DNA of 64,000 nucleotides from a virus (IMGVR_UViG_3300030329_003925:1-64000); one strand, 5' to 3'. Counted from the stretch's first letter, positions 1-64,000 are shown. The notes: generated from the letters alone by a model not told the origin. Program-made: numbers and translations.

Positions 1-134
1 TTTTTGCGTTGCAGCCATTCATCACTGTTCGCGATCACTATCACATCCCCTTCTTGTGATGCCTCTAAGATCATTCTTACATGTCCAATGTGGATGGGAT
101 CAAACCCACCGGAAACAACAATTTTTTTAACCAT
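1..134 (-). CDS. Cytidylyltransferase-family nucleotidyltransferase, cut by window edge
   Basis: Only the first 44 or so residues are visible; the gene runs off base 1. The N-terminus M-V-K-K-I-V-V-S-G-G-F-D-P-I-H-I-G-H holds the GGFDPxHxGH nucleotide-binding motif of the RfaE/TagD/CoaD-like adenylyl- or cytidylyltransferases. The ATG at 134 overlaps the end of the upstream microprotein gene. The substrate cannot be judged from this fragment. Confidence 0.8.
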   Translation of the reverse strand, partial: MVKKIVVSGGFDPIHIGHVRMILEASQEGDVIVIANSDEWLQRK

Positions 135-297
135 TTAGCTTCTCGATTAAACAATCTTGAATTTGAAATATTTTTCCTGCATCTGGAGAACCAAGCGCAG
201 TCTCGAATACATAGTAACTAGTCAGTGTTGCCACAACAGCCCCAAAAATCACTCCGATTGCGAACCCAACGTACCCCGATCCTAGTTTTTTTATCAT
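127..297 (-). CDS. Small single-pass membrane protein (56 aa)
   Basis: Not recognised as a named family. After two lysines there is a hydrophobic, Gly-rich segment (about residues 8-28, V-G-F-A-I-G-V-I-F-G-A-V-V-A-T-L) and then a short polar tail. A purine-rich GGGGGG tract lies just upstream of the ATG and an ACTATTTA octamer about 24 bases upstream. It overlaps the start of the next gene by 8 bases. One of several membrane microproteins in the window. Confidence 0.7.
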   Translation of the reverse strand: MIKKLGSGYVGFAIGVIFGAVVATLTSYYVFETALGSPDAGKIFQIQDCLIEKLNG

Positions 298-320
298 TCA
301 TATACCCCCCATGTTCTCTT

Positions 321-328
321 TAAATAGT
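321..328 (-). promoter_or_regulatory. ACTATTTA late-type motif
   Basis: Coding-strand ACTATTTA upstream of the membrane microprotein at 127-297. One of 12 identical octamers placed just upstream of starts, mainly of virion-region genes. Confidence 0.5.
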
Positions 329-361
329 TCCAAGCGAGAGCTAAATGATAAATTTATTTTA

Positions 362-438
362 TGGCACGCCCTAGAGGATTTGAACCTCTGACCCTCGGTT
401 TAGAAGACCGATGCTCTATCCAACTGAGCTAAGGGCGC
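362..438 (-). tRNA. tRNA-Arg (anticodon UCU)
   Basis: A full cloverleaf is visible on the minus strand: 7-bp acceptor stem with a G-U first pair, D arm, anticodon loop C-T-T-C-T-A-A giving UCU, and a T arm with TTCAAAT. The discriminator G is followed by an encoded CCA. Its first base is also the last base of the TAG stop of the TadE-like gene, so it must be processed from that transcript. It reads AGA codons. Confidence 0.95.
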
Positions 439-854
439 TAAAAATCGCCCGCTTCTTCAATTTCTGGCATTTCTACTGGCTGCGTTGAGCTTGCAGCCAT
501 CGAATGCGGCACCGGAATCATTCCCACGAGCGGTTGATAAATAATCTCGGCGCTGCACTCAAGCATCCAGACATCAGCAGTGGGACCTTCGGTAGCTTCC
601 ACAAATACTGAACCATCCATGTCGCCAATATTATCCCTAATACTGTCTCCTGCTATGCCAATGGCATCGACATATGGTGATTTAGCCACTATCGCACCCG
701 TTCGGCAACCTGTTGCAACGGCATCTGCCAATTCATATCTCTGCAAAAGGTACCAGAAATAGTCAATTCCACCGAACACAAACGTGACAAATATTGGAAA
801 TATTAGCGCAAATTCAACTGCGTGACTACCTCGCCTCATCAGTCTTCTCATCAT
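438..854 (-). CDS. TadE-like pilus assembly / pseudopilin protein
   Basis: 138 residues. The arginine-rich start, R-R-G-S-H-A-V-E-F-A-L-I-F-P-I-F, followed by a transmembrane segment (about residues 14-33), is the TadE/TadG signature in which the Glu sits at +5 of the mature hydrophobic helix. TadE-like proteins are minor pseudopilins of Tad (Flp) pili. A Flp pilin gene lies about 1 kb away on the same strand. No TadA, TadB, TadC or RcpA is visible, so the pair could be host-derived or reused in the virion. Its TAG stop ends on the first base of tRNA-Arg. Confidence 0.75.
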   Translation of the reverse strand: MMRRLMRRGSHAVEFALIFPIFVTFVFGGIDYFWYLLQRYELADAVATGCRTGAIVAKSPYVDAIGIAGDSIRDNIGDMDGSVFVEATEGPTADVWMLECSAEIIYQPLVGMIPVPHSMAASSTQPVEMPEIEEAGDF

Positions 855-996
855 CCTTCTCCAAAGTCCTGTGCAGATAATTATAGACTTCTTCTAGTTT
901 TTCCTGATAGTGTTGTTTGGTCCAGCCATCGTTGCGTGGGCTTCTCATATTAAGAGCCCACTCTTGTATCTCATGCAAAACGCTTCGTCGTCTCAT
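826..996 (-). CDS. Hypothetical small charged protein (56 aa)
   Basis: Starts with M-R-R-R-S-V-L-H-E-I-Q and has a good ribosome site (GGAGATAAC before ATG). The sequence is charged and helix-prone, and it overlaps the TadE-like gene by 29 bases in another frame. No family is recognised. The overlap and ribosome site support a translated gene in the operon between tRNA-Ile and TadE. Confidence 0.6.
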   Translation of the reverse strand: MRRRSVLHEIQEWALNMRSPRNDGWTKQHYQEKLEEVYNYLHRTLEKDDEKTDEAR

Positions 997-1008
997 GTTA
1001 TCTCCTTT

Positions 1009-1084
1009 TGGTAGGCTCGGTAAGACTTGAACTTACGACCAATCGCATATAAGGCGACTGCTCTAACCACTGAGCTACGAGCCC
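1009..1084 (-). tRNA. tRNA-Ile (anticodon UAU)
   Basis: Complete cloverleaf with acceptor GGGCTCG pairing with CGAGCCT, anticodon loop C-T-T-A-T-A-T (UAU), discriminator A and encoded CCA. A UAU anticodon reads AUA directly, which bypasses lysidine modification of a CAU tRNA. Driven by the sigma70-like promoter just upstream. Confidence 0.93.
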
Positions 1085-1096
1085 GTGTCTTCTTAC

Positions 1097-1124
1097 AATA
1101 TAACCTAAGATGGGTTCGTGTCAA
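1097..1124 (-). promoter_or_regulatory. Sigma70-like promoter for tRNA-Ile and downstream genes
   Basis: TTGACA, 16 bases, TATATT, with the -10 ending 12 bases before the tRNA-Ile 5' end. It lies next to the 3' end of the 1129-1386 gene. Confidence 0.75.
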
Positions 1125-1128
1125 GCTT

Positions 1129-1386
1129 TTATTTAATCTCTTCGTTTCCAAGCTCTGGTATAACAACTTCGTTACTTGTGTTTGTAGCTGCTCCAGCCGC
1201 AAGATCTGGCTCTCGCCTAAGAGTTTCCGGTCCTCGAAGACCAAGGCAGAACGGGACCTGAATGCAGGGCTCTGCTCCCCCTGTCCTCTGGTATTGGACA
1301 GATAAGAGATCCACTTTGTAGGTATTCAGTGTAAAATCACTCGCTACCAATTCTTCTGTTGGGATTGATTCAGCAGTTGTAGCCAT
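1129..1386 (-). CDS. Hypothetical protein (85 aa)
   Basis: Strong ribosome site (GGAGG seven bases before ATG) and an ACTATTTA motif further up. The sequence begins M-A-T-T-A-E-S-I-P-T-E-E-L and has two cysteines and an acidic C-terminus. No family recognised. It lies between the tmRNA and the tRNA-Ile promoter. Confidence 0.6.
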   Translation of the reverse strand: MATTAESIPTEELVASDFTLNTYKVDLLSVQYQRTGGAEPCIQVPFCLGLRGPETLRREPDLAAGAATNTSNEVVIPELGNEEIK

Positions 1387-1408
1387 AGCAAAACCTCCGT
1401 CTGCAAAA

Positions 1409-1416
1409 TAAATAGT
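1409..1416 (-). promoter_or_regulatory. ACTATTTA late-type motif
   Basis: Coding-strand ACTATTTA about 25 bases before the start of the 1129-1386 gene. Same octamer as at 11 other start-proximal sites. Confidence 0.55.
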
Positions 1417-1444
1417 GCAGCGGAGGGAATAAATAATAAAAAGA

Positions 1445-1773
1445 TGGAGGCGGTGGGAATCGAACCCACGTCCGAAATAATTTCCAACTCAAGTCATTCA
1501 CAGGCTTGTCTGATTTTTTCTAAATCAGCAAATGTTGCTTGTTAAATCCAACTACTCACAAGCATCAGTAGCGCGGGTGTTTTATTTTCAGCAGAACCAT
1601 CTGCTTATCTGGAATTGGGTAATAAGGTAACCAGAAACCCCACAAACTAAGCTGCTAGAGCGAGTTCGAAATGATTATTGTTATTGGCAATTATCAATTG
1701 GTTTGATTTTTTGAGTCATCACGACTGCCTGCACTATCCTCTTCTATCACTCCGTCGAATCCAAGGCGCCCCC
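1445..1773 (-). ncRNA. ssrA: tmRNA
   Basis: The 5' end GGGGGCG...TTGGATTCGACGG and the 3' T-arm (GTGGGTTCGATTCCCAC) closed by CGCCTCC are diagnostic. The acceptor pairs 7 bp (one G-U), and the discriminator A is followed by TCT, so CCA is not encoded. The reading frame at 1688-1647 gives the tag A-N-N-N-H-F-E-L-A-L-A-A then TAG, ending in the LAA-type degron. It rescues stalled ribosomes and marks products for ClpXP-type proteolysis. It lies 10 bases downstream of the Flp gene. It needs a CCA-adding enzyme for maturation, and one is encoded at 23692-24891. Confidence 0.95.
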
Positions 1774-1782
1774 ATGTTTAAA

Positions 1783-1941
1783 TTAAGCCACGTTTAAAGT
1801 CGTGACAACTACATTTAAAGCTTCTGCTATTTTGCCATAAGTACCGCCCCATGCAGTCATAATAAGACCAAACATAACGCCAGTAATCATACCATATTCT
1901 ATAGCCGTAGCTCCGCTCTCGTCCTTAATGAACGTCATCAT
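1783..1941 (-). CDS. Flp/Fap-type pilin
   Basis: 52 residues: M-M-T-F-I-K-D-E-S-G-A-T-A-I-E-Y-G followed by a long hydrophobic helix. The short leader, the G-A-T-A-I-E-Y-G processing region with the conserved Glu (+5) and Tyr (+6), and the length are typical of Flp pilins processed by a TadV prepilin peptidase. A pilin gene is unusual in a phage genome. Ribosome site TTAGGAG precedes the ATG, and a promoter lies at 2040-2068. Confidence 0.88.
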   Translation of the reverse strand: MMTFIKDESGATAIEYGMITGVMFGLIMTAWGGTYGKIAEALNVVVTTLNVA

Positions 1942-2039
1942 AATTTTCTCCTAAGAACTCACCCCTTGAGTTCCAACTAAGTAGTATTAGAAGATTGATT
2001 AAGAGTTTATTTATTTTCTTTATTATATCTTAGATTAAG

Positions 2040-2068
2040 AACATAACTAAGAATTTTAAGTCTGTCAA
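2040..2068 (-). promoter_or_regulatory. Sigma70-like promoter for Flp pilin and tmRNA
   Basis: TTGACA, 17 bases, TATGTT, overlapping the stop of the HTH gene. A second AT-rich TATAAT-like element lies further down. The leader to the pilin start is about 90 bases, AT-rich, with no other gene. Confidence 0.55.
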
Positions 2069-2424
2069 GTAGATTCTTCAAAATAATCTTCAATATGGTA
2101 TTTTTTCGATAAGTTTCTGAAGTCTTTGGGTCTTAAGCCAAGAAATCTCATAGCTTCTCCCTTGGTTTTGGTTGCTGAGCAAGCAAACTTTAGAAGGGCA
2201 TCTCGCACTATGTATGGCATAGCATACCAGAGAGGAAAGCCGTATAAGCGATTACCTACTGGCTGTGACGATAATTGTAACTTTAAGCCAATCACCTCCT
2301 CAAGTGTCAGATTAGCCAGTGTTATCTCAAAGGTCTCGCTTATACGACCTTCCTGTCTCAGTTTTCGGGAAAGATTATAATTTTTAGTCGTTCCCGTATG
2401 TGTTCGCTTTCGCTTCCAAGACAT
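2065..2424 (-). CDS. Putative DNA-binding protein with Fis-like helix-turn-helix
   Basis: 119 residues, basic N-terminus. The C-terminal third (A-L-L-K-F-A-C...T-K-T-K-G-E-A-M-R-F-L-G-L followed by F-R-N-L-S-K-K-Y) has the spacing of a Fis-type HTH as in bacterial enhancer-binding proteins. It overlaps the upstream gene at 2424. It could be a transcription regulator of the late region; the function is inferred only from the motif. Confidence 0.55.
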   Translation of the reverse strand: MSWKRKRTHTGTTKNYNLSRKLRQEGRISETFEITLANLTLEEVIGLKLQLSSQPVGNRLYGFPLWYAMPYIVRDALLKFACSATKTKGEAMRFLGLRPKDFRNLSKKYHIEDYFEEST

Positions 2425-3185
2425 TAAAGTTCCGTGTCTTCTAATTCGGCACTTTCAACATCTTCAGCAGCTTCTTCATCCGAAGCCTCTTCATATTCTG
2501 GTGTGGTGATATCAGGGACATCGTTTGCAAGCTCATCTTCGAACTTGTCAAAGTAAAGTTTTACGTTTGTGAGCAGATAGTCATAAAATATTTTCTTGTC
2601 CTCGTCGTCCGATAGTAGTTCGTAAGCATCAAGGATATTTTGTTCGACCTTTTTGAATGCGTTGAAAGCCACGTTTCTTCCAGTTTGGTCCAACTCAGAT
2701 CCTTCCAGACCACTAGAAAACTCATCTTTGGGATCAATTTCTTCGTCGCCTCCGGGGTCAATGTCAATAAACCTATCGTCAGTCTCATCATCCACGCTGA
2801 TATCAATATCTTCCTTCACCATAATTCCAGCTTGATCATTTGTAGATGCCACAGCAATGATATTTTGAATTCCATTAAGGATGTGTGCTCGGAAAGACCC
2901 TCGCTGCTCTTCGCTTGTTGTCAGCGACTTAAAATCGGTTTCGAGAACAGGAATAATTTTCTTCAGGAGGTCTTCCAAAACATTAATGCCTGTAGAACGA
3001 TTGGGAATTTCGTCAGGTACGGCAGCTTTTTCCACAAGGATGGAGCGAATAGCTTTGCGAAGCAACTGCTCAGCCATCACCTCTTTAGACTTCTCTTCCC
3101 TTTGGCGCGTCTTTACAACTTTGATAATTTTGCGGATATTTTCACGCAAAAGCATTTCTTGAACCAGATCGTCTCTTTTCATCAT
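2424..3185 (-). CDS. Hypothetical acidic protein (253 aa)
   Basis: The N-terminal 60 residues are basic and helical (K-I-I-K-V-V-K-T-R-Q-R-E-E), the middle is mixed, and the last 80 residues are strongly acidic. The start M-M-K-R-D-D-L-V-Q-E-M-L-L-R-E resembles the capsid-targeting N-termini elsewhere in the window, though weakly. It overlaps its neighbours on both sides by one to four bases, so it is co-translated with the giant nucleotidyltransferase. No known family recognised. Confidence 0.6.
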   Translation of the reverse strand: MMKRDDLVQEMLLRENIRKIIKVVKTRQREEKSKEVMAEQLLRKAIRSILVEKAAVPDEIPNRSTGINVLEDLLKKIIPVLETDFKSLTTSEEQRGSFRAHILNGIQNIIAVASTNDQAGIMVKEDIDISVDDETDDRFIDIDPGGDEEIDPKDEFSSGLEGSELDQTGRNVAFNAFKKVEQNILDAYELLSDDEDKKIFYDYLLTNVKLYFDKFEDELANDVPDITTPEYEEASDEEAAEDVESAELEDTEL

Positions 3186-6100
3186 ACAGAACTCCCAATA
3201 TCTTTCAATAAATAGTTCATAACTTCCTTAATCATCACTTCTTGCTGAATAAGAGCACCTTTCATGTCAAGTTGTGAGCGTTTCTTTTCTTCTTCGTTGT
3301 CTTTATCGACCTCTTTGTTGTTCCAAGGACCGCCCTGAGCACCAACAGCACCTTCAACGCTTCCTCCGCCCATTGAAGAAATTTCTTCGATAGGTTCTAT
3401 GCCCGCAGCATCACGAATTTCATCATAGGCAATCTTATATTGATTTTTTGCCTTGACAGGAGTATCTTCAGGAGCTATATTGGAATACCAAGTTTCGAAG
3501 TCAGACTGTAAAGCAGTTTCTCTTGCTTGAGTTCCGCTCATCAGTCGAGGAGTTTCGATCAACTTGACGAGAACATCACCGTTCTCATCTTTATCAATGG
3601 GGGAATAATCGTGGTCTTCAAGATAGAGGCTCGGACTAAACGACCGAAGTGTCTTCATGTATTCACCGATTCGGTCGGCTCCTGCGAGCCACCCAGCCAC
3701 CTTGTATCCTTTATCGTGTAAGTCTTCCATCAGATCCACGATGTATCCGCTCTTTGGAAATTTATCAGCTACGATCACTTCGGGGTCGCCTTCATAGATT
3801 GCTGAAACCAAATCATACTGCTCTTTTTCGCTAAGAGGGTTTTCGGTTTTATCTTTACTTGTTCCGGCTCCTTTGACGAGCATAATATATATTGCATCTG
3901 CACCAGTATCAGCAAGCGCTTTCTTGCCTTTCTTGACCATTGCATCGTGACCAAGGTGCCAAGGCTGGGCTCGACCATTCCAGATGATCACCCTCTTTCT
4001 AAAATCATCTCTGGGATCTCGACCAGTTCCAGTTTCGAAGTTTACAATGCGGTCAACACGGAATCCAAGTACAGCGTTTAGGAGATTGATGTAGTAGGCT
4101 TTGCCACTTAGTTCGCTGTTTGCAGCCTCTTTAAGCGCAGCTATCTTTTTTTCGATCTGGGCATAGAATTCCTTTGTTTTTCGCACTGAATCAGCATCAA
4201 GCTTGGAAGCGTTCTTTTTAAACTCGGCTTTATCGGATTTAAGCTGAGAGACAAAAGTTTTTATTGCCTTTTTAGCCTCGGCTTTCGTTTCATCGAAGTT
4301 TATTGTGCCCTCGACCAAATAAGGGACGAGAAACTCCAAGAACTCCACCTTGCGTTGAGCACCGCCTTTTGTCGGAATAAATTCTTCAGCCGCTGCTCGA
4401 ATGGCACGGTTTAAAGCTGCTGGCTGGACCGTTTTGGTCCCAAGGATATCTTTGGCAAAGTGATTTTCAAGTGCTTTCTCAAGGTTGAGAACTTTTACGC
4501 GATCTTCCCAGAAGAAATTCTTTCGTTCATCGAACATGTCCGAGGTGCCTTTGACTTCATACACATCACCATTGACTTTCTTGATTTTCAGCACAACGCC
4601 TTCGATATATGAGTCTTCGCCACCCAAGTTGGATGATGCCTCATTCGCAAACCCATTAAGGGCATCCTGCAAGGCTTGACCTACGCGATCCAATTCGGCA
4701 ACAAGTTCTCTCTTCTCGGGAGATCCCTTACGGCTCGACACCAACTCTAACCCTTTCTCAAAACTGGATTTATCCTTAAGGTAGTTTGCCAAGGTTTTGC
4801 CGATATCGACGTGAAATACACCGCCCATTTTCATGTCTTCGTTGTTCGTGTATACTCGCCACTCACTTGCCCAGCCAGTTTGCACAGACTCGTATTTAAG
4901 GAGGCTTGTTAATTCGTTATTTTGATCGGGGGTAACATTGTACCAGTTCTGTCGATCTGAATTCCAGAGCTTGCAATTAAAAAGCACAAAGGCTCCTTTG
5001 GTCCCAAGCTTGTCTTTTGCGTATGGGGTCCCAACAAAGATGATATTCCCTTCGGCATTGCCCTTATGGGTCAAGACCGGGAACAACTCTGCGTCATATC
5101 GGAATGGTCCCACTCTTTCAAAGATATCCTTAAGCGATTCCTGAAAGTTTGCGTCACCTTGAAGATACTTGAAGGATTCGAGCAAATCGGAGTTAAAACC
5201 AAATCTTTTCTCAACGTTTTTCGCATAAACGGGTCCACTGTTGCTGGACTCCATGAAAAAGGTGCCTTTTTTGTCGAGACCAAAATGACAGAACATCGAA
5301 TCCATCTTCTCAACCAAATCAACGGATGAGACTTCATCAAAATCGATGTCAAAAGCAACTTTGCCTTCGTTATTGGTCTCATCCACAAGCGTCCGCAGAA
5401 CATCAAAGGCTGTCTTGCGGTTAAATTTGTTTTTTCCCGAGAATCGACCGATACCTGCTCTCGCTTCCTGAAGGGGTTCCTCAACTTTAACAGGCTCCCA
5501 CGTCTTCTTCATGAGCTTGCCAAGGGCTTTCATTCCAAGATCATATTCTTCTCTGGAAATACTGTTTTTAAGGTTCATTTCGGCACTTTCAACAAACTTG
5601 TCCCAAATATTGTCCCTGTCGCCCCCGCTTTTGTGCGTTCCGATGAATTCTGCTAACTGTGAAGCATGATATATGGTTGACCCAGAAGCTTCAGGGTGAT
5701 TTAAAATTGTGCGTGCCAAATTATCGAGATTTTCGAAACCAATCCTTGCTTCAGACTCAACGTTAATGCTTTTTCGAGACATTTTATCGGGATCGTTTCT
5801 TTTCGGCTTTCGAAGGTCTAGAACGAGTTTCAAGCCGCGCTCGCCGAGAGAAAAGCGAGCGCCAACCGGCTTCCATCCCAGCTTTTCTTGCTTTTGAAGC
5901 ATTTTAGCGAATTCTGTATCAGGATTGTCTTGCGCAGAGTCCAAAATAGCCTCAAAGGCGTCATTTTGCTCTAATTCCATTGCAGCAGCGGATGCGCGAA
6001 GCAAAATTATTGAAAAGGCGCCTTTAACATGAGACGCGAGGTCAATAAAACTGCTTTTCTGAAAGAACTCTTTTGTGGCGCGGTTATTGGCTACATCCAA

Positions 6101-6652
6101 CAGATCCACTTGAAAGACTCGGTTTCCCGCCCTCACAGCAATATGAATCTCGTCCTTTCCCAGCTTGGTTGCATACACAGAGGAATCGATTTCCTCAATG
6201 GCGGCAGCAATCTCTTTCGCCGGAGCCTTGAAAACCACGTCAATGTCAAGGTCTCCATAATCAGTCTTCTTATTTGATGCCATATTGATGATATCGGCAG
6301 TCTCGAACTCATCTGTAGCAACGACATCAGCGCCATACTGTTTAAGGGCTGCAAGTCGTGTAGAGCCAACCTGAAAGCGAGGAGGAACAGACGTATCAAG
6401 GAGGTCTTTTTGACCGAGGAGATATAAAATTTTTCCCAAATACGTCTGATCATCAACATCGGGGAAAGTTCCGTACTTTTCCGGCAGGATCATCGATAAA
6501 TCCGCATCTGTAATCTTAGAGTAAGTCATCCGTCGATCAATGTTGTCAGGATGATCAATCAGTTTTTTCTGAATCAGAGAATCTGCCGCATTCCCGCCTT
6601 CAGAAAGGAGATCTTTTACCAGACTGAAAAGAGTTTGCTGCAAATTGGTCAT
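3182..6652 (-). CDS. Giant multi-module nucleotidyltransferase (1156 aa)
   Basis: Three catalytic modules can be read. Residues about 65-175 form a pol-beta-type nucleotidyltransferase (D-L-D-I-D-V-V-F and later F-Q-V-D-L-L-D). Residues about 400-740 contain Y-I-E-G-V-V-L-K, like motif IV/V of an ATP-grasp RNA/DNA ligase. Residues about 905-1075 form a HIGH-type adenylyltransferase (W-N-G-R-A-Q-P-W-H-L-G-H and M-S-G-T-Q-A-R, the SGTxxR motif), as in NMN adenylyltransferases. The C-terminus is charged and helical. The N-terminus has an L-L-S-E step. Together these suggest NAD or RNA-end chemistry in the virion or early infection. The ligase assignment is the weakest part. Confidence 0.7.
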   Translation of the reverse strand: MTNLQQTLFSLVKDLLSEGGNAADSLIQKKLIDHPDNIDRRMTYSKITDADLSMILPEKYGTFPDVDDQTYLGKILYLLGQKDLLDTSVPPRFQVGSTRLAALKQYGADVVATDEFETADIINMASNKKTDYGDLDIDVVFKAPAKEIAAAIEEIDSSVYATKLGKDEIHIAVRAGNRVFQVDLLDVANNRATKEFFQKSSFIDLASHVKGAFSIILLRASAAAMELEQNDAFEAILDSAQDNPDTEFAKMLQKQEKLGWKPVGARFSLGERGLKLVLDLRKPKRNDPDKMSRKSINVESEARIGFENLDNLARTILNHPEASGSTIYHASQLAEFIGTHKSGGDRDNIWDKFVESAEMNLKNSISREEYDLGMKALGKLMKKTWEPVKVEEPLQEARAGIGRFSGKNKFNRKTAFDVLRTLVDETNNEGKVAFDIDFDEVSSVDLVEKMDSMFCHFGLDKKGTFFMESSNSGPVYAKNVEKRFGFNSDLLESFKYLQGDANFQESLKDIFERVGPFRYDAELFPVLTHKGNAEGNIIFVGTPYAKDKLGTKGAFVLFNCKLWNSDRQNWYNVTPDQNNELTSLLKYESVQTGWASEWRVYTNNEDMKMGGVFHVDIGKTLANYLKDKSSFEKGLELVSSRKGSPEKRELVAELDRVGQALQDALNGFANEASSNLGGEDSYIEGVVLKIKKVNGDVYEVKGTSDMFDERKNFFWEDRVKVLNLEKALENHFAKDILGTKTVQPAALNRAIRAAAEEFIPTKGGAQRKVEFLEFLVPYLVEGTINFDETKAEAKKAIKTFVSQLKSDKAEFKKNASKLDADSVRKTKEFYAQIEKKIAALKEAANSELSGKAYYINLLNAVLGFRVDRIVNFETGTGRDPRDDFRKRVIIWNGRAQPWHLGHDAMVKKGKKALADTGADAIYIMLVKGAGTSKDKTENPLSEKEQYDLVSAIYEGDPEVIVADKFPKSGYIVDLMEDLHDKGYKVAGWLAGADRIGEYMKTLRSFSPSLYLEDHDYSPIDKDENGDVLVKLIETPRLMSGTQARETALQSDFETWYSNIAPEDTPVKAKNQYKIAYDEIRDAAGIEPIEEISSMGGGSVEGAVGAQGGPWNNKEVDKDNEEEKKRSQLDMKGALIQQEVMIKEVMNYLLKDIGSSV

Positions 6653-6900
6653 TTTATCTTCTCTTCTTCCAACACTCCGATATGCTCTTCAAGAAGGGTA
6701 ATTTTCTCTTCCAGCTTGCGAACGTGACGCTTAATTTCACGCAAGTTTTGCCTTGCCATGTCCATACGCCTTTCGTCTGTTCGAGATCGTGGACGCACCT
6801 GAGCCAAAATCTCAGAAAGATTCTGGATATAAGATGCTACCCCTGCGACTCGTGATTCGCCAAGTAAAAACTTTCGGGTTATGGAGCCGAGATCCATCAT
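6649..6900 (-). CDS. Small coiled-coil protein (83 aa)
   Basis: The second half is a clear heptad helix (L-E-E-K-I-T-L-L-E-E-H-I-G-V-L-E). I start at the ATG at 6900, preceded by GCTGAGG; an in-frame TTG further up would overlap the zincin gene. It overlaps the giant nucleotidyltransferase gene by 4 bases. Function unknown; possibly a partner of that protein. Confidence 0.6.
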   Translation of the reverse strand: MMDLGSITRKFLLGESRVAGVASYIQNLSEILAQVRPRSRTDERRMDMARQNLREIKRHVRKLEEKITLLEEHIGVLEEEKIK

Positions 6901-6904
6901 AGCC

Positions 6905-7831
6905 TCAGCCCTTTTTGGATACAAATTGTTTTAATGCTTCACGAACAGCTTTACGGATTTTGGCTTCATCCAGAGAAACACCTTCGTCAGATGCCTCTTC
7001 CATTGGTCGCAAATTGGTATTTTCTCCAGTCTTACGATTTCGTGGATCTTCCCGGCTTGAGACAGTTTCGTCAACGTGCCTCTCGTCATAGTCGCGATCA
7101 TGCTCTAAGGCATCAAGGTGGTGCCGAATGGCTGCGATATGGTCATCGTCATGTTCGACGTTGCGCTCATAATGTTCGCCCTCTTCTTCTCCACTATCTT
7201 CCTCAAGAGCGTCTTTCTTGATGTGACCCATATAGGTCTCATCTTCGTCGTCGCCTTCATATCCAGACATGCCAGTGTTTTTGTCAGCCTCTTCTTCAAC
7301 TTTGGCAGCAGGAATATTAAATTTTTCCCGAATCAAAGTTGCCATTTCAGCGTTCTTCCATTCAAATAGTTTCATTTTTCTATCTCCTCTAGAATAGTAA
7401 TTAGACTCTTGTAATTGTTTTTTATGGGTATCTTCCCAATCTCTGAAACACATGTTGCCCTCTAAATAGGCTTCTTCTTCCATAGAACGCAAATGTTTAT
7501 CGTTTTGTGCGTAACCTTCCCCCATTTCTCCCATTTTATCAAACTCGCCGTCACAGTTTTGCTTGTGATGGACTAACTCGTGTGACAGCGACCTTAAGAT
7601 ATCTTTGGGGTGACGCTGATCAGTGTAAACAGTAACTTCCATGCTGTCTGGACTGTAGTGTGCTGTCTTCCCAAGTGGTAACTGGGCGTTATCCTTGTCG
7701 GAAACAAAGAAAAGGCTAGGAGGCTTCTTGAATCCCATTCTGTTGGTAGCATACTTTAAAAAACTCGAAAGGATGGGCTTAAACTGCTGATAATCCAGAG
7801 AATCTGATTTGTTGACGACTTTATATTTCAT
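6905..7831 (-). CDS. Zincin metalloprotease with acidic tail (308 aa)
   Basis: Residues 83-90 read S-H-E-L-V-H-H-K, an HExxH zinc-protease motif, in a domain of about 140 residues. The rest is rich in Glu, Asp and His and ends in a basic helix. An internal in-frame Met at residue 153 has its own strong ribosome site, so a second, C-terminal product is likely. It may act on virion proteins or on the host envelope; the substrate is unknown. Confidence 0.65.
   Translation of the reverse strand: MKYKVVNKSDSLDYQQFKPILSSFLKYATNRMGFKKPPSLFFVSDKDNAQLPLGKTAHYSPDSMEVTVYTDQRHPKDILRSLSHELVHHKQNCDGEFDKMGEMGEGYAQNDKHLRSMEEEAYLEGNMCFRDWEDTHKKQLQESNYYSRGDRKMKLFEWKNAEMATLIREKFNIPAAKVEEEADKNTGMSGYEGDDEDETYMGHIKKDALEEDSGEEEGEHYERNVEHDDDHIAAIRHHLDALEHDRDYDERHVDETVSSREDPRNRKTGENTNLRPMEEASDEGVSLDEAKIRKAVREALKQFVSKKG
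7373..7388 (-). promoter_or_regulatory. Internal ribosome site and start within the zincin gene
   Basis: AGGAGA lies seven bases before an in-frame ATG at 7375. The product would be 156 residues starting M-K-L-F-E-W-K-N-A-E-M with I-R-E soon after, resembling the capsid-targeting N-termini. This suggests either an overlapping second product or an old gene fusion. Confidence 0.5.
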
Positions 7832-8078
7832 CTGCTTTGCTCTCCGATACTTTCTTGAGGCTCATTATTGGAATTGAAACAGTGATGTTGTCTCTGAAAC
7901 GAACTACTTTGGCAAGTACCACATTTCTGCCCCCTCTCATTGCTTCTAATATCTCCACTATTACCCCAAAATCCTTGCCTTCTGTCGCTCCTAATGATTT
8001 CCAACTAACCAAATCTCCCACTTTAAACTTTTTCGCCGTATTCATCCCCAACGAACGCCAGCGATCCTCGATCATCAC
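7821..8078 (-). CDS. SH3-like VGDLV protein (85 aa)
   Basis: Contains K-F-K-V-G-D-L-V-S-W, then a glycine step and G-V-I-V-E-I, the strand pattern shared by about 20 small proteins at 33-56 kb. The GTG at 8078 or ATG at 8075 could be the start. It is the only clear member in the left half. It overlaps the zincin gene start by 11 bases. Function unknown; the fold is a guess from the short beta-rich sequence. Confidence 0.6.
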   Translation of the reverse strand: MMIEDRWRSLGMNTAKKFKVGDLVSWKSLGATEGKDFGVIVEILEAMRGGRNVVLAKVVRFRDNITVSIPIMSLKKVSESKADEI

Positions 8079-8079
8079 A

Positions 8080-8424
8080 TCACACCTCGGGAGTTGTCAT
8101 ATCCAAATCGTCTTCACCAACTTGTGCATCTATAGTAGCAGAAACATAATCGAGGGCGCGTTGAACTCTAGCCATAGGAAAATCTCTTATCTTTTCTCCG
8201 TCACTTGAACTAATCGCTCCACTTTTCATTCCATCACGAATAGATTTGGTCAAGTCGTGTAAGAGACCAATAATTCTTTCAGCTTGTTCATCAAATTCCA
8301 CCAGTTTATTGAGTGGGTCGTAATTTCTAACTTTTGCAACTGGTTCATTGCTTATAACGGGAGAGCCCAATGCAGTATACTCGTTAATCATTTCAATCAA
8401 AAATTCTTTAGTCAGTGTCTTCAC
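8080..8424 (-). CDS. Hypothetical protein with capsid-targeting-like N-terminus (114 aa)
   Basis: Starts M-K-T-L-T-K-E-F-L-I-E-M-I-N-E, close to the T4 capsid-targeting sequence and containing both L-I-E and I-N-E cleavage-type sites. The rest is helical and acidic at the end. Overlaps the next upstream gene by 17 bases. Probably an internal head protein by this inference. Confidence 0.6.
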   Translation of the reverse strand: MKTLTKEFLIEMINEYTALGSPVISNEPVAKVRNYDPLNKLVEFDEQAERIIGLLHDLTKSIRDGMKSGAISSSDGEKIRDFPMARVQRALDYVSATIDAQVGEDDLDMTTPEV

Positions 8425-8719
8425 TTTGCATCCCCTTTACGGTTTTATCGATACTATCAACCATCTCATCAATAGCTACAGTAATATTCATTTCTTCTCC
8501 GGCAAGTTCCGTGTTGATTCCACGAAGCATTTCACCCATGTCCATAATCTGATCACGCATTCCCTCTAACTCTGCCGATATTCGTTCCAACGCCTCGATA
8601 TTTTGTTGCTGTATCTCTTCGGCGGCGGGAGGCTCCGGCTCGTCAATACCAAGCTCTAATTCTTCTTCAGAAATGGTAGCTCGTATCATTTCTCGAATAA
8701 ATTCTTGTGAGAGTTTCAT
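8408..8719 (-). CDS. Hypothetical protein with T4 CTS-like N-terminus (103 aa)
   Basis: The start M-K-L-S-Q-E-F-I-R-E-M matches the T4 internal-protein leader M-K-T-Y-Q-E-F-I-A-E at M-K, Q-E-F-I and E. The remainder is acidic with a long helix (residues 38-75), like a small core or internal protein. Ribosome site TTGGAGAC and an ACTATTTA motif precede it, so it heads an operon. Confidence 0.65.
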   Translation of the reverse strand: MKLSQEFIREMIRATISEEELELGIDEPEPPAAEEIQQQNIEALERISAELEGMRDQIMDMGEMLRGINTELAGEEMNITVAIDEMVDSIDKTVKGMQSEDTD

Positions 8720-8741
8720 ATTTTAAGTCTCCAATACAGTA

Positions 8742-8749
8742 TAAATAGT
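8742..8749 (-). promoter_or_regulatory. ACTATTTA late-type motif
   Basis: TACTATTTATA on the coding strand 23-30 bases before the start of the 8408-8719 gene. Confidence 0.55.
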
Positions 8750-8777
8750 ACCTTAAAGACTTAAAAAGTATCTCAAA

Positions 8778-9029
8778 TTAATTAAAGCCCAGATCAACCA
8801 CTTCCTCTTCGGGAATCATTAAAAACTGGAAGGGCGCCCTCACTAAAACCCTGCCTTTATGGTCTGTATCTTCTGATATCTGCACAATCTCAATTCCACG
8901 AGGAGATTCTACCATTGTTCGGGTTACTGGGTCATAAAACCAATCCATTCCTGACCCACTAATCATCTGATATGGAAATGGTTCTGTATCTGCGCTGCCT
9001 GTAGTTTCCATGAGATAACTCAAAATCAT
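8778..9029 (-). CDS. Hypothetical protein (83 aa)
   Basis: Starts M-I-L-S-Y-L-M-E-T-T-G; a beta-rich sequence with V-L-V-R-A-P-F-Q-F-L-M-I-P. A GGGG tract lies upstream of the ATG. No family recognised. It sits alone between the fibre cluster and the internal-protein genes. Confidence 0.5.
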   Translation of the reverse strand: MILSYLMETTGSADTEPFPYQMISGSGMDWFYDPVTRTMVESPRGIEIVQISEDTDHKGRVLVRAPFQFLMIPEEEVVDLGFN

Positions 9030-9087
9030 ATGTTGTACCCCGCACTATGTAAAATAACTAGGATTCAAAAACACTAAAACACTCTCA

Positions 9088-9807
9088 TTATGGTAAATCA
9101 ACGCCATTAATGCTGGCTATATTTGCTTTTGCAATGGCGTCAATTTTGGTGATATTGCTTATCGACACGCCATCTATTTTGGAGACCTCTGTCGCCAAAG
9201 TGTATTCGATTATGGGATCTGTGCCAGTGCCCGAGTAGTCTTCATAATACTGACCTGCGTATACAGCAACGACACCGGGGCTGCTGTTCGTATAATCATA
9301 GTCATATTCTACCACGCATATTTGAAAAGCACTGTTGTTTTTAAGATCCAATAAGGCTTGTGCGTTAAGAGTTATGTCATTGTAGCCGCTGGTGCTCCAA
9401 GTGGTCACTTCGGATGAATAATCAGTAACATTGCCACTCATGCTTGCGCCAGCAGAAAAGCCCGGAATAGCATCAAAGTCTGCGGTTGTCAAGGCAGTGC
9501 TGCCATCTGTGTTCGGGGCAGAAGCTTTGACAATTATAACATCGGCGCTGTTGTTGCTGTAGCCATAAATCTTTAGGGTTGCTGAGGCGACTGTAGCTGA
9601 AATTCCGCTGCAATCAAAATAGTAGAATGAACGTATAACGTTGCAAGCCGTGCCCACCCTTCGTACACCCGTTGCGATATTAGATCTGGTCAGCGTCGAT
9701 GACGCGGCGGCGCCAGTGGTGGCATCACGGGCATCTGCCCAGAAAGTTCGACCGGATGCGGCTGATCGAACATATCCATCATTAGATGCTGCTGTGAGTG
9801 TGCCCAT
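9088..9807 (-). CDS. DNRLRE-like structural protein (239 aa)
   Basis: Residues about 10-190 show the DNRLRE-type pattern (S-F-Y-Y-F-D-C-S-G-I, A-T-L-K-I-Y-G-Y, D-Y-S-S-E-V-T-T-W) seen in beta-sandwich surface proteins. The C-terminus has repeated short steps (I-D-G-V-S-I-S-N-I, I-A-S-I-N-G-V). It overlaps the methyltransferase gene by one base and lies next to the fibre, so it is likely a tail or decoration protein. Confidence 0.65.
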   Translation of the reverse strand: MGTLTAASNDGYVRSAASGRTFWADARDATTGAAASSTLTRSNIATGVRRVGTACNVIRSFYYFDCSGISATVASATLKIYGYSNNSADVIIVKASAPNTDGSTALTTADFDAIPGFSAGASMSGNVTDYSSEVTTWSTSGYNDITLNAQALLDLKNNSAFQICVVEYDYDYTNSSPGVVAVYAGQYYEDYSGTGTDPIIEYTLATEVSKIDGVSISNITKIDAIAKANIASINGVDLP

Positions 9808-10445
9808 TACATCACCACCTTGGGCATAATATAGACGGGAGAGTTATAATAGACTCGCGGTACAGGCTCGACAGCAATGTGTTCATACGAGATGTTGTAA
9901 GAGTCGCCAAATCCACACCATTCCCCCGTTTCCTCAACAGTGGGGTTCCAAAAAGTAACGTGGCACCCTTCTTTGACACTATCAACTATCGAGGAAGCAA
10001 AAAGCTCCCAGTGCCCGAAAGCACCGTAGGTATCAAAGAAAATTCCATCAAATTGCCCAAGTGCAGCTATCTCCTCAATCCAGTCGCCTTCGACTATCGT
10101 TACGTTGGGCTTATCAGCAGCCCATTCTCTGGCTTTTTCAGCTAACTCTGGATGGAGTTCGATGATGGTATGGCTGTCCGGGTTGTGAGACTGAATATAG
10201 TCTGAAGCAATCCCCATGCCGAAGCCAATTTCCAGAATATCTCCTCCATTCTCGCAAATAAATGCGGCTGATCGTTCCATGACGGGAGCCTCCCATGACA
10301 TCATGATTATAAGTTCTTGATCTTCATGAACCGCGTCGTACTCTGGATCGTCTGTAAAAAAGCTATCGTCAACACCCTCTAGCTTGTCCCCGATATAGGT
10401 TATCCTATCGGGGTAAAAATTTATTTTTGCCTCTTTGTATCCCAT
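9807..10445 (-). CDS. SAM methyltransferase of the GAMT/RMT2 type (212 aa)
   Basis: The SAM site I-L-E-I-G-F-G-M-G-I-A-S and the later F-D-G-I-F-F-D-T-Y, followed by F-W-N, match guanidinoacetate N-methyltransferase and the arginine methyltransferase RMT2. The segment M-S-W-E-A-P-V-M-E resembles the GAMT substrate loop. Start/stop overlaps place it in the fibre operon. It might methylate a guanidino or arginine group on a virion or host surface component; the substrate is inferred only from family resemblance. Confidence 0.75.
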   Translation of the reverse strand: MGYKEAKINFYPDRITYIGDKLEGVDDSFFTDDPEYDAVHEDQELIIMMSWEAPVMERSAAFICENGGDILEIGFGMGIASDYIQSHNPDSHTIIELHPELAEKAREWAADKPNVTIVEGDWIEEIAALGQFDGIFFDTYGAFGHWELFASSIVDSVKEGCHVTFWNPTVEETGEWCGFGDSYNISYEHIAVEPVPRVYYNSPVYIMPKVVM

Positions 10446-13312
10446 TACGCAATTACCACATGGGTCTTGTCTGGGTCGAAGTAGACAAGAACATCGTTGC
10501 TATCATCATCGATGGCATAACCAACAATACGAACAAAATCATTTGTTGCGGAAGGTGCTGTGAAGTCAAAGTGTCCTGCTGTTGTCGAAACATAGAGTGG
10601 CAGACCATCCACAGCACCTGAGCCGGGGAGGTTTAGTATTTCTGTTGATGGGATTTTAATAAAGCCCTTGGTCAATACACCAACTGTTTGTGATGACCCT
10701 CCAAGTCCAACGCCAAGCATTTGACTTGCGCCTGTTGCAACGGCATCAGCATCGGTTGAATCCCAAGTGCCATCTGTGTGCAGGAAGTATATTTGTCCAG
10801 CAGTTAAAGTGTCGTTTGCACCGGGAGAGTATCTTAATATATCGGCGCTTCCGTATTCTCCATCCGCTAATTGGCTTTCAAACGTTGTTCCATTGAAATC
10901 ATTAATGGTTGCAAAGCCTTGCTTGTGAAGCGCGTCGTCCGCACCTATTGTAACTGTATCATCCCCGGCATCAACAAAGAGCATGTGTGTATTGTTATAT
11001 GATTCAACACGGAAGTCACAGTCGATGCCGGATTCGTTGACAACAACTTGACAAGGCGTTGAATTTGCAACGTCTTCGCCTCCGATATCCAGCAGACTTA
11101 TTTGCCCGGCGCTGGTTTCGGTGCCGCGGCACATGACTAAGAACCTAAGTAAGCCGCCTTCATCGTCTTGTGTAACATCGGAGGCTCGTGCCACAATCTG
11201 CGCGTATGTGGCCACAGGACCGGTGGATCGACCCTCGAACTTGATCGCTCCCAAGTCCATATCGTCCGCTTCAGCTGTCGCATCCGAGCGATTAAATTTA
11301 AGAATTGGTGGTTTATCTGTTGCGGCATTAGAGTTTCTTAGCTCCAAAAGTGCTTCTGTTTCGGCTGCCGTGGACTCAACTAATAGAATCGGATCGTCAT
11401 CCCCGCCGATGGCGTCATTAACAAGATGCATAACAACAGTACCGACAGCAGCAGTGTTATCATTCTTGACTGTGACTAATGTTCTTGCGTTAGTGTCTGA
11501 CGAGTCAGAAACAAGGTTTAGGATACCGCCTGTTGTGAGGGCGTCGGCTGTGATGTCAAGGGCTGTCCCTGTCGTTACCGCATCAGCATCAAGCTCGAAA
11601 ACAACGCCTGTCGTCTGTTCAGAGTCTATCTTAAGGGCTCTGGCGGCTGCATTTGCTGTTGTATCGAAATCAATATACAAGCCGTAACTTGCGGCGGAAC
11701 CTGCTCTATCGCCGTCTTGGACTATCTTGACCAAGCTGCCAGCGCTGTCGCTTGTTCCGGTGTCGGAGATGGACAGTCCTGTACCAGTTGTTCGACCGTT
11801 GAAGACAGCCGAGATGCCGAAGCCTGTCGTAATCTGCCGAGCGTCAACACTGACAACTGTGCCTGTCGTCTGTTCAGAGTCGATATACAAGGCTTTGGCA
11901 GAGGTATTTGCTGTTGTATCGAAATCAATATACAAGCCGTAACTTGCAGCGGAGCCTGCTCTGTTGCCTGTTTGTGTAATCTTGACCAAGCTACCTGCGC
12001 TGTCGCTTGTGTTTGAATCTGAAATGTCTAGTGCTGTACCGGTTGTTCTTGCATCGGCACTAATTGAAAGAGCAGTGCCTGTCGTTACCTGATCTGCGTC
12101 AAGCTCGAAAACAACGCCTGTCGTCTGTTCAGAGTCTATCTTAAGGGCTCTCGCTGCTGTTCCAGCAGTGGAATCAAAATCGACCAACAAGCCAACATGC
12201 TTGTTTGAGTCATCTCCCCTGTCGCCATCAGAGTGAATTTTGACAAGCTCTGAGTCCCCACTTTTATCCGTGCTTGTGCTTGTAACACGGAGAGCCCTCC
12301 CGGTGGTAAGGCTATTTGCAGTGATATCAAGAACATGTCCGGTTGTTTGTGCAACACCGGGGATCCCGACTCCGCCGTTAGCTTTGGTTGCCGCTAGTTC
12401 GATGTAATGCCCCTTCATCTCAAACGCGGCGCCATTGTATTGTTTGATATGGGCAAATTCTATTGCATCATCGCCCCGATCTGCAATAAAGTTCAACTTC
12501 GCATCACCGCCGTCATTATTGTTCAAGATCGTGAAGGTTTCACAGGAAGCCGAAATATGTGATCCTGAAAGTGCAAGGCTCTGGTTGTTTGAGGAGCCTG
12601 AGATTATGAGAGCGTCTGAGCCGTCTTCGTCATATTCTATATGGGCATCATCAGCGTTACCAAAATTTAATTTTATATCGTCTCTTATGCGCGGGGACAC
12701 AAGGAAAGCAATCACCTCAGAGCCGTTCGTTGTGTTGAAATTTATGTATTGGTTTGTCGCTTCTTGAATAGAGAAGGCGGTAGAATCATTATCTGGGATA
12801 TAGATGACCCCATCGTTGACAAAGTTGATAGACCCAGAAGTTGAGCCATCAATCAAGATGTTGGAGCCAGTTAATTCTCCAAGATCTGTACTTCCAGTTA
12901 CAGTAAGAATGACAGTTGAGCCAGCGCCGTTATCTGTTAGCGTCATACCATCGCCAGCGCTCAAGACTCTTTCGTTTGAGAGGCTTCCGTTAGCAGCAAG
13001 AGTTACATATTGAGCATCAGTCGGGGCACCACTCCCACCGCCAGCAGTTAGGTCAACCTCATTACCATGGTCGTCTTGGTAATATAAATTATTATCTGTC
13101 CCCTTCACATACAGAGACCCTGTTCCCTCATTTGGTGTTGGCATTGCGGATGCCGATGCGACAGGGATTAAAATTGGAGAATATAGGTTAACGACACTCC
13201 CCGACTCGGATGTCATGAAGCTTGCACTTGCGAAAGTGATATTGCTGCCGCTTGTCATCGTTGTACGATTTTGCGCCATAGCCTTTTTTACGTCTAGTCT
13301 AAAGTTTTTCAT
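10445..13312 (-). CDS. Long tail-fibre / receptor-binding protein (955 aa)
   Basis: Rich in Thr, Ser, Asp and Gly. The N-terminal 120 residues are a virion-attachment candidate. The centre (about residues 300-620) carries imperfect repeats of the type A-L-K-I-D-S-E-Q-T-T-G-V-V-F-E-L-D-A, as in triple-stranded beta-helix fibres and hyaluronidase-type tail spikes. The C-terminus (F-I-K-I-P-S-T-E and later V-L-V-Y-F-D-P) is a likely trimerisation or receptor domain. No catalytic motif is seen. The operon continues with the methyltransferase and DNRLRE-like genes. Confidence 0.8.
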   Translation of the reverse strand: MKNFRLDVKKAMAQNRTTMTSGSNITFASASFMTSESGSVVNLYSPILIPVASASAMPTPNEGTGSLYVKGTDNNLYYQDDHGNEVDLTAGGGSGAPTDAQYVTLAANGSLSNERVLSAGDGMTLTDNGAGSTVILTVTGSTDLGELTGSNILIDGSTSGSINFVNDGVIYIPDNDSTAFSIQEATNQYINFNTTNGSEVIAFLVSPRIRDDIKLNFGNADDAHIEYDEDGSDALIISGSSNNQSLALSGSHISASCETFTILNNNDGGDAKLNFIADRGDDAIEFAHIKQYNGAAFEMKGHYIELAATKANGGVGIPGVAQTTGHVLDITANSLTTGRALRVTSTSTDKSGDSELVKIHSDGDRGDDSNKHVGLLVDFDSTAGTAARALKIDSEQTTGVVFELDADQVTTGTALSISADARTTGTALDISDSNTSDSAGSLVKITQTGNRAGSAASYGLYIDFDTTANTSAKALYIDSEQTTGTVVSVDARQITTGFGISAVFNGRTTGTGLSISDTGTSDSAGSLVKIVQDGDRAGSAASYGLYIDFDTTANAAARALKIDSEQTTGVVFELDADAVTTGTALDITADALTTGGILNLVSDSSDTNARTLVTVKNDNTAAVGTVVMHLVNDAIGGDDDPILLVESTAAETEALLELRNSNAATDKPPILKFNRSDATAEADDMDLGAIKFEGRSTGPVATYAQIVARASDVTQDDEGGLLRFLVMCRGTETSAGQISLLDIGGEDVANSTPCQVVVNESGIDCDFRVESYNNTHMLFVDAGDDTVTIGADDALHKQGFATINDFNGTTFESQLADGEYGSADILRYSPGANDTLTAGQIYFLHTDGTWDSTDADAVATGASQMLGVGLGGSSQTVGVLTKGFIKIPSTEILNLPGSGAVDGLPLYVSTTAGHFDFTAPSATNDFVRIVGYAIDDDSNDVLVYFDPDKTHVVIA
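11563..12330 (-). repeat. Imperfect tandem repeats inside the fibre gene
   Basis: Three copies of a roughly 250-280 base unit can be aligned: the string for D-S-E-Q-T-T-G recurs near 11600, 11875 and 12128, and two units share a nearly identical stretch for G-L-Y-I-D-F-D-T-T-A-N. Such DNA-level repeats allow unequal recombination and change of fibre length. Confidence 0.75.
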
Positions 13313-13315
13313 GCC

Positions 13316-13744
13316 TTAATACCATACTGGATTATCGAACCTTTTCATCGTCGAATAAAAATCATCGATAATCTGTCTATCCTCATCACTATAAATACCA
13401 CCGGGAGCAATAATTATTTTGTCATTTCCCACATTCGCTTTGATCTCGGCATTATAAGCCACATGACCAACGGGAACAAGGTCGCGGGAAGGATCTGCAC
13501 TCGGGACAATTACAAAGTCCCAGCCCATATCATCCGCAGGATTTATAAATTCTGACCACTCACCGTAATCGAATAATAGTTCTTTTGGCTCTCCACGAAA
13601 CTTCTTCATAGAGCCTTTGGGAAAATCAATGTGCATCTTCTGGTCTGGGTTGTCGCGGATGATTGCGATCATCTCATCCCTTGTCGGCACAATTGTCTTT
13701 TCTTCGTTCAAGAATTTCTTCCAATTTTCATAAAGCTTTTCCAT
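13316..13744 (-). CDS. Inorganic-pyrophosphatase-like protein with CTS-like N-terminus (142 aa)
   Basis: The first 16 residues, M-E-K-L-Y-E-N-W-K-K-F-L-N-E-E-K, are the W-type leader with an L-N-E site. The remainder has P-A-D-D-M-G-W-D-F-V-I-V, V-G-H-V and D-K-I-I-I-A-P, which resemble the DxxDP-type and late strands of family I pyrophosphatases, but the metal-binding Asp set is incomplete. I call the fold tentatively. Just upstream of the fibre gene. Confidence 0.5.
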   Translation of the reverse strand: MEKLYENWKKFLNEEKTIVPTRDEMIAIIRDNPDQKMHIDFPKGSMKKFRGEPKELLFDYGEWSEFINPADDMGWDFVIVPSADPSRDLVPVGHVAYNAEIKANVGNDKIIIAPGGIYSDEDRQIIDDFYSTMKRFDNPVWY

Positions 13745-13745
13745 G

Positions 13746-14192
13746 CTACACCATCATGATAATGCAAGCCACCAGATTATTGCTCATATGACACACAAGA
13801 GAAGCCTTAATGTTGCCTGTCTTATATTTGAACCACCCCAGAAGGAAAGAGATTGGCAACAAGCCTAAGACATGTAACAGGTCCACATGAATGAGAGCAA
13901 AAAGAATGCTGATGACGATATAAACTGTTTTCTCTTTCAGGAACCTCGACATGAAATTCCACAGAGCACCTCGAAAGATGGCTTCTTCAATAAGTGGAGC
14001 CACCACGATAATACAGAATAACATGAAATACTGTAAAAATCCATAAGTTTCTGCTCCAAAAATACCATTCACCATTTCTAGGTTCTGGGACTGAGTGCTC
14101 GGAACTAAGTTGGACAAGAGTGTCACAATAAAAGCAGGAACAATACTGATTAACGCGCCTCCCAGAAACGCTTTGGTGTAAGGGTATCTCAT
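13746..14192 (-). CDS. CPBP-family intramembrane metalloprotease (148 aa)
   Basis: Several membrane segments with the three Abi/CPBP motifs: E-E-A-I-F-R-G (EExxxR, about residue 74), F-A-L-I-H (FxxxH, about 103) and H-M-S-N-N (HxxxN/B, about 139). These are CAAX-type proteases in bacteria, often linked to bacteriocin or phage immunity. It overlaps the endolysin gene by 4 bases, so the two are co-translated; a role in lysis or in superinfection immunity is possible. Confidence 0.82.
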   Translation of the reverse strand: MRYPYTKAFLGGALISIVPAFIVTLLSNLVPSTQSQNLEMVNGIFGAETYGFLQYFMLFCIIVVAPLIEEAIFRGALWNFMSRFLKEKTVYIVISILFALIHVDLLHVLGLLPISFLLGWFKYKTGNIKASLVCHMSNNLVACIIMMV

Positions 14193-15070
14193 TTAATCTC
14201 CTCCAGCATATTGGCTAAGTCTAGACCGGCGCAATCTATCTTTTTTGACGTTATATTGTAGTGATTACAAAAGCCGTTAAATCGCCCTTTGTAGACCTCG
14301 TAATTTACCCCAGTGTCCAACCCCTCGGAAGCCATTGGAGCCACGAGAGGTACCTTACAAGCCAAGGAAACGGCTTTCCACAATGCCTTGGCAGCGTCAA
14401 GCTGAACTGGGTAGAATCCAAGGTGGGTTTCGAGAGGTTTTCCATGTACAATTGCATCAGTGATGACAGGTCGAGGACCAAAACGTTTCGTATACCAGTC
14501 TTGGTACTTTGGGTAGAACGCGTTACTAATTTCGACGCCAACACTCTTGGTGTTGACTATGCTGTTGCCTGCGTGCCATGCTCTGTGTTGCATATCGAGA
14601 AGTTGATAGATTGTTCCGTCATTGTCGATGCAGAAATGTACACTTACTTTACGCTTATTGAGGACGCTGGCGCACGACTTGGAACTCAGACAAACATCCC
14701 AGTGATTGACAAACATTGAAATGTCTCTAGGCTCTTTGCCTGAGTAGTCGGTATAAGTGCCCTTATTCATCCGCAGACCACCGGGCTCATCCCATGTCAC
14801 CACCTTATCCCATTCAATCGGAAAGAATTCGCCATTATAGACGATGTGCTCACCTTTGGGCTCATAATCGTCAATATTGGCTTGACGATCAGTGAAGATG
14901 CGTCGATAAGTCGAGGGTCCACAGAGACCATCAGCCGAAAGACCAAGGCTTCTCTGGAATTCCATAATTTTCTCAACGAGCTTCTCGTCGTAGTCATCTG
15001 CGCCAAACCAATCAGGCTTCCACCCGTAACGTCGGGATGAATTCAAATTATATTTTATTTTGCTGTCCAT
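14189..15070 (-). CDS. N-acetylmuramoyl-L-alanine amidase endolysin (293 aa)
   Basis: Residues about 14-55 (Y-G-W-K-P-D-W-F-G... F-Q-R-S-L-G-L-S-A-D-G-L-C-G-P-S-T) form a peptidoglycan-binding domain 1. Residues about 110-285 are an amidase_2/PGRP domain with the zinc histidines in V-N-H-W-D-V and R-A-W-H-A-G and the later C-A-G-L-D. It cleaves the amide bond between muramic acid and the stem peptide to lyse the host. No signal peptide is seen, so a holin must release it; a candidate is at 24983-25210. Confidence 0.9.
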   Translation of the reverse strand: MDSKIKYNLNSSRRYGWKPDWFGADDYDEKLVEKIMEFQRSLGLSADGLCGPSTYRRIFTDRQANIDDYEPKGEHIVYNGEFFPIEWDKVVTWDEPGGLRMNKGTYTDYSGKEPRDISMFVNHWDVCLSSKSCASVLNKRKVSVHFCIDNDGTIYQLLDMQHRAWHAGNSIVNTKSVGVEISNAFYPKYQDWYTKRFGPRPVITDAIVHGKPLETHLGFYPVQLDAAKALWKAVSLACKVPLVAPMASEGLDTGVNYEVYKGRFNGFCNHYNITSKKIDCAGLDLANMLEEIK

Positions 15071-15091
15071 TGTCTGCTCCTTGCGATAAGA

Positions 15092-16606
15092 TTACCACCT
15101 CGATATCGGGTACATCGATGGCGGCGTGCCAGCCCCAATTCTTTGAAGCTCCATATGTTTCTCGGCTACGGCAGCTATTTTCTCGGGAGAGTCTCCAACA
15201 CGGAATTTGCCTTTGGGTCGATTATCGCCAGCAAGTTTAGATAATTTTTCAAGCGTTTTATAGGGAGTTTCTAAATTTCTTGCAATAGCCATTCGAATCC
15301 AACCATTTGCGTCTTCTTCACTGCTAAGACTGCCAAGTTTATCGAGCGTTTCTGGTGGGGTGTTTTCGTTCTTGGCAACAGCGGAGCGAATATACTCTTG
15401 CAGACTCCAATGTGAGTCTCGTTCGCCATCTTCACTCGCGAATGGCATGGATGCAAGCCTAGCCAATACTTTCGGGTACTTGGTCCGAGCCCCCAGTGTG
15501 TGTCGAACGGTTCCATCTTCATCGCCTTCATCGACATCTGCCAACGTCATGTGAATACCTTCTTCTGCGCTGGGGTTAGTGGCAATGTTTCGCCATATCT
15601 GAGTAGGGTTGCTTCCATGATAATGCACTATCAAGTCATATAAGACGCTGCTTGGGGTGTTCTGATTGCCAGCAATGTTTGTCAGCACGCCATCATCGTC
15701 AATGGCGATTGATGCTTGGAGCAGAGACTCTTTTGCCAACTGCTTTAATTCTTCGGGGTCAGTTGAGTTCTCTGCGCGTTCTCGTTTTTTCCAGTCGTTG
15801 ATAACATCATATTTTTCCGCTGCTCCAGTGGCGATTAGCATGTCTACCAATTTAGTGGCTTGCTCAGACTCAACGCTCCAATCATCCTCATCCATAAACT
15901 GTTCAGAGCCAAAATGAAATTGATATCTTGATCCACTCTCTTTGTGCTCGAAATAAAACAGTGGATCTTCTTCTTCGTAATATTGCTCGAAATAATCCAA
16001 GCCGGGAGCGGCAGTACACCATTCAGTACCTTTTCCAAGCTCACAGGCTGCGCCTTTATTGTGGATGGCATAAATTTTCCATTCTTCATCGTCCCGAAAG
16101 ACTTCGGTGCCCTCTTCGGCATCCATATATTTCTTCTCGGCTTGGTATGCCTTTATTTTGGGTTCTGCCTCGGCATAAACGTTCAGGAGATCGTCCAAAG
16201 TGTGTATGGTGAAGATGTCTTTCTTCTCCATGAACCGATGCCACTGAAAATAGAGTTCGAGATAGTGTCTGGTGATTCCAAGAGAGTCAGAAACTTTGGG
16301 ATCCCACAGTGTATCTGCAATTTCCTTATCTTTTAGTCCTCTTGATAAGATCCATTCGAGAGCAGTGCCTCTTTGGTTGTCGTCGAGGTCATCAGGAACC
16401 ATGTGTAACAAAGCTTTGGCGATCAAATCCGCCTTATACTCTATTTCGTTTTTTGAGAGCTTGAGCGTTCTGGATTCTGGATCCCATGCACGATTCTTGA
16501 TAAAGCTGCGCAAAACCTTGGAATTCTCCATACGATCTACCGCTTGTTCAAAAGATATTTCGGTGAGGAGAACGAATTTTCTCCACTCATTGAAGATTTC
16601 TTGCAT
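15092..16606 (-). CDS. CTS-like protein with WCTA motif and LRV-like repeats (504 aa)
   Basis: N-terminal leader M-Q-E-I-F-N-E-W-R-K-F-V-L-L-T-E with an L-T-E site. Around residues 190-205 is C-E-L-G-K-G-T-E-W-C-T-A, a motif seen in many phage hypothetical proteins. Residues about 270-480 carry repeating short helices (N-T-P-P-E-T-L-D-K-L, N-L-E-T-P-Y-K-T-L-E-K-L) like leucine-rich repeat variants. An ACTATTTA motif and a GGG-rich ribosome site precede the ATG. Inferred internal head cargo of unknown activity. Confidence 0.6.
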   Translation of the reverse strand: MQEIFNEWRKFVLLTEISFEQAVDRMENSKVLRSFIKNRAWDPESRTLKLSKNEIEYKADLIAKALLHMVPDDLDDNQRGTALEWILSRGLKDKEIADTLWDPKVSDSLGITRHYLELYFQWHRFMEKKDIFTIHTLDDLLNVYAEAEPKIKAYQAEKKYMDAEEGTEVFRDDEEWKIYAIHNKGAACELGKGTEWCTAAPGLDYFEQYYEEEDPLFYFEHKESGSRYQFHFGSEQFMDEDDWSVESEQATKLVDMLIATGAAEKYDVINDWKKRERAENSTDPEELKQLAKESLLQASIAIDDDGVLTNIAGNQNTPSSVLYDLIVHYHGSNPTQIWRNIATNPSAEEGIHMTLADVDEGDEDGTVRHTLGARTKYPKVLARLASMPFASEDGERDSHWSLQEYIRSAVAKNENTPPETLDKLGSLSSEEDANGWIRMAIARNLETPYKTLEKLSKLAGDNRPKGKFRVGDSPEKIAAVAEKHMELQRIGAGTPPSMYPISRW

Positions 16607-16626
16607 ACAGATGGACCCTTTACAGT

Positions 16627-16634
16627 TAAATAGT
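16627..16634 (-). promoter_or_regulatory. ACTATTTA late-type motif
   Basis: AAACTATTTA 21-28 bases before the ATG of the 504-residue CTS-type gene. Confidence 0.55.
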
Positions 16635-16671
16635 TTTGATTTCTATAAACTGCAAGGAATGATTTCGTTGC

Positions 16672-17361
16672 TTACTTTTGCGATTTTAAAAATTCCTCCA
16701 CTGCGCTAACCGGCACAATCAACCCAACATCCTCGATAATGGTAGGAAGATTTGTAAGATCTGTTCCAACGCTTACCGCTGAAACAACTCCGACAATCTT
16801 TCCGTGCCTATCGAGAACTAGAGAGCCAGACGCCCCCTTCCAAATATAGGAATGAACAATGGTCATGAAGCCATCATATCCAGCAACATACCCTTTAATC
16901 GTAAGCAGACCCATTGAGTTTGGGTACCCGCTGTAAATTATTTCGTCTCCTATGTTGTGTTGGCGTGCAACGCGCCACCGAACTGGCTCTTTCGTCATCA
17001 TGCCCGCAATCGACACCAAAGCAACATCAGAATAAGAATCGAGGAACACTACTTCACCGATAATTATTTCTTTGTTGCCCGTTATCATCGCAGTAGGAGA
17101 GCCGTCCACCACATGAGCGGCAGTTAAAATATAATGCTCCCCTTTGTGGGTGACGTAAGCGCCACTTCCGCTTATCTTGTTACCCCATTCGTCAAAAGAC
17201 GCAATCTTGACCGCTGCATTTCTGCTTCGGTGCTCCAAACCGCTGTTAAACAGCGAAACGTGTTCAATGCTTTCGAATGTAGGAAGCGTATCGATATCAC
17301 AATCAACAGGCGTACACCCAAACAGCATAGACACTAGAACTAGCCTAGTTAAAACCCCCAT
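16672..17361 (-). CDS. Trypsin-like serine protease lipoprotein (229 aa)
   Basis: Signal peptide with lipobox L-F-G-C at residues 13-16, so membrane-anchored. The chymotrypsin-fold triad is visible: His in L-T-A-A-H-V-V (about 77), Asp in S-Y-S-D-V-A-L (about 110) and Ser in W-K-G-A-S-G-S-L (about 178). It resembles DegP-like or glutamyl-endopeptidase proteases without PDZ domains. Phage-encoded surface proteases are unusual; superinfection exclusion or envelope processing is possible. The Shine-Dalgarno is inside a hairpin (17371-17390). Confidence 0.83.
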   Translation of the reverse strand: MGVLTRLVLVSMLFGCTPVDCDIDTLPTFESIEHVSLFNSGLEHRSRNAAVKIASFDEWGNKISGSGAYVTHKGEHYILTAAHVVDGSPTAMITGNKEIIIGEVVFLDSYSDVALVSIAGMMTKEPVRWRVARQHNIGDEIIYSGYPNSMGLLTIKGYVAGYDGFMTIVHSYIWKGASGSLVLDRHGKIVGVVSAVSVGTDLTNLPTIIEDVGLIVPVSAVEEFLKSQK

Positions 17362-17370
17362 AATCTTATC

Positions 17371-17390
17371 CCCCTATTATTATATAGGGG
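17371..17390 (-). promoter_or_regulatory. Hairpin enclosing the protease Shine-Dalgarno
   Basis: CCCCTAT and ATAGGGG form a 7-bp stem with a 6-base loop; the 3' arm is the ribosome-binding GGGG just before the ATG at 17361. Similar hairpins precede the genes at 21156-21431 and 21476-22810. Confidence 0.6.
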
Positions 17391-17439
17391 ACGGAAAGCA
17401 ATAATTCGCTAAACGTCGTAATTTAGCAATCTTTCGAGC

Positions 17440-18372
17440 TTAAACGTATTCGTCCACGTCTTTTTTGAGAGTGGTTGCGTTCTTCTGAGCTTTTAAAGCC
17501 GCTTGCTTAGCGTCTGGAGAGTTCAGAAAATATGTGTTGACGTTTCGTGACAACTTATCCATCTGGTCATAGATCTCTGTGAGATTGTCACCGAGTTGGT
17601 CGGCATACTTTTGCGCAATCTTTTTAATGTTCTCTCGGGACCCTAAATCGAGTGTCCCCAAGAAATACTCGTCTTTTTCAATGTCTCTCGTATAAATTCC
17701 ACTGCTTAAATCATACGAATCAAAATCTCCCGCAAACCCGCCTTCCCTATTTCCTATCGTAAACGAATAGAAATCAATACTCACGACAGTTCCGGTTTTG
17801 TGCTCTCTATTTTTAAGCGCCACAATATATTTTATTGGCTGCTGATATTTCTCAATTGCCGTTTCCAAGTTTTGCCAAGAGCCCTTGATATATTTGGGAC
17901 CCGCAAACAGCAACTTCAGACTCAGGGGCTGTCCTTCTGCGTCGAGGAGATCTTCAATAGCTTGATAGCGCCCGCCCGGTGTGGGAACCTGACGAGCCTG
18001 ACCCCCTAAAAGCACAGCCAAGATAGATTCGAATAAGAATCCGCCCGTCTTATCGTTAAAATCGTAGATTAAAGATGCAAGAGAGTCCAGAAAAACAAGA
18101 TTGCCGAGAATCTCAGGAATATCCTTGGTGGCTACACAGGCTTCGTCACAATCTTTTACAAACTGCTGAAGAGATGCGATTTTTTCACCCAGCGTGTTAC
18201 CTTTGATTTTGGACGTAAACATTTCAATAATCTGACGATCATCGGTTCCCGGCTCACCCCACTTCTCTGAAATTTTAAAGCTCGGAAGGGAAATGGTTCC
18301 CTTTTCACCGCCTTTTTCCAATTGGGCTTCTTCGGATAGAAATTTATTCCAATTTTCGAATAAGAGATTCAT
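17440..18372 (-). CDS. CTS-like protein, possible PD-(D/E)XK-type nuclease (310 aa)
   Basis: Leader M-N-L-L-F-E-N-W-N-K-F-L-S-E-E with an L-S-E site. Around residues 112-160 are F-E-S-I-L-A-V-L-L-G-G, I-E-D-L-L-D and P-L-S-L-K-L-L, the order and spacing of a restriction-endonuclease-like core (E, D, then xLK). The C-terminus is a helix rich in Lys and Ala. Inferred to be packaged; nuclease activity is a tentative reading. It overlaps the next upstream gene by 4 bases. Confidence 0.5.
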   Translation of the reverse strand: MNLLFENWNKFLSEEAQLEKGGEKGTISLPSFKISEKWGEPGTDDRQIIEMFTSKIKGNTLGEKIASLQQFVKDCDEACVATKDIPEILGNLVFLDSLASLIYDFNDKTGGFLFESILAVLLGGQARQVPTPGGRYQAIEDLLDAEGQPLSLKLLFAGPKYIKGSWQNLETAIEKYQQPIKYIVALKNREHKTGTVVSIDFYSFTIGNREGGFAGDFDSYDLSSGIYTRDIEKDEYFLGTLDLGSRENIKKIAQKYADQLGDNLTEIYDQMDKLSRNVNTYFLNSPDAKQAALKAQKNATTLKKDVDEYV

Positions 18373-18992
18373 TTTTTGACAAGCTCCTTATTAACTATGT
18401 CGTAGCCGTCAACAACGCCAATGTTAAAATAGTCGAAACCGTCCAGAAGTGCTATCTTTTGCTCGGCAAAGTCCCCCAGCATATTATATACGCTCACCTG
18501 CCCAACCACTTCTGTAAACAAGGCTGGTGCTGCTGCTGGGGGTAAAGTCTTTAAGTGTGCATTGTAGGCTGCATACTCGCCCCTCAAGGTAAATTCTGTC
18601 CCCCTTGAGCCAATTGCTTGAATATGTGACATATAATCGTGGATGGCTCTAAACTTGGCATTCGTAACTTCGTCAAAGATGTCGTGATCAGCATCAATGG
18701 TGGCGATTCTCATCTTGCCGGTTGTATTTACTTCATCACGCAGTTCTTGTGCCGATTCATATGGGTGATAGTCTACGAACTCCACGTCCACTCTTGATTG
18801 AATCTGTTTAAACATCTTTTCGATAAAAGGAACCATAGCTTCGAAACTGGGAACAGCCCTTTGTTCAAATTTTGGAGCAGCCATATAAGCATCGGCAACA
18901 AGTTGAGCATACAAGTCCCAGCCGTTAGGACCGGGCTTGAGCATCAGCTTCTCGTTGAGGAAACCTCTCCAATTTTCAAAAAGGTTCTGCAC
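18369..18992 (-). CDS. CTS-like protein with HDYMSH and GEY motifs (207 aa)
   Basis: Leader M-Q-N-L-F-E-N-W-R-G-F-L-N-E-K with L-N-E. The C-terminal half has F-R-A-I-H-D-Y-M-S-H-I and later L-R-G-E-Y-A-A-Y and L-F-T-E-V-V-G-Q, a spacing that could bind a metal (H...H...E...E). Members of this family occur in other phages, but I know no function. Confidence 0.55.
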   Translation of the reverse strand: MQNLFENWRGFLNEKLMLKPGPNGWDLYAQLVADAYMAAPKFEQRAVPSFEAMVPFIEKMFKQIQSRVDVEFVDYHPYESAQELRDEVNTTGKMRIATIDADHDIFDEVTNAKFRAIHDYMSHIQAIGSRGTEFTLRGEYAAYNAHLKTLPPAAAPALFTEVVGQVSVYNMLGDFAEQKIALLDGFDYFNIGVVDGYDIVNKELVKK

Positions 18993-18997
18993 TAGTT

Positions 18998-20026
18998 TTA
19001 CCCTTTCTGCTTTTGGGAAGGGGCTTTCGTGCCATTCTCCATCAAGCTGGACGGGTCTTGGGTGCTTAGGAATTCGATCACTTCTTCGCGATTTTCTAGC
19101 TCCCGCTTACCTTTTCCGGTAAACCCTATCTGAGCCATGTCTTCGGCTCCTTCGGCTTCAAGGCGATCTATGAGTTCTTCGTCGCTTAAATCGGAGAAAT
19201 CACCTACGGGCAAAACCATTCCAAGGTTGCCCTCTCGGATATTGCGAAGCTCCTCTCTTATTATTTCTTCAAGTTGCTCACTAATTTTTTTCGCCCGCCT
19301 TGTCACAGGCTTGCGAGGTCTAGAACTCGCCTTGGTTGCCGCATGTGAGCGTTGTGCGCCCATTCCTTGCGTCCGTGGAAATTCTTCACCTTTCTCGGGC
19401 GTCATCATAAGCTCCTGTTCGGCTTCATAAGCATCGTGGTCGGAAATATAGCGGTCTTCAAGTCCTCTGGTATATTCCGATGGATCATAATCTGGCTTGT
19501 AAGAACGAGCTTCTTCATCTTGAGCCTGCTGCTCTAGTTCGGCAGTCAAGCTATGATGCATTTCTTCTAACTCTTCGACGCTCATCTCATCGAACTTAAT
19601 CCAGCGAGGTCGAATGCCGTTCACATACTTGTAAAGATCATAAATAGATGCCGATAGAGCATCATGAAGTTCTTCGGGAGGAATGGGTTTCCACTCTTCT
19701 TCCGACGCAGTATCAGCCTCTAGAGCTTCTTTTACAAGTTTTGAAACATTAATTTTCTTCAAAGCTTCTTTTGCGAGGGCTGCTGGGTTGCCACGCACAC
19801 CCGCTGCCCTTCCATAGACGGCTTGTCTCTGACCAATATTCAGAGGATCTTCCCCCGTAAAGGCAGCAGAAAGATAATCAATACTTAAATCTAATTTTTT
19901 CATCTGATTCAGTAACTGAGACAGGAGGTCTTCGAGTCCCGATGCTACAAAGCGTACTTCGCCACTTTCATTCGACTCAAAGCCTTCATATAAAAGTTTT
20001 TTTGCTTGTGCTTTGCTGATTTTCAT
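18998..20026 (-). CDS. K-type CTS protein with an internal second leader copy (342 aa)
   Basis: Begins M-K-I-S-K-A-Q-A-K-K-L-L-Y-E-G. Around residues 244-262 there is a second leader-like helix, K-I-S-E-Q-L-E-E-I-I-R-E-E-L, with an I-R-E site. The centre is charged, with a basic stretch near residue 235. Cleavage at both sites would release two fragments, like T4 internal proteins. No enzyme motif recognised. Confidence 0.55.
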   Translation of the reverse strand: MKISKAQAKKLLYEGFESNESGEVRFVASGLEDLLSQLLNQMKKLDLSIDYLSAAFTGEDPLNIGQRQAVYGRAAGVRGNPAALAKEALKKINVSKLVKEALEADTASEEEWKPIPPEELHDALSASIYDLYKYVNGIRPRWIKFDEMSVEELEEMHHSLTAELEQQAQDEEARSYKPDYDPSEYTRGLEDRYISDHDAYEAEQELMMTPEKGEEFPRTQGMGAQRSHAATKASSRPRKPVTRRAKKISEQLEEIIREELRNIREGNLGMVLPVGDFSDLSDEELIDRLEAEGAEDMAQIGFTGKGKRELENREEVIEFLSTQDPSSLMENGTKAPSQKQKG

Positions 20027-20253
20027 TTTGTTCTATCCTTATCGTCGTCGCGTTTTGCGGGATGCTTGTGACCCTCTTCGATAGTTGGCTCTATGTCTTC
20101 TGCTAAGAGGTTTCTAACAATTGTGTCTCCAAATTTCATGTCATAGATGCCAATTTCACCGCTCTCGTTGAGTGAGTGCCAAAGCACTTTGCCAACTGGG
20201 TTTTTGATTCCGTATCTTTCTTGTAAGGCTGAACTCAGCCTTCCTTCCTTCAT
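20023..20253 (-). CDS. Hypothetical protein (76 aa)
   Basis: Short charged protein M-K-E-G-R-L-S-S-A-L-Q-E-R-Y-G ending in a Lys/Asp-rich tail; overlaps the 342-residue gene by 4 bases and lies one base from the CTS-only gene. It could belong to the same internal-protein group, but it lacks the typical leader. Confidence 0.5.
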   Translation of the reverse strand: MKEGRLSSALQERYGIKNPVGKVLWHSLNESGEIGIYDMKFGDTIVRNLLAEDIEPTIEEGHKHPAKRDDDKDRTK

Positions 20254-20367
20254 TCAAGTGTGTTCTAGGTCTTTTAGCTCATCTTCGAGTTCTTTTTTTC
20301 TCTTTGCTTGAGCTTTTGTAAGTTCTTCCTTGATGAGATTTCTAAGCTGTGTTTTTGTGATTTTCAT
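20254..20367 (-). CDS. 37-residue peptide that is almost only a K-type leader
   Basis: M-K-I-T-K-T-Q-L-R-N-L-I-K-E-E-L followed by about 20 charged helical residues and stop. It abuts the genes on both sides, in line with an operon. It may be a minimal internal head peptide or a decayed cargo gene that kept only its targeting part. Confidence 0.6.
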   Translation of the reverse strand: MKITKTQLRNLIKEELTKAQAKRKKELEDELKDLEHT

Positions 20368-20368
20368 T

Positions 20369-20587
20369 TTATGCTCCTATCGCTTTTTTCTGGGCGGGTG
20401 TGAGGATATTGTCTTGGATTGCTCTGATAACCTCGTCGGCTGTGGTATTGTAGGCTTTCGTAACCCTGCCTATTAAGCCCTCTATCTCGTCACCAACTGC
20501 CACGCTTAACATTGGTCCAGTGTTTTCCGTCACGGATGCAAGTTCTTCCTTGATAATCTGTTTAAGTTGTGCTTTTGTGATTTTCAT
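20369..20587 (-). CDS. K-type CTS protein (72 aa)
   Basis: Leader M-K-I-T-K-A-Q-L-K-Q-I-I-K-E-E-L, then A-S-V-T-E-N, then a short helical domain ending in A-Q-K-K-A-I-G-A. Its leader DNA is nearly identical to those at 20254, 26047 and 26355. Stop and start abut those of its neighbours. Confidence 0.6.
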   Translation of the reverse strand: MKITKAQLKQIIKEELASVTENTGPMLSVAVGDEIEGLIGRVTKAYNTTADEVIRAIQDNILTPAQKKAIGA

Positions 20588-20883
20588 TAAATTTTATCCC
20601 TTGTACATTCTTCAGGCAAATGAGACTTGGGGTCTTCTTTGTAAGTCTCAAGTGTCGGCTGCTCCCAGTTTAAAAGAGGGCAATAAAGGCGATGATCGCT
20701 CTTGTCTTTCAAGAACAGTTCCAGACCGAGAACATCATTTCTCAAGCCCTCGACACCTTTTTTGCAATCCTCCACATCTTCATCCGCAGAATCCTGCTGC
20801 TCTTGCGGAGCAGGTTCAACCACGGGGTAGGGAGGATAGAATGTCGTGGACCCTATAAGGGGGACCAAAAGCCATTTGCTCAT
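20587..20883 (-). CDS. Hypothetical secreted or anchored small protein (98 aa)
   Basis: Hydrophobic N-terminus M-S-K-W-L-L-V-P-L-I-G-S followed by a proline-rich stretch and a charged region with three cysteines. It overlaps the coiled-coil membrane protein gene by 4 bases. The pair has the look of a spanin (membrane coiled coil plus proline-rich partner), but no lipobox is present, so this is only a possibility. Confidence 0.45.
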   Translation of the reverse strand: MSKWLLVPLIGSTTFYPPYPVVEPAPQEQQDSADEDVEDCKKGVEGLRNDVLGLELFLKDKSDHRLYCPLLNWEQPTLETYKEDPKSHLPEECTRDKI

Positions 20884-21152
20884 TGTGCCGTCACCAATTG
20901 TTCAATACGCTGCAACGCAGCCTTCATATACTCTATATCTTTTTCGATGGAGATGATTGCGCGGCTATTAGCCTCTGCTTCTTCCACCTTTTGCTCAAGG
21001 GCAACGACAGTTTCTTCTGCGTCACCAAGATCGTTTTCCAACTGCGCCACGGCAACGTTTACATTCCAAACCCATCCAGCTAGAGGGAGGACAACAACGC
21101 CGAGAACAACAGTGAATATTTTCCATATCCATTCATTAGTCGTAGTAGCCAT
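20880..21152 (-). CDS. Membrane-anchored coiled-coil protein (90 aa), spanin-like candidate
   Basis: A single transmembrane segment (about residues 10-32, I-F-T-V-V-L-G-V-V-V-L-P-L-A-G-W) is followed by a long heptad coiled coil (residues 35-85). This is the layout of inner-membrane spanins and some holin-like phage proteins. An ACTATTTA motif lies directly upstream of the ATG. Confidence 0.5.
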   Translation of the reverse strand: MATTTNEWIWKIFTVVLGVVVLPLAGWVWNVNVAVAQLENDLGDAEETVVALEQKVEEAEANSRAIISIEKDIEYMKAALQRIEQLVTAQ

Positions 21153-21155
21153 GTC

Positions 21156-21431
21156 TTAAATAGTTTTGACCCATTGTATTTCCTCTTCAGGATCAACTTT
21201 TTTCCTTGTCAGTTCTAGACCAAAATATTTTATCGCACACCGCTTGACATAATCGGCGCTTGGTCGCCTATGAAAAACCAGTTTTCTAGGAACTACATAC
21301 ATCGTTCCGTAACGACAGTCGCGTATACCGGGTCCACAACTTGTAAGCCCAACGCCGCAATCTCCTCGTTCAAATAAACCATCAGGATGCGAAATACCAA
21401 CGAAATAGACAAAATAATTGTAATCCTCCAC
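21156..21431 (-). CDS. Hypothetical protein (91 aa)
   Basis: Starts at GTG (21431). Aromatic-rich N-terminus with F-V-G-I-S-H-P-D-G, two GxG steps, four cysteines in the middle and a charged C-terminus. No family recognised. Its Shine-Dalgarno is the 3' arm of a CCCCCTA/TAGGGGG hairpin, like the two lipoprotein genes at 16672 and 21476. Confidence 0.5.
   Translation of the reverse strand: MEDYNYFVYFVGISHPDGLFERGDCGVGLTSCGPGIRDCRYGTMYVVPRKLVFHRRPSADYVKRCAIKYFGLELTRKKVDPEEEIQWVKTI
21157..21164 (-). promoter_or_regulatory. ACTATTTA late-type motif
   Basis: Coding-strand ACTATTTA only 4 bases before the ATG of the 20880-21152 gene and overlapping the stop of the upstream gene. At this distance it cannot be the -10 of a promoter for that start unless translation uses another site, so a role at the mRNA level remains possible. 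Confidence 0.4.
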
Positions 21432-21438
21432 AAATTCG

Positions 21439-21460
21439 CCCCCCTAAAGTATATAGGGGG
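21439..21460 (-). promoter_or_regulatory. Hairpin enclosing a Shine-Dalgarno
   Basis: CCCCCTA and TAGGGGG form a 7-bp stem with a 7-base loop, and the 3' arm lies 8 bases before the GTG start at 21431. Confidence 0.55.
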
Positions 21461-21475
21461 CAAAAGTGCAATCGC

Positions 21476-22810
21476 TTACGGACACTCTCCATAGATGCCA
21501 TAATCGACTTCTATAAGGCTGTCGGCAAGAGGAGCATAGTCAACATCGAAGTTTATAGAATTTGTGCTCGGATCATAATACCAGCCATCTGTCATCAGAA
21601 AGCCGTCGATGTAAACTTCGATGCTGTCAACGATAGGATCGTCCGACAACAGATACTGAAGAATAGGAACCAAGGAGTCCTCGGCTAATTGCTCAACTTG
21701 GTAGCCCCAATCCGAAGTGCAAATATCGAAGAATTGACCCGAAGATAGAAATACAGCCTCGTCATATCTCTCGGCAGGGTCAGCACAAGACGAAGAAGGA
21801 TAAAGTCCAGCCACAGAGTGCAAGCTAAAAAGGGTGCCTGACGATTTGGTCGCCATCATGTCCGAGACATAATTGGTAACAGGGTCGAGAGAGAAATCAT
21901 CCTCGTCTGAAACGATGATGACCGCAAGATTTGCAGCCTCTCGGAAAAATACGCTCCCCAAGCCAGCAGTGCCCCCCGGCAACAAAGCGTCTCTTGCCAT
22001 TTGCAGCCCTTTCTCGGTCGCGTTGCCACTTGTTCCAGCCACAATTGCATTTTGGAAGTCCAACAATAGGCTGGGGCTCGTAGGGGTCATTACGTTTCCG
22101 CGCAACATGGTGGAATCTGTTGTTATGACCCCGATATGGAAATCAGCCCCGCTTATCGAGAGGGGGTTAATGAAAAGATCAGCATTGCTTGCTAACTCGG
22201 TTTGTTCATCACTCATCGAACAAGAGTTGTCGATGACAAAAAGAATATCCAGCATGACCTGCTCCTCTTGGATAAACTCGTCAGTAACATCTCCCCCACG
22301 AATGCCTTCTCCATCTTGCCCAATAATAACAGAGGGGTCAGTTAGGTCATTGGAATCCACGGTCACATAGCCCAAGTGATAATCTTCTTCGTTGGGCATA
22401 TATTCCACGCTTATAAAAGCGGAGGCACCGGGAACCAAAATCCACGGCAACCCTCCGTAGGCGAGATAGTCCACATTCATAGCCAAATCGTCTGGACCAC
22501 TGTAGTGAAGCTTGTCCACAATTAGGTCGAGACCTCCGACACTCTTAATCTCGATCATTAGCTCCATGGGACACTCCAACAGAGTGTCTCCGAACTCGTG
22601 AAAAACAGGTGTCACCTCGATTTCAGCCGTTAGCTCTGGTGGTTCTGGGTCCGTTTCGGTATTGACGATCAACGGCGGATCTCTGTCCGGTATCGTCGTT
22701 TCAACAACGGGTGGTGCATCTGGTGCATCGACAACCAGATCCGAAATGTGATAGTCACTCTTGCAGGCTGTTAACAGCCCCAAAATAAAAAATAAATTCC
22801 CCCAACGCAT
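21476..22810 (-). CDS. Lipoprotein with von Willebrand A domain (444 aa)
   Basis: Signal peptide with lipobox L-L-T-A-C at residues 12-16. A proline/glutamate-rich linker is followed by an Ig-like domain of about 100 residues (F-G-D-T-L-L-E-C...), then a VWA domain from about residue 190 with the MIDAS D-N-S-C-S. Two cysteines of a likely disulphide follow. Such lipoproteins with choice-of-anchor/VWA domains are typical of Myxococcota and Bdellovibrio-like bacteria and are very unusual in phage. It may be put on the host surface to alter phage adsorption. The start ATG lies just downstream of a G-rich hairpin arm. Confidence 0.8.
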   Translation of the reverse strand: MRWGNLFFILGLLTACKSDYHISDLVVDAPDAPPVVETTIPDRDPPLIVNTETDPEPPELTAEIEVTPVFHEFGDTLLECPMELMIEIKSVGGLDLIVDKLHYSGPDDLAMNVDYLAYGGLPWILVPGASAFISVEYMPNEEDYHLGYVTVDSNDLTDPSVIIGQDGEGIRGGDVTDEFIQEEQVMLDILFVIDNSCSMSDEQTELASNADLFINPLSISGADFHIGVITTDSTMLRGNVMTPTSPSLLLDFQNAIVAGTSGNATEKGLQMARDALLPGGTAGLGSVFFREAANLAVIIVSDEDDFSLDPVTNYVSDMMATKSSGTLFSLHSVAGLYPSSSCADPAERYDEAVFLSSGQFFDICTSDWGYQVEQLAEDSLVPILQYLLSDDPIVDSIEVYIDGFLMTDGWYYDPSTNSINFDVDYAPLADSLIEVDYGIYGECP

Positions 22811-22813
22811 TCA

Positions 22814-22857
22814 TAAGCCCCCCTTATTATGCATGTCTATAAGTACATAGGGGCTAC
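22814..22857 (-). promoter_or_regulatory. Inverted repeat enclosing the VWA lipoprotein Shine-Dalgarno
   Basis: AGCCCC and GGGGCT, about 28 bases apart, pair across an AT-rich loop, and the 3' arm holds the GGGGGG before the ATG at 22810. Third member of the set at 17371 and 21439; its loop is longer. Confidence 0.5.
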
Positions 22858-23309
22858 TTTTCTATTTCTCTTATTGTGCCGCAAACATTTATAGGCTCTA
22901 TGGGTTCATAGTCGCTTATTTGGAAGTCATTTGACTCCATACTTTTCGCTTCTACAAGGGGGTTTGTAGCTATCGTAATATGAGGGTGGTTGGGACCCCT
23001 CATCGGAAGTGCAACGCCTTCTAGGTCCACTAGAGCGCTTGCTACGCGGTCGTTTAAAGCGATACCCACAACTTTGACGCATAAACCAGTCCCAAGCCAG
23101 CGAGAAGGTAGCCTTCTCTTCATTTCTGGAGGGCTGATGATGGTCATGTGGTGTGCAATGGGCGTCCAGCCCTCTGGGGCATACGGAACCAAGGCTCGGT
23201 GACCCAAATCGTTGAGGACAAGCCCTGTATACTCGATATGTTTAGCCATATCGGTCCCAAGGGAGATCTCGGACAGATGATCGCGCCAATTTTCAAGTAG
23301 GAGCTTCAT
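22854..23309 (-). CDS. 2H phosphoesterase with CTS-like N-terminus (151 aa)
   Basis: Leader M-K-L-L-L-E-N-W-R-D-H-L-S-E-I with L-S-E. Two HxT motifs, H-H-M-T-I (about residue 54) and P-H-I-T-I (about 111), are the catalytic pairs of 2H phosphoesterases such as LigT, the Trl1 cyclic phosphodiesterase domain and T4 Acb1. The first strand, Y-T-G-L-V-L, also fits. It may open cyclic phosphates on RNA ends or cyclic oligonucleotide signals; if packaged, it could act against host CBASS-type immunity at injection. That last step is inference. Confidence 0.72.
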   Translation of the reverse strand: MKLLLENWRDHLSEISLGTDMAKHIEYTGLVLNDLGHRALVPYAPEGWTPIAHHMTIISPPEMKRRLPSRWLGTGLCVKVVGIALNDRVASALVDLEGVALPMRGPNHPHITIATNPLVEAKSMESNDFQISDYEPIEPINVCGTIREIEK

Positions 23310-23695
23310 TCTACTCCTCCGAACATTCTCTTGAATATTTTGGGTGTATCTGGATTATCCAGATCTAAAATCTTTGCTTTTATCGTCTCAACCTTTTGGT
23401 TGATAGCCTTTTGTAGTCGATGGTTGCCGTCTAAGACATACTTAAACTCGCCACCTTTTCTTACAACTATGATAGGAAACTCTAAACTTGCTGCTTTAAC
23501 TCGCTCTTCACCGCGTGTTGGAAGAGGAGGTATCTGATTAGAAAGTTCTAAAACATTAAGATCAACTGTTTTATTACCCAAGAAGTCATCAATCTCACCG
23601 AGTGTGACCTTTTCTTCGTCGGTTTCCCACGATGTATCACGCCAACTTTTGTTTTCGTTGATAAACTTGTTCCAGTTTTCAAGTATGAGTTTCAT
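23306..23695 (-). CDS. ParB/Srx-like domain protein with CTS-like N-terminus (129 aa)
   Basis: Leader M-K-L-I-L-E-N-W-N-K-F-I-N-E-N with I-N-E. The segment F-P-I-I-V-V-R-K-G-G followed by V-L-D-G-N-H-R-L-Q-K-A is the GxHR-type core of ParB/sulfiredoxin-like nucleotide-binding domains. It overlaps the genes on both sides by 4 bases. DNA-binding or ATPase function cannot be told apart. Confidence 0.65.
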   Translation of the reverse strand: MKLILENWNKFINENKSWRDTSWETDEEKVTLGEIDDFLGNKTVDLNVLELSNQIPPLPTRGEERVKAASLEFPIIVVRKGGEFKYVLDGNHRLQKAINQKVETIKAKILDLDNPDTPKIFKRMFGGVE

Positions 23696-24891
23696 TGCCC
23701 AATAAATCCTACGATATCGTTATAAGTATTGTCCAGTTGTCGATTATGGATGGCAGCAAGAACTTTTCTGAAAGCATCACCTATCTGTTGTCCTCGGAAT
23801 CCTAGTTCCATCATCTCTCTGCCGTTAATGTCGAGTTCCTTGGGAGAGAGAGGAAACTGTAATGCCTCTTCAATCTTGTCGGCTTGCTGAGTCATGCCAG
23901 CCTGCCGAAGAACACTAGCAATCAAGGGGAGTCTCCCTCGTTGTCCGCCCCCATACTCATAAACTTCTTTTGTATCCTCGGCTGCTTCCTGAGCAAGTTC
24001 AAGATATTGAACCATTTCGTTGGTGGGGCGCATCATATTGTGGTCGCCCCCTTCCAGAAAGAACGCAATGAAGTTGCCGAGTGTCTTGTCTTGGTTGTTG
24101 CCCCCGACCTCGATTGCGTAGGGATTAAAATCTTCTCCAAATATTGTTTTCCCGATTCCTGTCTCCTTCAAGAGCGAAACCAGTATATGGGCGTTGCCCG
24201 AGCCTTTCGTCCACGCCTTTGCAAGCTCCATAAACAGGCGTTCACCTGCAACCGACCCAATATCTCCCACATTTTTCTTGATGGCGTCTAAAGTTTCAGG
24301 CTCAATGGCGAAACCAAAGCGAGTGGCGAACTGAATAGCACGAAACATTCTCAAGGGATCTTCTTTAAATCTCTCATTAGGATCTCCCACGGTTCTGATA
24401 ATTTTATTTTTTAAGTCTTCCTGTCCTCCGAACAAATCTATGATATTGCCTTCGGAGTCTTTGGCGAGAGCATTGATGGTAAAGTCTCTTCTGCCCAAAT
24501 CAGACTCCACAGGAGCATTGGGATCTGTCTCCACATCAAACTCTGTGTGTTTCTCGCCCGTCTTTGTTTCGGAGGTTCTGGGAATGGCAAAGTCAAATTC
24601 CTCTCCATCAATTGTTGCAGTCACCACCCCAAATGCTTGCCCTACCTCTTTTACTTTTCCGAGAGGAGACAAAACAGAAACAATATCAGAGAGTGACAAG
24701 CCACGCACAAGGAAATCAACATCTTTGGATGGGGGAGTGTCAGGCAGGAGTTCATCTCGCACTGCTCCTCCTACAATATAACTTTCACCACCGCCCTGCT
24801 CTAGTGCTGCTTCAATCTTTTCAATTGTAGCTGGATCGACTGCTTCATTGAGTTTCACAAACTCTCGCCAATTTTCAAGTAGGAGTTTCAT
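23692..24891 (-). CDS. CCA-adding enzyme / tRNA nucleotidyltransferase with CTS-like N-terminus (399 aa)
   Basis: Adds or repairs CCA at tRNA 3' ends. After the leader M-K-L-L-L-E-N-W-R-E-F-V-K-L-N-E-A (L-N-E then A, the exact T4 cleavage context) come the class II motifs: Y-I-V-G-G-A-V-R-D, D-V-D-F-L-V (catalytic DxD), R-R-D-F-T-I-N-A-L and E-D-P-L-R-M-F-R-A. The C-terminal half is helical. I reject the longer start at 24954 because it runs through a terminator hairpin. The tmRNA, tRNA-Met and tRNA-Leu of this window lack encoded CCA and would be its substrates. Confidence 0.9.
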   Translation of the reverse strand: MKLLLENWREFVKLNEAVDPATIEKIEAALEQGGGESYIVGGAVRDELLPDTPPSKDVDFLVRGLSLSDIVSVLSPLGKVKEVGQAFGVVTATIDGEEFDFAIPRTSETKTGEKHTEFDVETDPNAPVESDLGRRDFTINALAKDSEGNIIDLFGGQEDLKNKIIRTVGDPNERFKEDPLRMFRAIQFATRFGFAIEPETLDAIKKNVGDIGSVAGERLFMELAKAWTKGSGNAHILVSLLKETGIGKTIFGEDFNPYAIEVGGNNQDKTLGNFIAFFLEGGDHNMMRPTNEMVQYLELAQEAAEDTKEVYEYGGGQRGRLPLIASVLRQAGMTQQADKIEEALQFPLSPKELDINGREMMELGFRGQQIGDAFRKVLAAIHNRQLDNTYNDIVGFIGQ

Positions 24892-24929
24892 ATTCTTAAT
24901 TAGTCTAGCCAGATGATAAGAGACGCAAT

Positions 24930-24960
24930 AAAAAAAGGGCAGCGCGTTATGCACTGCCCT
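24930..24960 (-). terminator. Intrinsic terminator after the holin-like gene
   Basis: Minus-strand GGGCAGTGC and GCGCTGCCC form a stem of about 9 bp closed by a short loop and followed by seven T. It separates the holin-like gene from the CCA-enzyme operon. Confidence 0.88.
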
Positions 24961-24982
24961 TCGTTGCCCCCGGTTAAGGAGC

Positions 24983-25210
24983 CTACTTGTTCATGATGGT
25001 CATCAGCACCCAAAGGGCAACCAGACCAACGAGACCTTCGCTTCCAAGCTGAGCAGTAATGTCGATAACACTACCGACAACATCCAGAGGGAAGAACGGC
25101 ACACTTGCTCCGAAAAGCACCTGAAGCACAACAGCGAGGGCGAGCAGAGACACAGAAAAATCTGTGAGCCCCTTAACCCAAGTTCCGGCTGTTTGTAATC
25201 TTTCCAACAT
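24983..25210 (-). CDS. Small membrane protein, holin candidate (75 aa)
   Basis: Two predicted transmembrane segments (about residues 18-37 and 53-72) with a short polar turn, amphipathic N-terminus and a strong GGAGG ribosome site. Size and topology suit a class II holin that would release the amidase encoded at 14189-15070, though it lies 10 kb from it. It has its own terminator, so it is a monocistronic unit. Confidence 0.5.
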   Translation of the reverse strand: MLERLQTAGTWVKGLTDFSVSLLALAVVLQVLFGASVPFFPLDVVGSVIDITAQLGSEGLVGLVALWVLMTIMNK

Positions 25211-25270
25211 ATTATTTTCCTCCTTAACACATGAGTTTGTGTTGCCGGTAACTACCTCCCAGAAACTTCA

Positions 25271-25348
25271 AAAGCCCCACCGAGAGGACATTCACTATTC
25301 ATTCCAGATTACGCATTCTGCGTATTTTTTTACGCAGTCTGGGGCTTT
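25271..25348 (-). terminator. Nested inverted repeats after the 25330 gene
   Basis: Minus strand: an outer stem AAAGCCCC/GGGGCTTT encloses an inner stem CTGCGTA/TACGCAG; the outer stem ends with TTTTGAAG. It overlaps the stop of the 25330-26019 gene. On the plus strand the inner repeat is followed by seven T, so it may also stop antisense transcription. Confidence 0.4.
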
Positions 25349-26019
25349 CCGACCATGATCTTCATGTGTTTTTCGCCGCCAATGTCTCGGGTATACCATC
25401 CATTGTAGCCATCGTATTTGCCCTCTGGGTGAGGACCGATCCATTCGATCTCTTTTCCAAGAGTCTTGCGAACTGTTTCTTCGTCATTTACGGGAGGAAC
25501 GCCGTGATACTTAATCAGCACATGTGCTAGACCTTTGGAAACCTCGCCATAGAACCCATCATCAAACATCATTTCAGCGGTCTTGTTGATGTATCTCTTA
25601 ATAGCCTCTTGGGAACCATCGTGACCACCGGCACCCAATTTCTTGCCCTTATTGATGCGCAACACATCAGGCTTCGGGTCACCATCAATATCCAGTGCAA
25701 GATAATTGTCGTATTTGCCCGGTAGATCTTGAGCCTTCTGGAGTTTTATGTGCCCTCCGATGCTCTTGTAAGCAGTATTAATAAGATTGAATAGCTCTCC
25801 CGCTATGTTAACGTCGCCGCCTTGCTCCGTCGCCGCTTGACGTATATCTTCGACTGGCACGGTAAACCATTCATCCTTGGCAATCCCATAATCTTCCCAT
25901 TTTTTCTCTTGGAGACCATCTGGCTCCATATATGGATGGTCATCAAGATATTTTTTCATGCGAGGATCAACTTTTTCCTCTTTCATGAATTTGCGCCAGT
26001 TTTCGAATAGGAGTTTCAT
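25330..26019 (-). CDS. CTS-like protein, GNAT-like candidate (229 aa)
   Basis: Leader M-K-L-L-F-E-N-W-R-K-F-M-K-E-E (M-K-E in place of L-x-E). The rest has D-G-D-P-K-P-D-V-L-R and K-K-L-G-A-G-G-H-D-G-S, where the glycine-rich step could be an acyl-CoA loop, then W-Y-T-R-D-I-G-G near the end. Similar proteins occur in other marine phages. The acetyltransferase call is weak. Confidence 0.5.
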   Translation of the reverse strand: MKLLFENWRKFMKEEKVDPRMKKYLDDHPYMEPDGLQEKKWEDYGIAKDEWFTVPVEDIRQAATEQGGDVNIAGELFNLINTAYKSIGGHIKLQKAQDLPGKYDNYLALDIDGDPKPDVLRINKGKKLGAGGHDGSQEAIKRYINKTAEMMFDDGFYGEVSKGLAHVLIKYHGVPPVNDEETVRKTLGKEIEWIGPHPEGKYDGYNGWYTRDIGGEKHMKIMVGKPQTA

Positions 26020-26046
26020 TTGTTCCCTCTTGGTGAATTCACCAGA

Positions 26047-26358
26047 TCAATCCATGTCGTCAATGCGGTTATAGTCGGGATCATTTGCCAGCACATCAAG
26101 TGCTTCTTCTAAGCGTCTGATAACAAGGTGGGTCGTTCCCGGCTCGTCACCTCCATCTTGGAGCATCTGAATAGCGTCTTGGATATGGTATGCCACGGAA
26201 CCCTCTTCGGGTACGCCTTCATCGGTGCCCACAGTAAACGGTAGGTCAGTCTTAGAACCGGCGCCGCCTATTTTCGTGAAAGTAACGTTGGGGCGGTCGA
26301 ACAGGTCGTCTAGTTCTTCCTTGATGACTTGTTTCAGTTTTGCTTTTGTGATTTTCAT
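26047..26358 (-). CDS. K-type CTS protein (103 aa)
   Basis: Leader M-K-I-T-K-A-K-L-K-Q-V-I-K-E-E-L, then an acidic body with two helices. It overlaps the upstream K-type gene by 4 bases; the leader DNA of the two genes is almost the same. No domain recognised. Confidence 0.6.
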   Translation of the reverse strand: MKITKAKLKQVIKEELDDLFDRPNVTFTKIGGAGSKTDLPFTVGTDEGVPEEGSVAYHIQDAIQMLQDGGDEPGTTHLVIRRLEEALDVLANDPDYNRIDDMD

Positions 26359-26588
26359 TTCTTTGCCATCTCCATCTCAATGTCATCAGCCATCGTTCTA
26401 AGCACCCTTATAACATGTGCATCGCCGCGCAACTCCTGTAAATCAATCACCGCGTTGACGAGCTTGTCTCCGATTTCCGCGTCCACCTTCCAGTCATAGT
26501 CGCGTGTAGTGCCATCTGGGTATGGGAATTCGCCTTCTTCTAGCTCTTCCTTAATGATTTGTTTTAATTTTGCTTTTGTGATTTTCAT
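26355..26588 (-). CDS. K-type CTS protein (77 aa)
   Basis: Leader M-K-I-T-K-A-K-L-K-Q-I-I-K-E-E-L-E-E-G, with an I-K-E site, then a short helical domain. Lies five bases downstream of the 351-residue CTS gene and is co-transcribed with it. Confidence 0.6.
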   Translation of the reverse strand: MKITKAKLKQIIKEELEEGEFPYPDGTTRDYDWKVDAEIGDKLVNAVIDLQELRGDAHVIRVLRTMADDIEMEMAKK

Positions 26589-26593
26589 AACGG

Positions 26594-27649
26594 CTATCCT
26601 TTAATTGTTCGATAGAAATATTCAGTCCAGATTCTCTGAGATTCTGAAAGTGTTCGGGGATCGTGCTCACCGGAGACGCCTTTGCCTGTGGCTTTCCCGC
26701 GTTTTCCGAGATATTCTTTGCTTCGACGGCGAGAATAATCATTGGGGACAATATATTTTTCGCCATCTGGTAAAATAACTGTCAAATCGCCGCCAACATT
26801 GATCTTTTTAGCGACCATTTCGACCCACGAGTCCCAAAGTTGCCTAGAGATGTCAGCAGTTTGTGTAAGTTCAGCAATATGCTTGAGAAAATCAATATAT
26901 CGCTCAGCCAACTTGATGCCGCCCTTGGTAAGAGTTATAATTCCGCTGGCTTTGTCCCTCTTTTTGCCGGGGGTCTTGAATGTTGGGTGCCCTTTGTCGT
27001 TGACTGTGATCAATTTGCCTTCTGGGTCGAGCCCCTTATAGAGATTCATGTTGATAGAATCGATACAGCCCAAGCGTCCAATGACCAATTGCGATGCAAA
27101 GGCAGCTTTGGGCAGACCAAGCCCCGGAACAGTCATCAACTTGAGATAAATTTCAAATTGCGCCTCTTCTTGAGCAATTGTATTACCTCCAGCGTTATTA
27201 AACTTGTCGATGACAGGCATAATGTCTGCATAGAAGGAATCTCGGTTCTCCCAGATGGATTGAATGGCATTTTTTCTGAATCCGAGGGTCAGAGAGCCAA
27301 TTGTTTTGGGAAGATGGTAAAATCTTTTTCCTTTTTCGTCCACGCTGGACTGTTTTGGGTCCAAAAGCATGTCGTGTTCACGAATATAAGCCATGAGGAT
27401 AGGAAATTTCTCAACCACGTCATACCAGCGCGATCTTTGCGTTGCAACGACAAAAATAAGCATTTCTGCCATCCCTTCTGGTGAAGATTGGGCATATTGG
27501 TTGATTGTGGGGTTAAATTCACAAAAACCAGAGTCAAGTTCGCCAGAAAGGTCCAAAACATTGGGATCATCATCGATTTCGATCTCAATTTCTTCTTCTT
27601 CCTCGGCTTCTTTGAGAAATTTTCTGAAATTTTCAATTAATAGCTTCAT
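26594..27649 (-). CDS. CTS-like protein with HhH-like segment (351 aa)
   Basis: Leader M-K-L-L-I-E-N-F-R-K-F-L-K-E-A (L-K-E then A) followed by a Glu-rich stretch. Near residues 175-200, V-P-G-L-G-L-P-K-A-A-F and L-G-C-I-D resemble the helix-hairpin-helix and following Asp of DNA glycosylases. Preceded by ACTATTTA and a GGACCTCC ribosome site. Possibly a packaged DNA-repair protein; the match is partial. Confidence 0.5.
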   Translation of the reverse strand: MKLLIENFRKFLKEAEEEEEIEIEIDDDPNVLDLSGELDSGFCEFNPTINQYAQSSPEGMAEMLIFVVATQRSRWYDVVEKFPILMAYIREHDMLLDPKQSSVDEKGKRFYHLPKTIGSLTLGFRKNAIQSIWENRDSFYADIMPVIDKFNNAGGNTIAQEEAQFEIYLKLMTVPGLGLPKAAFASQLVIGRLGCIDSINMNLYKGLDPEGKLITVNDKGHPTFKTPGKKRDKASGIITLTKGGIKLAERYIDFLKHIAELTQTADISRQLWDSWVEMVAKKINVGGDLTVILPDGEKYIVPNDYSRRRSKEYLGKRGKATGKGVSGEHDPRTLSESQRIWTEYFYRTIKG

Positions 27650-27667
27650 GGGGAGGTCCTTTTGGAA

Positions 27668-27675
27668 TAAATAGT
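27668..27675 (-). promoter_or_regulatory. ACTATTTA late-type motif
   Basis: Coding-strand ACTATTTATT 19-26 bases before the ATG of the 351-residue CTS gene. Confidence 0.55.
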
Positions 27676-27692
27676 CTCTTTTTGAGACAATA

Positions 27693-27998
27693 TCAGAATC
27701 TATTTTGCAATTGTATCTTTAAAGACTCGTTTTCTCTCTTGACATAGTTCAATTCGACTTTCATAGCGGCTACGTCGGTCTTCAAGATGGTGACAGCCTT
27801 CATACAGATCTCTCTTTCTGCCTCTAACTTGTCAACACGGCGCATAAGGTCTTCTCGATACGCTAATCTTTCGTTTTTTGCCTCTTTTCTTTGTTCTGCA
27901 CGGGTTCTTAGGACCGCTTCATAGAATTTCCACCCTCCGGCAGACAAAAGTCCTGTGACTATGCAGGTAACAATGGCTGTGATCGTTGCATTATCCAT
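27693..27998 (-). CDS. Membrane-anchored coiled-coil protein (101 aa)
   Basis: N-terminal transmembrane segment (about residues 6-25) and a long coiled coil rich in Lys, Arg and Glu. Similar in layout to the proteins at 20880 and 28448, all candidates for spanin or membrane-scaffold roles. Overlaps the next upstream gene by 8 bases. Confidence 0.5.
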   Translation of the reverse strand: MDNATITAIVTCIVTGLLSAGGWKFYEAVLRTRAEQRKEAKNERLAYREDLMRRVDKLEAEREICMKAVTILKTDVAAMKVELNYVKRENESLKIQLQNRF

Positions 27999-28413
27999 TT
28001 ATCTTCTTGTGTAAAGCCTCTTTTTTCATTTTTGCGTAAATCCATAGCCATAAAATGAAATAAACGAACGTAATTGTCAGATTTCTAACAATAACTAGTT
28101 CGAATTCCAGATCAGGAGTCGAATATAGGTCAACCAAGAAGCGAATTGTGGAAAAAATATGCATCATAAGGTATGCTGCAACAAATTTTACACACCATTC
28201 CACCCTGTGGAGGGTGGTAAGCAGTCCCAAACTGATAATCAGGTATGCCCAGTACACAAAGTAGGTGTCTGGTTGACCCGCTTCTTGCCAAAAAGATAAA
28301 TTTGTCCACAAAACCTGATTATTGAAAAGGTCAGAGACGCTCCAGAACAACAAAAGCGGCTGATAATCGTAGTAGACGAGAATATCTTTATATTTTGCAA
28401 TTAAATTACGCAC
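27991..28413 (-). CDS. Multi-pass membrane protein (140 aa)
   Basis: Starts at GTG (28413). About four hydrophobic segments with aromatic residues, and a Lys-rich C-terminus. No family recognised. An ACTATTTA motif lies 9 bases upstream. Confidence 0.5.
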   Translation of the reverse strand: MRNLIAKYKDILVYYDYQPLLLFWSVSDLFNNQVLWTNLSFWQEAGQPDTYFVYWAYLIISLGLLTTLHRVEWCVKFVAAYLMMHIFSTIRFLVDLYSTPDLEFELVIVRNLTITFVYFILWLWIYAKMKKEALHKKING

Positions 28414-28421
28414 TTCGAACT

Positions 28422-28429
28422 TAAATAGT
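28422..28429 (-). promoter_or_regulatory. ACTATTTA late-type motif
   Basis: GACTATTTAAG on the coding strand 9-16 bases before the GTG start of the membrane protein gene. Confidence 0.5.
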
Positions 28430-28447
28430 CACGTTTTGACGCAATCT

Positions 28448-28720
28448 TTATTGGTTTTTCATGTGGCGGATGCGATCCTCGGCATATTTTTGTCGCATAT
28501 CGCTTAAGCCACCATCAATTTTCTCAATAGCCTTCTGCAAAAGGTGCTCTTGTTCTGTCAATTTCTGCACAATTTGCTCTTGATGGTAGTGAAGAATCTC
28601 TTTTGAGGCTTTTTCTTCCTCTTTCATGTCTTTTCGCTGTTGCCAGTTCATCCACAGTAGCGAAGCGGTCCACAATCCCAAGGGACCATACTGTGCAAGA
28701 CCTTCGATGATTGATTCCAT
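28448..28720 (-). CDS. Membrane-anchored coiled-coil protein (90 aa)
   Basis: Hydrophobic N-terminal third (Y-G-P-L-G-L-W-T-A-S-L-L-W) followed by a charged coiled coil. Third member of a look-alike group with 20880 and 27693. GGGGG before the ATG acts as ribosome site. Confidence 0.5.
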   Translation of the reverse strand: MESIIEGLAQYGPLGLWTASLLWMNWQQRKDMKEEEKASKEILHYHQEQIVQKLTEQEHLLQKAIEKIDGGLSDMRQKYAEDRIRHMKNQ

Positions 28721-28783
28721 ATCATGGTACCCCCTTTTTTCCTTTATAATTAGAGTCTACACACTGACAAAACCACATTTTTT

Positions 28784-28996
28784 CTATCGGAGGACCTTAA
28801 AATATTTTTTGCACCCCTGAGTGTATTTGAACTGAGTGACTCCGCAAACAGGTCTACCCGTAATCACCCAAAAGAAGCCATCTGGAGCGTCATCATGAAA
28901 GCAGTAAACGATCATCCCAGCCTTCAGAACTCCAATGTCTTCCACACACAAAAGACTCATTCCGTCAAGGGGCTTCTGGTACAAGATGATACTCAT
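28784..28996 (-). CDS. Hypothetical protein (70 aa)
   Basis: Beta-rich sequence M-S-I-I-L-Y-Q-K-P-L-D-G-M with G-M-I-V-Y-C-F-H-D-D, faintly like the SH3-like small proteins. It lies seven bases from the cysteine synthase stop. Function unknown. Confidence 0.5.
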   Translation of the reverse strand: MSIILYQKPLDGMSLLCVEDIGVLKAGMIVYCFHDDAPDGFFWVITGRPVCGVTQFKYTQGCKKYFKVLR

Positions 28997-29002
28997 ATAA
29001 CC

Positions 29003-29881
29003 TCAAATGCAGCTTAAATAACGCTCTCCTCTGTCGCACAGCATGGTGATGATCACACCATCTGGATTGTTCTGTGACTCCCATTGTTCAGCAGCATAAA
29101 CATTCGCTCCAGAACTAATGCCAACAAGAATGCCGCTATTCTTAATTAGTTGCCGAGCGCGTTCTTTCGCCACTTCCGTGGGAACTGTGATGATTTCATC
29201 CACTTTGTCGAGGTCCACCAAGAACTTTGAGCCATCACCGATGCCCTGAATGCCATGCAATCCCGGCTCTCCTCCGCTCATGACAGCAGATTCGGCAGGT
29301 TCAATGGCAACAATTTTGACATCAGGATAAAAAGCACGCAAAGTTTTTGCCACGCCCATGATTGTGCCGCCCGTACCGGTCCCAGAAACAAACGCTGAGG
29401 GCTTTAAGTCGTTCTCCCTCAAAAACTCAACGATCTCAGCACCAGTTGTCAAAGCATGACACTGAATATTGAGAGGGTTATGAAACTGATTGGTGTTAAA
29501 CCAGCCGTTTTCTTCAGCCAGTTTATCACGAAGAGCAATAGCCCCATCAAAATCGCCAGCTTCAACCTCGATTAGTTCCGCACCGAGTGTACGCATCATA
29601 GATTTTCTTTCTTCTGACATGTTAGAGGGCATAATAATTTTCATTTTATAGCCTCTCTCTGCCGCAATCAGAGCAAAAGCAATACCAGTGTTTCCACTGG
29701 TTGCTTCAACGAGTGTGTCACCGGTCTCTATGAGACCAAGTTCCTCTGCGCTGTTAATGATATATGCAGCAATTCGGTCCTTCACGCTTCCCGAAGGATT
29801 ATAAGTTTCAAATTTGGCAAATATTTTTTTGCCAACTCCAATCATGGGGGTTTTCCCCACGCAATCTGAAGGTCTAAGCAT
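29003..29881 (-). CDS. cysK: Cysteine synthase (O-acetylserine sulfhydrylase)
   Basis: PLP enzyme that makes cysteine from O-acetylserine and sulfide. The PLP lysine is in P-S-G-S-V-K-D-R (about residue 36), the substrate loop is T-S-G-N-T-G (about 67), and the phosphate-binding G-T-G-T-G-G is near 175. Length of about 292 suits the CysK/CysM family. The ATG at 29881 overlaps the stop of a microprotein as TGATG. An auxiliary metabolic gene; CysK is also a partner of contact-dependent toxins in bacteria. Confidence 0.92.
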   Translation of the reverse strand: MLRPSDCVGKTPMIGVGKKIFAKFETYNPSGSVKDRIAAYIINSAEELGLIETGDTLVEATSGNTGIAFALIAAERGYKMKIIMPSNMSEERKSMMRTLGAELIEVEAGDFDGAIALRDKLAEENGWFNTNQFHNPLNIQCHALTTGAEIVEFLRENDLKPSAFVSGTGTGGTIMGVAKTLRAFYPDVKIVAIEPAESAVMSGGEPGLHGIQGIGDGSKFLVDLDKVDEIITVPTEVAKERARQLIKNSGILVGISSGANVYAAEQWESQNNPDGVIITMLCDRGERYLSCI

Positions 29882-29976
29882 CACTTGTTGCCGAAATCAT
29901 GAAAGCCGAAACTATATCCGACATAGTAGGAAAGTAACATAAGCCCTCCTACAAAGAGCATATCCAAAAAAGTCAT
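29881..29976 (-). CDS. Single-pass membrane microprotein (31 aa)
   Basis: M-T-F-L-D-M-L-F-V-G-G-L-M-L-L-S-Y-Y-V-G then a short polar tail. AAAGGAGACGAA gives a strong ribosome site, and the stop is coupled to cysK by TGATG. Resembles the other membrane microproteins in size and layout. Confidence 0.65.
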   Translation of the reverse strand: MTFLDMLFVGGLMLLSYYVGYSFGFHDFGNK

Positions 29977-29986
29977 TTCGTCTCCT

Positions 29987-30331
29987 TTAACGACTGTCTG
30001 TTTGGTCAACGGGACTACCCCTAGCATAATCAACCCTCCCCCCAGCATCAGACGAAGCTTTTAGGGCTGTATAACACTGCGAAAGAATGTCTCCTTGAGT
30101 TGCTCTGGCGGTGTTTCGAGTGTGGGTAAAAATAAATTGAATACTATCAATAGGGTCTTTGTCATTGTCGTAGTCTGTCTTGCTATTGAAGATGTCAATT
30201 TCTGCTGTAACGTTATTGGTCACGCTAGAATTGTTAAGCTCCAATGTTCGAACAATGTGAAATGCGTTAGAAGCTGTAAATCCGTGTGGGCTTACATGAC
30301 TCATAACGACCCCTAATGGTGGTGCTGCCAT
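29987..30331 (-). CDS. Hypothetical beta-rich protein (114 aa)
   Basis: M-A-A-P-P-L-G-V-V-M with strand-forming Thr/Val/Asn-rich repeats (T-L-E-L-N-N-S-S-V-T-N-N-V). GGAGATAGAAT precedes the ATG. Could be a small virion decoration protein; no family recognised. Confidence 0.5.
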   Translation of the reverse strand: MAAPPLGVVMSHVSPHGFTASNAFHIVRTLELNNSSVTNNVTAEIDIFNSKTDYDNDKDPIDSIQFIFTHTRNTARATQGDILSQCYTALKASSDAGGRVDYARGSPVDQTDSR

Positions 30332-30343
30332 ATTCTATCTCCT

Positions 30344-30790
30344 TTAAAATCCGCCTTGAACGGCTCTTCCAATTGCTGTGAGAGCTTCTGGATCAAACAT
30401 ACGGTGGTCCGCACCGATAGGTATAACCGCTGAAGCTCCCTCAAGCTCCCGAGAATCCTCGAAAGGAATAATGTCATCCGCAGGTGAGTGGATAACAATT
30501 GTATCAGAGGGCACGGTTGGAGGAATGCCATAATTTCTCCATGCAGGTGCGACAAGAACAAGCCGAGCACCGTGAGGATTCACAGCCATTGCCACTGCAC
30601 CGCCGCGAGAAGAGCCAACAATAACGTCCGGTTGCTCATCATCGATGACTTGTTGCGCGATAGAAACAGACTCAGGAAAGCTGCTCTTCGGCAAAGCAGG
30701 GTTTAAAACTTCATAACCCATATCTTCCAGATAGACAGCTTTGGAGCCACCCGGCTTTGATTCCAGCCCATGCAAAAATAATACTTTCAT
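30344..30790 (-). CDS. Small alpha/beta-hydrolase, YqiA/RBBP9-like esterase (148 aa)
   Basis: Starts M-K-V-L-F-L-H-G-L-E-S-K-P-G-G-S-K, the oxyanion-loop HG. The nucleophile is Ser in V-G-S-S-R-G-G (about residue 61), with D in P-A-D-D-I-I (about 105) and H in G-A-D-H-R-M (about 129) completing the triad. Short length fits the UPF0227 group. Substrate unknown. Both an ACTATTTA motif and a sigma70-like promoter lie upstream. Confidence 0.8.
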   Translation of the reverse strand: MKVLFLHGLESKPGGSKAVYLEDMGYEVLNPALPKSSFPESVSIAQQVIDDEQPDVIVGSSRGGAVAMAVNPHGARLVLVAPAWRNYGIPPTVPSDTIVIHSPADDIIPFEDSRELEGASAVIPIGADHRMFDPEALTAIGRAVQGGF

Positions 30791-30806
30791 TTTGACCTCG
30801 ATACCT

Positions 30807-30814
30807 TAAATAGT
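30807..30814 (-). promoter_or_regulatory. ACTATTTA late-type motif
   Basis: AAACTATTTAAGG 17-24 bases before the esterase ATG. Confidence 0.5.
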
Positions 30815-30842
30815 TTATAACACGGGACAGGACAAAAGGCAA
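30814..30842 (-). promoter_or_regulatory. Possible sigma70-like promoter for the esterase gene
   Basis: TTGCCT, 17 bases, TATAAA; the -10 abuts the ACTATTTA motif. If both act, the esterase could be made early and late. Confidence 0.45.
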
Positions 30843-30875
30843 GGAAAAACGTCGATTATTTTTTTCGGGATTTTT

Positions 30876-31967
30876 TTATTCTATGACGATCTCGTATGTA
30901 TAGATTGCACCATTCGCAGAAGCAATCATCTTGGTTGCATCCCGAGAAATAGAGAAGTCAAACATGCCATCCCATGCAATGCCATCACCCCAGATAGTAC
31001 CTTGTGCCCCATCATAGGCAACGAAAGAGCCGGGAGCAGAAAGATCTTCATAGACGAGAGCAAAGACAGCACCTGTTTCGCCAACAGGGGCAAGATCATA
31101 AATGTTGCCTTCTGCTTCGGTGCGCCATAAAAGGGTTCCCGAATTATCAACAGCCCCGAGGGTGGTGCCGCCTTCCCAAGCAACGACTGCCGTATTGTGA
31201 GCAGCATCATAGGCAACCATATCTCCGGCGTCATCAGCAATCAGGCGATAGCCCATATCACTAATAGCATAAACATCACCGTTGGCAAGATAAATAATAT
31301 CGTCATATTCGTTCACAGAGATCATTGGCTCATCAGCACACAGGCTACTGGGCACCTCAACAGAAGCAACCCCACCTGCGTGATCTCGGCGTGAAACCTG
31401 ACAAATCTCGGACTGCTCAACAGTCACGAAACCATCGGCTGTGACCTTGGCAGCAACCAAGCCGGGAACAATATAATGTTGGTCGCCATAGGAGGGAGAC
31501 CAAAAGCCAATATCGTCATCGCACAGATACATTACCCGACCTTGCTCATCATACTCAACAGGGATATCCGGGCAACTCTGATTATTATAGTCTGCACCAG
31601 ATAAGAAGCCACCGGGGTTATACTCACAGGAGTTACCACCCGACATGCCCAACATTCCAGTGTTGCCGTCATGGGAGAGGGCAAGACCATTGATGCCATA
31701 CCATCCCAAAGCGGTCTGAACAGTGGAGAGGGTTGGGACCGGCTCGGGTTTTTCGATCTCCTTCTCGGGACGCTCCGGTCTATCGAAGTTTAATTCATCA
31801 GGCATAAAGACATCTGGAGAAGATTCCTCCATCGGATGCAAAGCCTCTTGCAAGACCGCTTCTTGTTCTCCCTCATGGGGTGCAAGAAAAGTTAGTTCAT
31901 TCGAATAAGTGATTGTGTCAGAACTCTCAACACAACCCGCCAACAAGGCAATAATAAATAGCCGCAT
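30876..31967 (-). CDS. Lipoprotein with beta-propeller-like body (363 aa)
   Basis: Signal peptide with lipobox L-L-A-G-C (residues 8-12), then a Pro/Glu-rich linker (about residues 30-80), then repeated short strands with aromatic and Asp-rich turns (I-Y-L-A-N-G-D-V-Y-A, A-V-V-A-W-E-G-G-T-T-L) as in PQQ/WD-type propellers. Eight or so cysteines suggest disulphides. Third phage-encoded lipoprotein here. Likely exported to the host surface; role unknown. Confidence 0.7.
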   Translation of the reverse strand: MRLFIIALLAGCVESSDTITYSNELTFLAPHEGEQEAVLQEALHPMEESSPDVFMPDELNFDRPERPEKEIEKPEPVPTLSTVQTALGWYGINGLALSHDGNTGMLGMSGGNSCEYNPGGFLSGADYNNQSCPDIPVEYDEQGRVMYLCDDDIGFWSPSYGDQHYIVPGLVAAKVTADGFVTVEQSEICQVSRRDHAGGVASVEVPSSLCADEPMISVNEYDDIIYLANGDVYAISDMGYRLIADDAGDMVAYDAAHNTAVVAWEGGTTLGAVDNSGTLLWRTEAEGNIYDLAPVGETGAVFALVYEDLSAPGSFVAYDGAQGTIWGDGIAWDGMFDFSISRDATKMIASANGAIYTYEIVIE

Positions 31968-32131
31968 AGTATTCCTCCTGTGGGTACGAAGTAACTAGTC
32001 GGCGTTAAGCCATCAGTCGAGGGTGTCATATGGAGGATAGAGTGCGTAGCCCATAAAGCAGCTTAAACCGGCGTTCTCGCCGCGATATTTTTTGCATATT
32101 TTTTTCCAACCTTGAGCCCACTTAAGGTTGT

Positions 32132-32203
32132 TCAAAGTTCAGCAGCATCATAAAATATAGTTTGTTCCCCGTGTTTGGGGGAGTGGATGATTAGTTCAGG
32201 CAT
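32132..32203 (-). pseudogene. Remnant of an HNH/AP2 endonuclease start (23 codons)
   Basis: M-P-E-L-I-I-H-S-P-K-H-G-E-Q-T-I-F-Y-D-A-A-E-L then stop. The pattern I-x-S-x-x-H-G resembles residues 14-22 of the intact HNH gene (I-E-S-K-T-H-G-N-K). It overlaps that gene's stop. The 164 bases beyond it, down to 31968, hold only a small hairpin (AACCTTAAG with its partner) and no gene I can support. Confidence 0.35.
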
Positions 32204-32798
32204 TGGTTAACTCAGCCATGTATTCTTCGTAGCGCTCTGGGAAGTTAAGCTGCCGCTCTGCGTTTACGATTGATCTCTCTCTTATGACTGCCCTGTCATA
32301 TGCTATTGCTGCTTCTTTGGGAGTGTCGAACCAACTAGCAACGTGTTTGCCCCCTAGTTTGCACCCATACTTATAAACTTCGACCTTATATTTTCGAACA
32401 CCCTTGTAGCCTGTTTTGTTTTTATGGATAGTGTTCCAACTGTTCTCGGCTGGAGTGACATGGCGTAGGTTGCTCTTGCAATTATTCAAGCCGTTGCCAT
32501 CTATATGGTCTGTTTGTTTTTTCTTGGCTGGCTTGCCTAAAATAAGATGATGCATTTGCAGCACCGTCTTTCTTCTCCTTCTCCCATCTGTCTTGCAGGG
32601 AATCCAATCACCATCTGGATGATTTATTTGAGTCTTGGCATAACAGTTTCCATTCTTCTTCGGCGTTGACAGACTCCAATTGTAGGCTTTCACCCTATCC
32701 CAATCTTCTGTGTCGATAATAGCCTCTTTGTTGCCGTGTGTCTTGCTCTCAATGAATATCACTGTTGTGCCATCGTCGTTATGCTCATGCTTGTTCAT
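32196..32798 (-). CDS. HNH-AP2 homing endonuclease (200 aa)
   Basis: I start at ATG 32798 (GGGGGC ribosome site), not at a longer in-frame start whose translation is low-complexity. Residues about 90-135 form the HNH core (L-Q-M-H-H-L-I-L-G, D-H-I-D-G-N-G-L-N-N, L-R-H-V-T), and residues about 145-190 an AP2 DNA-binding domain (Y-K-G-V-R...A-A-I-A-Y-D). A selfish free-standing endonuclease with its own promoter. It marks the border between the left region and the small-gene region. Confidence 0.9.
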   Translation of the reverse strand: MNKHEHNDDGTTVIFIESKTHGNKEAIIDTEDWDRVKAYNWSLSTPKKNGNCYAKTQINHPDGDWIPCKTDGRRRRKTVLQMHHLILGKPAKKKQTDHIDGNGLNNCKSNLRHVTPAENSWNTIHKNKTGYKGVRKYKVEVYKYGCKLGGKHVASWFDTPKEAAIAYDRAVIRERSIVNAERQLNFPERYEEYMAELTNA

Positions 32799-32822
32799 AC
32801 GCCCCCTTTTGCTGGTATCTAT

Positions 32823-32851
32823 ATTGTAACACGCCACCCTAAAACTGGCAA
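32823..32851 (-). promoter_or_regulatory. Sigma70-like promoter for the HNH gene
   Basis: TTGCCA, 17 bases, TACAAT, with the -10 about 25 bases before the HNH ATG. Confidence 0.7.
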
Positions 32852-32961
32852 ATTTTTTCTGGCTATTTTTTGGGCAATCTAAAACTCCAAAATTACTTGG
32901 CGATATAACGCGTGTATCTGGGGTGGGCTTGTCCAACCAGCCTGCGTGGTACTTACTTTCC

Positions 32962-32995
32962 GGTGGGTAGGGGGGTAGGGGGGGAGGGGGGGTAC
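32962..32995 (+). other. G-rich tract with G-quadruplex potential
   Basis: Four G runs of 3, 6, 7 and 7 separated by only 1-2 bases on the plus strand. It lies in the 273-base gap (32852-33124) between the HNH promoter and the next gene; the rest of that gap is AT/CT-rich, with one GTTACAAA octamer at 33047 and nothing else recognised. Confidence 0.7.
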
Positions 32996-33124
32996 CCCTT
33001 TGGTGTTCTTTATACATTTTATTGTACGCAATGTATTCGAGCAATTGTTACAAATGTATTCCCCTTCTTCCCCTTCTCTCTCTTATACTATTACTCTCTC
33101 TCCCTTACTGGAGTTTATACCTTT

Positions 33125-33346
33125 TTATTTTTTATGTCCTCGGCATCTTTTCATATGCCACTTGGTTCGCTTGCGTTGTTCCTCGCCTGCCACTGCAATT
33201 AGTATGCGAGGGTGATAGACGCCAGAGCGTCCACTATCCCACTTGACCCTGACGGACCATTGGTCTGCTGAAGTTACCATTCCTTTTCCCCTCGGACCTT
33301 GTGGGTCTTTGTGGACAACGGTAGTTCCTTTGGTTATATCTTCCAT
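33125..33346 (-). CDS. SH3-like small protein (73 aa)
   Basis: K-G-T-T-V-V-H-K-D-P then G-K-G-M-V-T-S-A-D-Q-W-S-V-R-V-K-W: the strand order of the VGDLV family with a modified first strand. Basic C-terminus. Overlaps the upstream gene by 13 bases. Function unknown. Confidence 0.6.
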   Translation of the reverse strand: MEDITKGTTVVHKDPQGPRGKGMVTSADQWSVRVKWDSGRSGVYHPRILIAVAGEEQRKRTKWHMKRCRGHKK

Positions 33347-33546
33347 GTTCTCTCCTTCTCGTGGGTAGTTACAAATTGAATGTCTGTCGAGGGTTCTTCA
33401 GTAACAGTCATGCCATCATCAAATTGGTTGGTCAACCAGTGAACCCAGAACCTGCCAGAGTGAAGCACAGAATCCCCTACGGTTATGCCCCAGTCTCTTG
33501 TGACGTTATGCCTAACCAGTTTACCTGCCCTCTCCATTATAGCCAT
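33334..33546 (-). CDS. SH3-like small protein (70 aa)
   Basis: Starts M-A-I-M-E-R-A-G-K-L-V-R-H-N-V-T-R-D-W-G-I-T-V-G; the ATG at 33546 follows a GGGG, and a second ATG (33537) is possible. Same beta pattern as its neighbours. Overlaps the membrane microprotein gene. Confidence 0.55.
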   Translation of the reverse strand: MAIMERAGKLVRHNVTRDWGITVGDSVLHSGRFWVHWLTNQFDDGMTVTEEPSTDIQFVTTHEKERTWKI

Positions 33547-33650
33547 CCCCAGTAAGCGTGAATATACCCACCGCAAAAGCTAAACATCCAGAGCAAGCCA
33601 GAATAGCAAAGCAGCAGTAGTGAACCAATGAATTTATCGAACTTAGACAT
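33537..33650 (-). CDS. Single-pass membrane microprotein (37 aa)
   Basis: M-S-K-F-D-K-F-I-G then a hydrophobic segment with aromatic residues. GGGAAGGAAAC is a good ribosome site, 15 bases from the promoter -10. First gene of the early operon that ends at the HNH gene. Confidence 0.6.
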   Translation of the reverse strand: MSKFDKFIGSLLLLCYSGLLWMFSFCGGYIHAYWGWL

Positions 33651-33664
33651 GTTTCCTTCCCTCT

Positions 33665-33708
33665 AATATAGCCGGTTATGCCTTACTTGTCAAACAAATA
33701 ATTGTCCT
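33665..33708 (-). promoter_or_regulatory. Sigma70-like promoter with a second upstream box
   Basis: TTGACA, 17 bases, TATATT; AGGACA lies 9 bases further up, giving two of the three boxes of the repeated array found at seven other promoters. Confidence 0.75.
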
Positions 33709-33761
33709 TGACAAACCATAGAAAATCGACTTGATACTTCCCCTTTCTACCCTCTCTCTCT

Positions 33762-34076
33762 TTACTCTATACAAAGCATCTCTGGATTGGAATAATAATC
33801 CACTTCGGTATCACCGAAACCCACTTCAAACCATTCTCCTCCACTCTCTCCCACCTTACATAAGGACGTAGCTGGAAGGGTTAGGACTGTCTTTCCTACA
33901 AGCATATACACCTCTACCCATTCAAACAATTCTTCTTGGCTTAACAGGATAGGGTTCTCTCTCTTCTCTGCTCCTAAGACTATACCTAACTCTCCTCTCT
34001 CACTGAAGTATATGAATGACTTGTGCTTTACCAAGTCTCCTCTCTTATACTCTGTTGGTATCTTTTTAATTTTCAT
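33762..34076 (-). CDS. SH3-like VGDLV protein (104 aa)
   Basis: K-R-G-D-L-V-K-H-K-S then G-E-L-G-I-V-L-G-A-E; the C-terminal half is acidic. ATG at 34076 is chosen for its GAGGAC ribosome site. It overlaps the next upstream paralogue by 11 bases. Confidence 0.6.
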   Translation of the reverse strand: MKIKKIPTEYKRGDLVKHKSFIYFSERGELGIVLGAEKRENPILLSQEELFEWVEVYMLVGKTVLTLPATSLCKVGESGGEWFEVGFGDTEVDYYSNPEMLCIE

Positions 34077-34284
34077 GTCCTCGACCCTTTTCTGTTTTGG
34101 ATGAGATAACTTTATACTTCCTCTCTGCCACTTCCATCGGGAAACTAATTTGGTGTCCTCTGCCAACCCAAGGTGCAACCTTCTCAAAGAAGTGAATCAC
34201 AACCCAACCACCTTTCTTTACCTCTTGGACAATTCCATACGGTTGCCTATAGCCTAAGCCACGAACCAAGTCACCGACTTGCAT
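34066..34284 (-). CDS. SH3-like VGDLV protein (72 aa)
   Basis: M-Q-V-G-D-L-V-R-G-L-G-Y then Y-G-I-V-Q-E-V and a basic tail. Part of a head-to-tail run of six overlapping paralogues between 33762 and 35268. Confidence 0.65.
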   Translation of the reverse strand: MQVGDLVRGLGYRQPYGIVQEVKKGGWVVIHFFEKVAPWVGRGHQISFPMEVAERKYKVISSKTEKGRGHEN

Positions 34285-34453
34285 TGAGCACCTTCAAATA
34301 ATGACGAGGTTCGGGATAGGGTTTTGGCATATCACTCCACTGTACCATTATTCGCCCATCAAGCGGATTGATGCCCACAATAATGCCAACACTCATCGTG
34401 CCGTATTCGGGCGATGTGGCTGGAGTACCTCTCACCAAGTCACCTACTTTCAT
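34271..34453 (-). CDS. SH3-like VGDLV protein (60 aa)
   Basis: M-K-V-G-D-L-V-R-G-T-P then V-G-I-I-V-G-I and I-M-V-Q-W-S. ATG at 34453 has AAGGTGAC upstream; I prefer it to the ATG six codons earlier. Overlaps both neighbours. Confidence 0.65.
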   Translation of the reverse strand: MKVGDLVRGTPATSPEYGTMSVGIIVGINPLDGRIMVQWSDMPKPYPEPRHYLKVLNASR

Positions 34454-34635
34454 CTTGTCACCTTTGTCCATGTGTCACCCAAAGAGAGCCATAACTGGTT
34501 CGGTGTCCCATACTCGATGAAGCGTTCGCCTCCTGCAAAGTTAGAAAGCACTTCAATCACGATGCTGAACCTGCCCGTGTTCTTGTTCCTTATGAGGTCG
34601 CCCACCTTGAATGAATATTTACTTTGTGCCTTCAT
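34450..34635 (-). CDS. SH3-like VGDLV protein (61 aa)
   Basis: F-K-V-G-D-L-I-R-N-K-N-T-G then S-I-V-I-E-V-L, with an eight-residue N-terminal extension compared with its neighbours. Same tandem run. Confidence 0.65.
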   Translation of the reverse strand: MKAQSKYSFKVGDLIRNKNTGRFSIVIEVLSNFAGGERFIEYGTPNQLWLSLGDTWTKVTR

Positions 34636-34804
34636 TGACCTTCTCCAACTCTCTGGTGAGAAACATTAACTTTTCTCCCCTCACCAAAACATAACTGTGG
34701 TGCTTGCTGCTTTCGTACCCAAGGAATAAACCTAATTCCCCTGCGTAACTCCACTTGTGCGATACGGTGACGTGCGGGCACCTTACCAAGTCACCGACTT
34801 GCAT
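34619..34804 (-). CDS. SH3-like VGDLV protein, duplicate of the 39662 gene (61 aa)
   Basis: M-Q-V-G-D-L-V-R-C-P then L-G-L-F-L-G-Y-E and H-S-Y-V...L-M-F-L-T-R-E-L-E. The C-terminal 25 residues closely match the protein at 39662-39859, also at the DNA level, so the two are recent duplicates 5 kb apart. Confidence 0.65.
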   Translation of the reverse strand: MQVGDLVRCPHVTVSHKWSYAGELGLFLGYESSKHHSYVLVRGEKLMFLTRELEKVNEGTK

Positions 34805-34958
34805 TGACTACCTCCACTTTGCTATCTTTATATGGCACAGGTTGACCATGCAAGGTGACCCAACGCTGAACCCCATCGTGGCTCTCAAGGACATCAACCC
34901 GCATGACGAGATGCACCATACTGGTGCCTTTAATCTTTACCAAGTCACCTGCTTTCAT
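34791..34958 (-). CDS. SH3-like VGDLV protein (55 aa)
   Basis: M-K-A-G-D-L-V-K-I-K-G-T then H-L-V-M-R-V-D-V and R-W-V-T-L. The ATG overlaps the TGA of the upstream microprotein (ATGA), showing translational coupling. Confidence 0.65.
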   Translation of the reverse strand: MKAGDLVKIKGTSMVHLVMRVDVLESHDGVQRWVTLHGQPVPYKDSKVEVVNASR

Positions 34959-35047
34959 CGGTTCTCCATCACGCCAAAGCAATAACCAACCAAGACGCCA
35001 AGCACACCAATGAGCAGGGGCACGGGAATTTGAATCATTTCAATCAT
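34955..35047 (-). CDS. Single-pass membrane microprotein (30 aa)
   Basis: M-I-E-M-I-Q-I-P-V then a hydrophobic stretch with L-I-G-V-L-G-V-L-V-G-Y-C, ending at an ATGA overlap with the next gene. GGAGAAAGTACA precedes the ATG. Confidence 0.6.
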   Translation of the reverse strand: MIEMIQIPVPLLIGVLGVLVGYCFGVMENR

Positions 35048-35268
35048 TGTACTTTCTCCAAACAACTTTCTGAAACACTTCGAATCTCACCACCAAAGTT
35101 ACAAGTCCATCTTGCTACATGTGGTGGTGGAGAGAGATAGCGTTCGGGCGGATAGACATCCTCCTTGAGAACCAAACCCACCCTCTTTTGCCAGTCGAGG
35201 GTGAGGTCGGAAGTGATGGGCGAGATACGAACGAGGTCGCCCGCCTTGAGGTTACAAATGTCGCTCAT
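35044..35268 (-). CDS. SH3-like VGDLV protein (74 aa)
   Basis: M-S-D-I-C-N-L-K-A-G-D-L-V-R-I-S then V-G-L-V-L-K-E. ATG at 35268 has GGAGG upstream and overlaps the stop of the metallopeptidase gene. The codons for I-C-N contain the repeated GTTACAAA octamer. Confidence 0.65.
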   Translation of the reverse strand: MSDICNLKAGDLVRISPITSDLTLDWQKRVGLVLKEDVYPPERYLSPPPHVARWTCNFGGEIRSVSESCLEKVQ

Positions 35269-36629
35269 TTGTCCTCCACTGCGATGACCCGCTCGTTGGT
35301 CTTGAAGTAGGGATACGAGGCACCGTGACGGTCGGTCATCCAGATGCGTGGGCAACGTGACGACACAGGCTTAGGCGCGTACATGTCGGTCAGCACGATG
35401 TGACCGTCGAAGTTGCCATCGTTGACGAACTTGGTCGGTGCGTCGAAGTTGGTGCCACCGCAGCAGTAACGCTTCTTGTCGAAACGAGCACCCTTCTTCC
35501 AGACGTGGACACCATCTTCGAACACTTGGTCGTCGAAGGGGATGACCGTGAATTCCACAAACTTAGAAAGTTTGTTCAACTCGGCATAGAAGGCAGAGAG
35601 CATCGAGTCGGAGACGGACCCAGACTGGTCGATGCTGACCGCGAGGCGAGCGTAGCGTGTCACCTTGTTGCCACTGTGGATGAAGGGGTAACGCTTGTTG
35701 AGACGACGAACCGTGTTTCGCTTGTTCGCCTTGACGGTCGTGCGACAGAAGTAGCGAAGGACTGCTCGCCAGTCAACGGTCGTGCGGAGCATCTCTTTGA
35801 TGTCCTGCTTGGTGCGTGCGGAGCAAGTACCCCAAGAACCCGCCTTGTCTGCTTCCTCTGCTGCCTTGCGGATGTCTTCCTTCATGCGCTCGTTCGCAAT
35901 CTCGCGAGCCTGCTGGTCCTCGGCACCCTCGCCACCCCAACCGGAGTGGTCGTCGAAGGACTGACCCTGACCAGAACCACCGGACCCAGAACCTTCGCCC
36001 TCGCTCTCGCCCTGCTCACCGTTGTCGCCAGAACCAGAACCCTGACCCTCGCCATCCTCGTCGCCTTCGCCACCTTGACCCTCGCCCTCGCCTTCACCAG
36101 ACTCACTCGACTCGCCCTCGTCAGACTCGCCCTCTTCCTCCTCACGCTTCTTCTGAATCATTTTATAATATGCCTCGGCAGACAACCCAGCCTCAAAGTC
36201 AGCAAACGGACCCTCAGTCGGGAAGCAGCACTCTGGAGGCAGCATGTGGTCGCCATCGGCACCCATGAGGTCGCTGTTGATAGCGAGGTCGCCTGCGATG
36301 TTCCAGTCCATCGACATGCCATCGGAAGGCAGACGACCAGCAACGTGACCCAAGACGATGTGCATGAACTCATGAATGAGCGTGCCCTTGACCCAGCGGT
36401 AACGAGCAGCACCCTTGTCGCCCATCTCCTCGCGACGAGCGATGCACTCTTCGAACCACTTGGGGTTGTAGACCAACTCGTAACGAGCGGTGTCGGCATT
36501 GAGCTTCACGCCTGCGGTCGGGATGCTGGTGAGCACTCGCTTGTCCATCCGACGCGAGAGCGCAGCAAAGAAAGGCTCGTCGAGCAGGAGGCGAGCGGTG
36601 TGTTGATTGAGGTCAAAATTTGTGGTCAT
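35265..36629 (-). CDS. VWA-like metallopeptidase (DUF2201 type, 454 aa)
   Basis: Residues about 75-115 hold L-I-H-E-F-M-H-I-V-L-G-H, an HExxH zinc site. The centre (about 165-240) is a low-complexity Glu/Gly/Ser-rich linker. The C-terminal third is a VWA-like domain with S-I-D-Q-S-G-S-V-S-D (DxSxS-type metal site). It is the usual partner of a MoxR ATPase, encoded just upstream at 36950-38050; the pair acts as a chaperone-protease-like module. The long antisense frame here is only a shadow of the repetitive linker. Confidence 0.82.
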   Translation of the reverse strand: MTTNFDLNQHTARLLLDEPFFAALSRRMDKRVLTSIPTAGVKLNADTARYELVYNPKWFEECIARREEMGDKGAARYRWVKGTLIHEFMHIVLGHVAGRLPSDGMSMDWNIAGDLAINSDLMGADGDHMLPPECCFPTEGPFADFEAGLSAEAYYKMIQKKREEEEGESDEGESSESGEGEGEGQGGEGDEDGEGQGSGSGDNGEQGESEGEGSGSGGSGQGQSFDDHSGWGGEGAEDQQAREIANERMKEDIRKAAEEADKAGSWGTCSARTKQDIKEMLRTTVDWRAVLRYFCRTTVKANKRNTVRRLNKRYPFIHSGNKVTRYARLAVSIDQSGSVSDSMLSAFYAELNKLSKFVEFTVIPFDDQVFEDGVHVWKKGARFDKKRYCCGGTNFDAPTKFVNDGNFDGHIVLTDMYAPKPVSSRCPRIWMTDRHGASYPYFKTNERVIAVEDK

Positions 36630-36651
36630 GAGAACTCCTTCTTACATATAC

Positions 36652-36706
36652 AATGTATCACGCGAGGGGCAGAAAGTCCACCCCAAGCGTGTAAACATAA
36701 TGTCAG
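36652..36706 (-). promoter_or_regulatory. Triple-box promoter for the metallopeptidase gene
   Basis: Boxes CTGACA, TTTACA and TGGACT spaced N5 and N9, then 17 bases and TACATT. The spacing matches the six other triple-box promoters even though the boxes are degenerate. Confidence 0.75.
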
Positions 36707-36855
36707 GAACCGACGAGAAACCCAATGGAAGCGTAGATACCGTAGCCTGCCAATGTCAAGGCAGGGAGCATGAGCATGAACGCCAGAGTCATCATCATCA
36801 CATCGGCATAGTCGATGTCGTGTCGTCGAACATAGTTAGTAATTGCAGAAAGCAT
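36703..36855 (-). CDS. Single-pass membrane protein (50 aa)
   Basis: M-L-S-A-I-T-N-Y-V-R-R-H-D then a Met/Leu-rich hydrophobic segment of about 25 residues. ATG at 36855 is chosen for AGAGGTGC upstream. It sits between the MoxR and metallopeptidase genes and might anchor that complex; this is a guess. Confidence 0.6.
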   Translation of the reverse strand: MLSAITNYVRRHDIDYADVMMMTLAFMLMLPALTLAGYGIYASIGFLVGS

Positions 36856-36904
36856 AGAGCACCTCTTGGTTGTTGATGGGAAAAAAATTCCCGCGAGAAA
36901 CTTA

Positions 36905-36941
36905 CAAATAAAAGAAAGGCGAGGGGGCGCGATGCCCCCCC
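36905..36941 (-). terminator. GC-rich hairpin after the MoxR gene
   Basis: GGGGGC and GCCCCC with a 5-base loop, followed by a T-rich run (TTTCTTTTATTTG). Confidence 0.5.
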
Positions 36942-36949
36942 GCTGCTGA

Positions 36950-38050
36950 CTACTCAAGCCCACCAGTCAGCATGATGGTCAGGTGGTCTGCGACAGACAC
37001 ACCACCCGATGAGGTCGCACCGTGGAGGTTCATGACATTCTCGTCACTGCACTCCTGACGACCCAGCACCTCCCACAACTTCATCGCAGGCTCGGAAGGC
37101 ATAGTTACAAAGTAGTCTGCGAGGTTCTGAACCTGCTCGGTCGTGAGCACTGCTTGGAACACCTCGGCAGCATCCATCTTGTCCACCAGAGCGACGTGCT
37201 CGATGACGCTGAAGTCTGCGGTCTTCTCGACCTTGCCGTGGGTCAGAACATCCTCGACAGTGACCTGACGGTCGTAGTTCTGGGCGAAGTCACGCAGAGC
37301 GACCGCACCTTCGAACCCGACGAACCCAGTCGCGAGGACAAAGAGAGGCTCAAGACCCTGACGAGGGTCTGCGAGCAGACCTGCGGTGGTCATCGTATCC
37401 GACAGACGCTTCCAAGACCGACGCGAAGGGTACACCTTGTTCGGCTCGTACTCACCAGTGTGCTCCAAGTGCCCACGGTTGCCGTTGATGAAGTCCCAGA
37501 CGAAGGAGTCCACGTTGTCCTTCGCCCATGCGAGCCAGTCCTCGACGGTAGGCTCGACATCGACAACCCACCAGCGGTCAAGTTCGGCAGGGTCCAACTC
37601 GCCAACCTGATACTGCGACCCGCACTCCTCGCCACCGTTGACAGCAGCGATAATCAGGGTTTGAGGATGAAGATGACGACCGTAAATCTTACGGGAGTCG
37701 GTCAATTCCATGATGCCCTGACGCACCTCTGGAGTCGCACGGTCCACCTCGTCCAAGAAGAGGACGACGGGGTTCTCGCACGCTTGGATGAGCCAGTCAG
37801 GGGCGTTCCAAGAAGTTACTTTATTGCCCTGCTCCGTCATCGTGGAGTCAGCATCGGGCATACCGATGAGGTCACCCTCGGTCATCTGTGAAGCACGACG
37901 CTCCACGACGGGGAGGTCGAGGTCGCGAGCGGTCTGGTAGACCACCTCGGACTTGCCCACACCGTGACGACCGCGAAGCATCACGGGGAGCTTCTGCGCG
38001 AGGACGTGGGGAGCGATGGAAGTGAAGGTCTTGAAGTCGATTGTTGCCAT
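36950..38050 (-). CDS. MoxR-family AAA+ ATPase (366 aa)
   Basis: Walker A G-R-H-G-V-G-K-S-E (about residues 27-35), Walker B V-V-L-F-L-D-E-V-D-R-A (about 93-103), sensor 1 I-I-A-A-V-N-G and arginines of the lid follow. MoxR ATPases work with VWA proteins to activate or assemble targets. Its expected partner is encoded downstream at 35265-36629. Base composition is visibly GC-richer than the tail region. Own promoter at 38110. Confidence 0.88.
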   Translation of the reverse strand: MATIDFKTFTSIAPHVLAQKLPVMLRGRHGVGKSEVVYQTARDLDLPVVERRASQMTEGDLIGMPDADSTMTEQGNKVTSWNAPDWLIQACENPVVLFLDEVDRATPEVRQGIMELTDSRKIYGRHLHPQTLIIAAVNGGEECGSQYQVGELDPAELDRWWVVDVEPTVEDWLAWAKDNVDSFVWDFINGNRGHLEHTGEYEPNKVYPSRRSWKRLSDTMTTAGLLADPRQGLEPLFVLATGFVGFEGAVALRDFAQNYDRQVTVEDVLTHGKVEKTADFSVIEHVALVDKMDAAEVFQAVLTTEQVQNLADYFVTMPSEPAMKLWEVLGRQECSDENVMNLHGATSSGGVSVADHLTIMLTGGLE

Positions 38051-38109
38051 GATGAAAACTCCGTGGAGGGGTCAGGAAGAATGGGAGAACATCTCCCGCT
38101 TACATATAC

Positions 38110-38137
38110 AATGTATCACGTCTGGGGAAGAAGTCAA
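38110..38137 (-). promoter_or_regulatory. Sigma70-like promoter for the MoxR gene
   Basis: TTGACT, 16 bases, TACATT. Lacks the two upstream boxes. Confidence 0.8.
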
Positions 38138-38165
38138 GGACCGAATCGGACCCTTGACACACAGT

Positions 38166-38834
38166 TTACAAATGGGATGCTGCCTCTGGGAAGCGCCGTT
38201 CGAACATCCAAGACTCACGCTCTCTCAATTCTTCCTTCGCATCTTTCACGGTCATGCCCTCTTCAACCCAGCCTGCGGGAACCGAGATGTCGCCTTTCGC
38301 CGCGAGGATGGTCAGGTTCTCGTTGAAGTAGGCGCTGCCCCCAAGCCCTGCCATCACTGGCAGGTTGCAACCACGCTCGCCGGTTGTAAGTTGGGCGAGG
38401 TCACGCACCCGCAGAAACGCTCGACCCTTAGAAAGATAGGTCGCACCCTCCCACCCAATACCAGTGACGAGGTAGCGAGTCTTGCTCGACCAGCGTTCTT
38501 CGACGATGATGGAGCCGACACCCAGTGACGCACTCTCCAGCGCGGAGACGACATTCCGACGCCACTCGACGCCTGCCTTCTGGAGCGCAGCGACGTGCGT
38601 CTTCAGAATGGCGCAGGTTCGCCGGTTGTGTCCCTGCTCGCCACAGTAGGTGCAATTCCGCTTCTCACCCTTGCGAGAAGTAGCCTCACGACGCTGGTCG
38701 TACATCCGAACGCGCCAGTCTTCTGGATTCTCCTCCCGACGCTCTGCAATCTCAGCCTTCAGCTTGGGGCAACCCCGCTTGTTGTGTCCTCGTTCCCAAC
38801 AGTGTGAACAAGTGACGGTTCCGTTCCATGACAT
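38166..38834 (-). CDS. Double zinc-knuckle protein (222 aa)
   Basis: Two CCHC knuckles, C-S-H-C-W-E-R-G-H-N-K-R-G-C (residues 9-22) and C-T-Y-C-G-E-Q-G-H-N-R-R-T-C (about 60-73), exact CX2CX4HX4C as in retroviral nucleocapsids. A body with G-V-G-S-I-I-V-E-E-R-W and acidic tail follows. Start at ATG 38834 (GGAGGC). It likely binds single-stranded nucleic acid. Confidence 0.75.
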   Translation of the reverse strand: MSWNGTVTCSHCWERGHNKRGCPKLKAEIAERREENPEDWRVRMYDQRREATSRKGEKRNCTYCGEQGHNRRTCAILKTHVAALQKAGVEWRRNVVSALESASLGVGSIIVEERWSSKTRYLVTGIGWEGATYLSKGRAFLRVRDLAQLTTGERGCNLPVMAGLGGSAYFNENLTILAAKGDISVPAGWVEEGMTVKDAKEELRERESWMFERRFPEAASHL

Positions 38835-38883
38835 ATGAGCCTCCAAGTGGGCAGAGTTACAAAGTTCTTTCGCTTACATATAC

Positions 38884-38911
38884 AATGTATCACGATATGG
38901 AGAGAAGTCAA
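38884..38911 (-). promoter_or_regulatory. Sigma70-like promoter for the zinc-knuckle gene
   Basis: TTGACT, 16 bases, TACATT; identical from the -10 onward to the promoter at 38110 for a further 12 bases. Confidence 0.8.
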
Positions 38912-38928
38912 GGAAGTGGCACCTGTCT

Positions 38929-39231
38929 TTACATCTCTTTGACATTCTTTACATCCCTCGATTCAACGTAATGCTTCATTTCACAGTCTGGAACTCGCCT
39001 TTTCGTATAATCAGTCGTCCACTGAACGAGGAGCCTGTCTCTGATACCATGCTCTGTGGCTCCGATGCCGTTCACCATGCCCCCGTGGATTGCCTGCCCT
39101 CTCTTTGCCCCGTAGACTTTGAAAGCCTGCCTCGCACCATAATATTCTTTGTCTACCTTCTGGACAACCCCGATGTCCTTGGTCAAATTGCAACGCACCA
39201 AGTCGCCAACCTCAAAGTTACAAATTGTCAT
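38929..39231 (-). CDS. SH3-like VGDLV protein (100 aa)
   Basis: M-T-I-C-N-F-E-V-G-D-L-V-R-C-N then I-G-V-V-Q-K-V, with a longer C-terminal part (L-L-V-Q-W-T-T-D). The codons for I-C-N-F contain the GTTACAAA octamer. Overlaps the next upstream paralogue by 14 bases. Confidence 0.6.
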   Translation of the reverse strand: MTICNFEVGDLVRCNLTKDIGVVQKVDKEYYGARQAFKVYGAKRGQAIHGGMVNGIGATEHGIRDRLLVQWTTDYTKRRVPDCEMKHYVESRDVKNVKEM

Positions 39232-39463
39232 GGCTAACCTCCTTCAGATAGCACTCATGCTCGTTCGTTGTCCTCCCGTTAATCCAGTGGACTTCCCAAA
39301 CCTTCAACTCCCTCCCGTCCACCGTGAAGCGGTCCAACATCTTGCGCTCCTTGTCGGAATGGACGTGCCGCTTGATGACGACGCCAAAAGAGGGGTAGTC
39401 TTTGCGACTCGCTGCGAAGAAGTCTGGAGCACTGAACTTTACTAATGTCCCAACCTCAATCAT
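39218..39463 (-). CDS. SH3-like VGDLV-type protein (81 aa)
   Basis: M-I-E-V-G-T-L-V-K-F-S-A-P then F-G-V-V-I-K-R and W-E-V-H-W-I-N-G. ATG at 39463 follows GGTGGGTG; the longer in-frame start lacks a ribosome site. Confidence 0.6.
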   Translation of the reverse strand: MIEVGTLVKFSAPDFFAASRKDYPSFGVVIKRHVHSDKERKMLDRFTVDGRELKVWEVHWINGRTTNEHECYLKEVSHDNL

Positions 39464-39675
39464 CTTGCACCCACCACCATCAATTTTTCTATGTCCCAAA
39501 GGGTCTGACCCTGCTTGCCCTGCCAATTTACAATTCCGTCAATGTCGTGCCCCCCAGCCACTTCCGCAAGTGCATCACCTACCGCGATGACGACGCCAAG
39601 ATACGCTGGCGTATCAAGATTGGCTGGAGACTCACTCACAACCGCTGGACAATTTACTAAGTCACCTACTTTCAT
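39460..39675 (-). CDS. SH3-like VGDLV protein (71 aa)
   Basis: M-K-V-G-D-L-V-N-C-P-A-V then L-G-V-V-I-A-V-G-D. Same tandem run as its neighbours; overlaps both. Confidence 0.65.
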   Translation of the reverse strand: MKVGDLVNCPAVVSESPANLDTPAYLGVVIAVGDALAEVAGGHDIDGIVNWQGKQGQTLWDIEKLMVVGAR

Positions 39676-39859
39676 TGACTACCTCCAACTCTCTGGTGAG
39701 GAATACTAACTTCTTGCCCTTCGCCCAAACATAACTGTGGGTGTTGGTGCCATCGTCAAAGATGCTTTTCTCGTGCCCAACGAAGACGCCCCACTCTCTC
39801 TCTGCGTCCCACTTGCTGTTGACGGGCGGGCACCTTACCAAGTCACCGACTTTCATCAT
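39662..39859 (-). CDS. SH3-like VGDLV protein, duplicate of the 34619 gene (65 aa)
   Basis: M-M-K-V-G-D-L-V-R-C-P-P-V then W-G-V-F-V-G-H-E and H-S-Y-V...L-V-F-L-T-R-E-L-E. Its 3' half is close to the 34619 gene at DNA level. Confidence 0.65.
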   Translation of the reverse strand: MMKVGDLVRCPPVNSKWDAEREWGVFVGHEKSIFDDGTNTHSYVWAKGKKLVFLTRELEVVNESR

Positions 39860-40632
39860 CGTGCCCTCATCAAGTAGCGTTCTTCAATGACGATGGGGCG
39901 AGGGTCGCCAGCGAACAGGACAGTATAGCCGCGCCCACCCTTGACTGCCTCGATGATGCCCTCATCAGAGAGGATAAATGCCTTCTTTCCAATGTACTTC
40001 CAATACTTTGTCCGAGTGGTCTGGTTCTTGCGAAGCTGAACACCGTCGCGAACTGCAAACGAAGGCTCGACAGAGGACTGCTCGATGACACGCTTGGCAT
40101 ATCGGTTGTTCCACAACTTCATAAAGGAGGTCTTGCGGGGCACATAACTCTCGTTGTCGAGGATGCTTGCCACCATATCCTTCCAGTATGGGAGGCTCCC
40201 ACGACGATAGAACCCAGCGAGCACCAACGCACCCTCACGATAGGTGGTGCGGTACTCTTGGTCCCAATTGTCGGTGTAGTCTGCCTGTATCTTGTCGAGA
40301 TGGTATTGCTGACGTTCAGAAAGCGTGCCTCCTCGCTGCACCTGCTCGATGATGGAAGTTACAAAACGAAACGCCCAAGTGCCATCACCCTCGGCAGCGA
40401 GGATTGCCTCTCGGAGAGTTACAAATTCGATGGGTGCCTCACCCTTGGGGGTCTTTGCGGCTTCAGCAGCGCGAGCCTCCAGCTTGTCAACCCAAGGGCG
40501 ACGACCTGCGCTCAACGTGTTCTTACGAAGATAACTCTTCAGAAGGCTTGCCGCGAACTCACGGTCGCGTTGAGATAGGTTTCCGTCCTTAGAAAGAGCA
40601 GTCAGTCTGTCGCCCAGTGTCGTGCGTGCCAT
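39856..40632 (-). CDS. Hypothetical protein (258 aa)
   Basis: The N-terminal half is helical and basic (residues 1-60), and the C-terminal 70 residues are beta-rich (K-Y-I-G-K-K-A-F-I-L, G-Y-T-V-L-F-A-G-D), possibly a fused SH3-like domain. Two F-V-T triplets are encoded by the repeated GTTACAAA octamer. First gene after a triple-box promoter. No family recognised. Confidence 0.6.
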   Translation of the reverse strand: MARTTLGDRLTALSKDGNLSQRDREFAASLLKSYLRKNTLSAGRRPWVDKLEARAAEAAKTPKGEAPIEFVTLREAILAAEGDGTWAFRFVTSIIEQVQRGGTLSERQQYHLDKIQADYTDNWDQEYRTTYREGALVLAGFYRRGSLPYWKDMVASILDNESYVPRKTSFMKLWNNRYAKRVIEQSSVEPSFAVRDGVQLRKNQTTRTKYWKYIGKKAFILSDEGIIEAVKGGRGYTVLFAGDPRPIVIEERYLMRAR

Positions 40633-40657
40633 GTGTTACCTCCCGCGTTACATATAC

Positions 40658-40712
40658 AATATAGCCGGTCCTGCACCAGATTGCAAGTCCTAAGTTGTCA
40701 AGAGAATGTCAA
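40658..40712 (-). promoter_or_regulatory. Triple-box promoter
   Basis: TTGACA-N5-TTGACA-N9-TTGCAA, 17 bases, TATATT. The first two boxes and the spacers are nearly identical to those at 46091 and 43900. Confidence 0.85.
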
Positions 40713-40724
40713 CACAAAAAAGAA

Positions 40725-40887
40725 TCGGGGCGAGGGGTCGCTGTCTTCGCCGCGCTACCACTCGCTATTCACCTTTCAACTACCATAATGGCTCTGGGTA
40801 TGTGGTCTACACCTATTAGCAGAACTAAACACCCTCGCGTTCATCTGTGAACTTGAACGCCTCCTTTATTAGTTATCCTCGCCCCGA
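40725..40887 (-). ncRNA. Candidate structured RNA A (163 nt)
   Basis: Ends pair in an 11-bp helix (TCGGGGCGAGG with CCTCGCCCCGA), followed by TTCTTTTTT as in an intrinsic terminator. Inside is a perfect hairpin GCGTTCA/TGAACGC and a D-arm-like GAGTGGTAGCGC. Cotranscribed after the 40895 gene. I cannot match it to RNase P, 6S, or a named phage RNA. A short 21-codon frame inside has a distant GGAGG but seems less likely. Confidence 0.55.
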
Positions 40888-40894
40888 CTATACC

Positions 40895-41308
40895 TCAAAT
40901 ATTAGCTTCCTCATCTGGGTGTGAGTATGGGTCCAACTGGATGACCTTCTGTTGACCCTTCCACGTTGCGCGTGCCCTTTCCTTCGTAGCCTCTCTTGCA
41001 TCGACACCCGCTTGAAAGAAGTCATCTTCAGCCAAAGACATCTGGTCCTCGTCGCCCTCCCAGTCATCGTCCTCGTTGTCGAGCATCAACAAGTCACCTA
41101 CTGTGGAGTTTAAGCGGTCCCATACGCCAATGAGTGCCGCTGTCTCGGAATCAAAGCACTTCTCCGTCCAAAGCGGCATCCTCGCCATCGACTCCGTAAG
41201 ACCCTCAAGGTCATGCTCTACAACCTCTGCAATTCGCTTGCCTATCTCCTGTTGGATTCTGTCGCACACAGATGTGATTCTCTCGATTGTTTCTTCCATG
41301 TTTTCCAT
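40895..41308 (-). CDS. Hypothetical acidic helical protein (137 aa)
   Basis: M-E-N-M-E-E-T-I-E-R-I-T-S-V-C-D-R with long helices, an Asp/Glu-rich middle (D-N-E-D-D-D-W-E-G-D) and a Lys/Arg patch. CCGGAGGCAAC precedes the ATG. No family recognised. Confidence 0.6.
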   Translation of the reverse strand: MENMEETIERITSVCDRIQQEIGKRIAEVVEHDLEGLTESMARMPLWTEKCFDSETAALIGVWDRLNSTVGDLLMLDNEDDDWEGDEDQMSLAEDDFFQAGVDAREATKERARATWKGQQKVIQLDPYSHPDEEANI

Positions 41309-41343
41309 GTTGCCTCCGGTTGTTGAAAGTTACAAATTAAAAG

Positions 41344-41419
41344 TGGTGGGTTGTATAGGATTCGAACCTATGACCATCGGATTAAAAGTCCGGTGCTCTA
41401 CCAACTGAGCTAACAACCC
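41344..41419 (-). tRNA. tRNA-Lys (anticodon UUU)
   Basis: Canonical cloverleaf: GGGTTGT/ACAACCC acceptor, D arm, anticodon loop C-T-T-T-T-A-A, T arm with TTCGAAT, discriminator A and encoded CCA. Confidence 0.96.
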
Positions 41420-41420
41420 T

Positions 41421-41735
41421 TTACTCTCCGAACCACCGTTTTGTCTTGTCAAAATTAAGATTGACTGTGACCTTTCCGGTGGGCGACTTAGGGTTCCAGA
41501 CCCAGAATCTCTTCTTCTTGGTTCCAAATTGCCATAGCCCGTTGGGGCACGGACCACTCAAGCCATTCCTTCTCGCTTCCCCCCGTGACTTGAACACCCC
41601 TGCTTCTGCTGCCATCACCGCGAGGTCGTCACTGTCTACTGATACAATATCTTCTGTCCCATCCAAGGGACCAAAGATACATTCCATATCACCAAAAGAC
41701 ATGCTCCGGTCTGGGTTGACGACAAAATGCTTCAT
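41421..41735 (-). CDS. Conserved small phage protein (104 aa)
   Basis: M-K-H-F-V-V-N-P-D-R-S then K-S-R-G-E-A-R-R-N-G-L-S-G-P and K-K-R-F-W-V-W-N-P-K. I have seen the SRGEARRNG...G pattern in other phage proteins. ATG at 41735 after AGGGGGC; the stop lies 2 bases before tRNA-Lys. Function unknown. Confidence 0.6.
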   Translation of the reverse strand: MKHFVVNPDRSMSFGDMECIFGPLDGTEDIVSVDSDDLAVMAAEAGVFKSRGEARRNGLSGPCPNGLWQFGTKKKRFWVWNPKSPTGKVTVNLNFDKTKRWFGE

Positions 41736-41757
41736 GGTCCGTGCCCCCTTCCCCTCT

Positions 41758-41811
41758 AATGTATCACGTTTTGTGTCCCTGTCAAGGGACAAATTGTAAG
41801 AGACTTGTTAA
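41758..41811 (-). promoter_or_regulatory. Triple-box promoter upstream of the 41421 gene and tRNA-Lys
   Basis: TTAACA-N5-CTTACA-N9-TTGACA, 16 bases, TACATT. Confidence 0.8.
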
Positions 41812-41963
41812 GGCTCGCACGCTTCCATGAAGGTCTGCGTCTTGAACCTTGGGTTCTCTTCCTTGAACCAGACGGCAAAAGAAAGTGCCGTGGCTCGTCG
41901 AACCTGCGGGTCTTGAATCTTAGAAATAATCTGTGCTGTTCTCTTGAAGTGCTTTCTGGTCAT
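41808..41963 (-). CDS. Conserved small phage protein (51 aa)
   Basis: M-T-R-K-H-F-K-R-T-A then W-F-K-E-E-N-P-R-F-K...F-M-E-A-C. The MTRKHF start and the N-P-x-F...F-x-x-A-C end are typical of a widespread phage microprotein family of unknown function. AAGGAGAATCCA precedes the ATG at 41963. Confidence 0.7.
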   Translation of the reverse strand: MTRKHFKRTAQIISKIQDPQVRRATALSFAVWFKEENPRFKTQTFMEACEP

Positions 41964-41977
41964 TGGATTCTCCTTTG

Positions 41978-42235
41978 TTAGTCTTGTAGGGTTCTCGCTT
42001 CGATTTTCATAAACTCGGTCCAGCCTGCCATCACATGCCAATTCTCCACAATCTTGTCCCACGCCTCCGTGTCACCGATATGCGGTGCGTCGTGGCTCCA
42101 GCCTTCATAGAATTCCTTGGCAATCTCGCGAAGATGGGACTTAGCCCCTTCAAGTGTCCGAAAGACGGACAGTTCTTCGCCATGCTTGTGTTGATAGACA
42201 GCGATACAAACAGTAAGTTCTTGTGGTTCTGCCAT
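41978..42235 (-). CDS. Hypothetical protein (85 aa)
   Basis: M-A-E-P-Q-E-L-T-V-C-I-A-V-Y-Q-H-K-H-G then F-R-T-L-E-G-A-K-S-H-L-R-E; Trp-rich C-terminus. Looks like a small alpha/beta protein; no family recognised. GGGAGCATGAC before the ATG. Confidence 0.55.
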   Translation of the reverse strand: MAEPQELTVCIAVYQHKHGEELSVFRTLEGAKSHLREIAKEFYEGWSHDAPHIGDTEAWDKIVENWHVMAGWTEFMKIEARTLQD

Positions 42236-42271
42236 GTCATGCTCCCAGTGAAAAGTTACAAATTAAAAGGT

Positions 42272-42372
42272 TGCGGTTTTGGGATTCGAACCCTCTCCTG
42301 ACAGGTCTGGGTCGCACACCCTTTCCCTGACGGTTCCCTACCTGACTGCTGTGCGGCAGCGGGAAACCCGCA
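42272..42372 (-). other. tRNA-like structured element (101 nt)
   Basis: A T-arm-like GAGGGTTCGAATCCC near the 3' end, and ends that pair at 6 of 7 positions (TGCGGGT with AACCGCA). Between them are GCGGG/C, GGGT/ACCC and CAGGT/ACCTG hairpins that do not form a D and anticodon arm. It fills the gap between two genes. It may be a degenerate or unusual long tRNA or another RNA. Confidence 0.35.
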
Positions 42373-42385
42373 TAAGTTATTGGTC

Positions 42386-43069
42386 TTATTCTGATTCGTA
42401 GCCATCAAACCATCGACCCATGTGTTCAGTCCTTGCGACTGCTTTCCGCGAGGTCGCCGTGCTTGATGATGTTTCTGGGTCACGACAATGTGCTTGCGCC
42501 TCTTCCAGCGTTAGACCACGCTTAATTATTCGATTCTCACACCAATCGTTTTCGAACATTCTTACAATACGGTACATTTTCTCTCTATACTTCGGCATAT
42601 TACAAATCTTGGCAATCTCCATGTCTCGCTCATAGTAAGAGTTCAGCCCGTTCAGCGGAGCGCCCGTGCCGTCGTTGAGACGCACACTACACATGCCACC
42701 CCCGTCTGCCGCTATAACGATACCCAATTTGCCCTCGACACCCCACCGCTGGCTACGCTTGTTGTTCTTGAAGCGCACAAGGGTGCCAACCTTGAATTTG
42801 GGGGGAGGTGGCTTGACTGAATGAATCATCTGCGTGGGGTTGTCCACGAAGTACCCAGCAAAGTAGTCAGTATGCGGGTCGCTCTCGTCGTCAATGCGAC
42901 GGATATGATACCCCGTTGCTTCAGCTTCTTCTCCTCCGATACCATTCGCACTCCATGACAGGATGCGGTCGTCATACTCAACCCAGTAGTGACTGTAGCG
43001 GTCTGGTGGATGATTGACCTTCACTCCAAGAGCCTTTTCAACTTTCTTGTTTACTGCTTTGACTTTCAT
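42386..43069 (-). CDS. Two-domain protein with internal SH3-like VGTLV part (227 aa)
   Basis: Residues about 90-130 read F-K-V-G-T-L-V-R-F-K...L-G-I-V-I-A-A-D, a VGDLV-family domain inside a larger protein. The C-terminal 60 residues (Y-R-I-V-R-M-F, R-G-L-T-L-E-E-A-Q-A-H-C, E-T-S-S-S-T) match a small phage domain found alone in other phages. So this is a fusion of two phage small-protein domains. Confidence 0.65.
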   Translation of the reverse strand: MKVKAVNKKVEKALGVKVNHPPDRYSHYWVEYDDRILSWSANGIGGEEAEATGYHIRRIDDESDPHTDYFAGYFVDNPTQMIHSVKPPPPKFKVGTLVRFKNNKRSQRWGVEGKLGIVIAADGGGMCSVRLNDGTGAPLNGLNSYYERDMEIAKICNMPKYREKMYRIVRMFENDWCENRIIKRGLTLEEAQAHCRDPETSSSTATSRKAVARTEHMGRWFDGYESE

Positions 43070-43097
43070 GTCATCGCCTCCAATTCAAAGTTACAAA

Positions 43098-43262
43098 TTA
43101 AGCCTCGGCAGGCGCACTCATCGCCCACCAGATAAGAACGTCGATAGCAGACAAGCGATTGCCCAACTTCTCGTTACTAATCCACTCGGTCAGCACGCTT
43201 GCCATGTAAGCATAGTGAGCAAGTTCTTCTTCAAAGTTCTGGTCCAAATTAACACTCAACAT
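43098..43262 (-). CDS. Hypothetical helical protein (54 aa)
   Basis: M-L-S-V-N-L-D-Q-N-F-E-E-E-L-A-H-Y; GGAGGACAGA precedes ATG 43262. It overlaps the upstream gene by 14 bases. The GTTACAAA octamer at 43090 follows the stop. Confidence 0.5.
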   Translation of the reverse strand: MLSVNLDQNFEEELAHYAYMASVLTEWISNEKLGNRLSAIDVLIWWAMSAPAEA

Positions 43263-43395
43263 TCTGTCCTCCATCGTCCGTAAAGGCGTGTGGCGGGATA
43301 AGTTCATCGGGATAGCCATCGGGATAGGTTTCTGGAAAGAAAAAATCCTCTAACTCTTCTTCGGTATAGTATTCAAATCCGTCGTTGGGGTTCAT
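43249..43395 (-). CDS. Hypothetical acidic protein (48 aa)
   Basis: M-N-P-N-D-G-F-E-Y-Y-T-E-E-E-L-E-D-F-F-F, then P-D-G-Y-P-D-E-L. The start is coupled to the upstream stop by TAATG. No family recognised. Confidence 0.5.
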   Translation of the reverse strand: MNPNDGFEYYTEEELEDFFFPETYPDGYPDELIPPHAFTDDGGQNVEC

Positions 43396-43736
43396 TATTG
43401 CGCCCTCTTCTCATGACTTTCGGACAATAGTGTCTCGACCCAGCCTCCATCAAACTCTGCGATGTACTTGTCGTGAAGAACAAGCATCTTGTCACCGTTC
43501 TTTTCGATGTTCTTCAGCTTGTAGCCAGCAATAATAAACTCTGTCCCAGTGGGTGCTCCGATGAATGTTTCGCAGACCGCATAGGGCACAGACTTCCACG
43601 CCTTGCCATTCGGGTTACGAGCCATATCCCTTGCGCTCTTACGAAACCTGCGCCACCGAATGTCAACCACCCGTGCTTGGATAGATTCGCTGCCATGCTT
43701 GATGAGCACGATGTCGTGCTTATTTAGATACGCCAT
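43395..43736 (-). CDS. SH3-like small protein (113 aa)
   Basis: L-N-K-H-D-I-V-L-I-K-H-G then A-R-V-V-D-I-R-W, and a later F-I-I-A-G-Y-K-L. It follows the VGDLV strand order with a longer middle. GGTGAAGA before the ATG. Confidence 0.55.
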   Translation of the reverse strand: MAYLNKHDIVLIKHGSESIQARVVDIRWRRFRKSARDMARNPNGKAWKSVPYAVCETFIGAPTGTEFIIAGYKLKNIEKNGDKMLVLHDKYIAEFDGGWVETLLSESHEKRAQ

Positions 43737-43875
43737 TCTTCACCTCGCGTGTCTTAGTGTTGAACTTGTTGGCGAGGAAGTTCGCAGTGCCACGGTTGTG
43801 ACATCGCTCTTTCTTGCCATTGGGATAAAGAACATAGTGAGTGTTCTTCAAGTGGATTGTTGTAGCTTTCGTCAT
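43720..43875 (-). CDS. Hypothetical small basic protein (51 aa)
   Basis: M-T-K-A-T-T-I-H-L-K-N-T then K-K-E-R-C-H-N-R-G-T-A-N-F-L. AAGAAGGAGAAAGAAC gives a strong ribosome site 25 bases below a triple-box promoter; overlaps the next gene by 17 bases. Rich in Lys/Asn. Function unknown. Confidence 0.65.
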   Translation of the reverse strand: MTKATTIHLKNTHYVLYPNGKKERCHNRGTANFLANKFNTKTREVKNGVSK

Positions 43876-43899
43876 GTTCTTTCTCCTTCTTACCCCTAT

Positions 43900-43954
43900 A
43901 ATGTAGCATACCTAATCGCGTTTGTCCAGCAATAAATTGTCAAGAGAATGTCAA
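43900..43954 (-). promoter_or_regulatory. Triple-box promoter
   Basis: TTGACA-N5-TTGACA-N9-TGGACA, 17 bases, TACATT. Confidence 0.85.
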
Positions 43955-44127
43955 ACGGAAGGTTTTTTCGCAACGACCAGTTGCCTCTCTTGGACAATCG
44001 AGGTTGTTCCCCTCATATCGCCCTTCGTCCACCGAACAGTCCAGCAGGAATGAATCGGAGCGCGACTTGCGATGTAGCCAAGAGTTCCCTTAGAACCACG
44101 TTTTTGAACCATATTACCAATGTGCAT
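43951..44127 (-). CDS. SH3-like small protein (58 aa)
   Basis: M-H-I-G-N-M-V-Q-K-R-G-S then L-G-Y-I-A-S-R and W-T-V-R-W-T-K-G, the family strand order. GAGGTGTCTA precedes the ATG at 44127. The stop lies in the first box of the next promoter. Confidence 0.55.
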   Translation of the reverse strand: MHIGNMVQKRGSKGTLGYIASRAPIHSCWTVRWTKGDMRGTTSIVQERQLVVAKKPSV

Positions 44128-44160
44128 TAGACACCTCTCTCTGATTGTTGAATTAAAAAG

Positions 44161-44234
44161 TGGGCTTTCTCGGACTCGAACCGAGGACATTCCGTGTATG
44201 AGACGGGTGCTCTGACCAACTGAGCTAAAAGCCC
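44161..44234 (-). tRNA. tRNA-Met (anticodon CAU)
   Basis: Acceptor GGGCTTT/AAAGCCC, anticodon loop C-T-C-A-T-A-C and T arm with TTCGAGT. Discriminator A is followed by CTT, so CCA is not encoded. An initiator-type CAU (three G-C pairs below the anticodon loop) is not seen, so elongator or lysidine-type Ile is possible. Confidence 0.9.
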
Positions 44235-44243
44235 GTTACTAAC

Positions 44244-44441
44244 TTACTTTCCAGCGTTGAAAGCGTCGGATAAGTCTCCGACGTACTGGTATGCTCCTTT
44301 GTTATAGGCTGGAGCCACGCACTTGCGCCGTCTGTTTGCTTCTCGGTGTGCTGCTCTGTCGCCGCAGTCAAGGCAGGTATAGAACCCCAGCGCAAGACGT
44401 TTGTCGTTGTAGTCCTCGTAGCAAAGTTTACAAATTGCCAT
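44244..44441 (-). CDS. Conserved zinc-ribbon phage protein (65 aa)
   Basis: C-K-L-C near the N-terminus and C-L-D-C at about residue 23 form a four-cysteine site, followed by D-R-A-A and the conserved V-A-P-A-Y-N-K-G-A-Y-Q. The pattern is a known small phage family of unknown function. Confidence 0.7.
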   Translation of the reverse strand: MAICKLCYEDYNDKRLALGFYTCLDCGDRAAHREANRRRKCVAPAYNKGAYQYVGDLSDAFNAGK

Positions 44442-44449
44442 CTCTCACC

Positions 44450-44653
44450 TCAAATAACATAATTTCCATAGCCATGTTCGCCTGCACAATTGCGAGAGCA
44501 ATACCCGTGGTAAAGAATATACTCTGGGTCTTTTTCCTCGCGCCAACGGGAAAGTGACTTCCCACAGTTAGTACACCGCTTAAACTTGCCATACGGCATC
44601 AGGAGAAGCCCGTCTTCATCTGACTCATAATATACCCTCTTCCAGTTACTCAT
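44450..44653 (-). CDS. Small zinc-binding protein (67 aa)
   Basis: C-T-N-C-G-K-S-L and C-S-R-N-C make a four-cysteine zinc site in a compact domain. ATG at 44653 (M-S-N-W-K-R) follows a purine-rich stretch. Overlaps the next upstream gene by 8 bases. Confidence 0.6.
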   Translation of the reverse strand: MSNWKRVYYESDEDGLLLMPYGKFKRCTNCGKSLSRWREEKDPEYILYHGYCSRNCAGEHGYGNYVI

Positions 44654-44906
44654 CGAACTGCCGCATAAAAATAGGGGTGTGCTCGCCATGCCATGCGCTC
44701 ACCACGTTATACTCCATCCACTCGATAGTCCCTTCGTAGTCCCAGTCGTTATCCCTCATGAATATTTCCACGCACTTGTCATAGTTATAAATTGCCACCG
44801 GCATCTTCGTAGCCTGTAAGCCCCAACCGATAAGTGCATCGTCAAGACCATCTGCCAATAATGCCTGTGGATTGAGTGCTGCCAACTCTTCTCTAATACT
44901 AACCAC
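44646..44906 (-). CDS. Conserved small phage protein (86 aa)
   Basis: Contains D-D-A-L-I-G-W, V-A-I-Y-N-Y-D-K-C-V-E-I, Y-E-G-T-I-E-W-M-E-Y-N-V and G-E-H-T-P. This combination recurs in many tailed-phage proteins of unknown role. Confidence 0.7.
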   Translation of the reverse strand: MVSIREELAALNPQALLADGLDDALIGWGLQATKMPVAIYNYDKCVEIFMRDNDWDYEGTIEWMEYNVVSAWHGEHTPIFMRQFDE

Positions 44907-45168
44907 GCCTCACCTCCTCTCTCGTCTCGACAAACTTTCCATCCTCGTCCACCAGAGTTTCAACCTTGATGGTGGTGGTGTGAACAGTTAGAATTTGAAA
45001 ATTGGAACGGGGAACCAAGTGCTCCTTGTCTCCTCGGCGTAGGTGCCACCCTTCTTCATCTACGAAGTCGCCTTTGGCAACCATGATGTCTGACCCGCGA
45101 GGATAGCGCAAAGATGAATAGCCCGTGACTATATTTAGAGGCACCTTAGCCCGTAGAATTTGCTTCAT
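44899..45168 (-). CDS. Hypothetical beta-rich protein (89 aa)
   Basis: M-K-Q-I-L-R-A-K-V-P-L-N-I-V-T then K-G-D-F-V-D-E-E-G-W and V-P-R-S-N-F. A distant SH3-like relative is possible. Overlaps both neighbours. Confidence 0.55.
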   Translation of the reverse strand: MKQILRAKVPLNIVTGYSSLRYPRGSDIMVAKGDFVDEEGWHLRRGDKEHLVPRSNFQILTVHTTTIKVETLVDEDGKFVETREEVRRG

Positions 45169-45338
45169 ACAGTCACCACCTCTAACTCATGGTCCCATAT
45201 CTCGTAATCAAAGCCAGACACCCTGCACAAGTAGTCTCGCGTATCATCTGGATTCATCAGCCTCATGCTGGTGACAACGCCCAGCCGAACGCCTTTCGTA
45301 GTATACCCGCTAAACTTTACTAAGTCACCGACTTTCAT
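45165..45338 (-). CDS. SH3-like VGDLV protein (57 aa)
   Basis: M-K-V-G-D-L-V-K-F-S-G-Y then L-G-V-V-T-S-M. ATG at 45338 follows GAGGAACTAC; the longer frame upstream lacks a ribosome site. Confidence 0.65.
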   Translation of the reverse strand: MKVGDLVKFSGYTTKGVRLGVVTSMRLMNPDDTRDYLCRVSGFDYEIWDHELEVVTV

Positions 45339-45648
45339 GTAGTTCCTCACTTCCAGAACGCAAGTAGGGAATACCCACGGGTAGTTCGCCGCTGACAATG
45401 CCTCTGTGTTTGGCACAAATAATTGTAATAACATGGGCTGGAACCCAACCATAGACAGTCATACAAGGCTTGTCTGGGTCTTCTGCGTAGGGTAACAAGA
45501 GTTCCTCGACTAAGCTGGGATACCCTACCTCCGCGTGAGTGTAAGCGTCGGCACCATCCACGCGAGGAGTGCAGTACGCCCCCTCATTTGCCTGCACCGA
45601 CATCTCAAAGCCATCCGCACACTGAATTTTTCTATTGAGCTTTACCAT
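45325..45648 (-). CDS. Hypothetical protein (107 aa)
   Basis: M-V-K-L-N-R-K-I-Q-C-A-D-G-F then V-G-Y-P-S and V-Y-G-W-V-P-A. Similar proteins occur in other phages. No function known. Confidence 0.6.
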   Translation of the reverse strand: MVKLNRKIQCADGFEMSVQANEGAYCTPRVDGADAYTHAEVGYPSLVEELLLPYAEDPDKPCMTVYGWVPAHVITIICAKHRGIVSGELPVGIPYLRSGSEELHESR

Positions 45649-45657
45649 GCTCCCCCC

Positions 45658-46062
45658 TTAGTAGTCGATTTCCGTCCGTGTGTAAATTTCAAAACCGTCG
45701 CCTCTGGTTACGATGTCTTCTGAATCTTCTCCGACGCGAACAAAGCGATAATACTCGTCGCCCATGACGGTTCTCGTATAATCCCCACCCCCTGCCGGAC
45801 TGGGCACTGTGACTGACTCCACCTCCATGCCATCACACTCGTCCATGAAGTCGTTGAGGCAGTCAATCTCTGGGTATCCCTCGTACCACTTGATGCTGCA
45901 CCAGCGGAAAAGAAAGTTCCCGCTCTCTTGATAGTTCTCAATCACCTCGTCAGCTTCAGCGAAGCAGAGATTCTTTGTGCCACCCTCCTGACTGATATGA
46001 GCCATGAACTTGCCCATAAGTTTCTTGTCAACAGCCAAAATTACGTCAGAACGATAACCCAT
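45658..46062 (-). CDS. Conserved phage protein (134 aa)
   Basis: M-G-Y-R-S-D-V-I-L-A-V-D then W-C-S-I-K-W-Y-E-G-Y-P-E-I and Y-Y-R-F-V-R-V-G-E. The MGYRSDV start and the W-Y-x-x-Y/P-E pattern are typical of a small phage family. AGAGGTGAAAAC before the ATG; triple-box promoter 30 bases upstream. Confidence 0.72.
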   Translation of the reverse strand: MGYRSDVILAVDKKLMGKFMAHISQEGGTKNLCFAEADEVIENYQESGNFLFRWCSIKWYEGYPEIDCLNDFMDECDGMEVESVTVPSPAGGGDYTRTVMGDEYYRFVRVGEDSEDIVTRGDGFEIYTRTEIDY

Positions 46063-46090
46063 GTTTTCACCTCTCGTTGATTACAATAAC

Positions 46091-46144
46091 AATGTATCAC
46101 GTTTTAAGAATTTGTCCAGTCCTAAGTTGTCAAGAGAATGTCAA
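46091..46144 (-). promoter_or_regulatory. Triple-box promoter
   Basis: TTGACA-N5-TTGACA-N9-TGGACA, 16 bases, TACATT. Confidence 0.85.
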
Positions 46145-46154
46145 GGAGAAGAAA

Positions 46155-46236
46155 TACCAGAGACGGGATTCGAACCCGTAAGCCTAAAGGCGTCAGATTT
46201 TAAGTCTGATGTGTATACCGATTCCACCACTCTGGC
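46155..46236 (-). tRNA. tRNA-Leu (anticodon UAA)
   Basis: Class II tRNA with variable arm (GACGCCTTTAGGCTT), anticodon loop C-T-T-A-A-A-A and T arm with TTCGAAT. Discriminator A is followed by TTT, so CCA is not encoded. Confidence 0.95.
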
Positions 46237-46248
46237 AAAAGTTACAAA

Positions 46249-46560
46249 TTACTTCTTGCTCCGCTTGCGCTTGCTCACAAACTTCAAGTCCGTGCGCCAG
46301 AACTGGTTTGGGTATTGTTTGGCGTAGTAGCCGAACTGATAGTCTCGACTCTTGGGTGGGTCGGGCGTAATCCATTTGATGACATAAGCATCCTTCTCAC
46401 TTGAGTTAAAGCCAATTTTGTGCATAGGTTTAATCTCGACCACAATGCCCACCGGCTTAGGCTTGCCAAAGCTATGGCGGCGAGCAGTCTCGCTCCACGG
46501 ATACATTGTGTCCCGTTTCTGTGCCGCTGCCGATAAAGTTACCATATCTCCTACTTGCAT
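46249..46560 (-). CDS. SH3-like VGDLV-type protein (103 aa)
   Basis: M-Q-V-G-D-M-V-T-L-S-A then V-G-I-V-V-E-I-K and a basic end. The stop is just before the GTTACAAA octamer and tRNA-Leu. Overlaps the next gene by 10 bases. Confidence 0.62.
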   Translation of the reverse strand: MQVGDMVTLSAAAQKRDTMYPWSETARRHSFGKPKPVGIVVEIKPMHKIGFNSSEKDAYVIKWITPDPPKSRDYQFGYYAKQYPNQFWRTDLKFVSKRKRSKK

Positions 46561-46778
46561 TTTACACTCCTGTTTTTAATTGCTACTGACGTTCTCGTAG
46601 CCCAGAGAGCGACCCCTCTGCTGAACCAGAGAACTTTAATATTCAAACCACTTTTGTCCAAGACCACTCCGTAGCCTTTCTCCTCAAACTCCACTCCAAT
46701 ATTCGGTTGACCCCCCAAACACTTCACCAAGTCTCCGACTTGAGGAGCGCGGGGCTTATAGCCTTCGTTCAATCTCAC
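46551..46778 (-). CDS. SH3-like VGDLV protein (75 aa)
   Basis: P-Q-V-G-D-L-V-K-C-L-G-G then Y-G-V-V-L-D-K-S-G. Start uncertain: I use the GTG at 46778 that overlaps the TGA of the microprotein; a longer ATG frame at 46832 also exists. Confidence 0.55.
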   Translation of the reverse strand: MRLNEGYKPRAPQVGDLVKCLGGQPNIGVEFEEKGYGVVLDKSGLNIKVLWFSRGVALWATRTSVAIKNRSVKCK

Positions 46779-46876
46779 ATGCACAGCATCAACACCAATA
46801 GAGCATAGCCCAGAGGCATCATCAAAATACATCCAATCGCGTCTTTAATCTGCTCGTCTCTGCCGTACTCATCCAT
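46775..46876 (-). CDS. Single-pass membrane microprotein (33 aa)
   Basis: M-D-E-Y-G-R-D-E-Q-I-K-D-A-I-G-C then a hydrophobic Met/Leu-rich segment. GAAGAATGG precedes, and the stop is coupled to the next gene. Confidence 0.5.
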   Translation of the reverse strand: MDEYGRDEQIKDAIGCILMMPLGYALLVLMLCM

Positions 46877-47111
46877 TCTTCACCTCGCTGTCATAATCAA
46901 AGTCTGGCTTGTAAACCTCAACGTAGCAAGCCTTAATCCATCCCCACTGCGTAGTGTTCACCAGTGGACCCGCAAACTTCTTGGTGTCAATTGCTGTAAC
47001 CAGCGCATGTTCGCGTGGTCCTGTCATGGAACTGCCCCTCTGGGAACTGATGTACCTCACAAGGTCACCAGTCTTTGCCCAACTTCCGTGTTGCCATACC
47101 TTCTGTGTCAT
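46869..47111 (-). CDS. SH3-like VGDLV-type protein (80 aa)
   Basis: W-A-K-T-G-D-L-V-R-Y-I-S then H-A-L-V-T-A-I-D and W-G-W-I-K-A. GGGAGTGGAAC before the ATG. Overlaps both neighbours by 4-8 bases. Confidence 0.62.
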   Translation of the reverse strand: MTQKVWQHGSWAKTGDLVRYISSQRGSSMTGPREHALVTAIDTKKFAGPLVNTTQWGWIKACYVEVYKPDFDYDSEVKNG

Positions 47112-47314
47112 GTTCCACTCCCGACAATCTCCGCGTGGATGTAGCCCATGTTCAACTGGACACGCTCTCCCTTCTTGAAGTCATACGCGAGAACATATCC
47201 CGCATACCCAAACTCATTGGGGTTACCAAGAATCATAGAGAGGGAACCATCCTCCTTGGAGCGCAAGAGCGTTCCAGCCTTTATTTGGTCGCGCCTAAGA
47301 TACGGTGTTGACAT
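47108..47314 (-). CDS. SH3-like small protein (68 aa)
   Basis: M-S-T-P-Y-L-R-R-D-Q-I-K-A-G-T-L-L-R-S then L-S-M-I-L-G-N-P and V-L-A-Y-D-F. ATG at 47314 follows CGGAGGGAAC. First gene after a triple-box promoter. Confidence 0.62.
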   Translation of the reverse strand: MSTPYLRRDQIKAGTLLRSKEDGSLSMILGNPNEFGYAGYVLAYDFKKGERVQLNMGYIHAEIVGSGT

Positions 47315-47336
47315 AGTTCCCTCCGCTTTCATACAT

Positions 47337-47391
47337 AATGTAGCCCATGCGTGTTCCCCTGTCAAGAGTGATTGTGTCAAGGAAGTGTCAA
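47337..47391 (-). promoter_or_regulatory. Triple-box promoter
   Basis: TTGACA-N5-TTGACA-N9-TTGACA, 17 bases, TACATT; all three boxes are perfect. Confidence 0.88.
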
Positions 47392-47412
47392 GAGAAGGTT
47401 GTGTCCATAAAA

Positions 47413-47569
47413 CGATGGTGGGCGCATCTGCGTTTAATGCTTCGTGGAACTCTATCTCAGTTGAACCCCTACGTTATCCCGTGCTACTAAGGCGATCAAC
47501 CCCTTTCACTTGGCGTAGTCCGTTGGTAACCGTCCGTCTGGGACTTTAACCCAGAATCTCCCACCACCG
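47413..47569 (-). ncRNA. Candidate structured RNA B (157 nt)
   Basis: Terminal 10-bp helix CGGTGGTGGG with CCCACCATCG (one G-U), then an inner stem CTGGG-TTAAAGT-CCCAG and GTTGA/TCAAC pairing. It follows a perfect triple-box promoter with a 26-base leader, and no gene lies between them and the next promoter. Not matched to any named RNA. Confidence 0.55.
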
Positions 47570-47601
47570 ATTTGTGAACAAAACCTCCCGCTTACACACA
47601 C

Positions 47602-47656
47602 AATGTATCATGGGTATTGCCACCTGTCAAGCCCGTGGGTGTCAACGAATTGTCAA
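47602..47656 (-). promoter_or_regulatory. Triple-box promoter for RNA B
   Basis: TTGACA-N5-TTGACA-N9-TTGACA, 17 bases, TACATT. The most upstream of the array-type promoters; it marks the border with the cargo genes. Confidence 0.88.
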
Positions 47657-47659
47657 GAA

Positions 47660-48607
47660 CTATTGGTGTGCCATTGACATCTGCGAATCATAAGAGTCAA
47701 TGCGGAGTTTCGACAAACGCTCAAGATAATCATTTCGTCGGAGAACCTTGAAAGCTAAGTTTTCGAAGGAGTATTCGCCTTCGCGCTCTAAGCCACTGGA
47801 TCGGAATCTTTTTATCTTCTCCCTCACCTTCTCGCCATACTCCATCGCGCCATCGTAATCGCCCTCGTCAAACAACTTCTGCACGTCGTCGATCATATCC
47901 ATCGTCGAAGCTGCTTTCTGCTTGACTGCTTCTCGGTCAATCTCTTTGTCTTCGCGTCGAGGTTTGACCACCCAGTCGTCGTTAAGCAAGGAATAAACAC
48001 CACTTGAAAAGTGAGCATCGTTTACGTCTTGGACGTAAAGTTCCACGTCGTAACCCTTCACCTTGATGTCGTGCTGCCTGTTCCAGTTAGACTTGGTTTG
48101 CATGAACAAGTCTCGGACCAATTCTTCATTCTCGTCAACGTCCTGATAATCCAAGATGATGTGAACGTCAAGGTCGGAGAACTTCGACCAATTATAATTT
48201 GCCAGCGAGCCTGTCAGCGTGATGTCTTTTATCTCGGCTTTAACTCCCAGCTTCTCGTAGAAGTCTTGGGCAATTTGTAAAAGTCGATCACGGATTGCTG
48301 GGTCTATTTTGTCGTCGGAGTTCCAGACTTTTCGGTCGAGGGTTTCGTGAACCACAAAGCTGGACAGATCGACGCTATCGGGGTCTGCCCCTTCTTCGAA
48401 TCGTAACCTGTCTGTGCCAAACCTCTTGACCTTGCCCGTGAAGGGTGGTCCCGACTTCTTATTTTTAATACCACCTTGGGTCGTGTAGATGTCGTTTTTT
48501 CGGCGTAGCTTCTTGTATCTCTTTTGAGCCGCACTCTTGAAAGGGGTTGGTTCTGCCGCCTCGTGCAAAGTTACAAAGTCATTCCAAAATGTTTCGAAGT
48601 CCTTCAT
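47660..48607 (-). CDS. CTS-like nucleotidyltransferase (315 aa)
   Basis: Leader M-K-D-F-E-T-F-W-N-D-F-V-T-L-H-E-A (L-H-E then A, matching the T4 cleavage rule). Near residues 135-155 is L-T-G-S-L-A-N...S-D-L-D-V-H-I-I-L and later Y-D-V-E-L-Y-V, the GS-x(n)-DxD and third Asp/Glu of pol-beta-type nucleotidyltransferases. C-terminal helices carry charged repeats. Substrate unknown; probably packaged if the leader works as inferred. The F-V-T of the leader is encoded by the GTTACAAA octamer. Confidence 0.65.
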   Translation of the reverse strand: MKDFETFWNDFVTLHEAAEPTPFKSAAQKRYKKLRRKNDIYTTQGGIKNKKSGPPFTGKVKRFGTDRLRFEEGADPDSVDLSSFVVHETLDRKVWNSDDKIDPAIRDRLLQIAQDFYEKLGVKAEIKDITLTGSLANYNWSKFSDLDVHIILDYQDVDENEELVRDLFMQTKSNWNRQHDIKVKGYDVELYVQDVNDAHFSSGVYSLLNDDWVVKPRREDKEIDREAVKQKAASTMDMIDDVQKLFDEGDYDGAMEYGEKVREKIKRFRSSGLEREGEYSFENLAFKVLRRNDYLERLSKLRIDSYDSQMSMAHQ

Positions 48608-48616
48608 GGCTGCACC

Positions 48617-48940
48617 TCACTCAGTTGGTGGTCCCAAAGCATTATGGGCAGCTAAGGTTTTCACAAAAGCCTCCATGACGCCCCTTCGAAGATAGAAATG
48701 GAGAGTAGCCAAAGTCTCGTCCTCCGCAATTTCTTTTCGCATCTCCTGAAGTCGTCTCCTAATCTGGTCAATCCTCAAGCCACCGTAGCCTTGAACTAAT
48801 ACCTCGGCTTTCTCTGGGCTTCTTTCGTCGCCTTTTGGTTCGTAATACATGGGGTTTCCACCCTCATCATATTCGACTTCTACGAGACTTGTAAGTTCTT
48901 CTTGGATGAGTTTCCTTATTTTGGACTTGGCGATTTTCAC
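48617..48940 (-). CDS. K-type CTS protein (107 aa)
   Basis: Leader M-K-I-A-K-S-K-I-R-K-L-I-Q-E-E-L with I-Q-E. The body has E-Y-D-E-G-G-N-P-M-Y and helical segments. No domain recognised. Overlaps the next gene upstream by 4 bases. Confidence 0.58.
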   Translation of the reverse strand: MKIAKSKIRKLIQEELTSLVEVEYDEGGNPMYYEPKGDERSPEKAEVLVQGYGGLRIDQIRRRLQEMRKEIAEDETLATLHFYLRRGVMEAFVKTLAAHNALGPPTE

Positions 48941-49719
48941 TTATAGTCTCCCTGCTTGGCGTTTATAGCAAAGTTGAGTTGGCGAACCGTCTTCACCTCA
49001 TCTGCGGTTCTCTTTTTCTTTTTCATGAGTGCAGCTTTTTTCTTTTTGAGTTGGGCAATCGTGTAATCGGTCCACTCTCCTGTGGACTCGATGTCTTGGA
49101 GAAACTTGTCATCATTCTCCTTGTTGCTTTCATCATACTGGTAACGGGGGCGACGATAGCCTTTATATTTGCTTCGATAGCCACTATCACGGCGCGGGTA
49201 GTCTCCGCTCCGACGTTGATATGACCTTATGCACTCCTCATATTCTTCCCGTGTAAGACCACCTGCTTTGTAATCCTTGTAGCAGTCGGCTTCTTCTTCG
49301 TTTATTGGCTTGCCACCTTCGTTGACTGGGGTGTCACCAACCATGTCTTGCCCGCCATCCATATCCTGATAGCCAGTTGCCTCATTGTAAATAAAGTTCA
49401 CCAGCCAGTTCTTTTCTTTACGCGCCAAAGCATCTTTGGCTAACGCAGTAGCACCGGCTTCGTAGCCCAGACGCGCCAAGAGCGCAGCCAGCATGGGCAC
49501 CGCGAAGGAGGTTCCCATCTTCACCATAGCTCGCCACAACAAGTCAAGGTTCTCTGGTGTGAGATTCTGCATGAGCGTGTCGATGTCTTCATTGAGTTGC
49601 TGTTCTTCCAGTTGAGCACGGATGCCTTCGCCAAACATTTCCTCTGCTTCTTCGTTGGTCAGGACGACTTCAAGCTCCTCTTTTATAATCTGCTTGAGTT
49701 GCTTCTTTGTGATTTTCAT
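48937..49719 (-). CDS. K-type CTS protein (260 aa)
   Basis: Leader M-K-I-T-K-K-Q-L-K-Q-I-I-K-E-E-L. Residues about 70-110 form a hydrophobic helix pair (F-A-V-P-M-L-A-A-L-L-A), and residues 170-200 an Arg/Tyr/Gly-rich stretch. C-terminal basic helices. A membrane-active injected protein is conceivable; no family recognised. Confidence 0.58.
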   Translation of the reverse strand: MKITKKQLKQIIKEELEVVLTNEEAEEMFGEGIRAQLEEQQLNEDIDTLMQNLTPENLDLLWRAMVKMGTSFAVPMLAALLARLGYEAGATALAKDALARKEKNWLVNFIYNEATGYQDMDGGQDMVGDTPVNEGGKPINEEEADCYKDYKAGGLTREEYEECIRSYQRRSGDYPRRDSGYRSKYKGYRRPRYQYDESNKENDDKFLQDIESTGEWTDYTIAQLKKKKAALMKKKKRTADEVKTVRQLNFAINAKQGDYK

Positions 49720-49949
49720 TTTTCTTCGCCTTCAGATATGATTAGCTCATCAGACAGGCGAGCAATCTCATCTTGGTGACCCTTTGGCGCATAGTCAATG
49801 CACATGGCAACCAGCCCGCCCAATTCTGGTCCCAGCTTGTCGTGGAGCCATTGGGAGATCGCTGCATGGAAGTGAGGTCCATCCTTTTCAGCGAGAGCCT
49901 CGATCTCTTCCTTGATAAGTTGCTTAATTCTTGCTTTTGTAATCTTCAT
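49716..49949 (-). CDS. K-type CTS protein (77 aa)
   Basis: Leader M-K-I-T-K-A-R-I-K-Q-L-I-K-E-E-I, with I-K-E, then A-L-A-E. The body has a short hydrophobic helix. First gene of a four-gene cargo operon down to 47660, after an ACTATTTA motif. Confidence 0.6.
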   Translation of the reverse strand: MKITKARIKQLIKEEIEALAEKDGPHFHAAISQWLHDKLGPELGGLVAMCIDYAPKGHQDEIARLSDELIISEGEEK

Positions 49950-49968
49950 GGGGGGTGTCTCCTCACAA

Positions 49969-49976
49969 TAAATAGT
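49969..49976 (-). promoter_or_regulatory. ACTATTTA late-type motif
   Basis: AAACTATTTATTG 20-27 bases before the 49716-49949 start. Confidence 0.55.
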
Positions 49977-50273
49977 TTAGTATTCTTCTTTCTCACCATC
50001 ATCCCATGTCAAAATTGTTTTGTTTTCTGGATGCGGTTTGATATGGACCTTGAGGAAGTCTGCCATTGAATCAAAGACGGCAATAGACCCTCTTGGTGGC
50101 GGGTAAAGCCAGTGAACAACCGCTTGTCCGGTTGCCAGCTTGATACCCTCAATCACAATTCCTTCGCCCGACACGCCAGTTTCGTCATGCCCGCGAAAAA
50201 TTGTAAATGTACGAATCCCCTGCGGAGCCAACTTGGGGGGGTGTTTAGGCTTCAAATCATTCTTTTTCGCCAT
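49977..50273 (-). CDS. Conserved small phage protein (98 aa)
   Basis: F-R-G-H-D-E-T-G-V-S-G-E-G-I-V-I-E-G then A-V-V-H-W-L and V-F-D-S-M-A-D-F-L-K-V-H. The F-R-G-x-D-x-T-G-x-S-G-x-G core is a phage family of unknown function. It overlaps the HAD gene by 17 bases. Confidence 0.68.
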   Translation of the reverse strand: MAKKNDLKPKHPPKLAPQGIRTFTIFRGHDETGVSGEGIVIEGIKLATGQAVVHWLYPPPRGSIAVFDSMADFLKVHIKPHPENKTILTWDDGEKEEY

Positions 50274-50997
50274 GTTGTTTCTCCAATTCTTTCCTAATAA
50301 GTAGTTCCGTCATTTGCCAATTTTCGACTTGGCAGGCGGTATCTCCTGCTTTTAAGGCTCTCGCGGCTGGGAAGTCATTACCATTCGGTCCCATCTTGTC
50401 GCCCATGAATACAATTGGCAAACCATGAATCTCGCGCACCATGTTAACTGCTTGAGACTTATCTTTGCCCTTGGGATAAATGTCAATACTTATTTCTCCT
50501 CCGATGGAAACATCCACGTTTCTAAACTCTTTGGGCTGCGCCAGAATTGTGATGGCAATACTCATACGCTCACGCTTGCGCTCATCCCACTCATGGTATC
50601 TGGCTCGTTCTTCCAGCGTAGCGTTTCGCCCCACAACGGAGAAGTTTAACATTCCCGGTCGGTGCTCAAAATGCTTCCCCGTCTTGAGAGGGAAGTCCGA
50701 CTCCTCCACGCAGCGTTCGAGAAAAGTTACTAATTGCGGGTGAGGCTGAAATTCATGGCTATAAACCCTCTTGCCCCTTTCCCAGAATTCATTTCCAGAG
50801 CAGGCGAAAACTCCTTGGCACATCGTCAGGACACGCTTGTCTACCTGTTCTCTCGCCTTCTCGATGTCGCTCCCTGTTGCCAAATACACGATGTTTTCCT
50901 TGGCGAATGGGAGAAAAAACTCCGCGAAGTTCTCATCCATCTTTTGACGTGGCGGCGTGAGTGTACCGTCGATGTCAAACAAATATACTTTACTCAT
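50257..50997 (-). CDS. HAD-superfamily phosphatase, phosphomannomutase-like (246 aa)
   Basis: HAD motif I F-D-I-D-G-T-L-T (residues 7-14), motif II region L-A-T-G-S-D, and cap segment R-P-G-M-L-N-F-S, G-R and G-G-E-I-S-I-D-I-Y-P-K-G-K-D-K-S, followed by V-F-M-G-D (motif IV). This order is that of eukaryotic-type phosphomannomutase, HAD subclass IIB. It would interconvert mannose-1- and mannose-6-phosphate or act as a sugar phosphatase. No leader is present. Confidence 0.8.
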   Translation of the reverse strand: MSKVYLFDIDGTLTPPRQKMDENFAEFFLPFAKENIVYLATGSDIEKAREQVDKRVLTMCQGVFACSGNEFWERGKRVYSHEFQPHPQLVTFLERCVEESDFPLKTGKHFEHRPGMLNFSVVGRNATLEERARYHEWDERKRERMSIAITILAQPKEFRNVDVSIGGEISIDIYPKGKDKSQAVNMVREIHGLPIVFMGDKMGPNGNDFPAARALKAGDTACQVENWQMTELLIRKELEKQHGEKE

Positions 50998-51186
50998 CTA
51001 AGCCTCTGCGGTTGGTGTTAATCCCTCTAAGATGACCTCCGACAAATTCTCCATCATGGCTTTGTCTGCATCTTTTATCTCCTCAAGCATGAACCAGAGT
51101 GCTTCGTTTTCATCCTTGAGTCTTTCTATTTCTTCTTCTGCTTCTTTCAATTGCTGGAGCAGTACGTCGTGCTGTGGGCAGGTCAT
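50998..51186 (-). CDS. Small coiled-coil protein (62 aa)
   Basis: M-T-C-P-Q-H-D-V-L-L then a heptad-rich Glu/Leu helix. ATG at 51186 after AAGGAGTGG, chosen over a longer in-frame start that overlaps the upstream gene. Function unknown. Confidence 0.55.
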   Translation of the reverse strand: MTCPQHDVLLQQLKEAEEEIERLKDENEALWFMLEEIKDADKAMMENLSEVILEGLTPTAEA

Positions 51187-51187
51187 T

Positions 51188-51637
51188 TTACCACTCCTTG
51201 CAGGACCAGTAGCCTGCTGTGAGTTTATCTTTTTTGTCATCGCAGTTATGACGCGCACGGAAATTGGACTTTCTGTCTGGATCATCGCTCTTGTCTTCCA
51301 AGTTGGCATCGCCAAACCGAACAATACTCTCTTTGCCGTCCTGACAGCCTTTAACAACCTTTTGCTTCTTTCCGTATCCCGGCTCTCCTTTGCGAATGTA
51401 GCGGGGACTATTGCATTTCATCCGGTCCTTGTCGGTCCCCTCTGCTTCTTCAAGGGACTCTTCCTTGGTAGCTTTTTTCCATGACTTTTCGTCTGGATAG
51501 TCCTTGTCCCCCGGCTTTGCAGGGGCTTCGCCACGCGCTCTTTTGGCACGGATATTCTGAAACAGATTAGAACCTTCAGCGAGTGCCTCGATTTCTTCCC
51601 TTATGAGGGATTCAAGAAATTCACGTTTCATGGTCAA
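51188..51637 (-). CDS. CTS-like protein with DUF5872-type end (149 aa)
   Basis: Leader M-T-M-K-R-E-F-L-E-S-L-I-R-E-E-I with I-R-E, then A-L-A-E-G as in the 49716 protein. The Lys-rich middle is followed by a C-terminal domain with C-N-S-P, F-R-A-R-H-N-C and Y-W-S-C-K-E-W, a cysteine-containing domain that I have seen in phage and giant-virus proteins. Basic and possibly DNA-binding. Confidence 0.58.
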   Translation of the reverse strand: MTMKREFLESLIREEIEALAEGSNLFQNIRAKRARGEAPAKPGDKDYPDEKSWKKATKEESLEEAEGTDKDRMKCNSPRYIRKGEPGYGKKQKVVKGCQDGKESIVRFGDANLEDKSDDPDRKSNFRARHNCDDKKDKLTAGYWSCKEW

Positions 51638-52194
51638 GCACTCTTCTTAGCCTGAGCAGTGGCAATCGCCATCTTCTTGTCCATTGGCATATCAGGATTG
51701 TCTTTCTCCATAGCCTTGGCAATCTCTTCTCGTTTGTCTTCTTCTGCGTCGGTCAGCTTTCTTTCCGCAAGTTCGTCTTGATCAACAAGGTGGTCGTACT
51801 CACCGCGTTCCCACTTCTGGTCTTCGATCCATTCCTCGTCAACAAAGCCTTGACTGACTTTCGACATGGCAGCTTCAGCAGCAACACCAAGCTCACGAAC
51901 CATCGCCATAGCCTCTTTGCCAGAGATACCTCCGGTGATAGCCATGTTCCCAAGAGCCGCAAGGAAGCCATCAAGGTTGTCAACCTCGCCCGTGGGAAGC
52001 CTGATGTTTCCACCAGTCAATATGGAATCGAACAACTCCTCCGTCACGTCTGTGGTCCACTGGTCCATCATGCGTTCTTGGTCGGTCATCTCGCTTCCGT
52101 AATTAGGAGAGAGGTCTGTTAGCTCATAAGCCTCAAGCACCTTTGCTGCCTCTTCTTTGATGATTTGTCTAATTTCTTTGGTTGTGATTTTCAT
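51634..52194 (-). CDS. K-type CTS protein (186 aa)
   Basis: Leader M-K-I-T-T-K-E-I-R-Q-I-I-K-E-E-A (I-K-E). The middle is helical, and the end (about 155-186) carries the D-N-P-D-M-P-M-D-K-K-M-A-I-A-T-A-Q segment common in phage internal proteins. It heads a five-gene operon after an ACTATTTA motif. Confidence 0.6.
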   Translation of the reverse strand: MKITTKEIRQIIKEEAAKVLEAYELTDLSPNYGSEMTDQERMMDQWTTDVTEELFDSILTGGNIRLPTGEVDNLDGFLAALGNMAITGGISGKEAMAMVRELGVAAEAAMSKVSQGFVDEEWIEDQKWERGEYDHLVDQDELAERKLTDAEEDKREEIAKAMEKDNPDMPMDKKMAIATAQAKKSA

Positions 52195-52217
52195 TCCGAA
52201 TCCTCCGGGGATATTTA

Positions 52218-52225
52218 TAAATAGT
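52218..52225 (-). promoter_or_regulatory. ACTATTTA late-type motif
   Basis: TACTATTTATAAATA 24-31 bases before the 51634-52194 start; overlaps no gene end. Confidence 0.55.
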
Positions 52226-52227
52226 AT

Positions 52228-52881
52228 TCATTCCGCCCCAAAACCCAATTCTTTTAACTCTGCGATAGCCGAGGCTGAATCTCCAAAGGCACACCGAATG
52301 GCGATACCTCCATGCTCTGCCCAAGGAATCAAGTTCTTGTCCCAATCGTCGATCAAGATGTTGGGTCTTCCATCTGTGGTTGCCCACTTCCACTTATCGT
52401 GGCTCATGTAAATCTTGGTTGGCTGCGGGTTTAGGTGACTGCTTATCCATGCTCGTTTGCCCTCCTGTGACCCTTCGTCCATCGGAGAAGTGAGGATGTA
52501 AGGGCTATAGGGCGAGATAAAACTCCACAATTCCTGACCTCCCGGCATCTCTGGGAGTTCTGACCAGAACCTAACATCGTCACCAAAATTCTTATACATG
52601 TAGTTGCGAACTGCTTTACTGTTACTTCCACCGCCCTTTCTCAAGTCCGTCACATCAATTTGTAACTCTCGATCAGCGGCGACCAGAGCTTTACGCACCC
52701 TTCCTATGTTTGTAATTCCCCCCGTAGGCTTGCGGTCGGGCTTAGAGTCGTCGAGGAGTTCAATGTTAATCTGATCGACGACCCCCTTTTCAAAGTCCAC
52801 AAGGACGCCATCCATGTCGCAATAGATTTGCGGCAACCGATTTTGCTCCTCGTTGAGAAAATTTAACCAACCCTTATACAT
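52228..52881 (-). CDS. HAD-like 5'(3')-nucleotidase-type protein with short CTS (217 aa)
   Basis: Leader M-Y-K-G-W-L-N-F-L-N-E-E-Q with L-N-E. HAD motif I Y-C-D-M-D-G-V-L-V-D-F-E at residues 19-30, then I-L-T-S and D-D-W-D-K-N (motif IV). This is the 5'-nucleotidase, deoxy, type C layout common in phages. It would dephosphorylate nucleotides. The start at 52881 overlaps the stop of the upstream gene (TAATG). Confidence 0.7.
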   Translation of the reverse strand: MYKGWLNFLNEEQNRLPQIYCDMDGVLVDFEKGVVDQINIELLDDSKPDRKPTGGITNIGRVRKALVAADRELQIDVTDLRKGGGSNSKAVRNYMYKNFGDDVRFWSELPEMPGGQELWSFISPYSPYILTSPMDEGSQEGKRAWISSHLNPQPTKIYMSHDKWKWATTDGRPNILIDDWDKNLIPWAEHGGIAIRCAFGDSASAIAELKELGFGAE

Positions 52882-53666
52882 TATAACTGCCTCAAGCTCC
52901 GTGGGATATATCTCATCACGATGCAACCGGGGATTTCTCGACTGTTAATGGTCGGAATAAGAATCTGCTTGACGTAGGTTTGCCCCGTCATGGCTTCTTT
53001 AGCTGGGTGAAATTTCACCCGAATAGTCGAGACGATCCCCCCTCCGCTCTTTTGGGATTGGAGGGAGGATACTATTGTCACGCCGGGAATTGAGCGAATG
53101 TCAGCCAAGGTATCGTCAATTCCAGCTTGCCTCTGAATCTTGATGACAAGCTCGGCTTCAAACACTCTTAGCTTCTCTTCTTCAGCCTCGTTAAGAAGGT
53201 CGTACAATTCCTCATCATCGTAGTAATCGTCTTCGCTTTCCAGCTTGTCCGTTACCGATGCTTCAGATTCTATCTCGACGATAGCGTGGGGGGGTACATC
53301 ACCAACGAGATAATATGCGTCGAAGTCGGGTAGCTCCATATCGTCGTGAACTTCTGGTGTAGGCTTCATCTTAGCGATATTAACCTTTACAAATACAAAG
53401 GGAGGCTGTGCGCCTCCAAATATACCAGAGTCAGGACGAGAAAACGCAGCCATAAAAGCAGAGTCTTGCGAAGAAAAAAGATAAACTCTCTTCTCTTTGG
53501 CATCCTCTTCGCTGTATGAATAATCACGGTCACCGGCTTGAGAGGAACCACGAATACCGTGGGCTTTAATACCCTCTTCGTTTTCCGCACCAGTTACATG
53601 ATAGTACATTCTTGGCTTTTGATATTGAGCCTCTTCCCTAAACTTCTGCCAACCTTCTAAAATCAT
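52881..53666 (-). CDS. CTS-like protein with ART-like N-terminal motif (261 aa)
   Basis: Leader M-I-L-E-G-W-Q-K-F-R-E-E-A (R-E-E in place of L-x-E). Residues about 20-60 read Y-Y-H-V-T-G-A...G-I-R-G and V-Y-L-F-S-S, a pattern seen at the NAD site of DarT/RNA 2'-phosphotransferase-like ADP-ribosyltransferases. The C-terminus has T-I-R-V-K-F-H. T4 Alt, the packaged ADP-ribosyltransferase, would be the parallel, but the catalytic Glu/Arg set is not established. Start chosen for GGAGAAGTCT before the ATG. Confidence 0.5.
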   Translation of the reverse strand: MILEGWQKFREEAQYQKPRMYYHVTGAENEEGIKAHGIRGSSQAGDRDYSYSEEDAKEKRVYLFSSQDSAFMAAFSRPDSGIFGGAQPPFVFVKVNIAKMKPTPEVHDDMELPDFDAYYLVGDVPPHAIVEIESEASVTDKLESEDDYYDDEELYDLLNEAEEEKLRVFEAELVIKIQRQAGIDDTLADIRSIPGVTIVSSLQSQKSGGGIVSTIRVKFHPAKEAMTGQTYVKQILIPTINSREIPGCIVMRYIPRSLRQL

Positions 53667-53686
53667 AGACTTCTCCATTCCCATCA

Positions 53687-53694
53687 TAAATAGT
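53687..53694 (-). promoter_or_regulatory. ACTATTTA late-type motif
   Basis: ACTATTTATGATGG 21-28 bases before the ATG of the 52881-53666 gene; directly downstream of the Hsp20 terminator. Confidence 0.55.
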
Positions 53695-53700
53695 TTCCGA

Positions 53701-53730
53701 AACAAGAAAGGCACCCAAAGGGGTGCCTTC
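53701..53730 (-). terminator. Intrinsic terminator after Hsp20
   Basis: AAGGCACCC and GGGTGCCTT with a 4-base loop on the minus strand, then TCTTGTT. It separates the Hsp20 gene from the following cargo operon. Confidence 0.75.
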
Positions 53731-53757
53731 GATGTGAAAGATAGTCAATAATGCTGC

Positions 53758-54186
53758 CTAACTGATCTCAATTCGACGTGCAGTTGGGACCACCTTTTCA
53801 GCCTTGGGAATCTCTACAATGAGAACGCCATCGCTGTAATCAGCCTTGACCCCATCAAGGTCAATGTTATCTCCAAGTGACCACGACTTTTCAAAAGAGT
53901 TCTGGAATCTGTAATTTGAGTTTTCAGAATTCTCTTGGTCAAAAGAAATGGTTAGACGACCGTCTGCCACATCCACCTTAATATCGTCACGGGATACGCC
54001 GGGAGTCGCCAGCGTAATAACGTGCTTGTCATTTAGGGTTTCAATGTTCGTTCGTGGACCCATCACTGACGGACGACGAGCCATTGGATCAAACATCTCA
54101 AAGATGTCCTTGAAATCTTCAAATAGCGAATCCATGCTTGTATGGCGCATGGGCGAAAGAGTTGGGTTATAGCGAATAAGTGACAT
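53758..54186 (-). CDS. Small heat-shock protein, Hsp20/alpha-crystallin family (142 aa)
   Basis: The N-terminal part has S-L-F-E-D-F-K-D-I-F-E-M-F, and the core D-D-I-K-V-D-V-A-D-G-R-L-T-I-S and later G-V-L-I-V-E-I-P-K form the alpha-crystallin domain; the C-terminal R-R-I-E-I-S is the I-x-I-type anchor. Such proteins occur in cyanophage and other T4-like phages. An ATPase-independent holdase. Promoter at 54227. Confidence 0.9.
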   Translation of the reverse strand: MSLIRYNPTLSPMRHTSMDSLFEDFKDIFEMFDPMARRPSVMGPRTNIETLNDKHVITLATPGVSRDDIKVDVADGRLTISFDQENSENSNYRFQNSFEKSWSLGDNIDLDGVKADYSDGVLIVEIPKAEKVVPTARRIEIS

Positions 54187-54226
54187 TAAAATTTCTCCTT
54201 TTATGGGCTTCTCGCCCTGTCAACAT

Positions 54227-54255
54227 AATATAACCACCCTCAACTAAGGTGTCAA
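54227..54255 (-). promoter_or_regulatory. Sigma70-like promoter for Hsp20
   Basis: TTGACA, 17 bases, TATATT; overlaps the end of the upstream membrane gene. Confidence 0.8.
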
Positions 54256-54609
54256 GGGGGCTTTCCAAAGAATCTGAATTGCAATAATGAGGCAAGACAA
54301 GAAAACACAAACCAAGGTCTTGGGAGTGAACATGCTCTCGTTCAGTAGCCACCAAGTCAGGAGGGGAAAAGAGATGTAGGACATCCCAAACCCCAGAAAA
54401 CGTGGACCCCATAATTCTCCCATAGCACCATAGGCATACTTTGTGCCGTACCAGATACAAATGGTAGTGGGAATCCCAAAAACAATAGCTGCAAAAATAG
54501 GCTTATCAGCCCACCACTTCCAGACTAACTGGGAGTTGGTCCCGAACCACGCACCAATTTGCCCCATCAAAAAGAACAGGCAACCTAAAAATAGCTTCTG
54601 ATAATCCAC
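54244..54609 (-). CDS. Multi-pass membrane protein (121 aa)
   Basis: Four hydrophobic segments with many Trp and Phe; loop W-Y-G-T-K-Y-A-Y-G. The size is like small multidrug-resistance or guanidinium exporters, but the conserved Glu of those is missing. No function assigned. Confidence 0.6.
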   Translation of the reverse strand: MDYQKLFLGCLFFLMGQIGAWFGTNSQLVWKWWADKPIFAAIVFGIPTTICIWYGTKYAYGAMGELWGPRFLGFGMSYISFPLLTWWLLNESMFTPKTLVCVFLSCLIIAIQILWKAPLTP

Positions 54610-55029
54610 CTACTCTTCCCCCACTGCCCACTTGCAGTATTCATAAAGGCACTTCTTCCTGATGTTTGACCACTTCTTGTTGTTCACTTTGATTCCCAAA
54701 TTGTCTGCCAGTTCGTAAGCAGCTTCCCACGCCAACACTTCATTCCTAACCACATCAATGGCACTGGCTTTAGAAAACCTCTTCCTAAAGGGCTGATGAA
54801 TGATGTTAGGGAACAGACCTATGTGGTCGTACTCCTCGTATAAAACGATGTGTCCAGCTTCATGCAACAAGGTATAGAGTCGAGTCTCCAAATGCTGCCG
54901 AGTGTTGATGGTTATAATCTTGTCCTCTTCCGAACATGCGTTTGGTTCGTCGTAGCCAAAAGATATAAATACATCATACTTGTCAGCCAGATACGCTTCC
55001 AAGTGGTCTATGTCGTCTTGAAAGTTCAT
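54610..55029 (-). CDS. ImmA/IrrE-type zincin (139 aa)
   Basis: L-L-H-E-A-G-H-I-V-L-Y (HExxH at about residues 55-59) and downstream N-E-V-L-A-W-E-A-A-Y-E-L-A provide the zinc ligands of the ImmA/IrrE fold. Phage members often cleave host repressors. Overlaps the 55026 gene by 4 bases. Confidence 0.8.
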   Translation of the reverse strand: MNFQDDIDHLEAYLADKYDVFISFGYDEPNACSEEDKIITINTRQHLETRLYTLLHEAGHIVLYEEYDHIGLFPNIIHQPFRKRFSKASAIDVVRNEVLAWEAAYELADNLGIKVNNKKWSNIRKKCLYEYCKWAVGEE

Positions 55030-55418
55030 AACTTACGACCTTTGCCCCAGAAATTCTTATTGTTCCTCTGGTCGATTAAGAGGCATACGGATATTACCTT
55101 CTTATCCTCAAGCACGTTAAACCAATTCGGTGTCAGCTTGCCATAGCGGGGCTTACGGTGCCTTCGCGTCAAAGGCTTGTTCAGAAAATTGACGCACCCC
55201 TGCACAATCTGTTCGTCGTCGTAGCCAGCTTCCCGATGCGACTCATAGTCCACGTCGATATAAGCTACCACAGACCACACCTTCTTTCCATAGCCCTTCA
55301 CAGGCAGTGCGGAACTGCTGTAATGTCCACACTTCTTCTTTTTTCCATCGTTGTTGTCCAGAACGAACCACTCGCTCAACTCCTTGAACGAGCACTCAAA
55401 CTCAAGCTGGTCCCCCAT
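55026..55418 (-). CDS. Hypothetical protein (130 aa)
   Basis: M-G-D-Q-L-E-F-E-C-S-F with K-K-K-K-C-G-H-Y, and L-T-R-R-H-R-K-P-R-Y; basic C-terminal third. Coupled to the zincin gene. No family recognised. Confidence 0.58.
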   Translation of the reverse strand: MGDQLEFECSFKELSEWFVLDNNDGKKKKCGHYSSSALPVKGYGKKVWSVVAYIDVDYESHREAGYDDEQIVQGCVNFLNKPLTRRHRKPRYGKLTPNWFNVLEDKKVISVCLLIDQRNNKNFWGKGRKL

Positions 55419-55419
55419 G

Positions 55420-55701
55420 CTACCCCCTAAGAATTTGTTTCTGCTTTAATTTCGACTCCACAACGTGAGGGGCACCAACCACAAAAATATCCATGCCCGT
55501 GTTGAGAAATAGCCTCGTAAACTCCATACGACCATCCAACTCACTGGGTAGTCTCCCTTCACTTAACAGCCCTTTCATGGCTACATCTTCTCTCAACATA
55601 GTTACCTGCTCAGGATTTACAAATACCTCGCGCAACATGTATTCCGAGCGCGTACTGATGTCGGTGCCAATCTTGGCAACCTCTACAAGTTTAACTACCA
55701 T
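55420..55701 (-). CDS. Conserved small phage protein (93 aa)
   Basis: M-V-V-K-L-V-E-V then R-E-V-F-V-N-P-E-Q-V-T-M-L-R-E and F-T-R-L-F-L-N-T-G. The V-N-P-x-x-V-x-x-L pattern is found in phage proteins. ATG at 55701 has GAGGAGGAAAG upstream. Confidence 0.62.
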   Translation of the reverse strand: MVVKLVEVAKIGTDISTRSEYMLREVFVNPEQVTMLREDVAMKGLLSEGRLPSELDGRMEFTRLFLNTGMDIFVVGAPHVVESKLKQKQILRG

Positions 55702-55939
55702 CTTTCCTCCTCGGTTTATAAAGATCCTTCCGCAAAGCAAACCACCTCTCCCCCTTATACATCACAGGGCAAAAGGTATCATCTGTCGAGCCGTAGCGAT
55801 TCGAAGAAGACGATCTTTCTGCGATAAGAAGCAGGGTCGGCTCTTCCAATTTTATTGTTCTGCCCCCCGTGTGCAGGAGAGCGTTCTGGGGGGCGTAGAC
55901 TAATTCACCCACTTTCGTTGCTTCTGGAATCAGATTCAT
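55691..55939 (-). CDS. SH3-like VGELV protein (82 aa)
   Basis: A-T-K-V-G-E-L-V-Y-A-P then L-L-L-I-A-E-R and a basic end. It is the rightmost member of the VGDLV group. Overlaps both neighbours. Confidence 0.58.
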   Translation of the reverse strand: MNLIPEATKVGELVYAPQNALLHTGGRTIKLEEPTLLLIAERSSSSNRYGSTDDTFCPVMYKGERWFALRKDLYKPRRKDGS

Positions 55940-56306
55940 TCTTCTTCTCCTGTAATTTTCTTATTTCCTCTTCAGCCCAAGCAACCTGCTCTGGCGTAAA
56001 AGCAACAGAAGGCTGTTGAGGGTTCGCAGAGGACGAATCCTTAACTGACAGGTCTGCCAATGCCTTAGAGTACGCACTCAGAATGTGCATACAGTCGTCC
56101 ATTCTAAAATCAATGGTACTCAGCAAGGTTCGCAGTGCCCCTATCTCCTCAACTGCAACAACATAGTTCTTTTCAGCGATACGACGTACACACGACTCCA
56201 GCGTCTCTTGAAGTTCGTTCAGTTGTCCATCCACTTCACCGAAAAAAGAAAGCACTCTTTCTGGAACCTCGTCCAGTTCCACTGAATAACTTATGTTTAC
56301 TCTCAT
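55905..56306 (-). CDS. Hypothetical helical protein (133 aa)
   Basis: M-R-V-N-I-S-Y-S-V-E-L-D-E-V-P with long amphipathic helices and a charged C-terminus. ATG at 56306 after GGGAGGGAAGAAT, 18 bases from the -10; the earlier in-frame start would lie upstream of the promoter. Confidence 0.62.
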   Translation of the reverse strand: MRVNISYSVELDEVPERVLSFFGEVDGQLNELQETLESCVRRIAEKNYVVAVEEIGALRTLLSTIDFRMDDCMHILSAYSKALADLSVKDSSSANPQQPSVAFTPEQVAWAEEEIRKLQEKKNESDSRSNESG

Positions 56307-56323
56307 ATTCTTCCCTCCCATAC

Positions 56324-56352
56324 AATGTAACCCATTAGTGGGCACATGTCAA
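56324..56352 (-). promoter_or_regulatory. Sigma70-like promoter for the 55905 operon
   Basis: TTGACA, 17 bases, TACATT, directly after the GroEL stop. Confidence 0.82.
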
Positions 56353-56355
56353 TCT

Positions 56356-57903
56356 TTATTTTTGGACGATAGCAAAATTGGTGGTAACAAGGGTAGAAGC
56401 TGCCGATGCAGCGTTCTGGAGAGCGCATCTGGTTACTTTGAAGGGGTCTACAACGCCTTCTGCGAACATATCCGACATCTTACCCTTGGCAAAATCCCAC
56501 CCCTTAGAACCGCTTGTTTTGCGGATTTTATCAACGACCACATCTGGGCTATCTCCGGCATTTTTAGCCATCTGGCGCACAGGCTCAAGGATAGCTTCCC
56601 GAACAATATGTGCTCCGTTTGTTTTCAGTTTGAGTTTCTGTGAGGCTCGGACCAAACTTACTCCTCCACCTGCCAAGATACCCTCCTGCTGGGCTGAACG
56701 AACTGCTTCCAGCGCATCTTCGATGCGATGACGCTTCTCAATCATTTCAACTTCCGTGGCTGCACCCACTCGGATAACTGCCACCCCGCTATTGAGGCGG
56801 CTAATACGGTCTTGGATACGCTCACATTCATACATGGAGTCTGTTTGCACCAACTCAACCTGCAACGCCTCAATCTTCCGTGTTATATCGTCGGGATCTC
56901 CCTTCCCTCCAATTACTGTTGTTTCGCCCTTGATTGCGTCAATCTTGCGGCACAAGCCAAGATGCTCAAGTCGGGCATCTTTCAGGCGAACGCCCGTCTC
57001 GCGTGAAACAAAAGTGGCTCCCACTGACAATGCCAAGTCTTTAAGGATATTCTTTCTCTCCTCGCCATAGCGAGGTGCCTTGACAGCCGCAACCTTCATC
57101 GAACCTCGGATCGAATTCATAATCAGAGCCGCAAGCCCTTGACCCTCAAACTCGGATCCAACAATTACAAATGGGCGAGCCTCTCTCGCAACCTGTTCTA
57201 AAACTGGCAAAATATCTTGGACATTTTCTATCTTCTCGTCGGTAACCATAATCAAAGGCTCGTCATATACCACAGCACCACGACGCTCGTTGTTCACAAA
57301 CGATGAAGACACATATCCTCCCTCAAATCTAAACCCTTCCACCAAGTCTAGTGAAGTCTCGATGGATCGCGCCTCCTCAACCGTGATGGAACCATCCTTG
57401 CCTGCGCTGCTGATAGCCAGTGCTACCAATTTGCCAATCTTCTCGTCATTGTTGGCGGAGATGGTGGCGATATGACGAATATCGTCTTCGCTCTCGATGG
57501 GTCGTGCAAGCCCCTCTAAGTTTTCCACGACCTTTTCCACGGCTTCGTCGATTTCTCTTTTGAGGACCACTGGCGAACAGCCAACTTGGATATGGCTCTG
57601 AGCATTTTTATAAATTGCCCGCGCCAGCACAGTTGCGGTTGTTGTTCCATCGCCTGCCATTGAATTTGTTTGTGCGGCAGCTTGCTTGATAATCTGAACC
57701 CCCACATCCTCAAATGGATTCTCCAAATCAATGAAGTTGGCGACGGTCACGCCGTCCTTGGTGATCACCGGAGAACCCTCAGTCCCCTTCAGAATCACGT
57801 TGCGACCCCGTGGACCCAATGTAGATGCCACGTTGTCTGCCAGCACGTCAATGCCAGCCAAAATCTTCTGGCGTAACGCCATTCCCGAATCATAATGCTT
57901 CAC
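56356..57903 (-). CDS. groEL: Phage GroEL-like chaperonin (515 aa)
   Basis: Hsp60 motifs are present: P-R-G-R-N-V, D-G-V-T-V-A, A-G-D-G-T-T-T-A-T-V-L-A-R and the apical segment F-V-I-V-G-S-E. It lacks the GGM-repeat tail of bacterial GroEL and is about 30 residues shorter, as in phage-encoded chaperonins. No co-chaperonin is visible. It likely folds phage structural proteins. The ATG overlaps the end of the 57903 gene. Confidence 0.93.
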   Translation of the reverse strand: MKHYDSGMALRQKILAGIDVLADNVASTLGPRGRNVILKGTEGSPVITKDGVTVANFIDLENPFEDVGVQIIKQAAAQTNSMAGDGTTTATVLARAIYKNAQSHIQVGCSPVVLKREIDEAVEKVVENLEGLARPIESEDDIRHIATISANNDEKIGKLVALAISSAGKDGSITVEEARSIETSLDLVEGFRFEGGYVSSSFVNNERRGAVVYDEPLIMVTDEKIENVQDILPVLEQVAREARPFVIVGSEFEGQGLAALIMNSIRGSMKVAAVKAPRYGEERKNILKDLALSVGATFVSRETGVRLKDARLEHLGLCRKIDAIKGETTVIGGKGDPDDITRKIEALQVELVQTDSMYECERIQDRISRLNSGVAVIRVGAATEVEMIEKRHRIEDALEAVRSAQQEGILAGGGVSLVRASQKLKLKTNGAHIVREAILEPVRQMAKNAGDSPDVVVDKIRKTSGSKGWDFAKGKMSDMFAEGVVDPFKVTRCALQNAASAASTLVTTNFAIVQK

Positions 57904-58817
57904 TATATACCTCTTTCTTTTGGATATGGTAGGTTCGTTAAATGCGGGTTCAACTCAGCAAAAAGACCACGCAAATGCTTTGTCTCTTTCTTCGTAGCCC
58001 CTAAAATGTAAGCATATTTATGCTTTGGCTTAGTGTCCCTAACCAAACAACTTTGCCTGTATCTCTTTTCTTCTGCCTTGATGTCTAACTTAACCTGTTC
58101 TGGCACCTTTGTCCAGTCTGGTGAATACTTTTTCATCCATTTTTTGAACTGCTCTCGACCAACCCCTATGTTATCCGCATACATATAATACTTCGACTTG
58201 TGTCGGAAGTTGCGGTCAGAGAACCAACCTCGCTCTGGGTGCGCTGGGTCGAAGTATTGCTTTGAGGTTCCTGATGTTTGACCAAGGTACAAGAAGTTGC
58301 AAGCCTGATAGATTGTCCCAAGCTCTTTTGCTTCGGGGTCCGAGTAAGCCGTGAAGACTCTGAAGTCTGTATTCTTTACCATCCACCTCACAGACCCCAT
58401 GACGAGCCTTGAGTTCAATCCCTTGGGTGTCCACGCTGCACAGGCACCACGGGAAATTAGTTTCTCCATGTCTCGATTCTCTTTTCCGAGCAAGTTAGAA
58501 AATGTATTCGGGGTTGCCATCACTACTGCGCCACCCATGTAAGGACCGAACATCGCGGAGAACCGATGGGTAGGGCGAGCAGGCATCTTGCCAAGCCATT
58601 CATACTTCTCGATGAAATGTCGAACCTTCTCGCAGCCCTCCGAATCACTCTTGTCGATATATTCGACATCAAAGTCGCGAGGCTGAAAAGCAGCAATCAT
58701 CGAACTGCTCATATTGAGGCTCTCTAGGTCGTGTCGAAACCAAGTCTTCTTGACCTCGTATTGCCAACAATGGGAGCCGCTGTATTCCTTGAAGCGGTTA
58801 TAAACTTCTTCTTTCAA
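57903..58817 (-). CDS. Mom-like protein, putative DNA modification enzyme (304 aa)
   Basis: Residues about 70-180 show the Mom pattern: Y-E-W-L-G, a G-G-A-V-V step, then C-A-A-W-T-P-K-G-L-N-S-R, F-T-A-Y-S-D-P-E-A-K and G-T-I-Y-Q-A-C-N-F-L-Y-L-G. Phage Mu Mom is a GNAT-fold enzyme that changes adenine and protects DNA from restriction. C-terminal basic helices may bind DNA. Coupled to groEL. Activity inferred. Confidence 0.68.
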   Translation of the reverse strand: MKEEVYNRFKEYSGSHCWQYEVKKTWFRHDLESLNMSSSMIAAFQPRDFDVEYIDKSDSEGCEKVRHFIEKYEWLGKMPARPTHRFSAMFGPYMGGAVVMATPNTFSNLLGKENRDMEKLISRGACAAWTPKGLNSRLVMGSVRWMVKNTDFRVFTAYSDPEAKELGTIYQACNFLYLGQTSGTSKQYFDPAHPERGWFSDRNFRHKSKYYMYADNIGVGREQFKKWMKKYSPDWTKVPEQVKLDIKAEEKRYRQSCLVRDTKPKHKYAYILGATKKETKHLRGLFAELNPHLTNLPYPKERGI

Positions 58818-58824
58818 CGATACC

Positions 58825-59967
58825 TCACATAATCTTGGAAATGATTTTCTCTAAGTCTTCTCGATTTCGCAAATTGAGAGGGCTTTTCTCCAGCCTCCCC
58901 TTAATCTTGATAGCCACGTTAAACGAAGTTGCACTGTTTGTGCCCATCGAAGGCTTTAACCGAAGTCGGACGAGTGACTGAAGACCGCTCTCCGAAAACA
59001 ATGGGATGCCAAACTCTTTTGCGTCGGCAGCGTTGAGAGCATAAAGACCCCAATTGCCAAGCTGAATAAACCTGTCTCCCTTGTCGGCGTAATAGTTAGA
59101 AATCATCTCAAATGGGAACTCTATCTTCTTGTCCGTCTTGCCCCCAAACCATTCGGCTTCCAACTGACGCTTGAATTCTCCGGTGGTGGGCGAGCGCTTC
59201 AAGCCTGTTATGACTTGCCCTACCACGTTTTCCCTATCTGCACTCATGAGATTACGCATCTGGAACCTCTCATCGTAAGGCTCTGACATCACATAACTCT
59301 TTTGCACATAGTCGTCAACGTAGTTCTCATAGATGGGCATGAAGACCTTCATGTTTTCTAAGAACTTGGACGTAGTAGAAGGCTCCCATCTTCCGTCGCC
59401 CGTATCATAGCGAAGCCGAAACTGCCCAAAGTCGGCAGAGATGCCGGTCTTTACTTCGATAGTTAGTTCACCGTTAGGTCCAGAAAGAGTCAAATCCGAA
59501 CCATGCCCAGAGCCAGCACTCTCCGCACTGATCGCTTTACCAGCGATTTCTTGTGCCATTTTTACAAATTTCTCTTCCTCGTGCGCTCCAACATCTGCCG
59601 CCCTCTCGCCAAACGGGGGCTTAAAAAGAATATACACCGAACCCTCTTGGCGATCAATCCGCTGAAGCCTTCCTAAAGTGGAGCCGTCATCGCGATGCTC
59701 GTAGCCCAATGGTGCAAGCATTTGTGTCATCTTGTCCATGACGTTGACGCGCTCGGGCGAACGAATTCTTATAACATTGTAGCGAGGCAGGTCATAGTGG
59801 TATCCCTCTCTCTCGACAATATCAAGTGCCTTCTGAAGTTCTACGCCAGTATCGCGCACGAATACTTCGGATAACTCCCCCTCTACCATTTCAAACAAAA
59901 GGGAGCTAACATCCTTCTTGGGTGCAGGCTCATAGTATTCTTTTACCAGTTGCTCAAATGATTTCAT
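58825..59967 (-). CDS. CTS-like PD-(D/E)XK nuclease-type protein (380 aa)
   Basis: Leader M-K-S-F-E-Q-L-V-K-E-Y-Y-E resembles the T4 leader M-K-T-Y-Q-E-F-I-A-E. Around residues 165-185 is H-G-S-D-L-T-L-S-G-P-N-G-E-L-T-I-E-V-K-T-G, the SD...E-x-K core of restriction-type nucleases, with an upstream Glu in A-H-E-E-E-K. ATG at 59967 overlaps the end of the ClpP-like gene; the longer frame lacks a ribosome site. Confidence 0.62.
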   Translation of the reverse strand: MKSFEQLVKEYYEPAPKKDVSSLLFEMVEGELSEVFVRDTGVELQKALDIVEREGYHYDLPRYNVIRIRSPERVNVMDKMTQMLAPLGYEHRDDGSTLGRLQRIDRQEGSVYILFKPPFGERAADVGAHEEEKFVKMAQEIAGKAISAESAGSGHGSDLTLSGPNGELTIEVKTGISADFGQFRLRYDTGDGRWEPSTTSKFLENMKVFMPIYENYVDDYVQKSYVMSEPYDERFQMRNLMSADRENVVGQVITGLKRSPTTGEFKRQLEAEWFGGKTDKKIEFPFEMISNYYADKGDRFIQLGNWGLYALNAADAKEFGIPLFSESGLQSLVRLRLKPSMGTNSATSFNVAIKIKGRLEKSPLNLRNREDLEKIISKIM

Positions 59968-60622
59968 CGACGATTCCCAATTCCAATGCCTCTTCTGCCG
60001 ACAGATAAACATTGACGTTCTTGTTAATTAGTCTCTTAATTTGCTTTTCGGTCATATTGGTTTCGGCTGCGAGGATCTCGATGTACTGTTTCTGGATCTT
60101 CTCGACCTCTTTCATTTCGTTCTGCATCTGTGCCAAAGCGCCAATGGTCCCAGCCGAAACATTATGAAGCATAACCCTGCAATACTTTCCAATTCGCCGC
60201 TTACCCTTGGTGCCAGCCGCCAATAGTGGTACACCAGCCGACATGACCTTTCCAATGCCCATAGTCTCAATGTCACAGTCTTTGCGTAAAAAGCGCATCA
60301 TATCATAGATGGCGAACATCTCTCTGGCATCGCCACCATTAGTTGAGATAATCATCTCAAATGGCTGAGACACCTTTTCTGTTTCGCCGTCTGAATTCTC
60401 TGTATCCTTAGCCTTATCCTTAAAGCGTGTATCGTGAAGAGCCAGCATACCATAAATTATGTCGCTGGTGTTCTCTTCGGCAATATCTCCAATCACGCCA
60501 ATCTTACGGAGAGGCTCCTTGTCGGCAGGATCTCCCAACAGATCGGTAAGCAAAAGTAAAGGATTGCCGCTCTCCTCTGTCTCTTCTTCTTCAGTTTTCT
60601 CAGCGACCTCAGTATTTGACAT
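59954..60622 (-). CDS. ClpP-like serine protease (222 aa)
   Basis: The catalytic Ser is in G-K-V-M-S-A-G-V-P and the His in R-V-M-L-H-N-V. The region of the usual catalytic Asp reads N-K-N-V-N-V-Y-L-S-A-E-E in place of D-x-x-R-D, so the Asp seems replaced by Asn. The N-terminus carries an acidic extension and residues about 68-85 an acidic insert. It could be a head-maturation or regulatory ClpP of reduced activity. It overlaps the nuclease-type gene. Confidence 0.82.
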   Translation of the reverse strand: MSNTEVAEKTEEEETEESGNPLLLLTDLLGDPADKEPLRKIGVIGDIAEENTSDIIYGMLALHDTRFKDKAKDTENSDGETEKVSQPFEMIISTNGGDAREMFAIYDMMRFLRKDCDIETMGIGKVMSAGVPLLAAGTKGKRRIGKYCRVMLHNVSAGTIGALAQMQNEMKEVEKIQKQYIEILAAETNMTEKQIKRLINKNVNVYLSAEEALELGIVDEII

Positions 60623-60631
60623 ACTTTCTCC

Positions 60632-60907
60632 TTAACCAATACGTCGTTCTTTTCCGTTTGTTCCCTCATAGAACACATCGTAGGGAAACTTCTTTGCCCA
60701 CGCCTTCAACTCCGACTCGTCTTCAAAGTCACGAACGAATAGAAGGACGGCTTTTTTGCCTCCCACGCTTGCTCCAGATGCCTGCCATTCGCTTTCGGTG
60801 GCGAGCTTGTTAATCTTGTTGACGATTCGCACGCCATTCTTTGATGATTCAACTTGAAGAGAATAAGTATTCCCTCCACGAAACTGCTTCCATACATATG
60901 CTTTCAC
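60632..60907 (-). CDS. Hypothetical protein (91 aa)
   Basis: I use GTG 60907 (AGGGGGAA five bases upstream), giving M-K-A-Y-V-W-K-Q-F-R-G-G; the ATG seven codons earlier is only 4 bases from the -10 and has no ribosome site. Small alpha/beta protein with K-A-V-L-L-F-V-R-D-F-E-D. No family recognised. Confidence 0.58.
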   Translation of the reverse strand: MKAYVWKQFRGGNTYSLQVESSKNGVRIVNKINKLATESEWQASGASVGGKKAVLLFVRDFEDESELKAWAKKFPYDVFYEGTNGKERRIG

Positions 60908-60931
60908 GTCTTCCCCCTGTTGTTTCATAAT

Positions 60932-60959
60932 AGTATAACCCCTCTGAGCTAAAAGTCAA
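60932..60959 (-). promoter_or_regulatory. Sigma70-like promoter
   Basis: TTGACT, 16 bases, TATACT; start would fall near 60925, supporting the GTG start at 60907. It overlaps the stop of the upstream gene. Confidence 0.7.
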
Positions 60960-61339
60960 GTTCTTTTTTTCTTGGACAATGTATCGAGGTAGCGCAACGC
61001 TTCCTCCCATGTCCCGTATGCTACCTGATCTCTATAACTATTAGGGTATGCCTGAATTATCTTTTTTATCACAGACTCCTGCCAATTTTTCAAAGTCTGG
61101 TCGTCGATTACCTTAACCATCGCGAGTGACTCCTCGTTCGCCCCAGACTTAACCAGAGTGACATACTTTAGCTCTCGCATAAAAGCCATATCCTCTGCGA
61201 CCCCAGCCACAATTTTAAGCGCAGTTATTTCCGCACCCTTGAGAATAAGCATCGATAGCCCAATGTTGGTGAGAAATGCAAACGCCTTAGTAAACGTAAC
61301 GCCCAGCAAGAAAAATAAAAAATAGGTGATGTAAGTCAT
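60956..61339 (-). CDS. Membrane-anchored protein (127 aa)
   Basis: Two hydrophobic segments at the N-terminus (about residues 4-22 and 26-48), then a charged helical domain with Y-P-N-S-Y-R-D-Q and a Lys-rich tail. No family recognised. Confidence 0.55.
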   Translation of the reverse strand: MTYITYFLFFLLGVTFTKAFAFLTNIGLSMLILKGAEITALKIVAGVAEDMAFMRELKYVTLVKSGANEESLAMVKVIDDQTLKNWQESVIKKIIQAYPNSYRDQVAYGTWEEALRYLDTLSKKKRT

Positions 61340-61356
61340 AATCCCTCAAATGAAAA

Positions 61357-61388
61357 GCCACATGAAGATTATAACACCCTCATGTGGC
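61357..61388 (-). terminator. Hairpin after the 61414 gene
   Basis: GCCACATGA and TCATGTGGC form a 9-bp stem with a 14-base loop, followed by TTTTCATTT. The loop holds the TATAAT of the promoter at 61368. Confidence 0.55.
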
Positions 61389-61396
61389 TTATGCAA
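61368..61396 (-). promoter_or_regulatory. Sigma70-like promoter inside the hairpin
   Basis: TTGCAT, 17 bases, TATAAT, for the 60956-61339 gene. Confidence 0.65.
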
Positions 61397-61413
61397 ATTA
61401 TATTTTAATCTTT

Positions 61414-62043
61414 TTACTTACGCGTGATCTTAGTCTTCTTATTTTCCTTCATCGCTGCGCGGAGTCGAGCCGTAACTCTCTTCAAAACCTCAGCCACAAT
61501 TTCTTCATCATCAACCATTTCCACATCAAGCTCGTCACCGCCAACTTCCATATCAACTTCAGCTTCCATGTCATCGACAGCCACATCTTCTGGTCCTGCA
61601 TCGTCGCCACTTTCAACATCAACGGCGATACCATACTTGTCCTCAAGCGCGTCTGCAATCGTAGCCACAATGTCAACCACATCTTCTTCGGAAACATCGC
61701 CGCCCATAGCTTCCTCCGCTCCAAGGTCTGCTTCCAGATCGGCAATCTCATCGCCCTCTGCATCAGCCTCGTGATCTTCTGCACCCAACTCATCTTCAGT
61801 CGCATGGAGTTCGCTCTCTTCTTCGGACTCCTCGTTGACGTAATCAACACGTCCATGACCGGGAGTCTTTGCCAGCGTACCCTCAGCACCGCGCTTTTCT
61901 GCGCCTTTTCGTTTGTCCTCACCGGGTTCTTCTTTCTTCGCGGTATAAGGCTTGTCCTCTACGATAAAATTATCGGTGAGGGCGTCGATATTAGCCAGTT
62001 TCATGAAGCGGCGAATCTGTGCCTCTTTTAGTAATTTACTCAT
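61414..62043 (-). CDS. Acidic internal-type protein (209 aa)
   Basis: M-S-K-L-L-K-E-A-Q-I-R-R-F-M-K-L-A-N-I-D then a strongly acidic body (residues 70-185) and a Lys-rich end with T-K-I-T-R-K. T4-like phages have proteins with a very similar N-terminus and acidic body, possibly scaffold or core proteins. L-K-E provides an L-x-E site at residues 5-7. Preceded by an ACTATTTA motif. Confidence 0.6.
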   Translation of the reverse strand: MSKLLKEAQIRRFMKLANIDALTDNFIVEDKPYTAKKEEPGEDKRKGAEKRGAEGTLAKTPGHGRVDYVNEESEEESELHATEDELGAEDHEADAEGDEIADLEADLGAEEAMGGDVSEEDVVDIVATIADALEDKYGIAVDVESGDDAGPEDVAVDDMEAEVDMEVGGDELDVEMVDDEEIVAEVLKRVTARLRAAMKENKKTKITRK

Positions 62044-62085
62044 TGTTTTTTTCTCTCCTAAAGACCACTTGGGCGGTTTCAGTTA

Positions 62086-62093
62086 TAAATAGT
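62086..62093 (-). promoter_or_regulatory. ACTATTTA late-type motif
   Basis: TACTATTTATAACTG on the coding strand about 43 bases before the 61414-62043 start. Confidence 0.55.
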
Positions 62094-62112
62094 ATCGACA
62101 ATTGCTAATTGC

Positions 62113-62448
62113 CTAAAGTTCTGGGTGTTCTTCTTCCAAAATATCGAAAATATTCTCGATTTCATCCTCATTTAAGGCAAATTTGCTCTCAACTTCCCTT
62201 CCCGCAGCTATTAGCTGCCTATTCTTAATTAGGTTGCTCTTACTTTGTTTGCCGCCTTCTTCCATATATTTGTGCAAAAAAGATAAAATATCTTTATCCT
62301 TCGCCAGATAGCCGCTGATGAGGGTTCGAAAAAATTCAGCTTGTGTGAGTTGGTCGTACTTGAGACGAATCTTTAATTCAGCATGTCTTTTGTCTGTATC
62401 GTAGAAAACTATTTTCTTTCCCTCTCGACCATATTTCGGCTCTGCCAT
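62113..62448 (-). CDS. Hypothetical helical protein (111 aa)
   Basis: [12 protein letters not shown] then long helices with L-T-Q-A-E-F-F-R-T-L-I-S-G-Y-L and acidic end. Ribbon-helix-helix-like at residues 23-48 is possible. One-base overlap with the IMPDH-type gene. Confidence 0.55.
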   Translation of the reverse strand: MAEPKYGREGKKIVFYDTDKRHAELKIRLKYDQLTQAEFFRTLISGYLAKDKDILSFLHKYMEEGGKQSKSNLIKNRQLIAAGREVESKFALNEDEIENIFDILEEEHPEL

Positions 62449-63485
62449 TAGGCTATCCTCTTGATGTGGGTAGTGCTCTCCACCTGACCCGCCGATGTCT
62501 GCTTTATAAAGATAGCTCGCGCTTGTAATTCCCCGATACTTCGCGCACCACTGTAGGACAAGCCGCTTCGTATTCCAACCTCAAGCTCATTTAGGACGTG
62601 CTCGACGTTCCCCTTGTATGGCACCATAGACGCCACCCCCTCAATGGAAGATACTTTGCCTCTCCAATCCTCTTGGGCTTCCTTGCTTGCCATTCCTCGG
62701 TATGCTTTGTAAACTTTGCCATCAACCTTGACTTTTTCAGAAGGAGTCTGATCTGTTCCAGCCAACAAGCTGCCCACCATCACAAGGTCTGCCCCTGCCG
62801 CCAGAGACTTTACAATGTCGCCGCTGTTCTTGATGCCACCATCTGCGATGATTAACGCTCTCCTATCTGTCTGAGCCACGTCCAAGACCGTTTGAAATGT
62901 TGGTACGCCATGACCTGTCTGGATGCGTGTGGAGCAGATAGAGCCGCCACCAATACCACAACGAATAGAATCAGCACCCCAATCTGCAAGATCATTGAAG
63001 CCCTCCAGCGTTGCCACGTTGCCAGCCATGATGTGAACGTGGTCGCCCCACTTATCCCTGATGGATTTGATGGCTCGCTCCATCAGTGTATGATGACCGT
63101 GAGCAACATCCAAACAAACAACATCCACTTGATACTGGTTGAGGGCTTTCACTCTCTCAAGATAATCCCCTGTGATTCCCACTGCTGCGCCAATTACGGG
63201 AACCCCGTCTGTTCTTCGCTTTGTTTCGGCAAGCATCTCAGCCTGCTCTTCAATGGTATTGTATCGGTGGAAGATAGGAAGACCACCAGCTTTAGCCACG
63301 GCAACAGCCATATCTACGCCCACTACCGTATCCATCGGTGATGTCACGACGGGCATCTTGAGCATCATTTTGTTGCCCATCTTGACCGCTAAATTTGTCT
63401 CTCTGCGACTCTTGATCTCGCTATAGCGAGGTTCCAGAAGCACGTCATCAAAACTCAGCGCCTCGCTCATCTTCCAATTCGCCAT
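62448..63485 (-). CDS. IMP dehydrogenase / GMP reductase-type enzyme (345 aa)
   Basis: N-terminus [12 protein letters not shown] is the family signature. The catalytic loop is [11 protein letters not shown] (Cys at about residue 186), then A-D-G-G-I-K and Y-R-G-M-A-S. It lacks the CBS (Bateman) domains of bacterial IMPDH, so it is like GMP reductases and some phage IMPDHs; the final S-A-G-Q-V-E-S also fits IMPDH. It acts in guanine nucleotide supply. The direction of the reaction cannot be told from the motifs. Confidence 0.85.
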
Positions 63486-63486
63486 A

Positions 63487-64000
63487 TTATTCTCCTCGTA
63501 ATTCTTTACAAATCGTGTGTGTTATCAACGCCGTCACCAAGTAAGGATCGCAGTTAGCATTGGGTCGCCTATCCTCAATATACCCCACGCCTTCGCGTGC
63601 AACTTGATATGGGATACGCACCGACGCTCCTCGATCCGAGACTCCCCATCGGAAGTCTTCATGAGAGCACGTTTCATGCAGCCCCGTCAGGCGCTCCTCA
63701 ATTCCGTGACCATAGTTAGAAATGTGCATTTGGGCGCTTCCTCGTAATGCCTCGGCTGCTTTCTCATACAGACCCTCTTGTGTACGCATAGCAAGGGTGC
63801 TGAAATTCGTGTGACACCCCGCGCCGTTCCAGTCACCCTTCACTGGCTTGCCTTCCCACGAAACAGTGACTCCGTACTTCTCTGCCACCCTCTCAAGCAA
63901 ATAGCGAGCCACCCACAACTGGTCCGACACCATTAGCGGTCCAAGAGGACCAACCTGAAACTCCCATTGACCGGGCATTACTTCGGCATTGATGCCGCTA
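63487..64000 (-). CDS. glnA: Glutamine synthetase, eukaryotic (type II) class, cut by window edge
   Basis: Only the C-terminal 170 residues are visible. The N-A-E-V-M-P-G-Q-W-E-F-Q-V-G-P segment and G-D-W-N-G-A-G-C-H-T-N-F-S-T are the nucleotide- and glutamate-binding parts of GSII, and R-I-P-Y-Q and D-R-R-P-N-A-N-C-D-P-Y complete the site. Makes glutamine from glutamate and ammonia. The frame is open to base 64000, so the start lies outside. A metabolic gene rarely found in phages. Confidence 0.9.
   Translation of the reverse strand, partial: SGINAEVMPGQWEFQVGPLGPLMVSDQLWVARYLLERVAEKYGVTVSWEGKPVKGDWNGAGCHTNFSTLAMRTQEGLYEKAAEALRGSAQMHISNYGHGIEERLTGLHETCSHEDFRWGVSDRGASVRIPYQVAREGVGYIEDRRPNANCDPYLVTALITHTICKELRGE

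Follow-up and report, generated by a model that had tools for sequence, protein, structure and literature searches.

In bacteriophage T4, diverse internal proteins have only a capsid-targeting sequence (CTS) in common (PMC3012670). The T4 cleavage rule is L/I-x-E, and in the CTS of IPIII residues 4 and 7 serve targeting and residues 8 and 10 processing (PMC9026906). In the T4 record, the corresponding sites read MKTYQEFIAE before A (IPII and IPIII), NELLRE before S (gp24), LIAE before A (gp22) and FLTE before A (gp23). The ejection proteins of phiKZ and SPN3US are injected head proteins whose propeptides a homologous protease removes by cutting on the C-terminal side of Glu (PMC5694885), and the polyvalent proteins are a predicted virion-packaged multi-enzyme cargo (Iyer et al. 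2017, PMC5512222).

We found two types of N-terminal leader, W and K, on many unrelated genes in a 64-kb stretch of DNA (the window), taken from a 77,219-bp IMG/VR virus fragment. They resemble the T4 system (IPI, IPII, IPIII, Alt; gp21) in being candidate propeptides of 10-20 residues on otherwise unrelated proteins, in their L/I-x-E end and in the gp21-type S77 protease, encoded here in relatives. T4 MKTYQEFIAE and the W leader share K2, E6 and an F-[I/L]-x-E ending, whereas W is four residues longer with an invariant Trp, and K is a separate Lys/Glu helix. W and K profiles gave no sequence match to the T4 CTS, so that the likeness is one of pattern. T4 has a handful of such leaders, whereas the highest counts in our profile searches were 13 W plus 6 K for one contig of 102 kb and 23-26 K for jumbo contigs of 242-289 kb, and the predicted cargo here, unlike that of T4, includes RNA-related enzymes.

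Cleavage after Glu and injection, known for phiKZ and SPN3US, are predicted here; the propeptides of those phages differ in mostly having 100 or more residues and the motif A/S-x-E (PMC5694885, PMC9026906), and an identical short N-terminus occurs in one pair only, gp53/gp54. In contrast to the polyvalent proteins, each enzyme is here a separate gene with its own leader. Judged from sequence, the W/K system appears to be a new and far larger form of the T4 CTS system. Neither the exact leader strings nor reports of W or K leaders appeared in the literature searched, from which subscription papers were mostly absent, and the Far-T4 paper is silent on capsid targeting.

Two leader families in the window

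The W leader (consensus MKLLLENWRKFLNE) starts 12 window genes and the K leader (MKITKAQLKQIIKEEL) 10-11, in both cases at true gene starts and before unrelated bodies; the K count of 10 includes a 37-aa ORF (gene 20254) with its ATG at 20367. All leaders listed in the initial annotation were reproduced by translation of the genes, with starts corrected to 24891 (gene 23692), 51631 (51188), 52881 (52228) and 53666 (52881). All leader genes lie on the (-) strand.

W leaders open the genes at 13316..13744 (MEKLYENWKKFLNE; body without family match, homologue L175 beginning MKLLLENWRKFLNE) and 17440..18372 (MNLLFENWNKFLSE; no family above cut-off), both scored by weight matrix. The leader at 15092..16606 (MQEIFNEWRKFVLLTE), with shifted L-x-E, precedes a leucine-rich-repeat-variant-like body; in its homologues L154 and L272 the W leader is of canonical form. 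At 18369..18992, a GTG start is followed by FENWRGFLNE and then by KLMLKPGPNGW of a phrog_3170 body. Three overlapping genes encode a 2H phosphoesterase-like protein with a weak Pfam match (22854..23309; MKLLLENWRDHLSE, then ISLGTD), a protein called ParB-like by homology only (23306..23695; MKLILENWNKFINE) and a CCA-adding enzyme (23692..24891; MKLLLENWREFVKLNE, then AVDPATIEK; PolyA_pol, E=1.9e-22). The gene at 25330..26019 (MKLLFENWRKFMKE) has a W-bearing homologue, L216, and another, L099, preceded by the K-like KITKRQLRRIIRE, and that at 26594..27649 (MKLLIENFRKFLKE) has leader-bearing homologues in G017 and G023. A divergent W leader (MKDFETFWNDFVTLHE, then AAEP) precedes a Pol-beta nucleotidyltransferase at 47660..48607. 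Two short forms are MYKGWLNFLNE on a HAD / 5'-3' deoxyribonucleotidase-like protein (52228..52881; phrog_2643, E=2.4e-21), whose homologues carry canonical W leaders, and the W-like MILEGWQKFREE at 52881..53666.

K leaders seen by translation and weight matrix open the genes at 26047..26358 (MKITKAKLKQVIKEEL), 26355..26588 (MKITKAKLKQIIKEEL), 48617..48940 (VKIAKSKIRKLIQEEL) and 49716..49949 (MKITKARIKQLIKEEIEALAE), and those at 20369..20587 (MKITKAQLKQIIKEEL) and 48937..49719 (MKITKKQLKQIIKEELEVVLTNEE) reached 49.2 and 48.6 bits. The 37-aa ORF at 20254..20367 begins MKITKTQLRNLIKEEL. Translation and homologues identified the leader at 18998..20026 (MKISKAQAKKLLYE) and a divergent one at 51188..51631 (MKREFLESLIREEIEALAE), and all three approaches that at 51634..52194 (MKITTKEIRQIIKEE). 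The protein at 18998-20026 also has an internal K-like stretch, KKISEQLEEIIREELRNIREG.

The third group of the initial annotation, close to the T4 CTS, proved weak. The starts at 8080..8424 (VKTLTKEFLIE) and 58825..59967 (MKSFEQLVKE; kept as MKSFEQLVKEYYEPA in L002) are each retained by one homologue, and no homologues were found for 8408..8719 (MKLSQEFIRE) or the internal start at 7375.

Chance similarity of the leaders was rejected. With position weight matrices trained solely on other contigs, 15 window starts scored 24.7-49.2 bits, all on the coding strand, against a top score of 2.1 bits in first-order Markov windows (n=20); profile searches of the 77-kb record recovered 8 leaders of the W type and 9 of the K type. 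Six leaders scored low on their own (15092, 18998, 47660, 51188, 52228 and 52881). Homologues of five of these begin with leaders of the same type, those of 51188 in part only.

Spread and conservation beyond the window

Degenerate DNA patterns matched at least 120 IMG/VR stretches for each of W and K, and the reversed pattern had zero matches among 40 large records. A strict W pattern matched only four times in a collection of one genome per bacterial or archaeal species, versus at least 120 viral stretches. A canonical W leader (MKTIFENWNNFLNESG; L497 1747) lies on the 2.8-Mb chromosome of a WOR-3 MAG (CP070664), possibly as a prophage, a mis-assembly or a transfer.

Among the fetched loci, the leader proteins with a length of 76 aa or more number 575 and fall into 360 body families, nine of which have both W and K members. 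Conservation covers W residues 1-14 and K residues 1-16, fading by 22, and drops to background level beyond. In a MAFFT alignment of 104 representative W proteins, M1, K2, E6 and W8 were the only invariant columns; since the search pattern itself fixed some invariant W positions, the informative point is that no further column is conserved.

With the W and K profiles, no leader was detected in T4, in RM378 or in three T4-like contigs used as controls, and a Flavobacterium phage gave one borderline K match (E=0.004). In tblastn searches of INPHARED, affected by short queries and the low-complexity filter, the leader peptides gave no K match, and the W matches, confined to microviruses, were discarded as spurious. 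No relatives were found for the 1156-aa protein.

A cleavage-like ending

The [L/I]-x-E within residues 6-18, noted in the initial annotation for nearly all leaders, was confirmed in 10 of 12 W, 10 of 10 K and three of the four T4-like window leaders. The exceptions are 25330 (M-K-E), 52881 (none at these residues) and 58825 (V-K-E). Three of the W leaders in the window have two extra residues (FVLLTE, FVKLNE, FVTLHE) and retain L-x-E.

When the search pattern stopped at F11, so that Glu was not demanded, about 81% of W leaders ended in [LIVM]-x-E: of 118 leaders, 95 have the motif at residues 12-14, a further 10 have it at another place between 12 and 18, and 13 lack it at residues 12-18. E14 is present in 146 of 147 K leaders. 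A second [LI]-x-E, its Glu peaking at positions 21/22, occurs 150 times (63 + 87) among 342 K leaders. In the major capsid protein (MCP, Gp23), the propeptide region closes with L-[KR]-E in every one of the 27 sequences.

Exchange of leaders on homologous bodies

Homologous bodies swap W, K, a 9-residue T4-like leader or no leader, often at or near [LIVM]-x-E, and several switch between W and K from phage to phage. The CCA-adding enzyme of the window joins LNE to AVDPATIEK, and in its relatives L428-431 a W leader ending TRLHE is followed by AIDPATIEK. L433 and L434 instead have the 9-residue MKIIKFITE before AISQNTIKK, and L432 has a different leader ending in SLSE before APSQETIGK. In a second family, MKLIMENWRKYLQE precedes GGNIF in one phage, whereas M directly precedes GGNIF in another. 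Leaders also vary in the alignment of the 18369 family, where the body starts with KLMLKPGPNGW or a close variant right after x-E. The leader of the 47660 nucleotidyltransferase is kept in L002, and 39 other relatives are leaderless and align mainly from residues 61-93. Many swap alignments begin elsewhere than at the exact predicted cut.

In other phages, relatives of the CCA enzyme (L435-L450, L452-L454) form a module of multi-enzyme ORFs of 746-2608 aa, in which kinase-like, ART-like and acetyltransferase-like parts were seen by eye. These ORFs resemble polyvalent proteins, and the same cargo may thus have two delivery architectures, an own leader or a multi-enzyme ORF.

Prohead protease and head genes of the virus clade

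Neither an S77 protease nor any recognisable head module was found in the 77-kb fragment. The initial annotation had named a genome without prohead protease as a refutation, and the fragment taken by itself is such a case, but relatives sharing its cargo do encode a gp21-type protease. S77 (PF03420) is encoded in 25 of 30 leader-bearing contigs above 100 kb and went undetected in five, all possibly fragments; the nearest relatives G041-G043 encode it too. Gp23 was detected in 27 of 30 records searched. T4-like control contigs without W or K leaders also have S77, and the protease, although expected by the model, is therefore not specific and no predictor of these leaders.

By gene order and HMM, terminase, Gp20-type portal, S77 and Gp23 occur in this order in G001, G024, G027 and G043, the portal being assigned by its position and similarity in this order and not by HMM. 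In G043, four W-leader genes, among them the homologue of the 2H gene 22854 adjoining that of the CCA gene, share the strand of the terminase and precede it closely, with two short genes between; portal, core genes, protease, a K-leader gene, scaffold and capsid follow. W or K genes also flank the protease in G024, G056 and G060.

An IMP dehydrogenase (IMPDH) gene, conserved in many leader-bearing contigs, lies at 62448-63485 of the window beside a glutamine-synthetase-like gene (record 63487-64584, L001). It shows 55-62% identity to its counterparts in eight of these relatives' records. These matches, together with the leader-bearing 26594 homologues in G017 and G023, which also encode S77 and Gp23, place the fragment with this clade. 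The virus is probably a large, marine, T4-related phage of bacteria, whose host and habitat we infer.

Predicted cargo behind the leaders

The functions first proposed for the bodies held in part. The CCA-adding enzyme is firm; the nucleotidyltransferase (47660; just below the Pfam cut-off), 2H and HAD calls are supported to varying degree, and the ParB-like call is indirect. Nuclease-like, pyrophosphatase-like and ART-like bodies were not confirmed, in the ART-like case because the AlphaFold model of 52881 (pLDDT 44, two sequences) was too poor for a fold search; that of 26594, with pLDDT 53 from five sequences, was likewise inadequate.

Among 104 W families, we found PolyA_pol, tRNA-ligase CPD, HAD_SAK, Nudix, RNase_T and zeta-toxin/AAA kinases, as well as ParB_N, GDSL, kinase and GNAT domains, and most families had no match. 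K-type proteins are short, and most of them matched no family. In a published survey of jumbo phages, CCA-adding enzymes and their relatives are interpreted as a means of repairing RNA in defence against RNases of the host (PMC7824862), and early RNA repair could by analogy be a reasonable role for these proteins.

Proposed mechanism and its alternatives

Capsid targeting followed by removal by a gp21-type protease is, in our view, the best reading of the leaders and a highly probable one. Leader modularity, the [L/I/V]-x-E ending, the swaps, S77 in relatives, leader genes in the head cluster and L-x-E in the capsid propeptide speak in favour of the T4-like capsid targeting first suggested for this locus, which is supported in part; docking, cleavage, packaging and injection we infer. 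W and K would be two families of capsid-targeting propeptides in a large T4-related phage clade, probably a marine one. As the prohead assembles, the N-terminal helix would dock the protein onto the scaffold core, and the S77 protease would then cut after [L/I/V]-x-E, at residue 14 or 16 of W and at 14 and/or 21-22 of K. The mature protein would remain in the head and be ejected with the DNA, and the nucleic-acid enzymes (CCA-adding, nucleotidyltransferase, 2H, HAD) could immediately process RNA that has been damaged or attacked. Some of the small K-type proteins may be core components.

T4 gp67, gp68 and gp22 enter the prohead as core or scaffold proteins and are degraded or left behind. The leaders could mark such partners of the prohead core or scaffold, with the same fate, and for the K type this deserves attention: the protease has short genes of the K-leader or K-like kind on its flanks, the place of gp67/gp68 in T4, and K proteins are small with family matches mostly absent. 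We nevertheless consider it unlikely as a general explanation, given that a scaffold role is not apparent for the folded enzymes (CCA, Nudix, RNase_T, HAD) that make up many of the W bodies and that the cargo varies from phage to phage.

Still less probable is that the leaders are docking helices for a target outside the head, such as the host membrane, a replication compartment, a polymerase or the tail, with a fortuitous [L/I/V]-x-E. The amphipathic-looking Lys/Glu helix of K would suit such a role, and the head-packaging reading is drawn from sequence rather than directly from virions. The motif, however, is kept even in leaders two residues longer, homology breaks near it, leader genes lie in the head cluster and the MCP obeys the same rule. 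A recently copied DNA element, either a recombination cassette or a translation-start element, would fit the clustered leader genes that overlap head to tail and a synonymous difference somewhat under saturation, yet it was rejected as very improbable and largely refuted, because 40-46% of the residues shared by window leaders differ synonymously, near the 57-59% expected from genome codon usage, and the conserved thing is thus the peptide.

In uncultivated, probably marine, T4-related phages, capsid targeting by removable leaders could amount to a general way of loading heads: with exchangeable tags, a member of any one of hundreds of protein families could be taken in, including a nucleic-acid/RNA-repair and nucleotide-processing kit that is delivered before phage gene expression; we regard the chances of this wider reading as evenly balanced. 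Since the tags look like removable head-packaging labels, hundreds of uncharacterised viral proteins may travel as cargo and be injected as infection begins. If so, a sequence of 14-22 residues would predict which of the many uncharacterised proteins of abundant phages are virion-borne and active during the initial minutes of infection, when counter-defence and take-over get decided. The leader would then serve as a decoder, telling injected from synthesised products among hypothetical phage proteins. It would also extend to hundreds of families a mechanism known from a handful of proteins in T4, and would provide new packaging tags for protein delivery.

Neighbouring features of the window

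A ClpP-like phage protease (59954-60622; PF00574, E=7.4e-32) adjoins the 58825 gene and lies near an acidic protein at 61414-62043. The latter begins MSKLLKEAQIRRFMKLANIDAL, an unusual N-terminus kept in its homologues L244 and L085, and is possibly a third leader or a structural protein. A Mom-like DNA modification protein is encoded at 57903-58817 (PF25680, E=9.9e-10), and the region 33125-47111 holds many small proteins with (M)xVGDLVR, a repeated small family. A tmRNA gene with the tag ANNNNHFELALAA (1445-1773) is located near two tRNA genes, and a TadE-like pilus protein (438-854; PF07811, E=5.6e-11) is present in this phage record.
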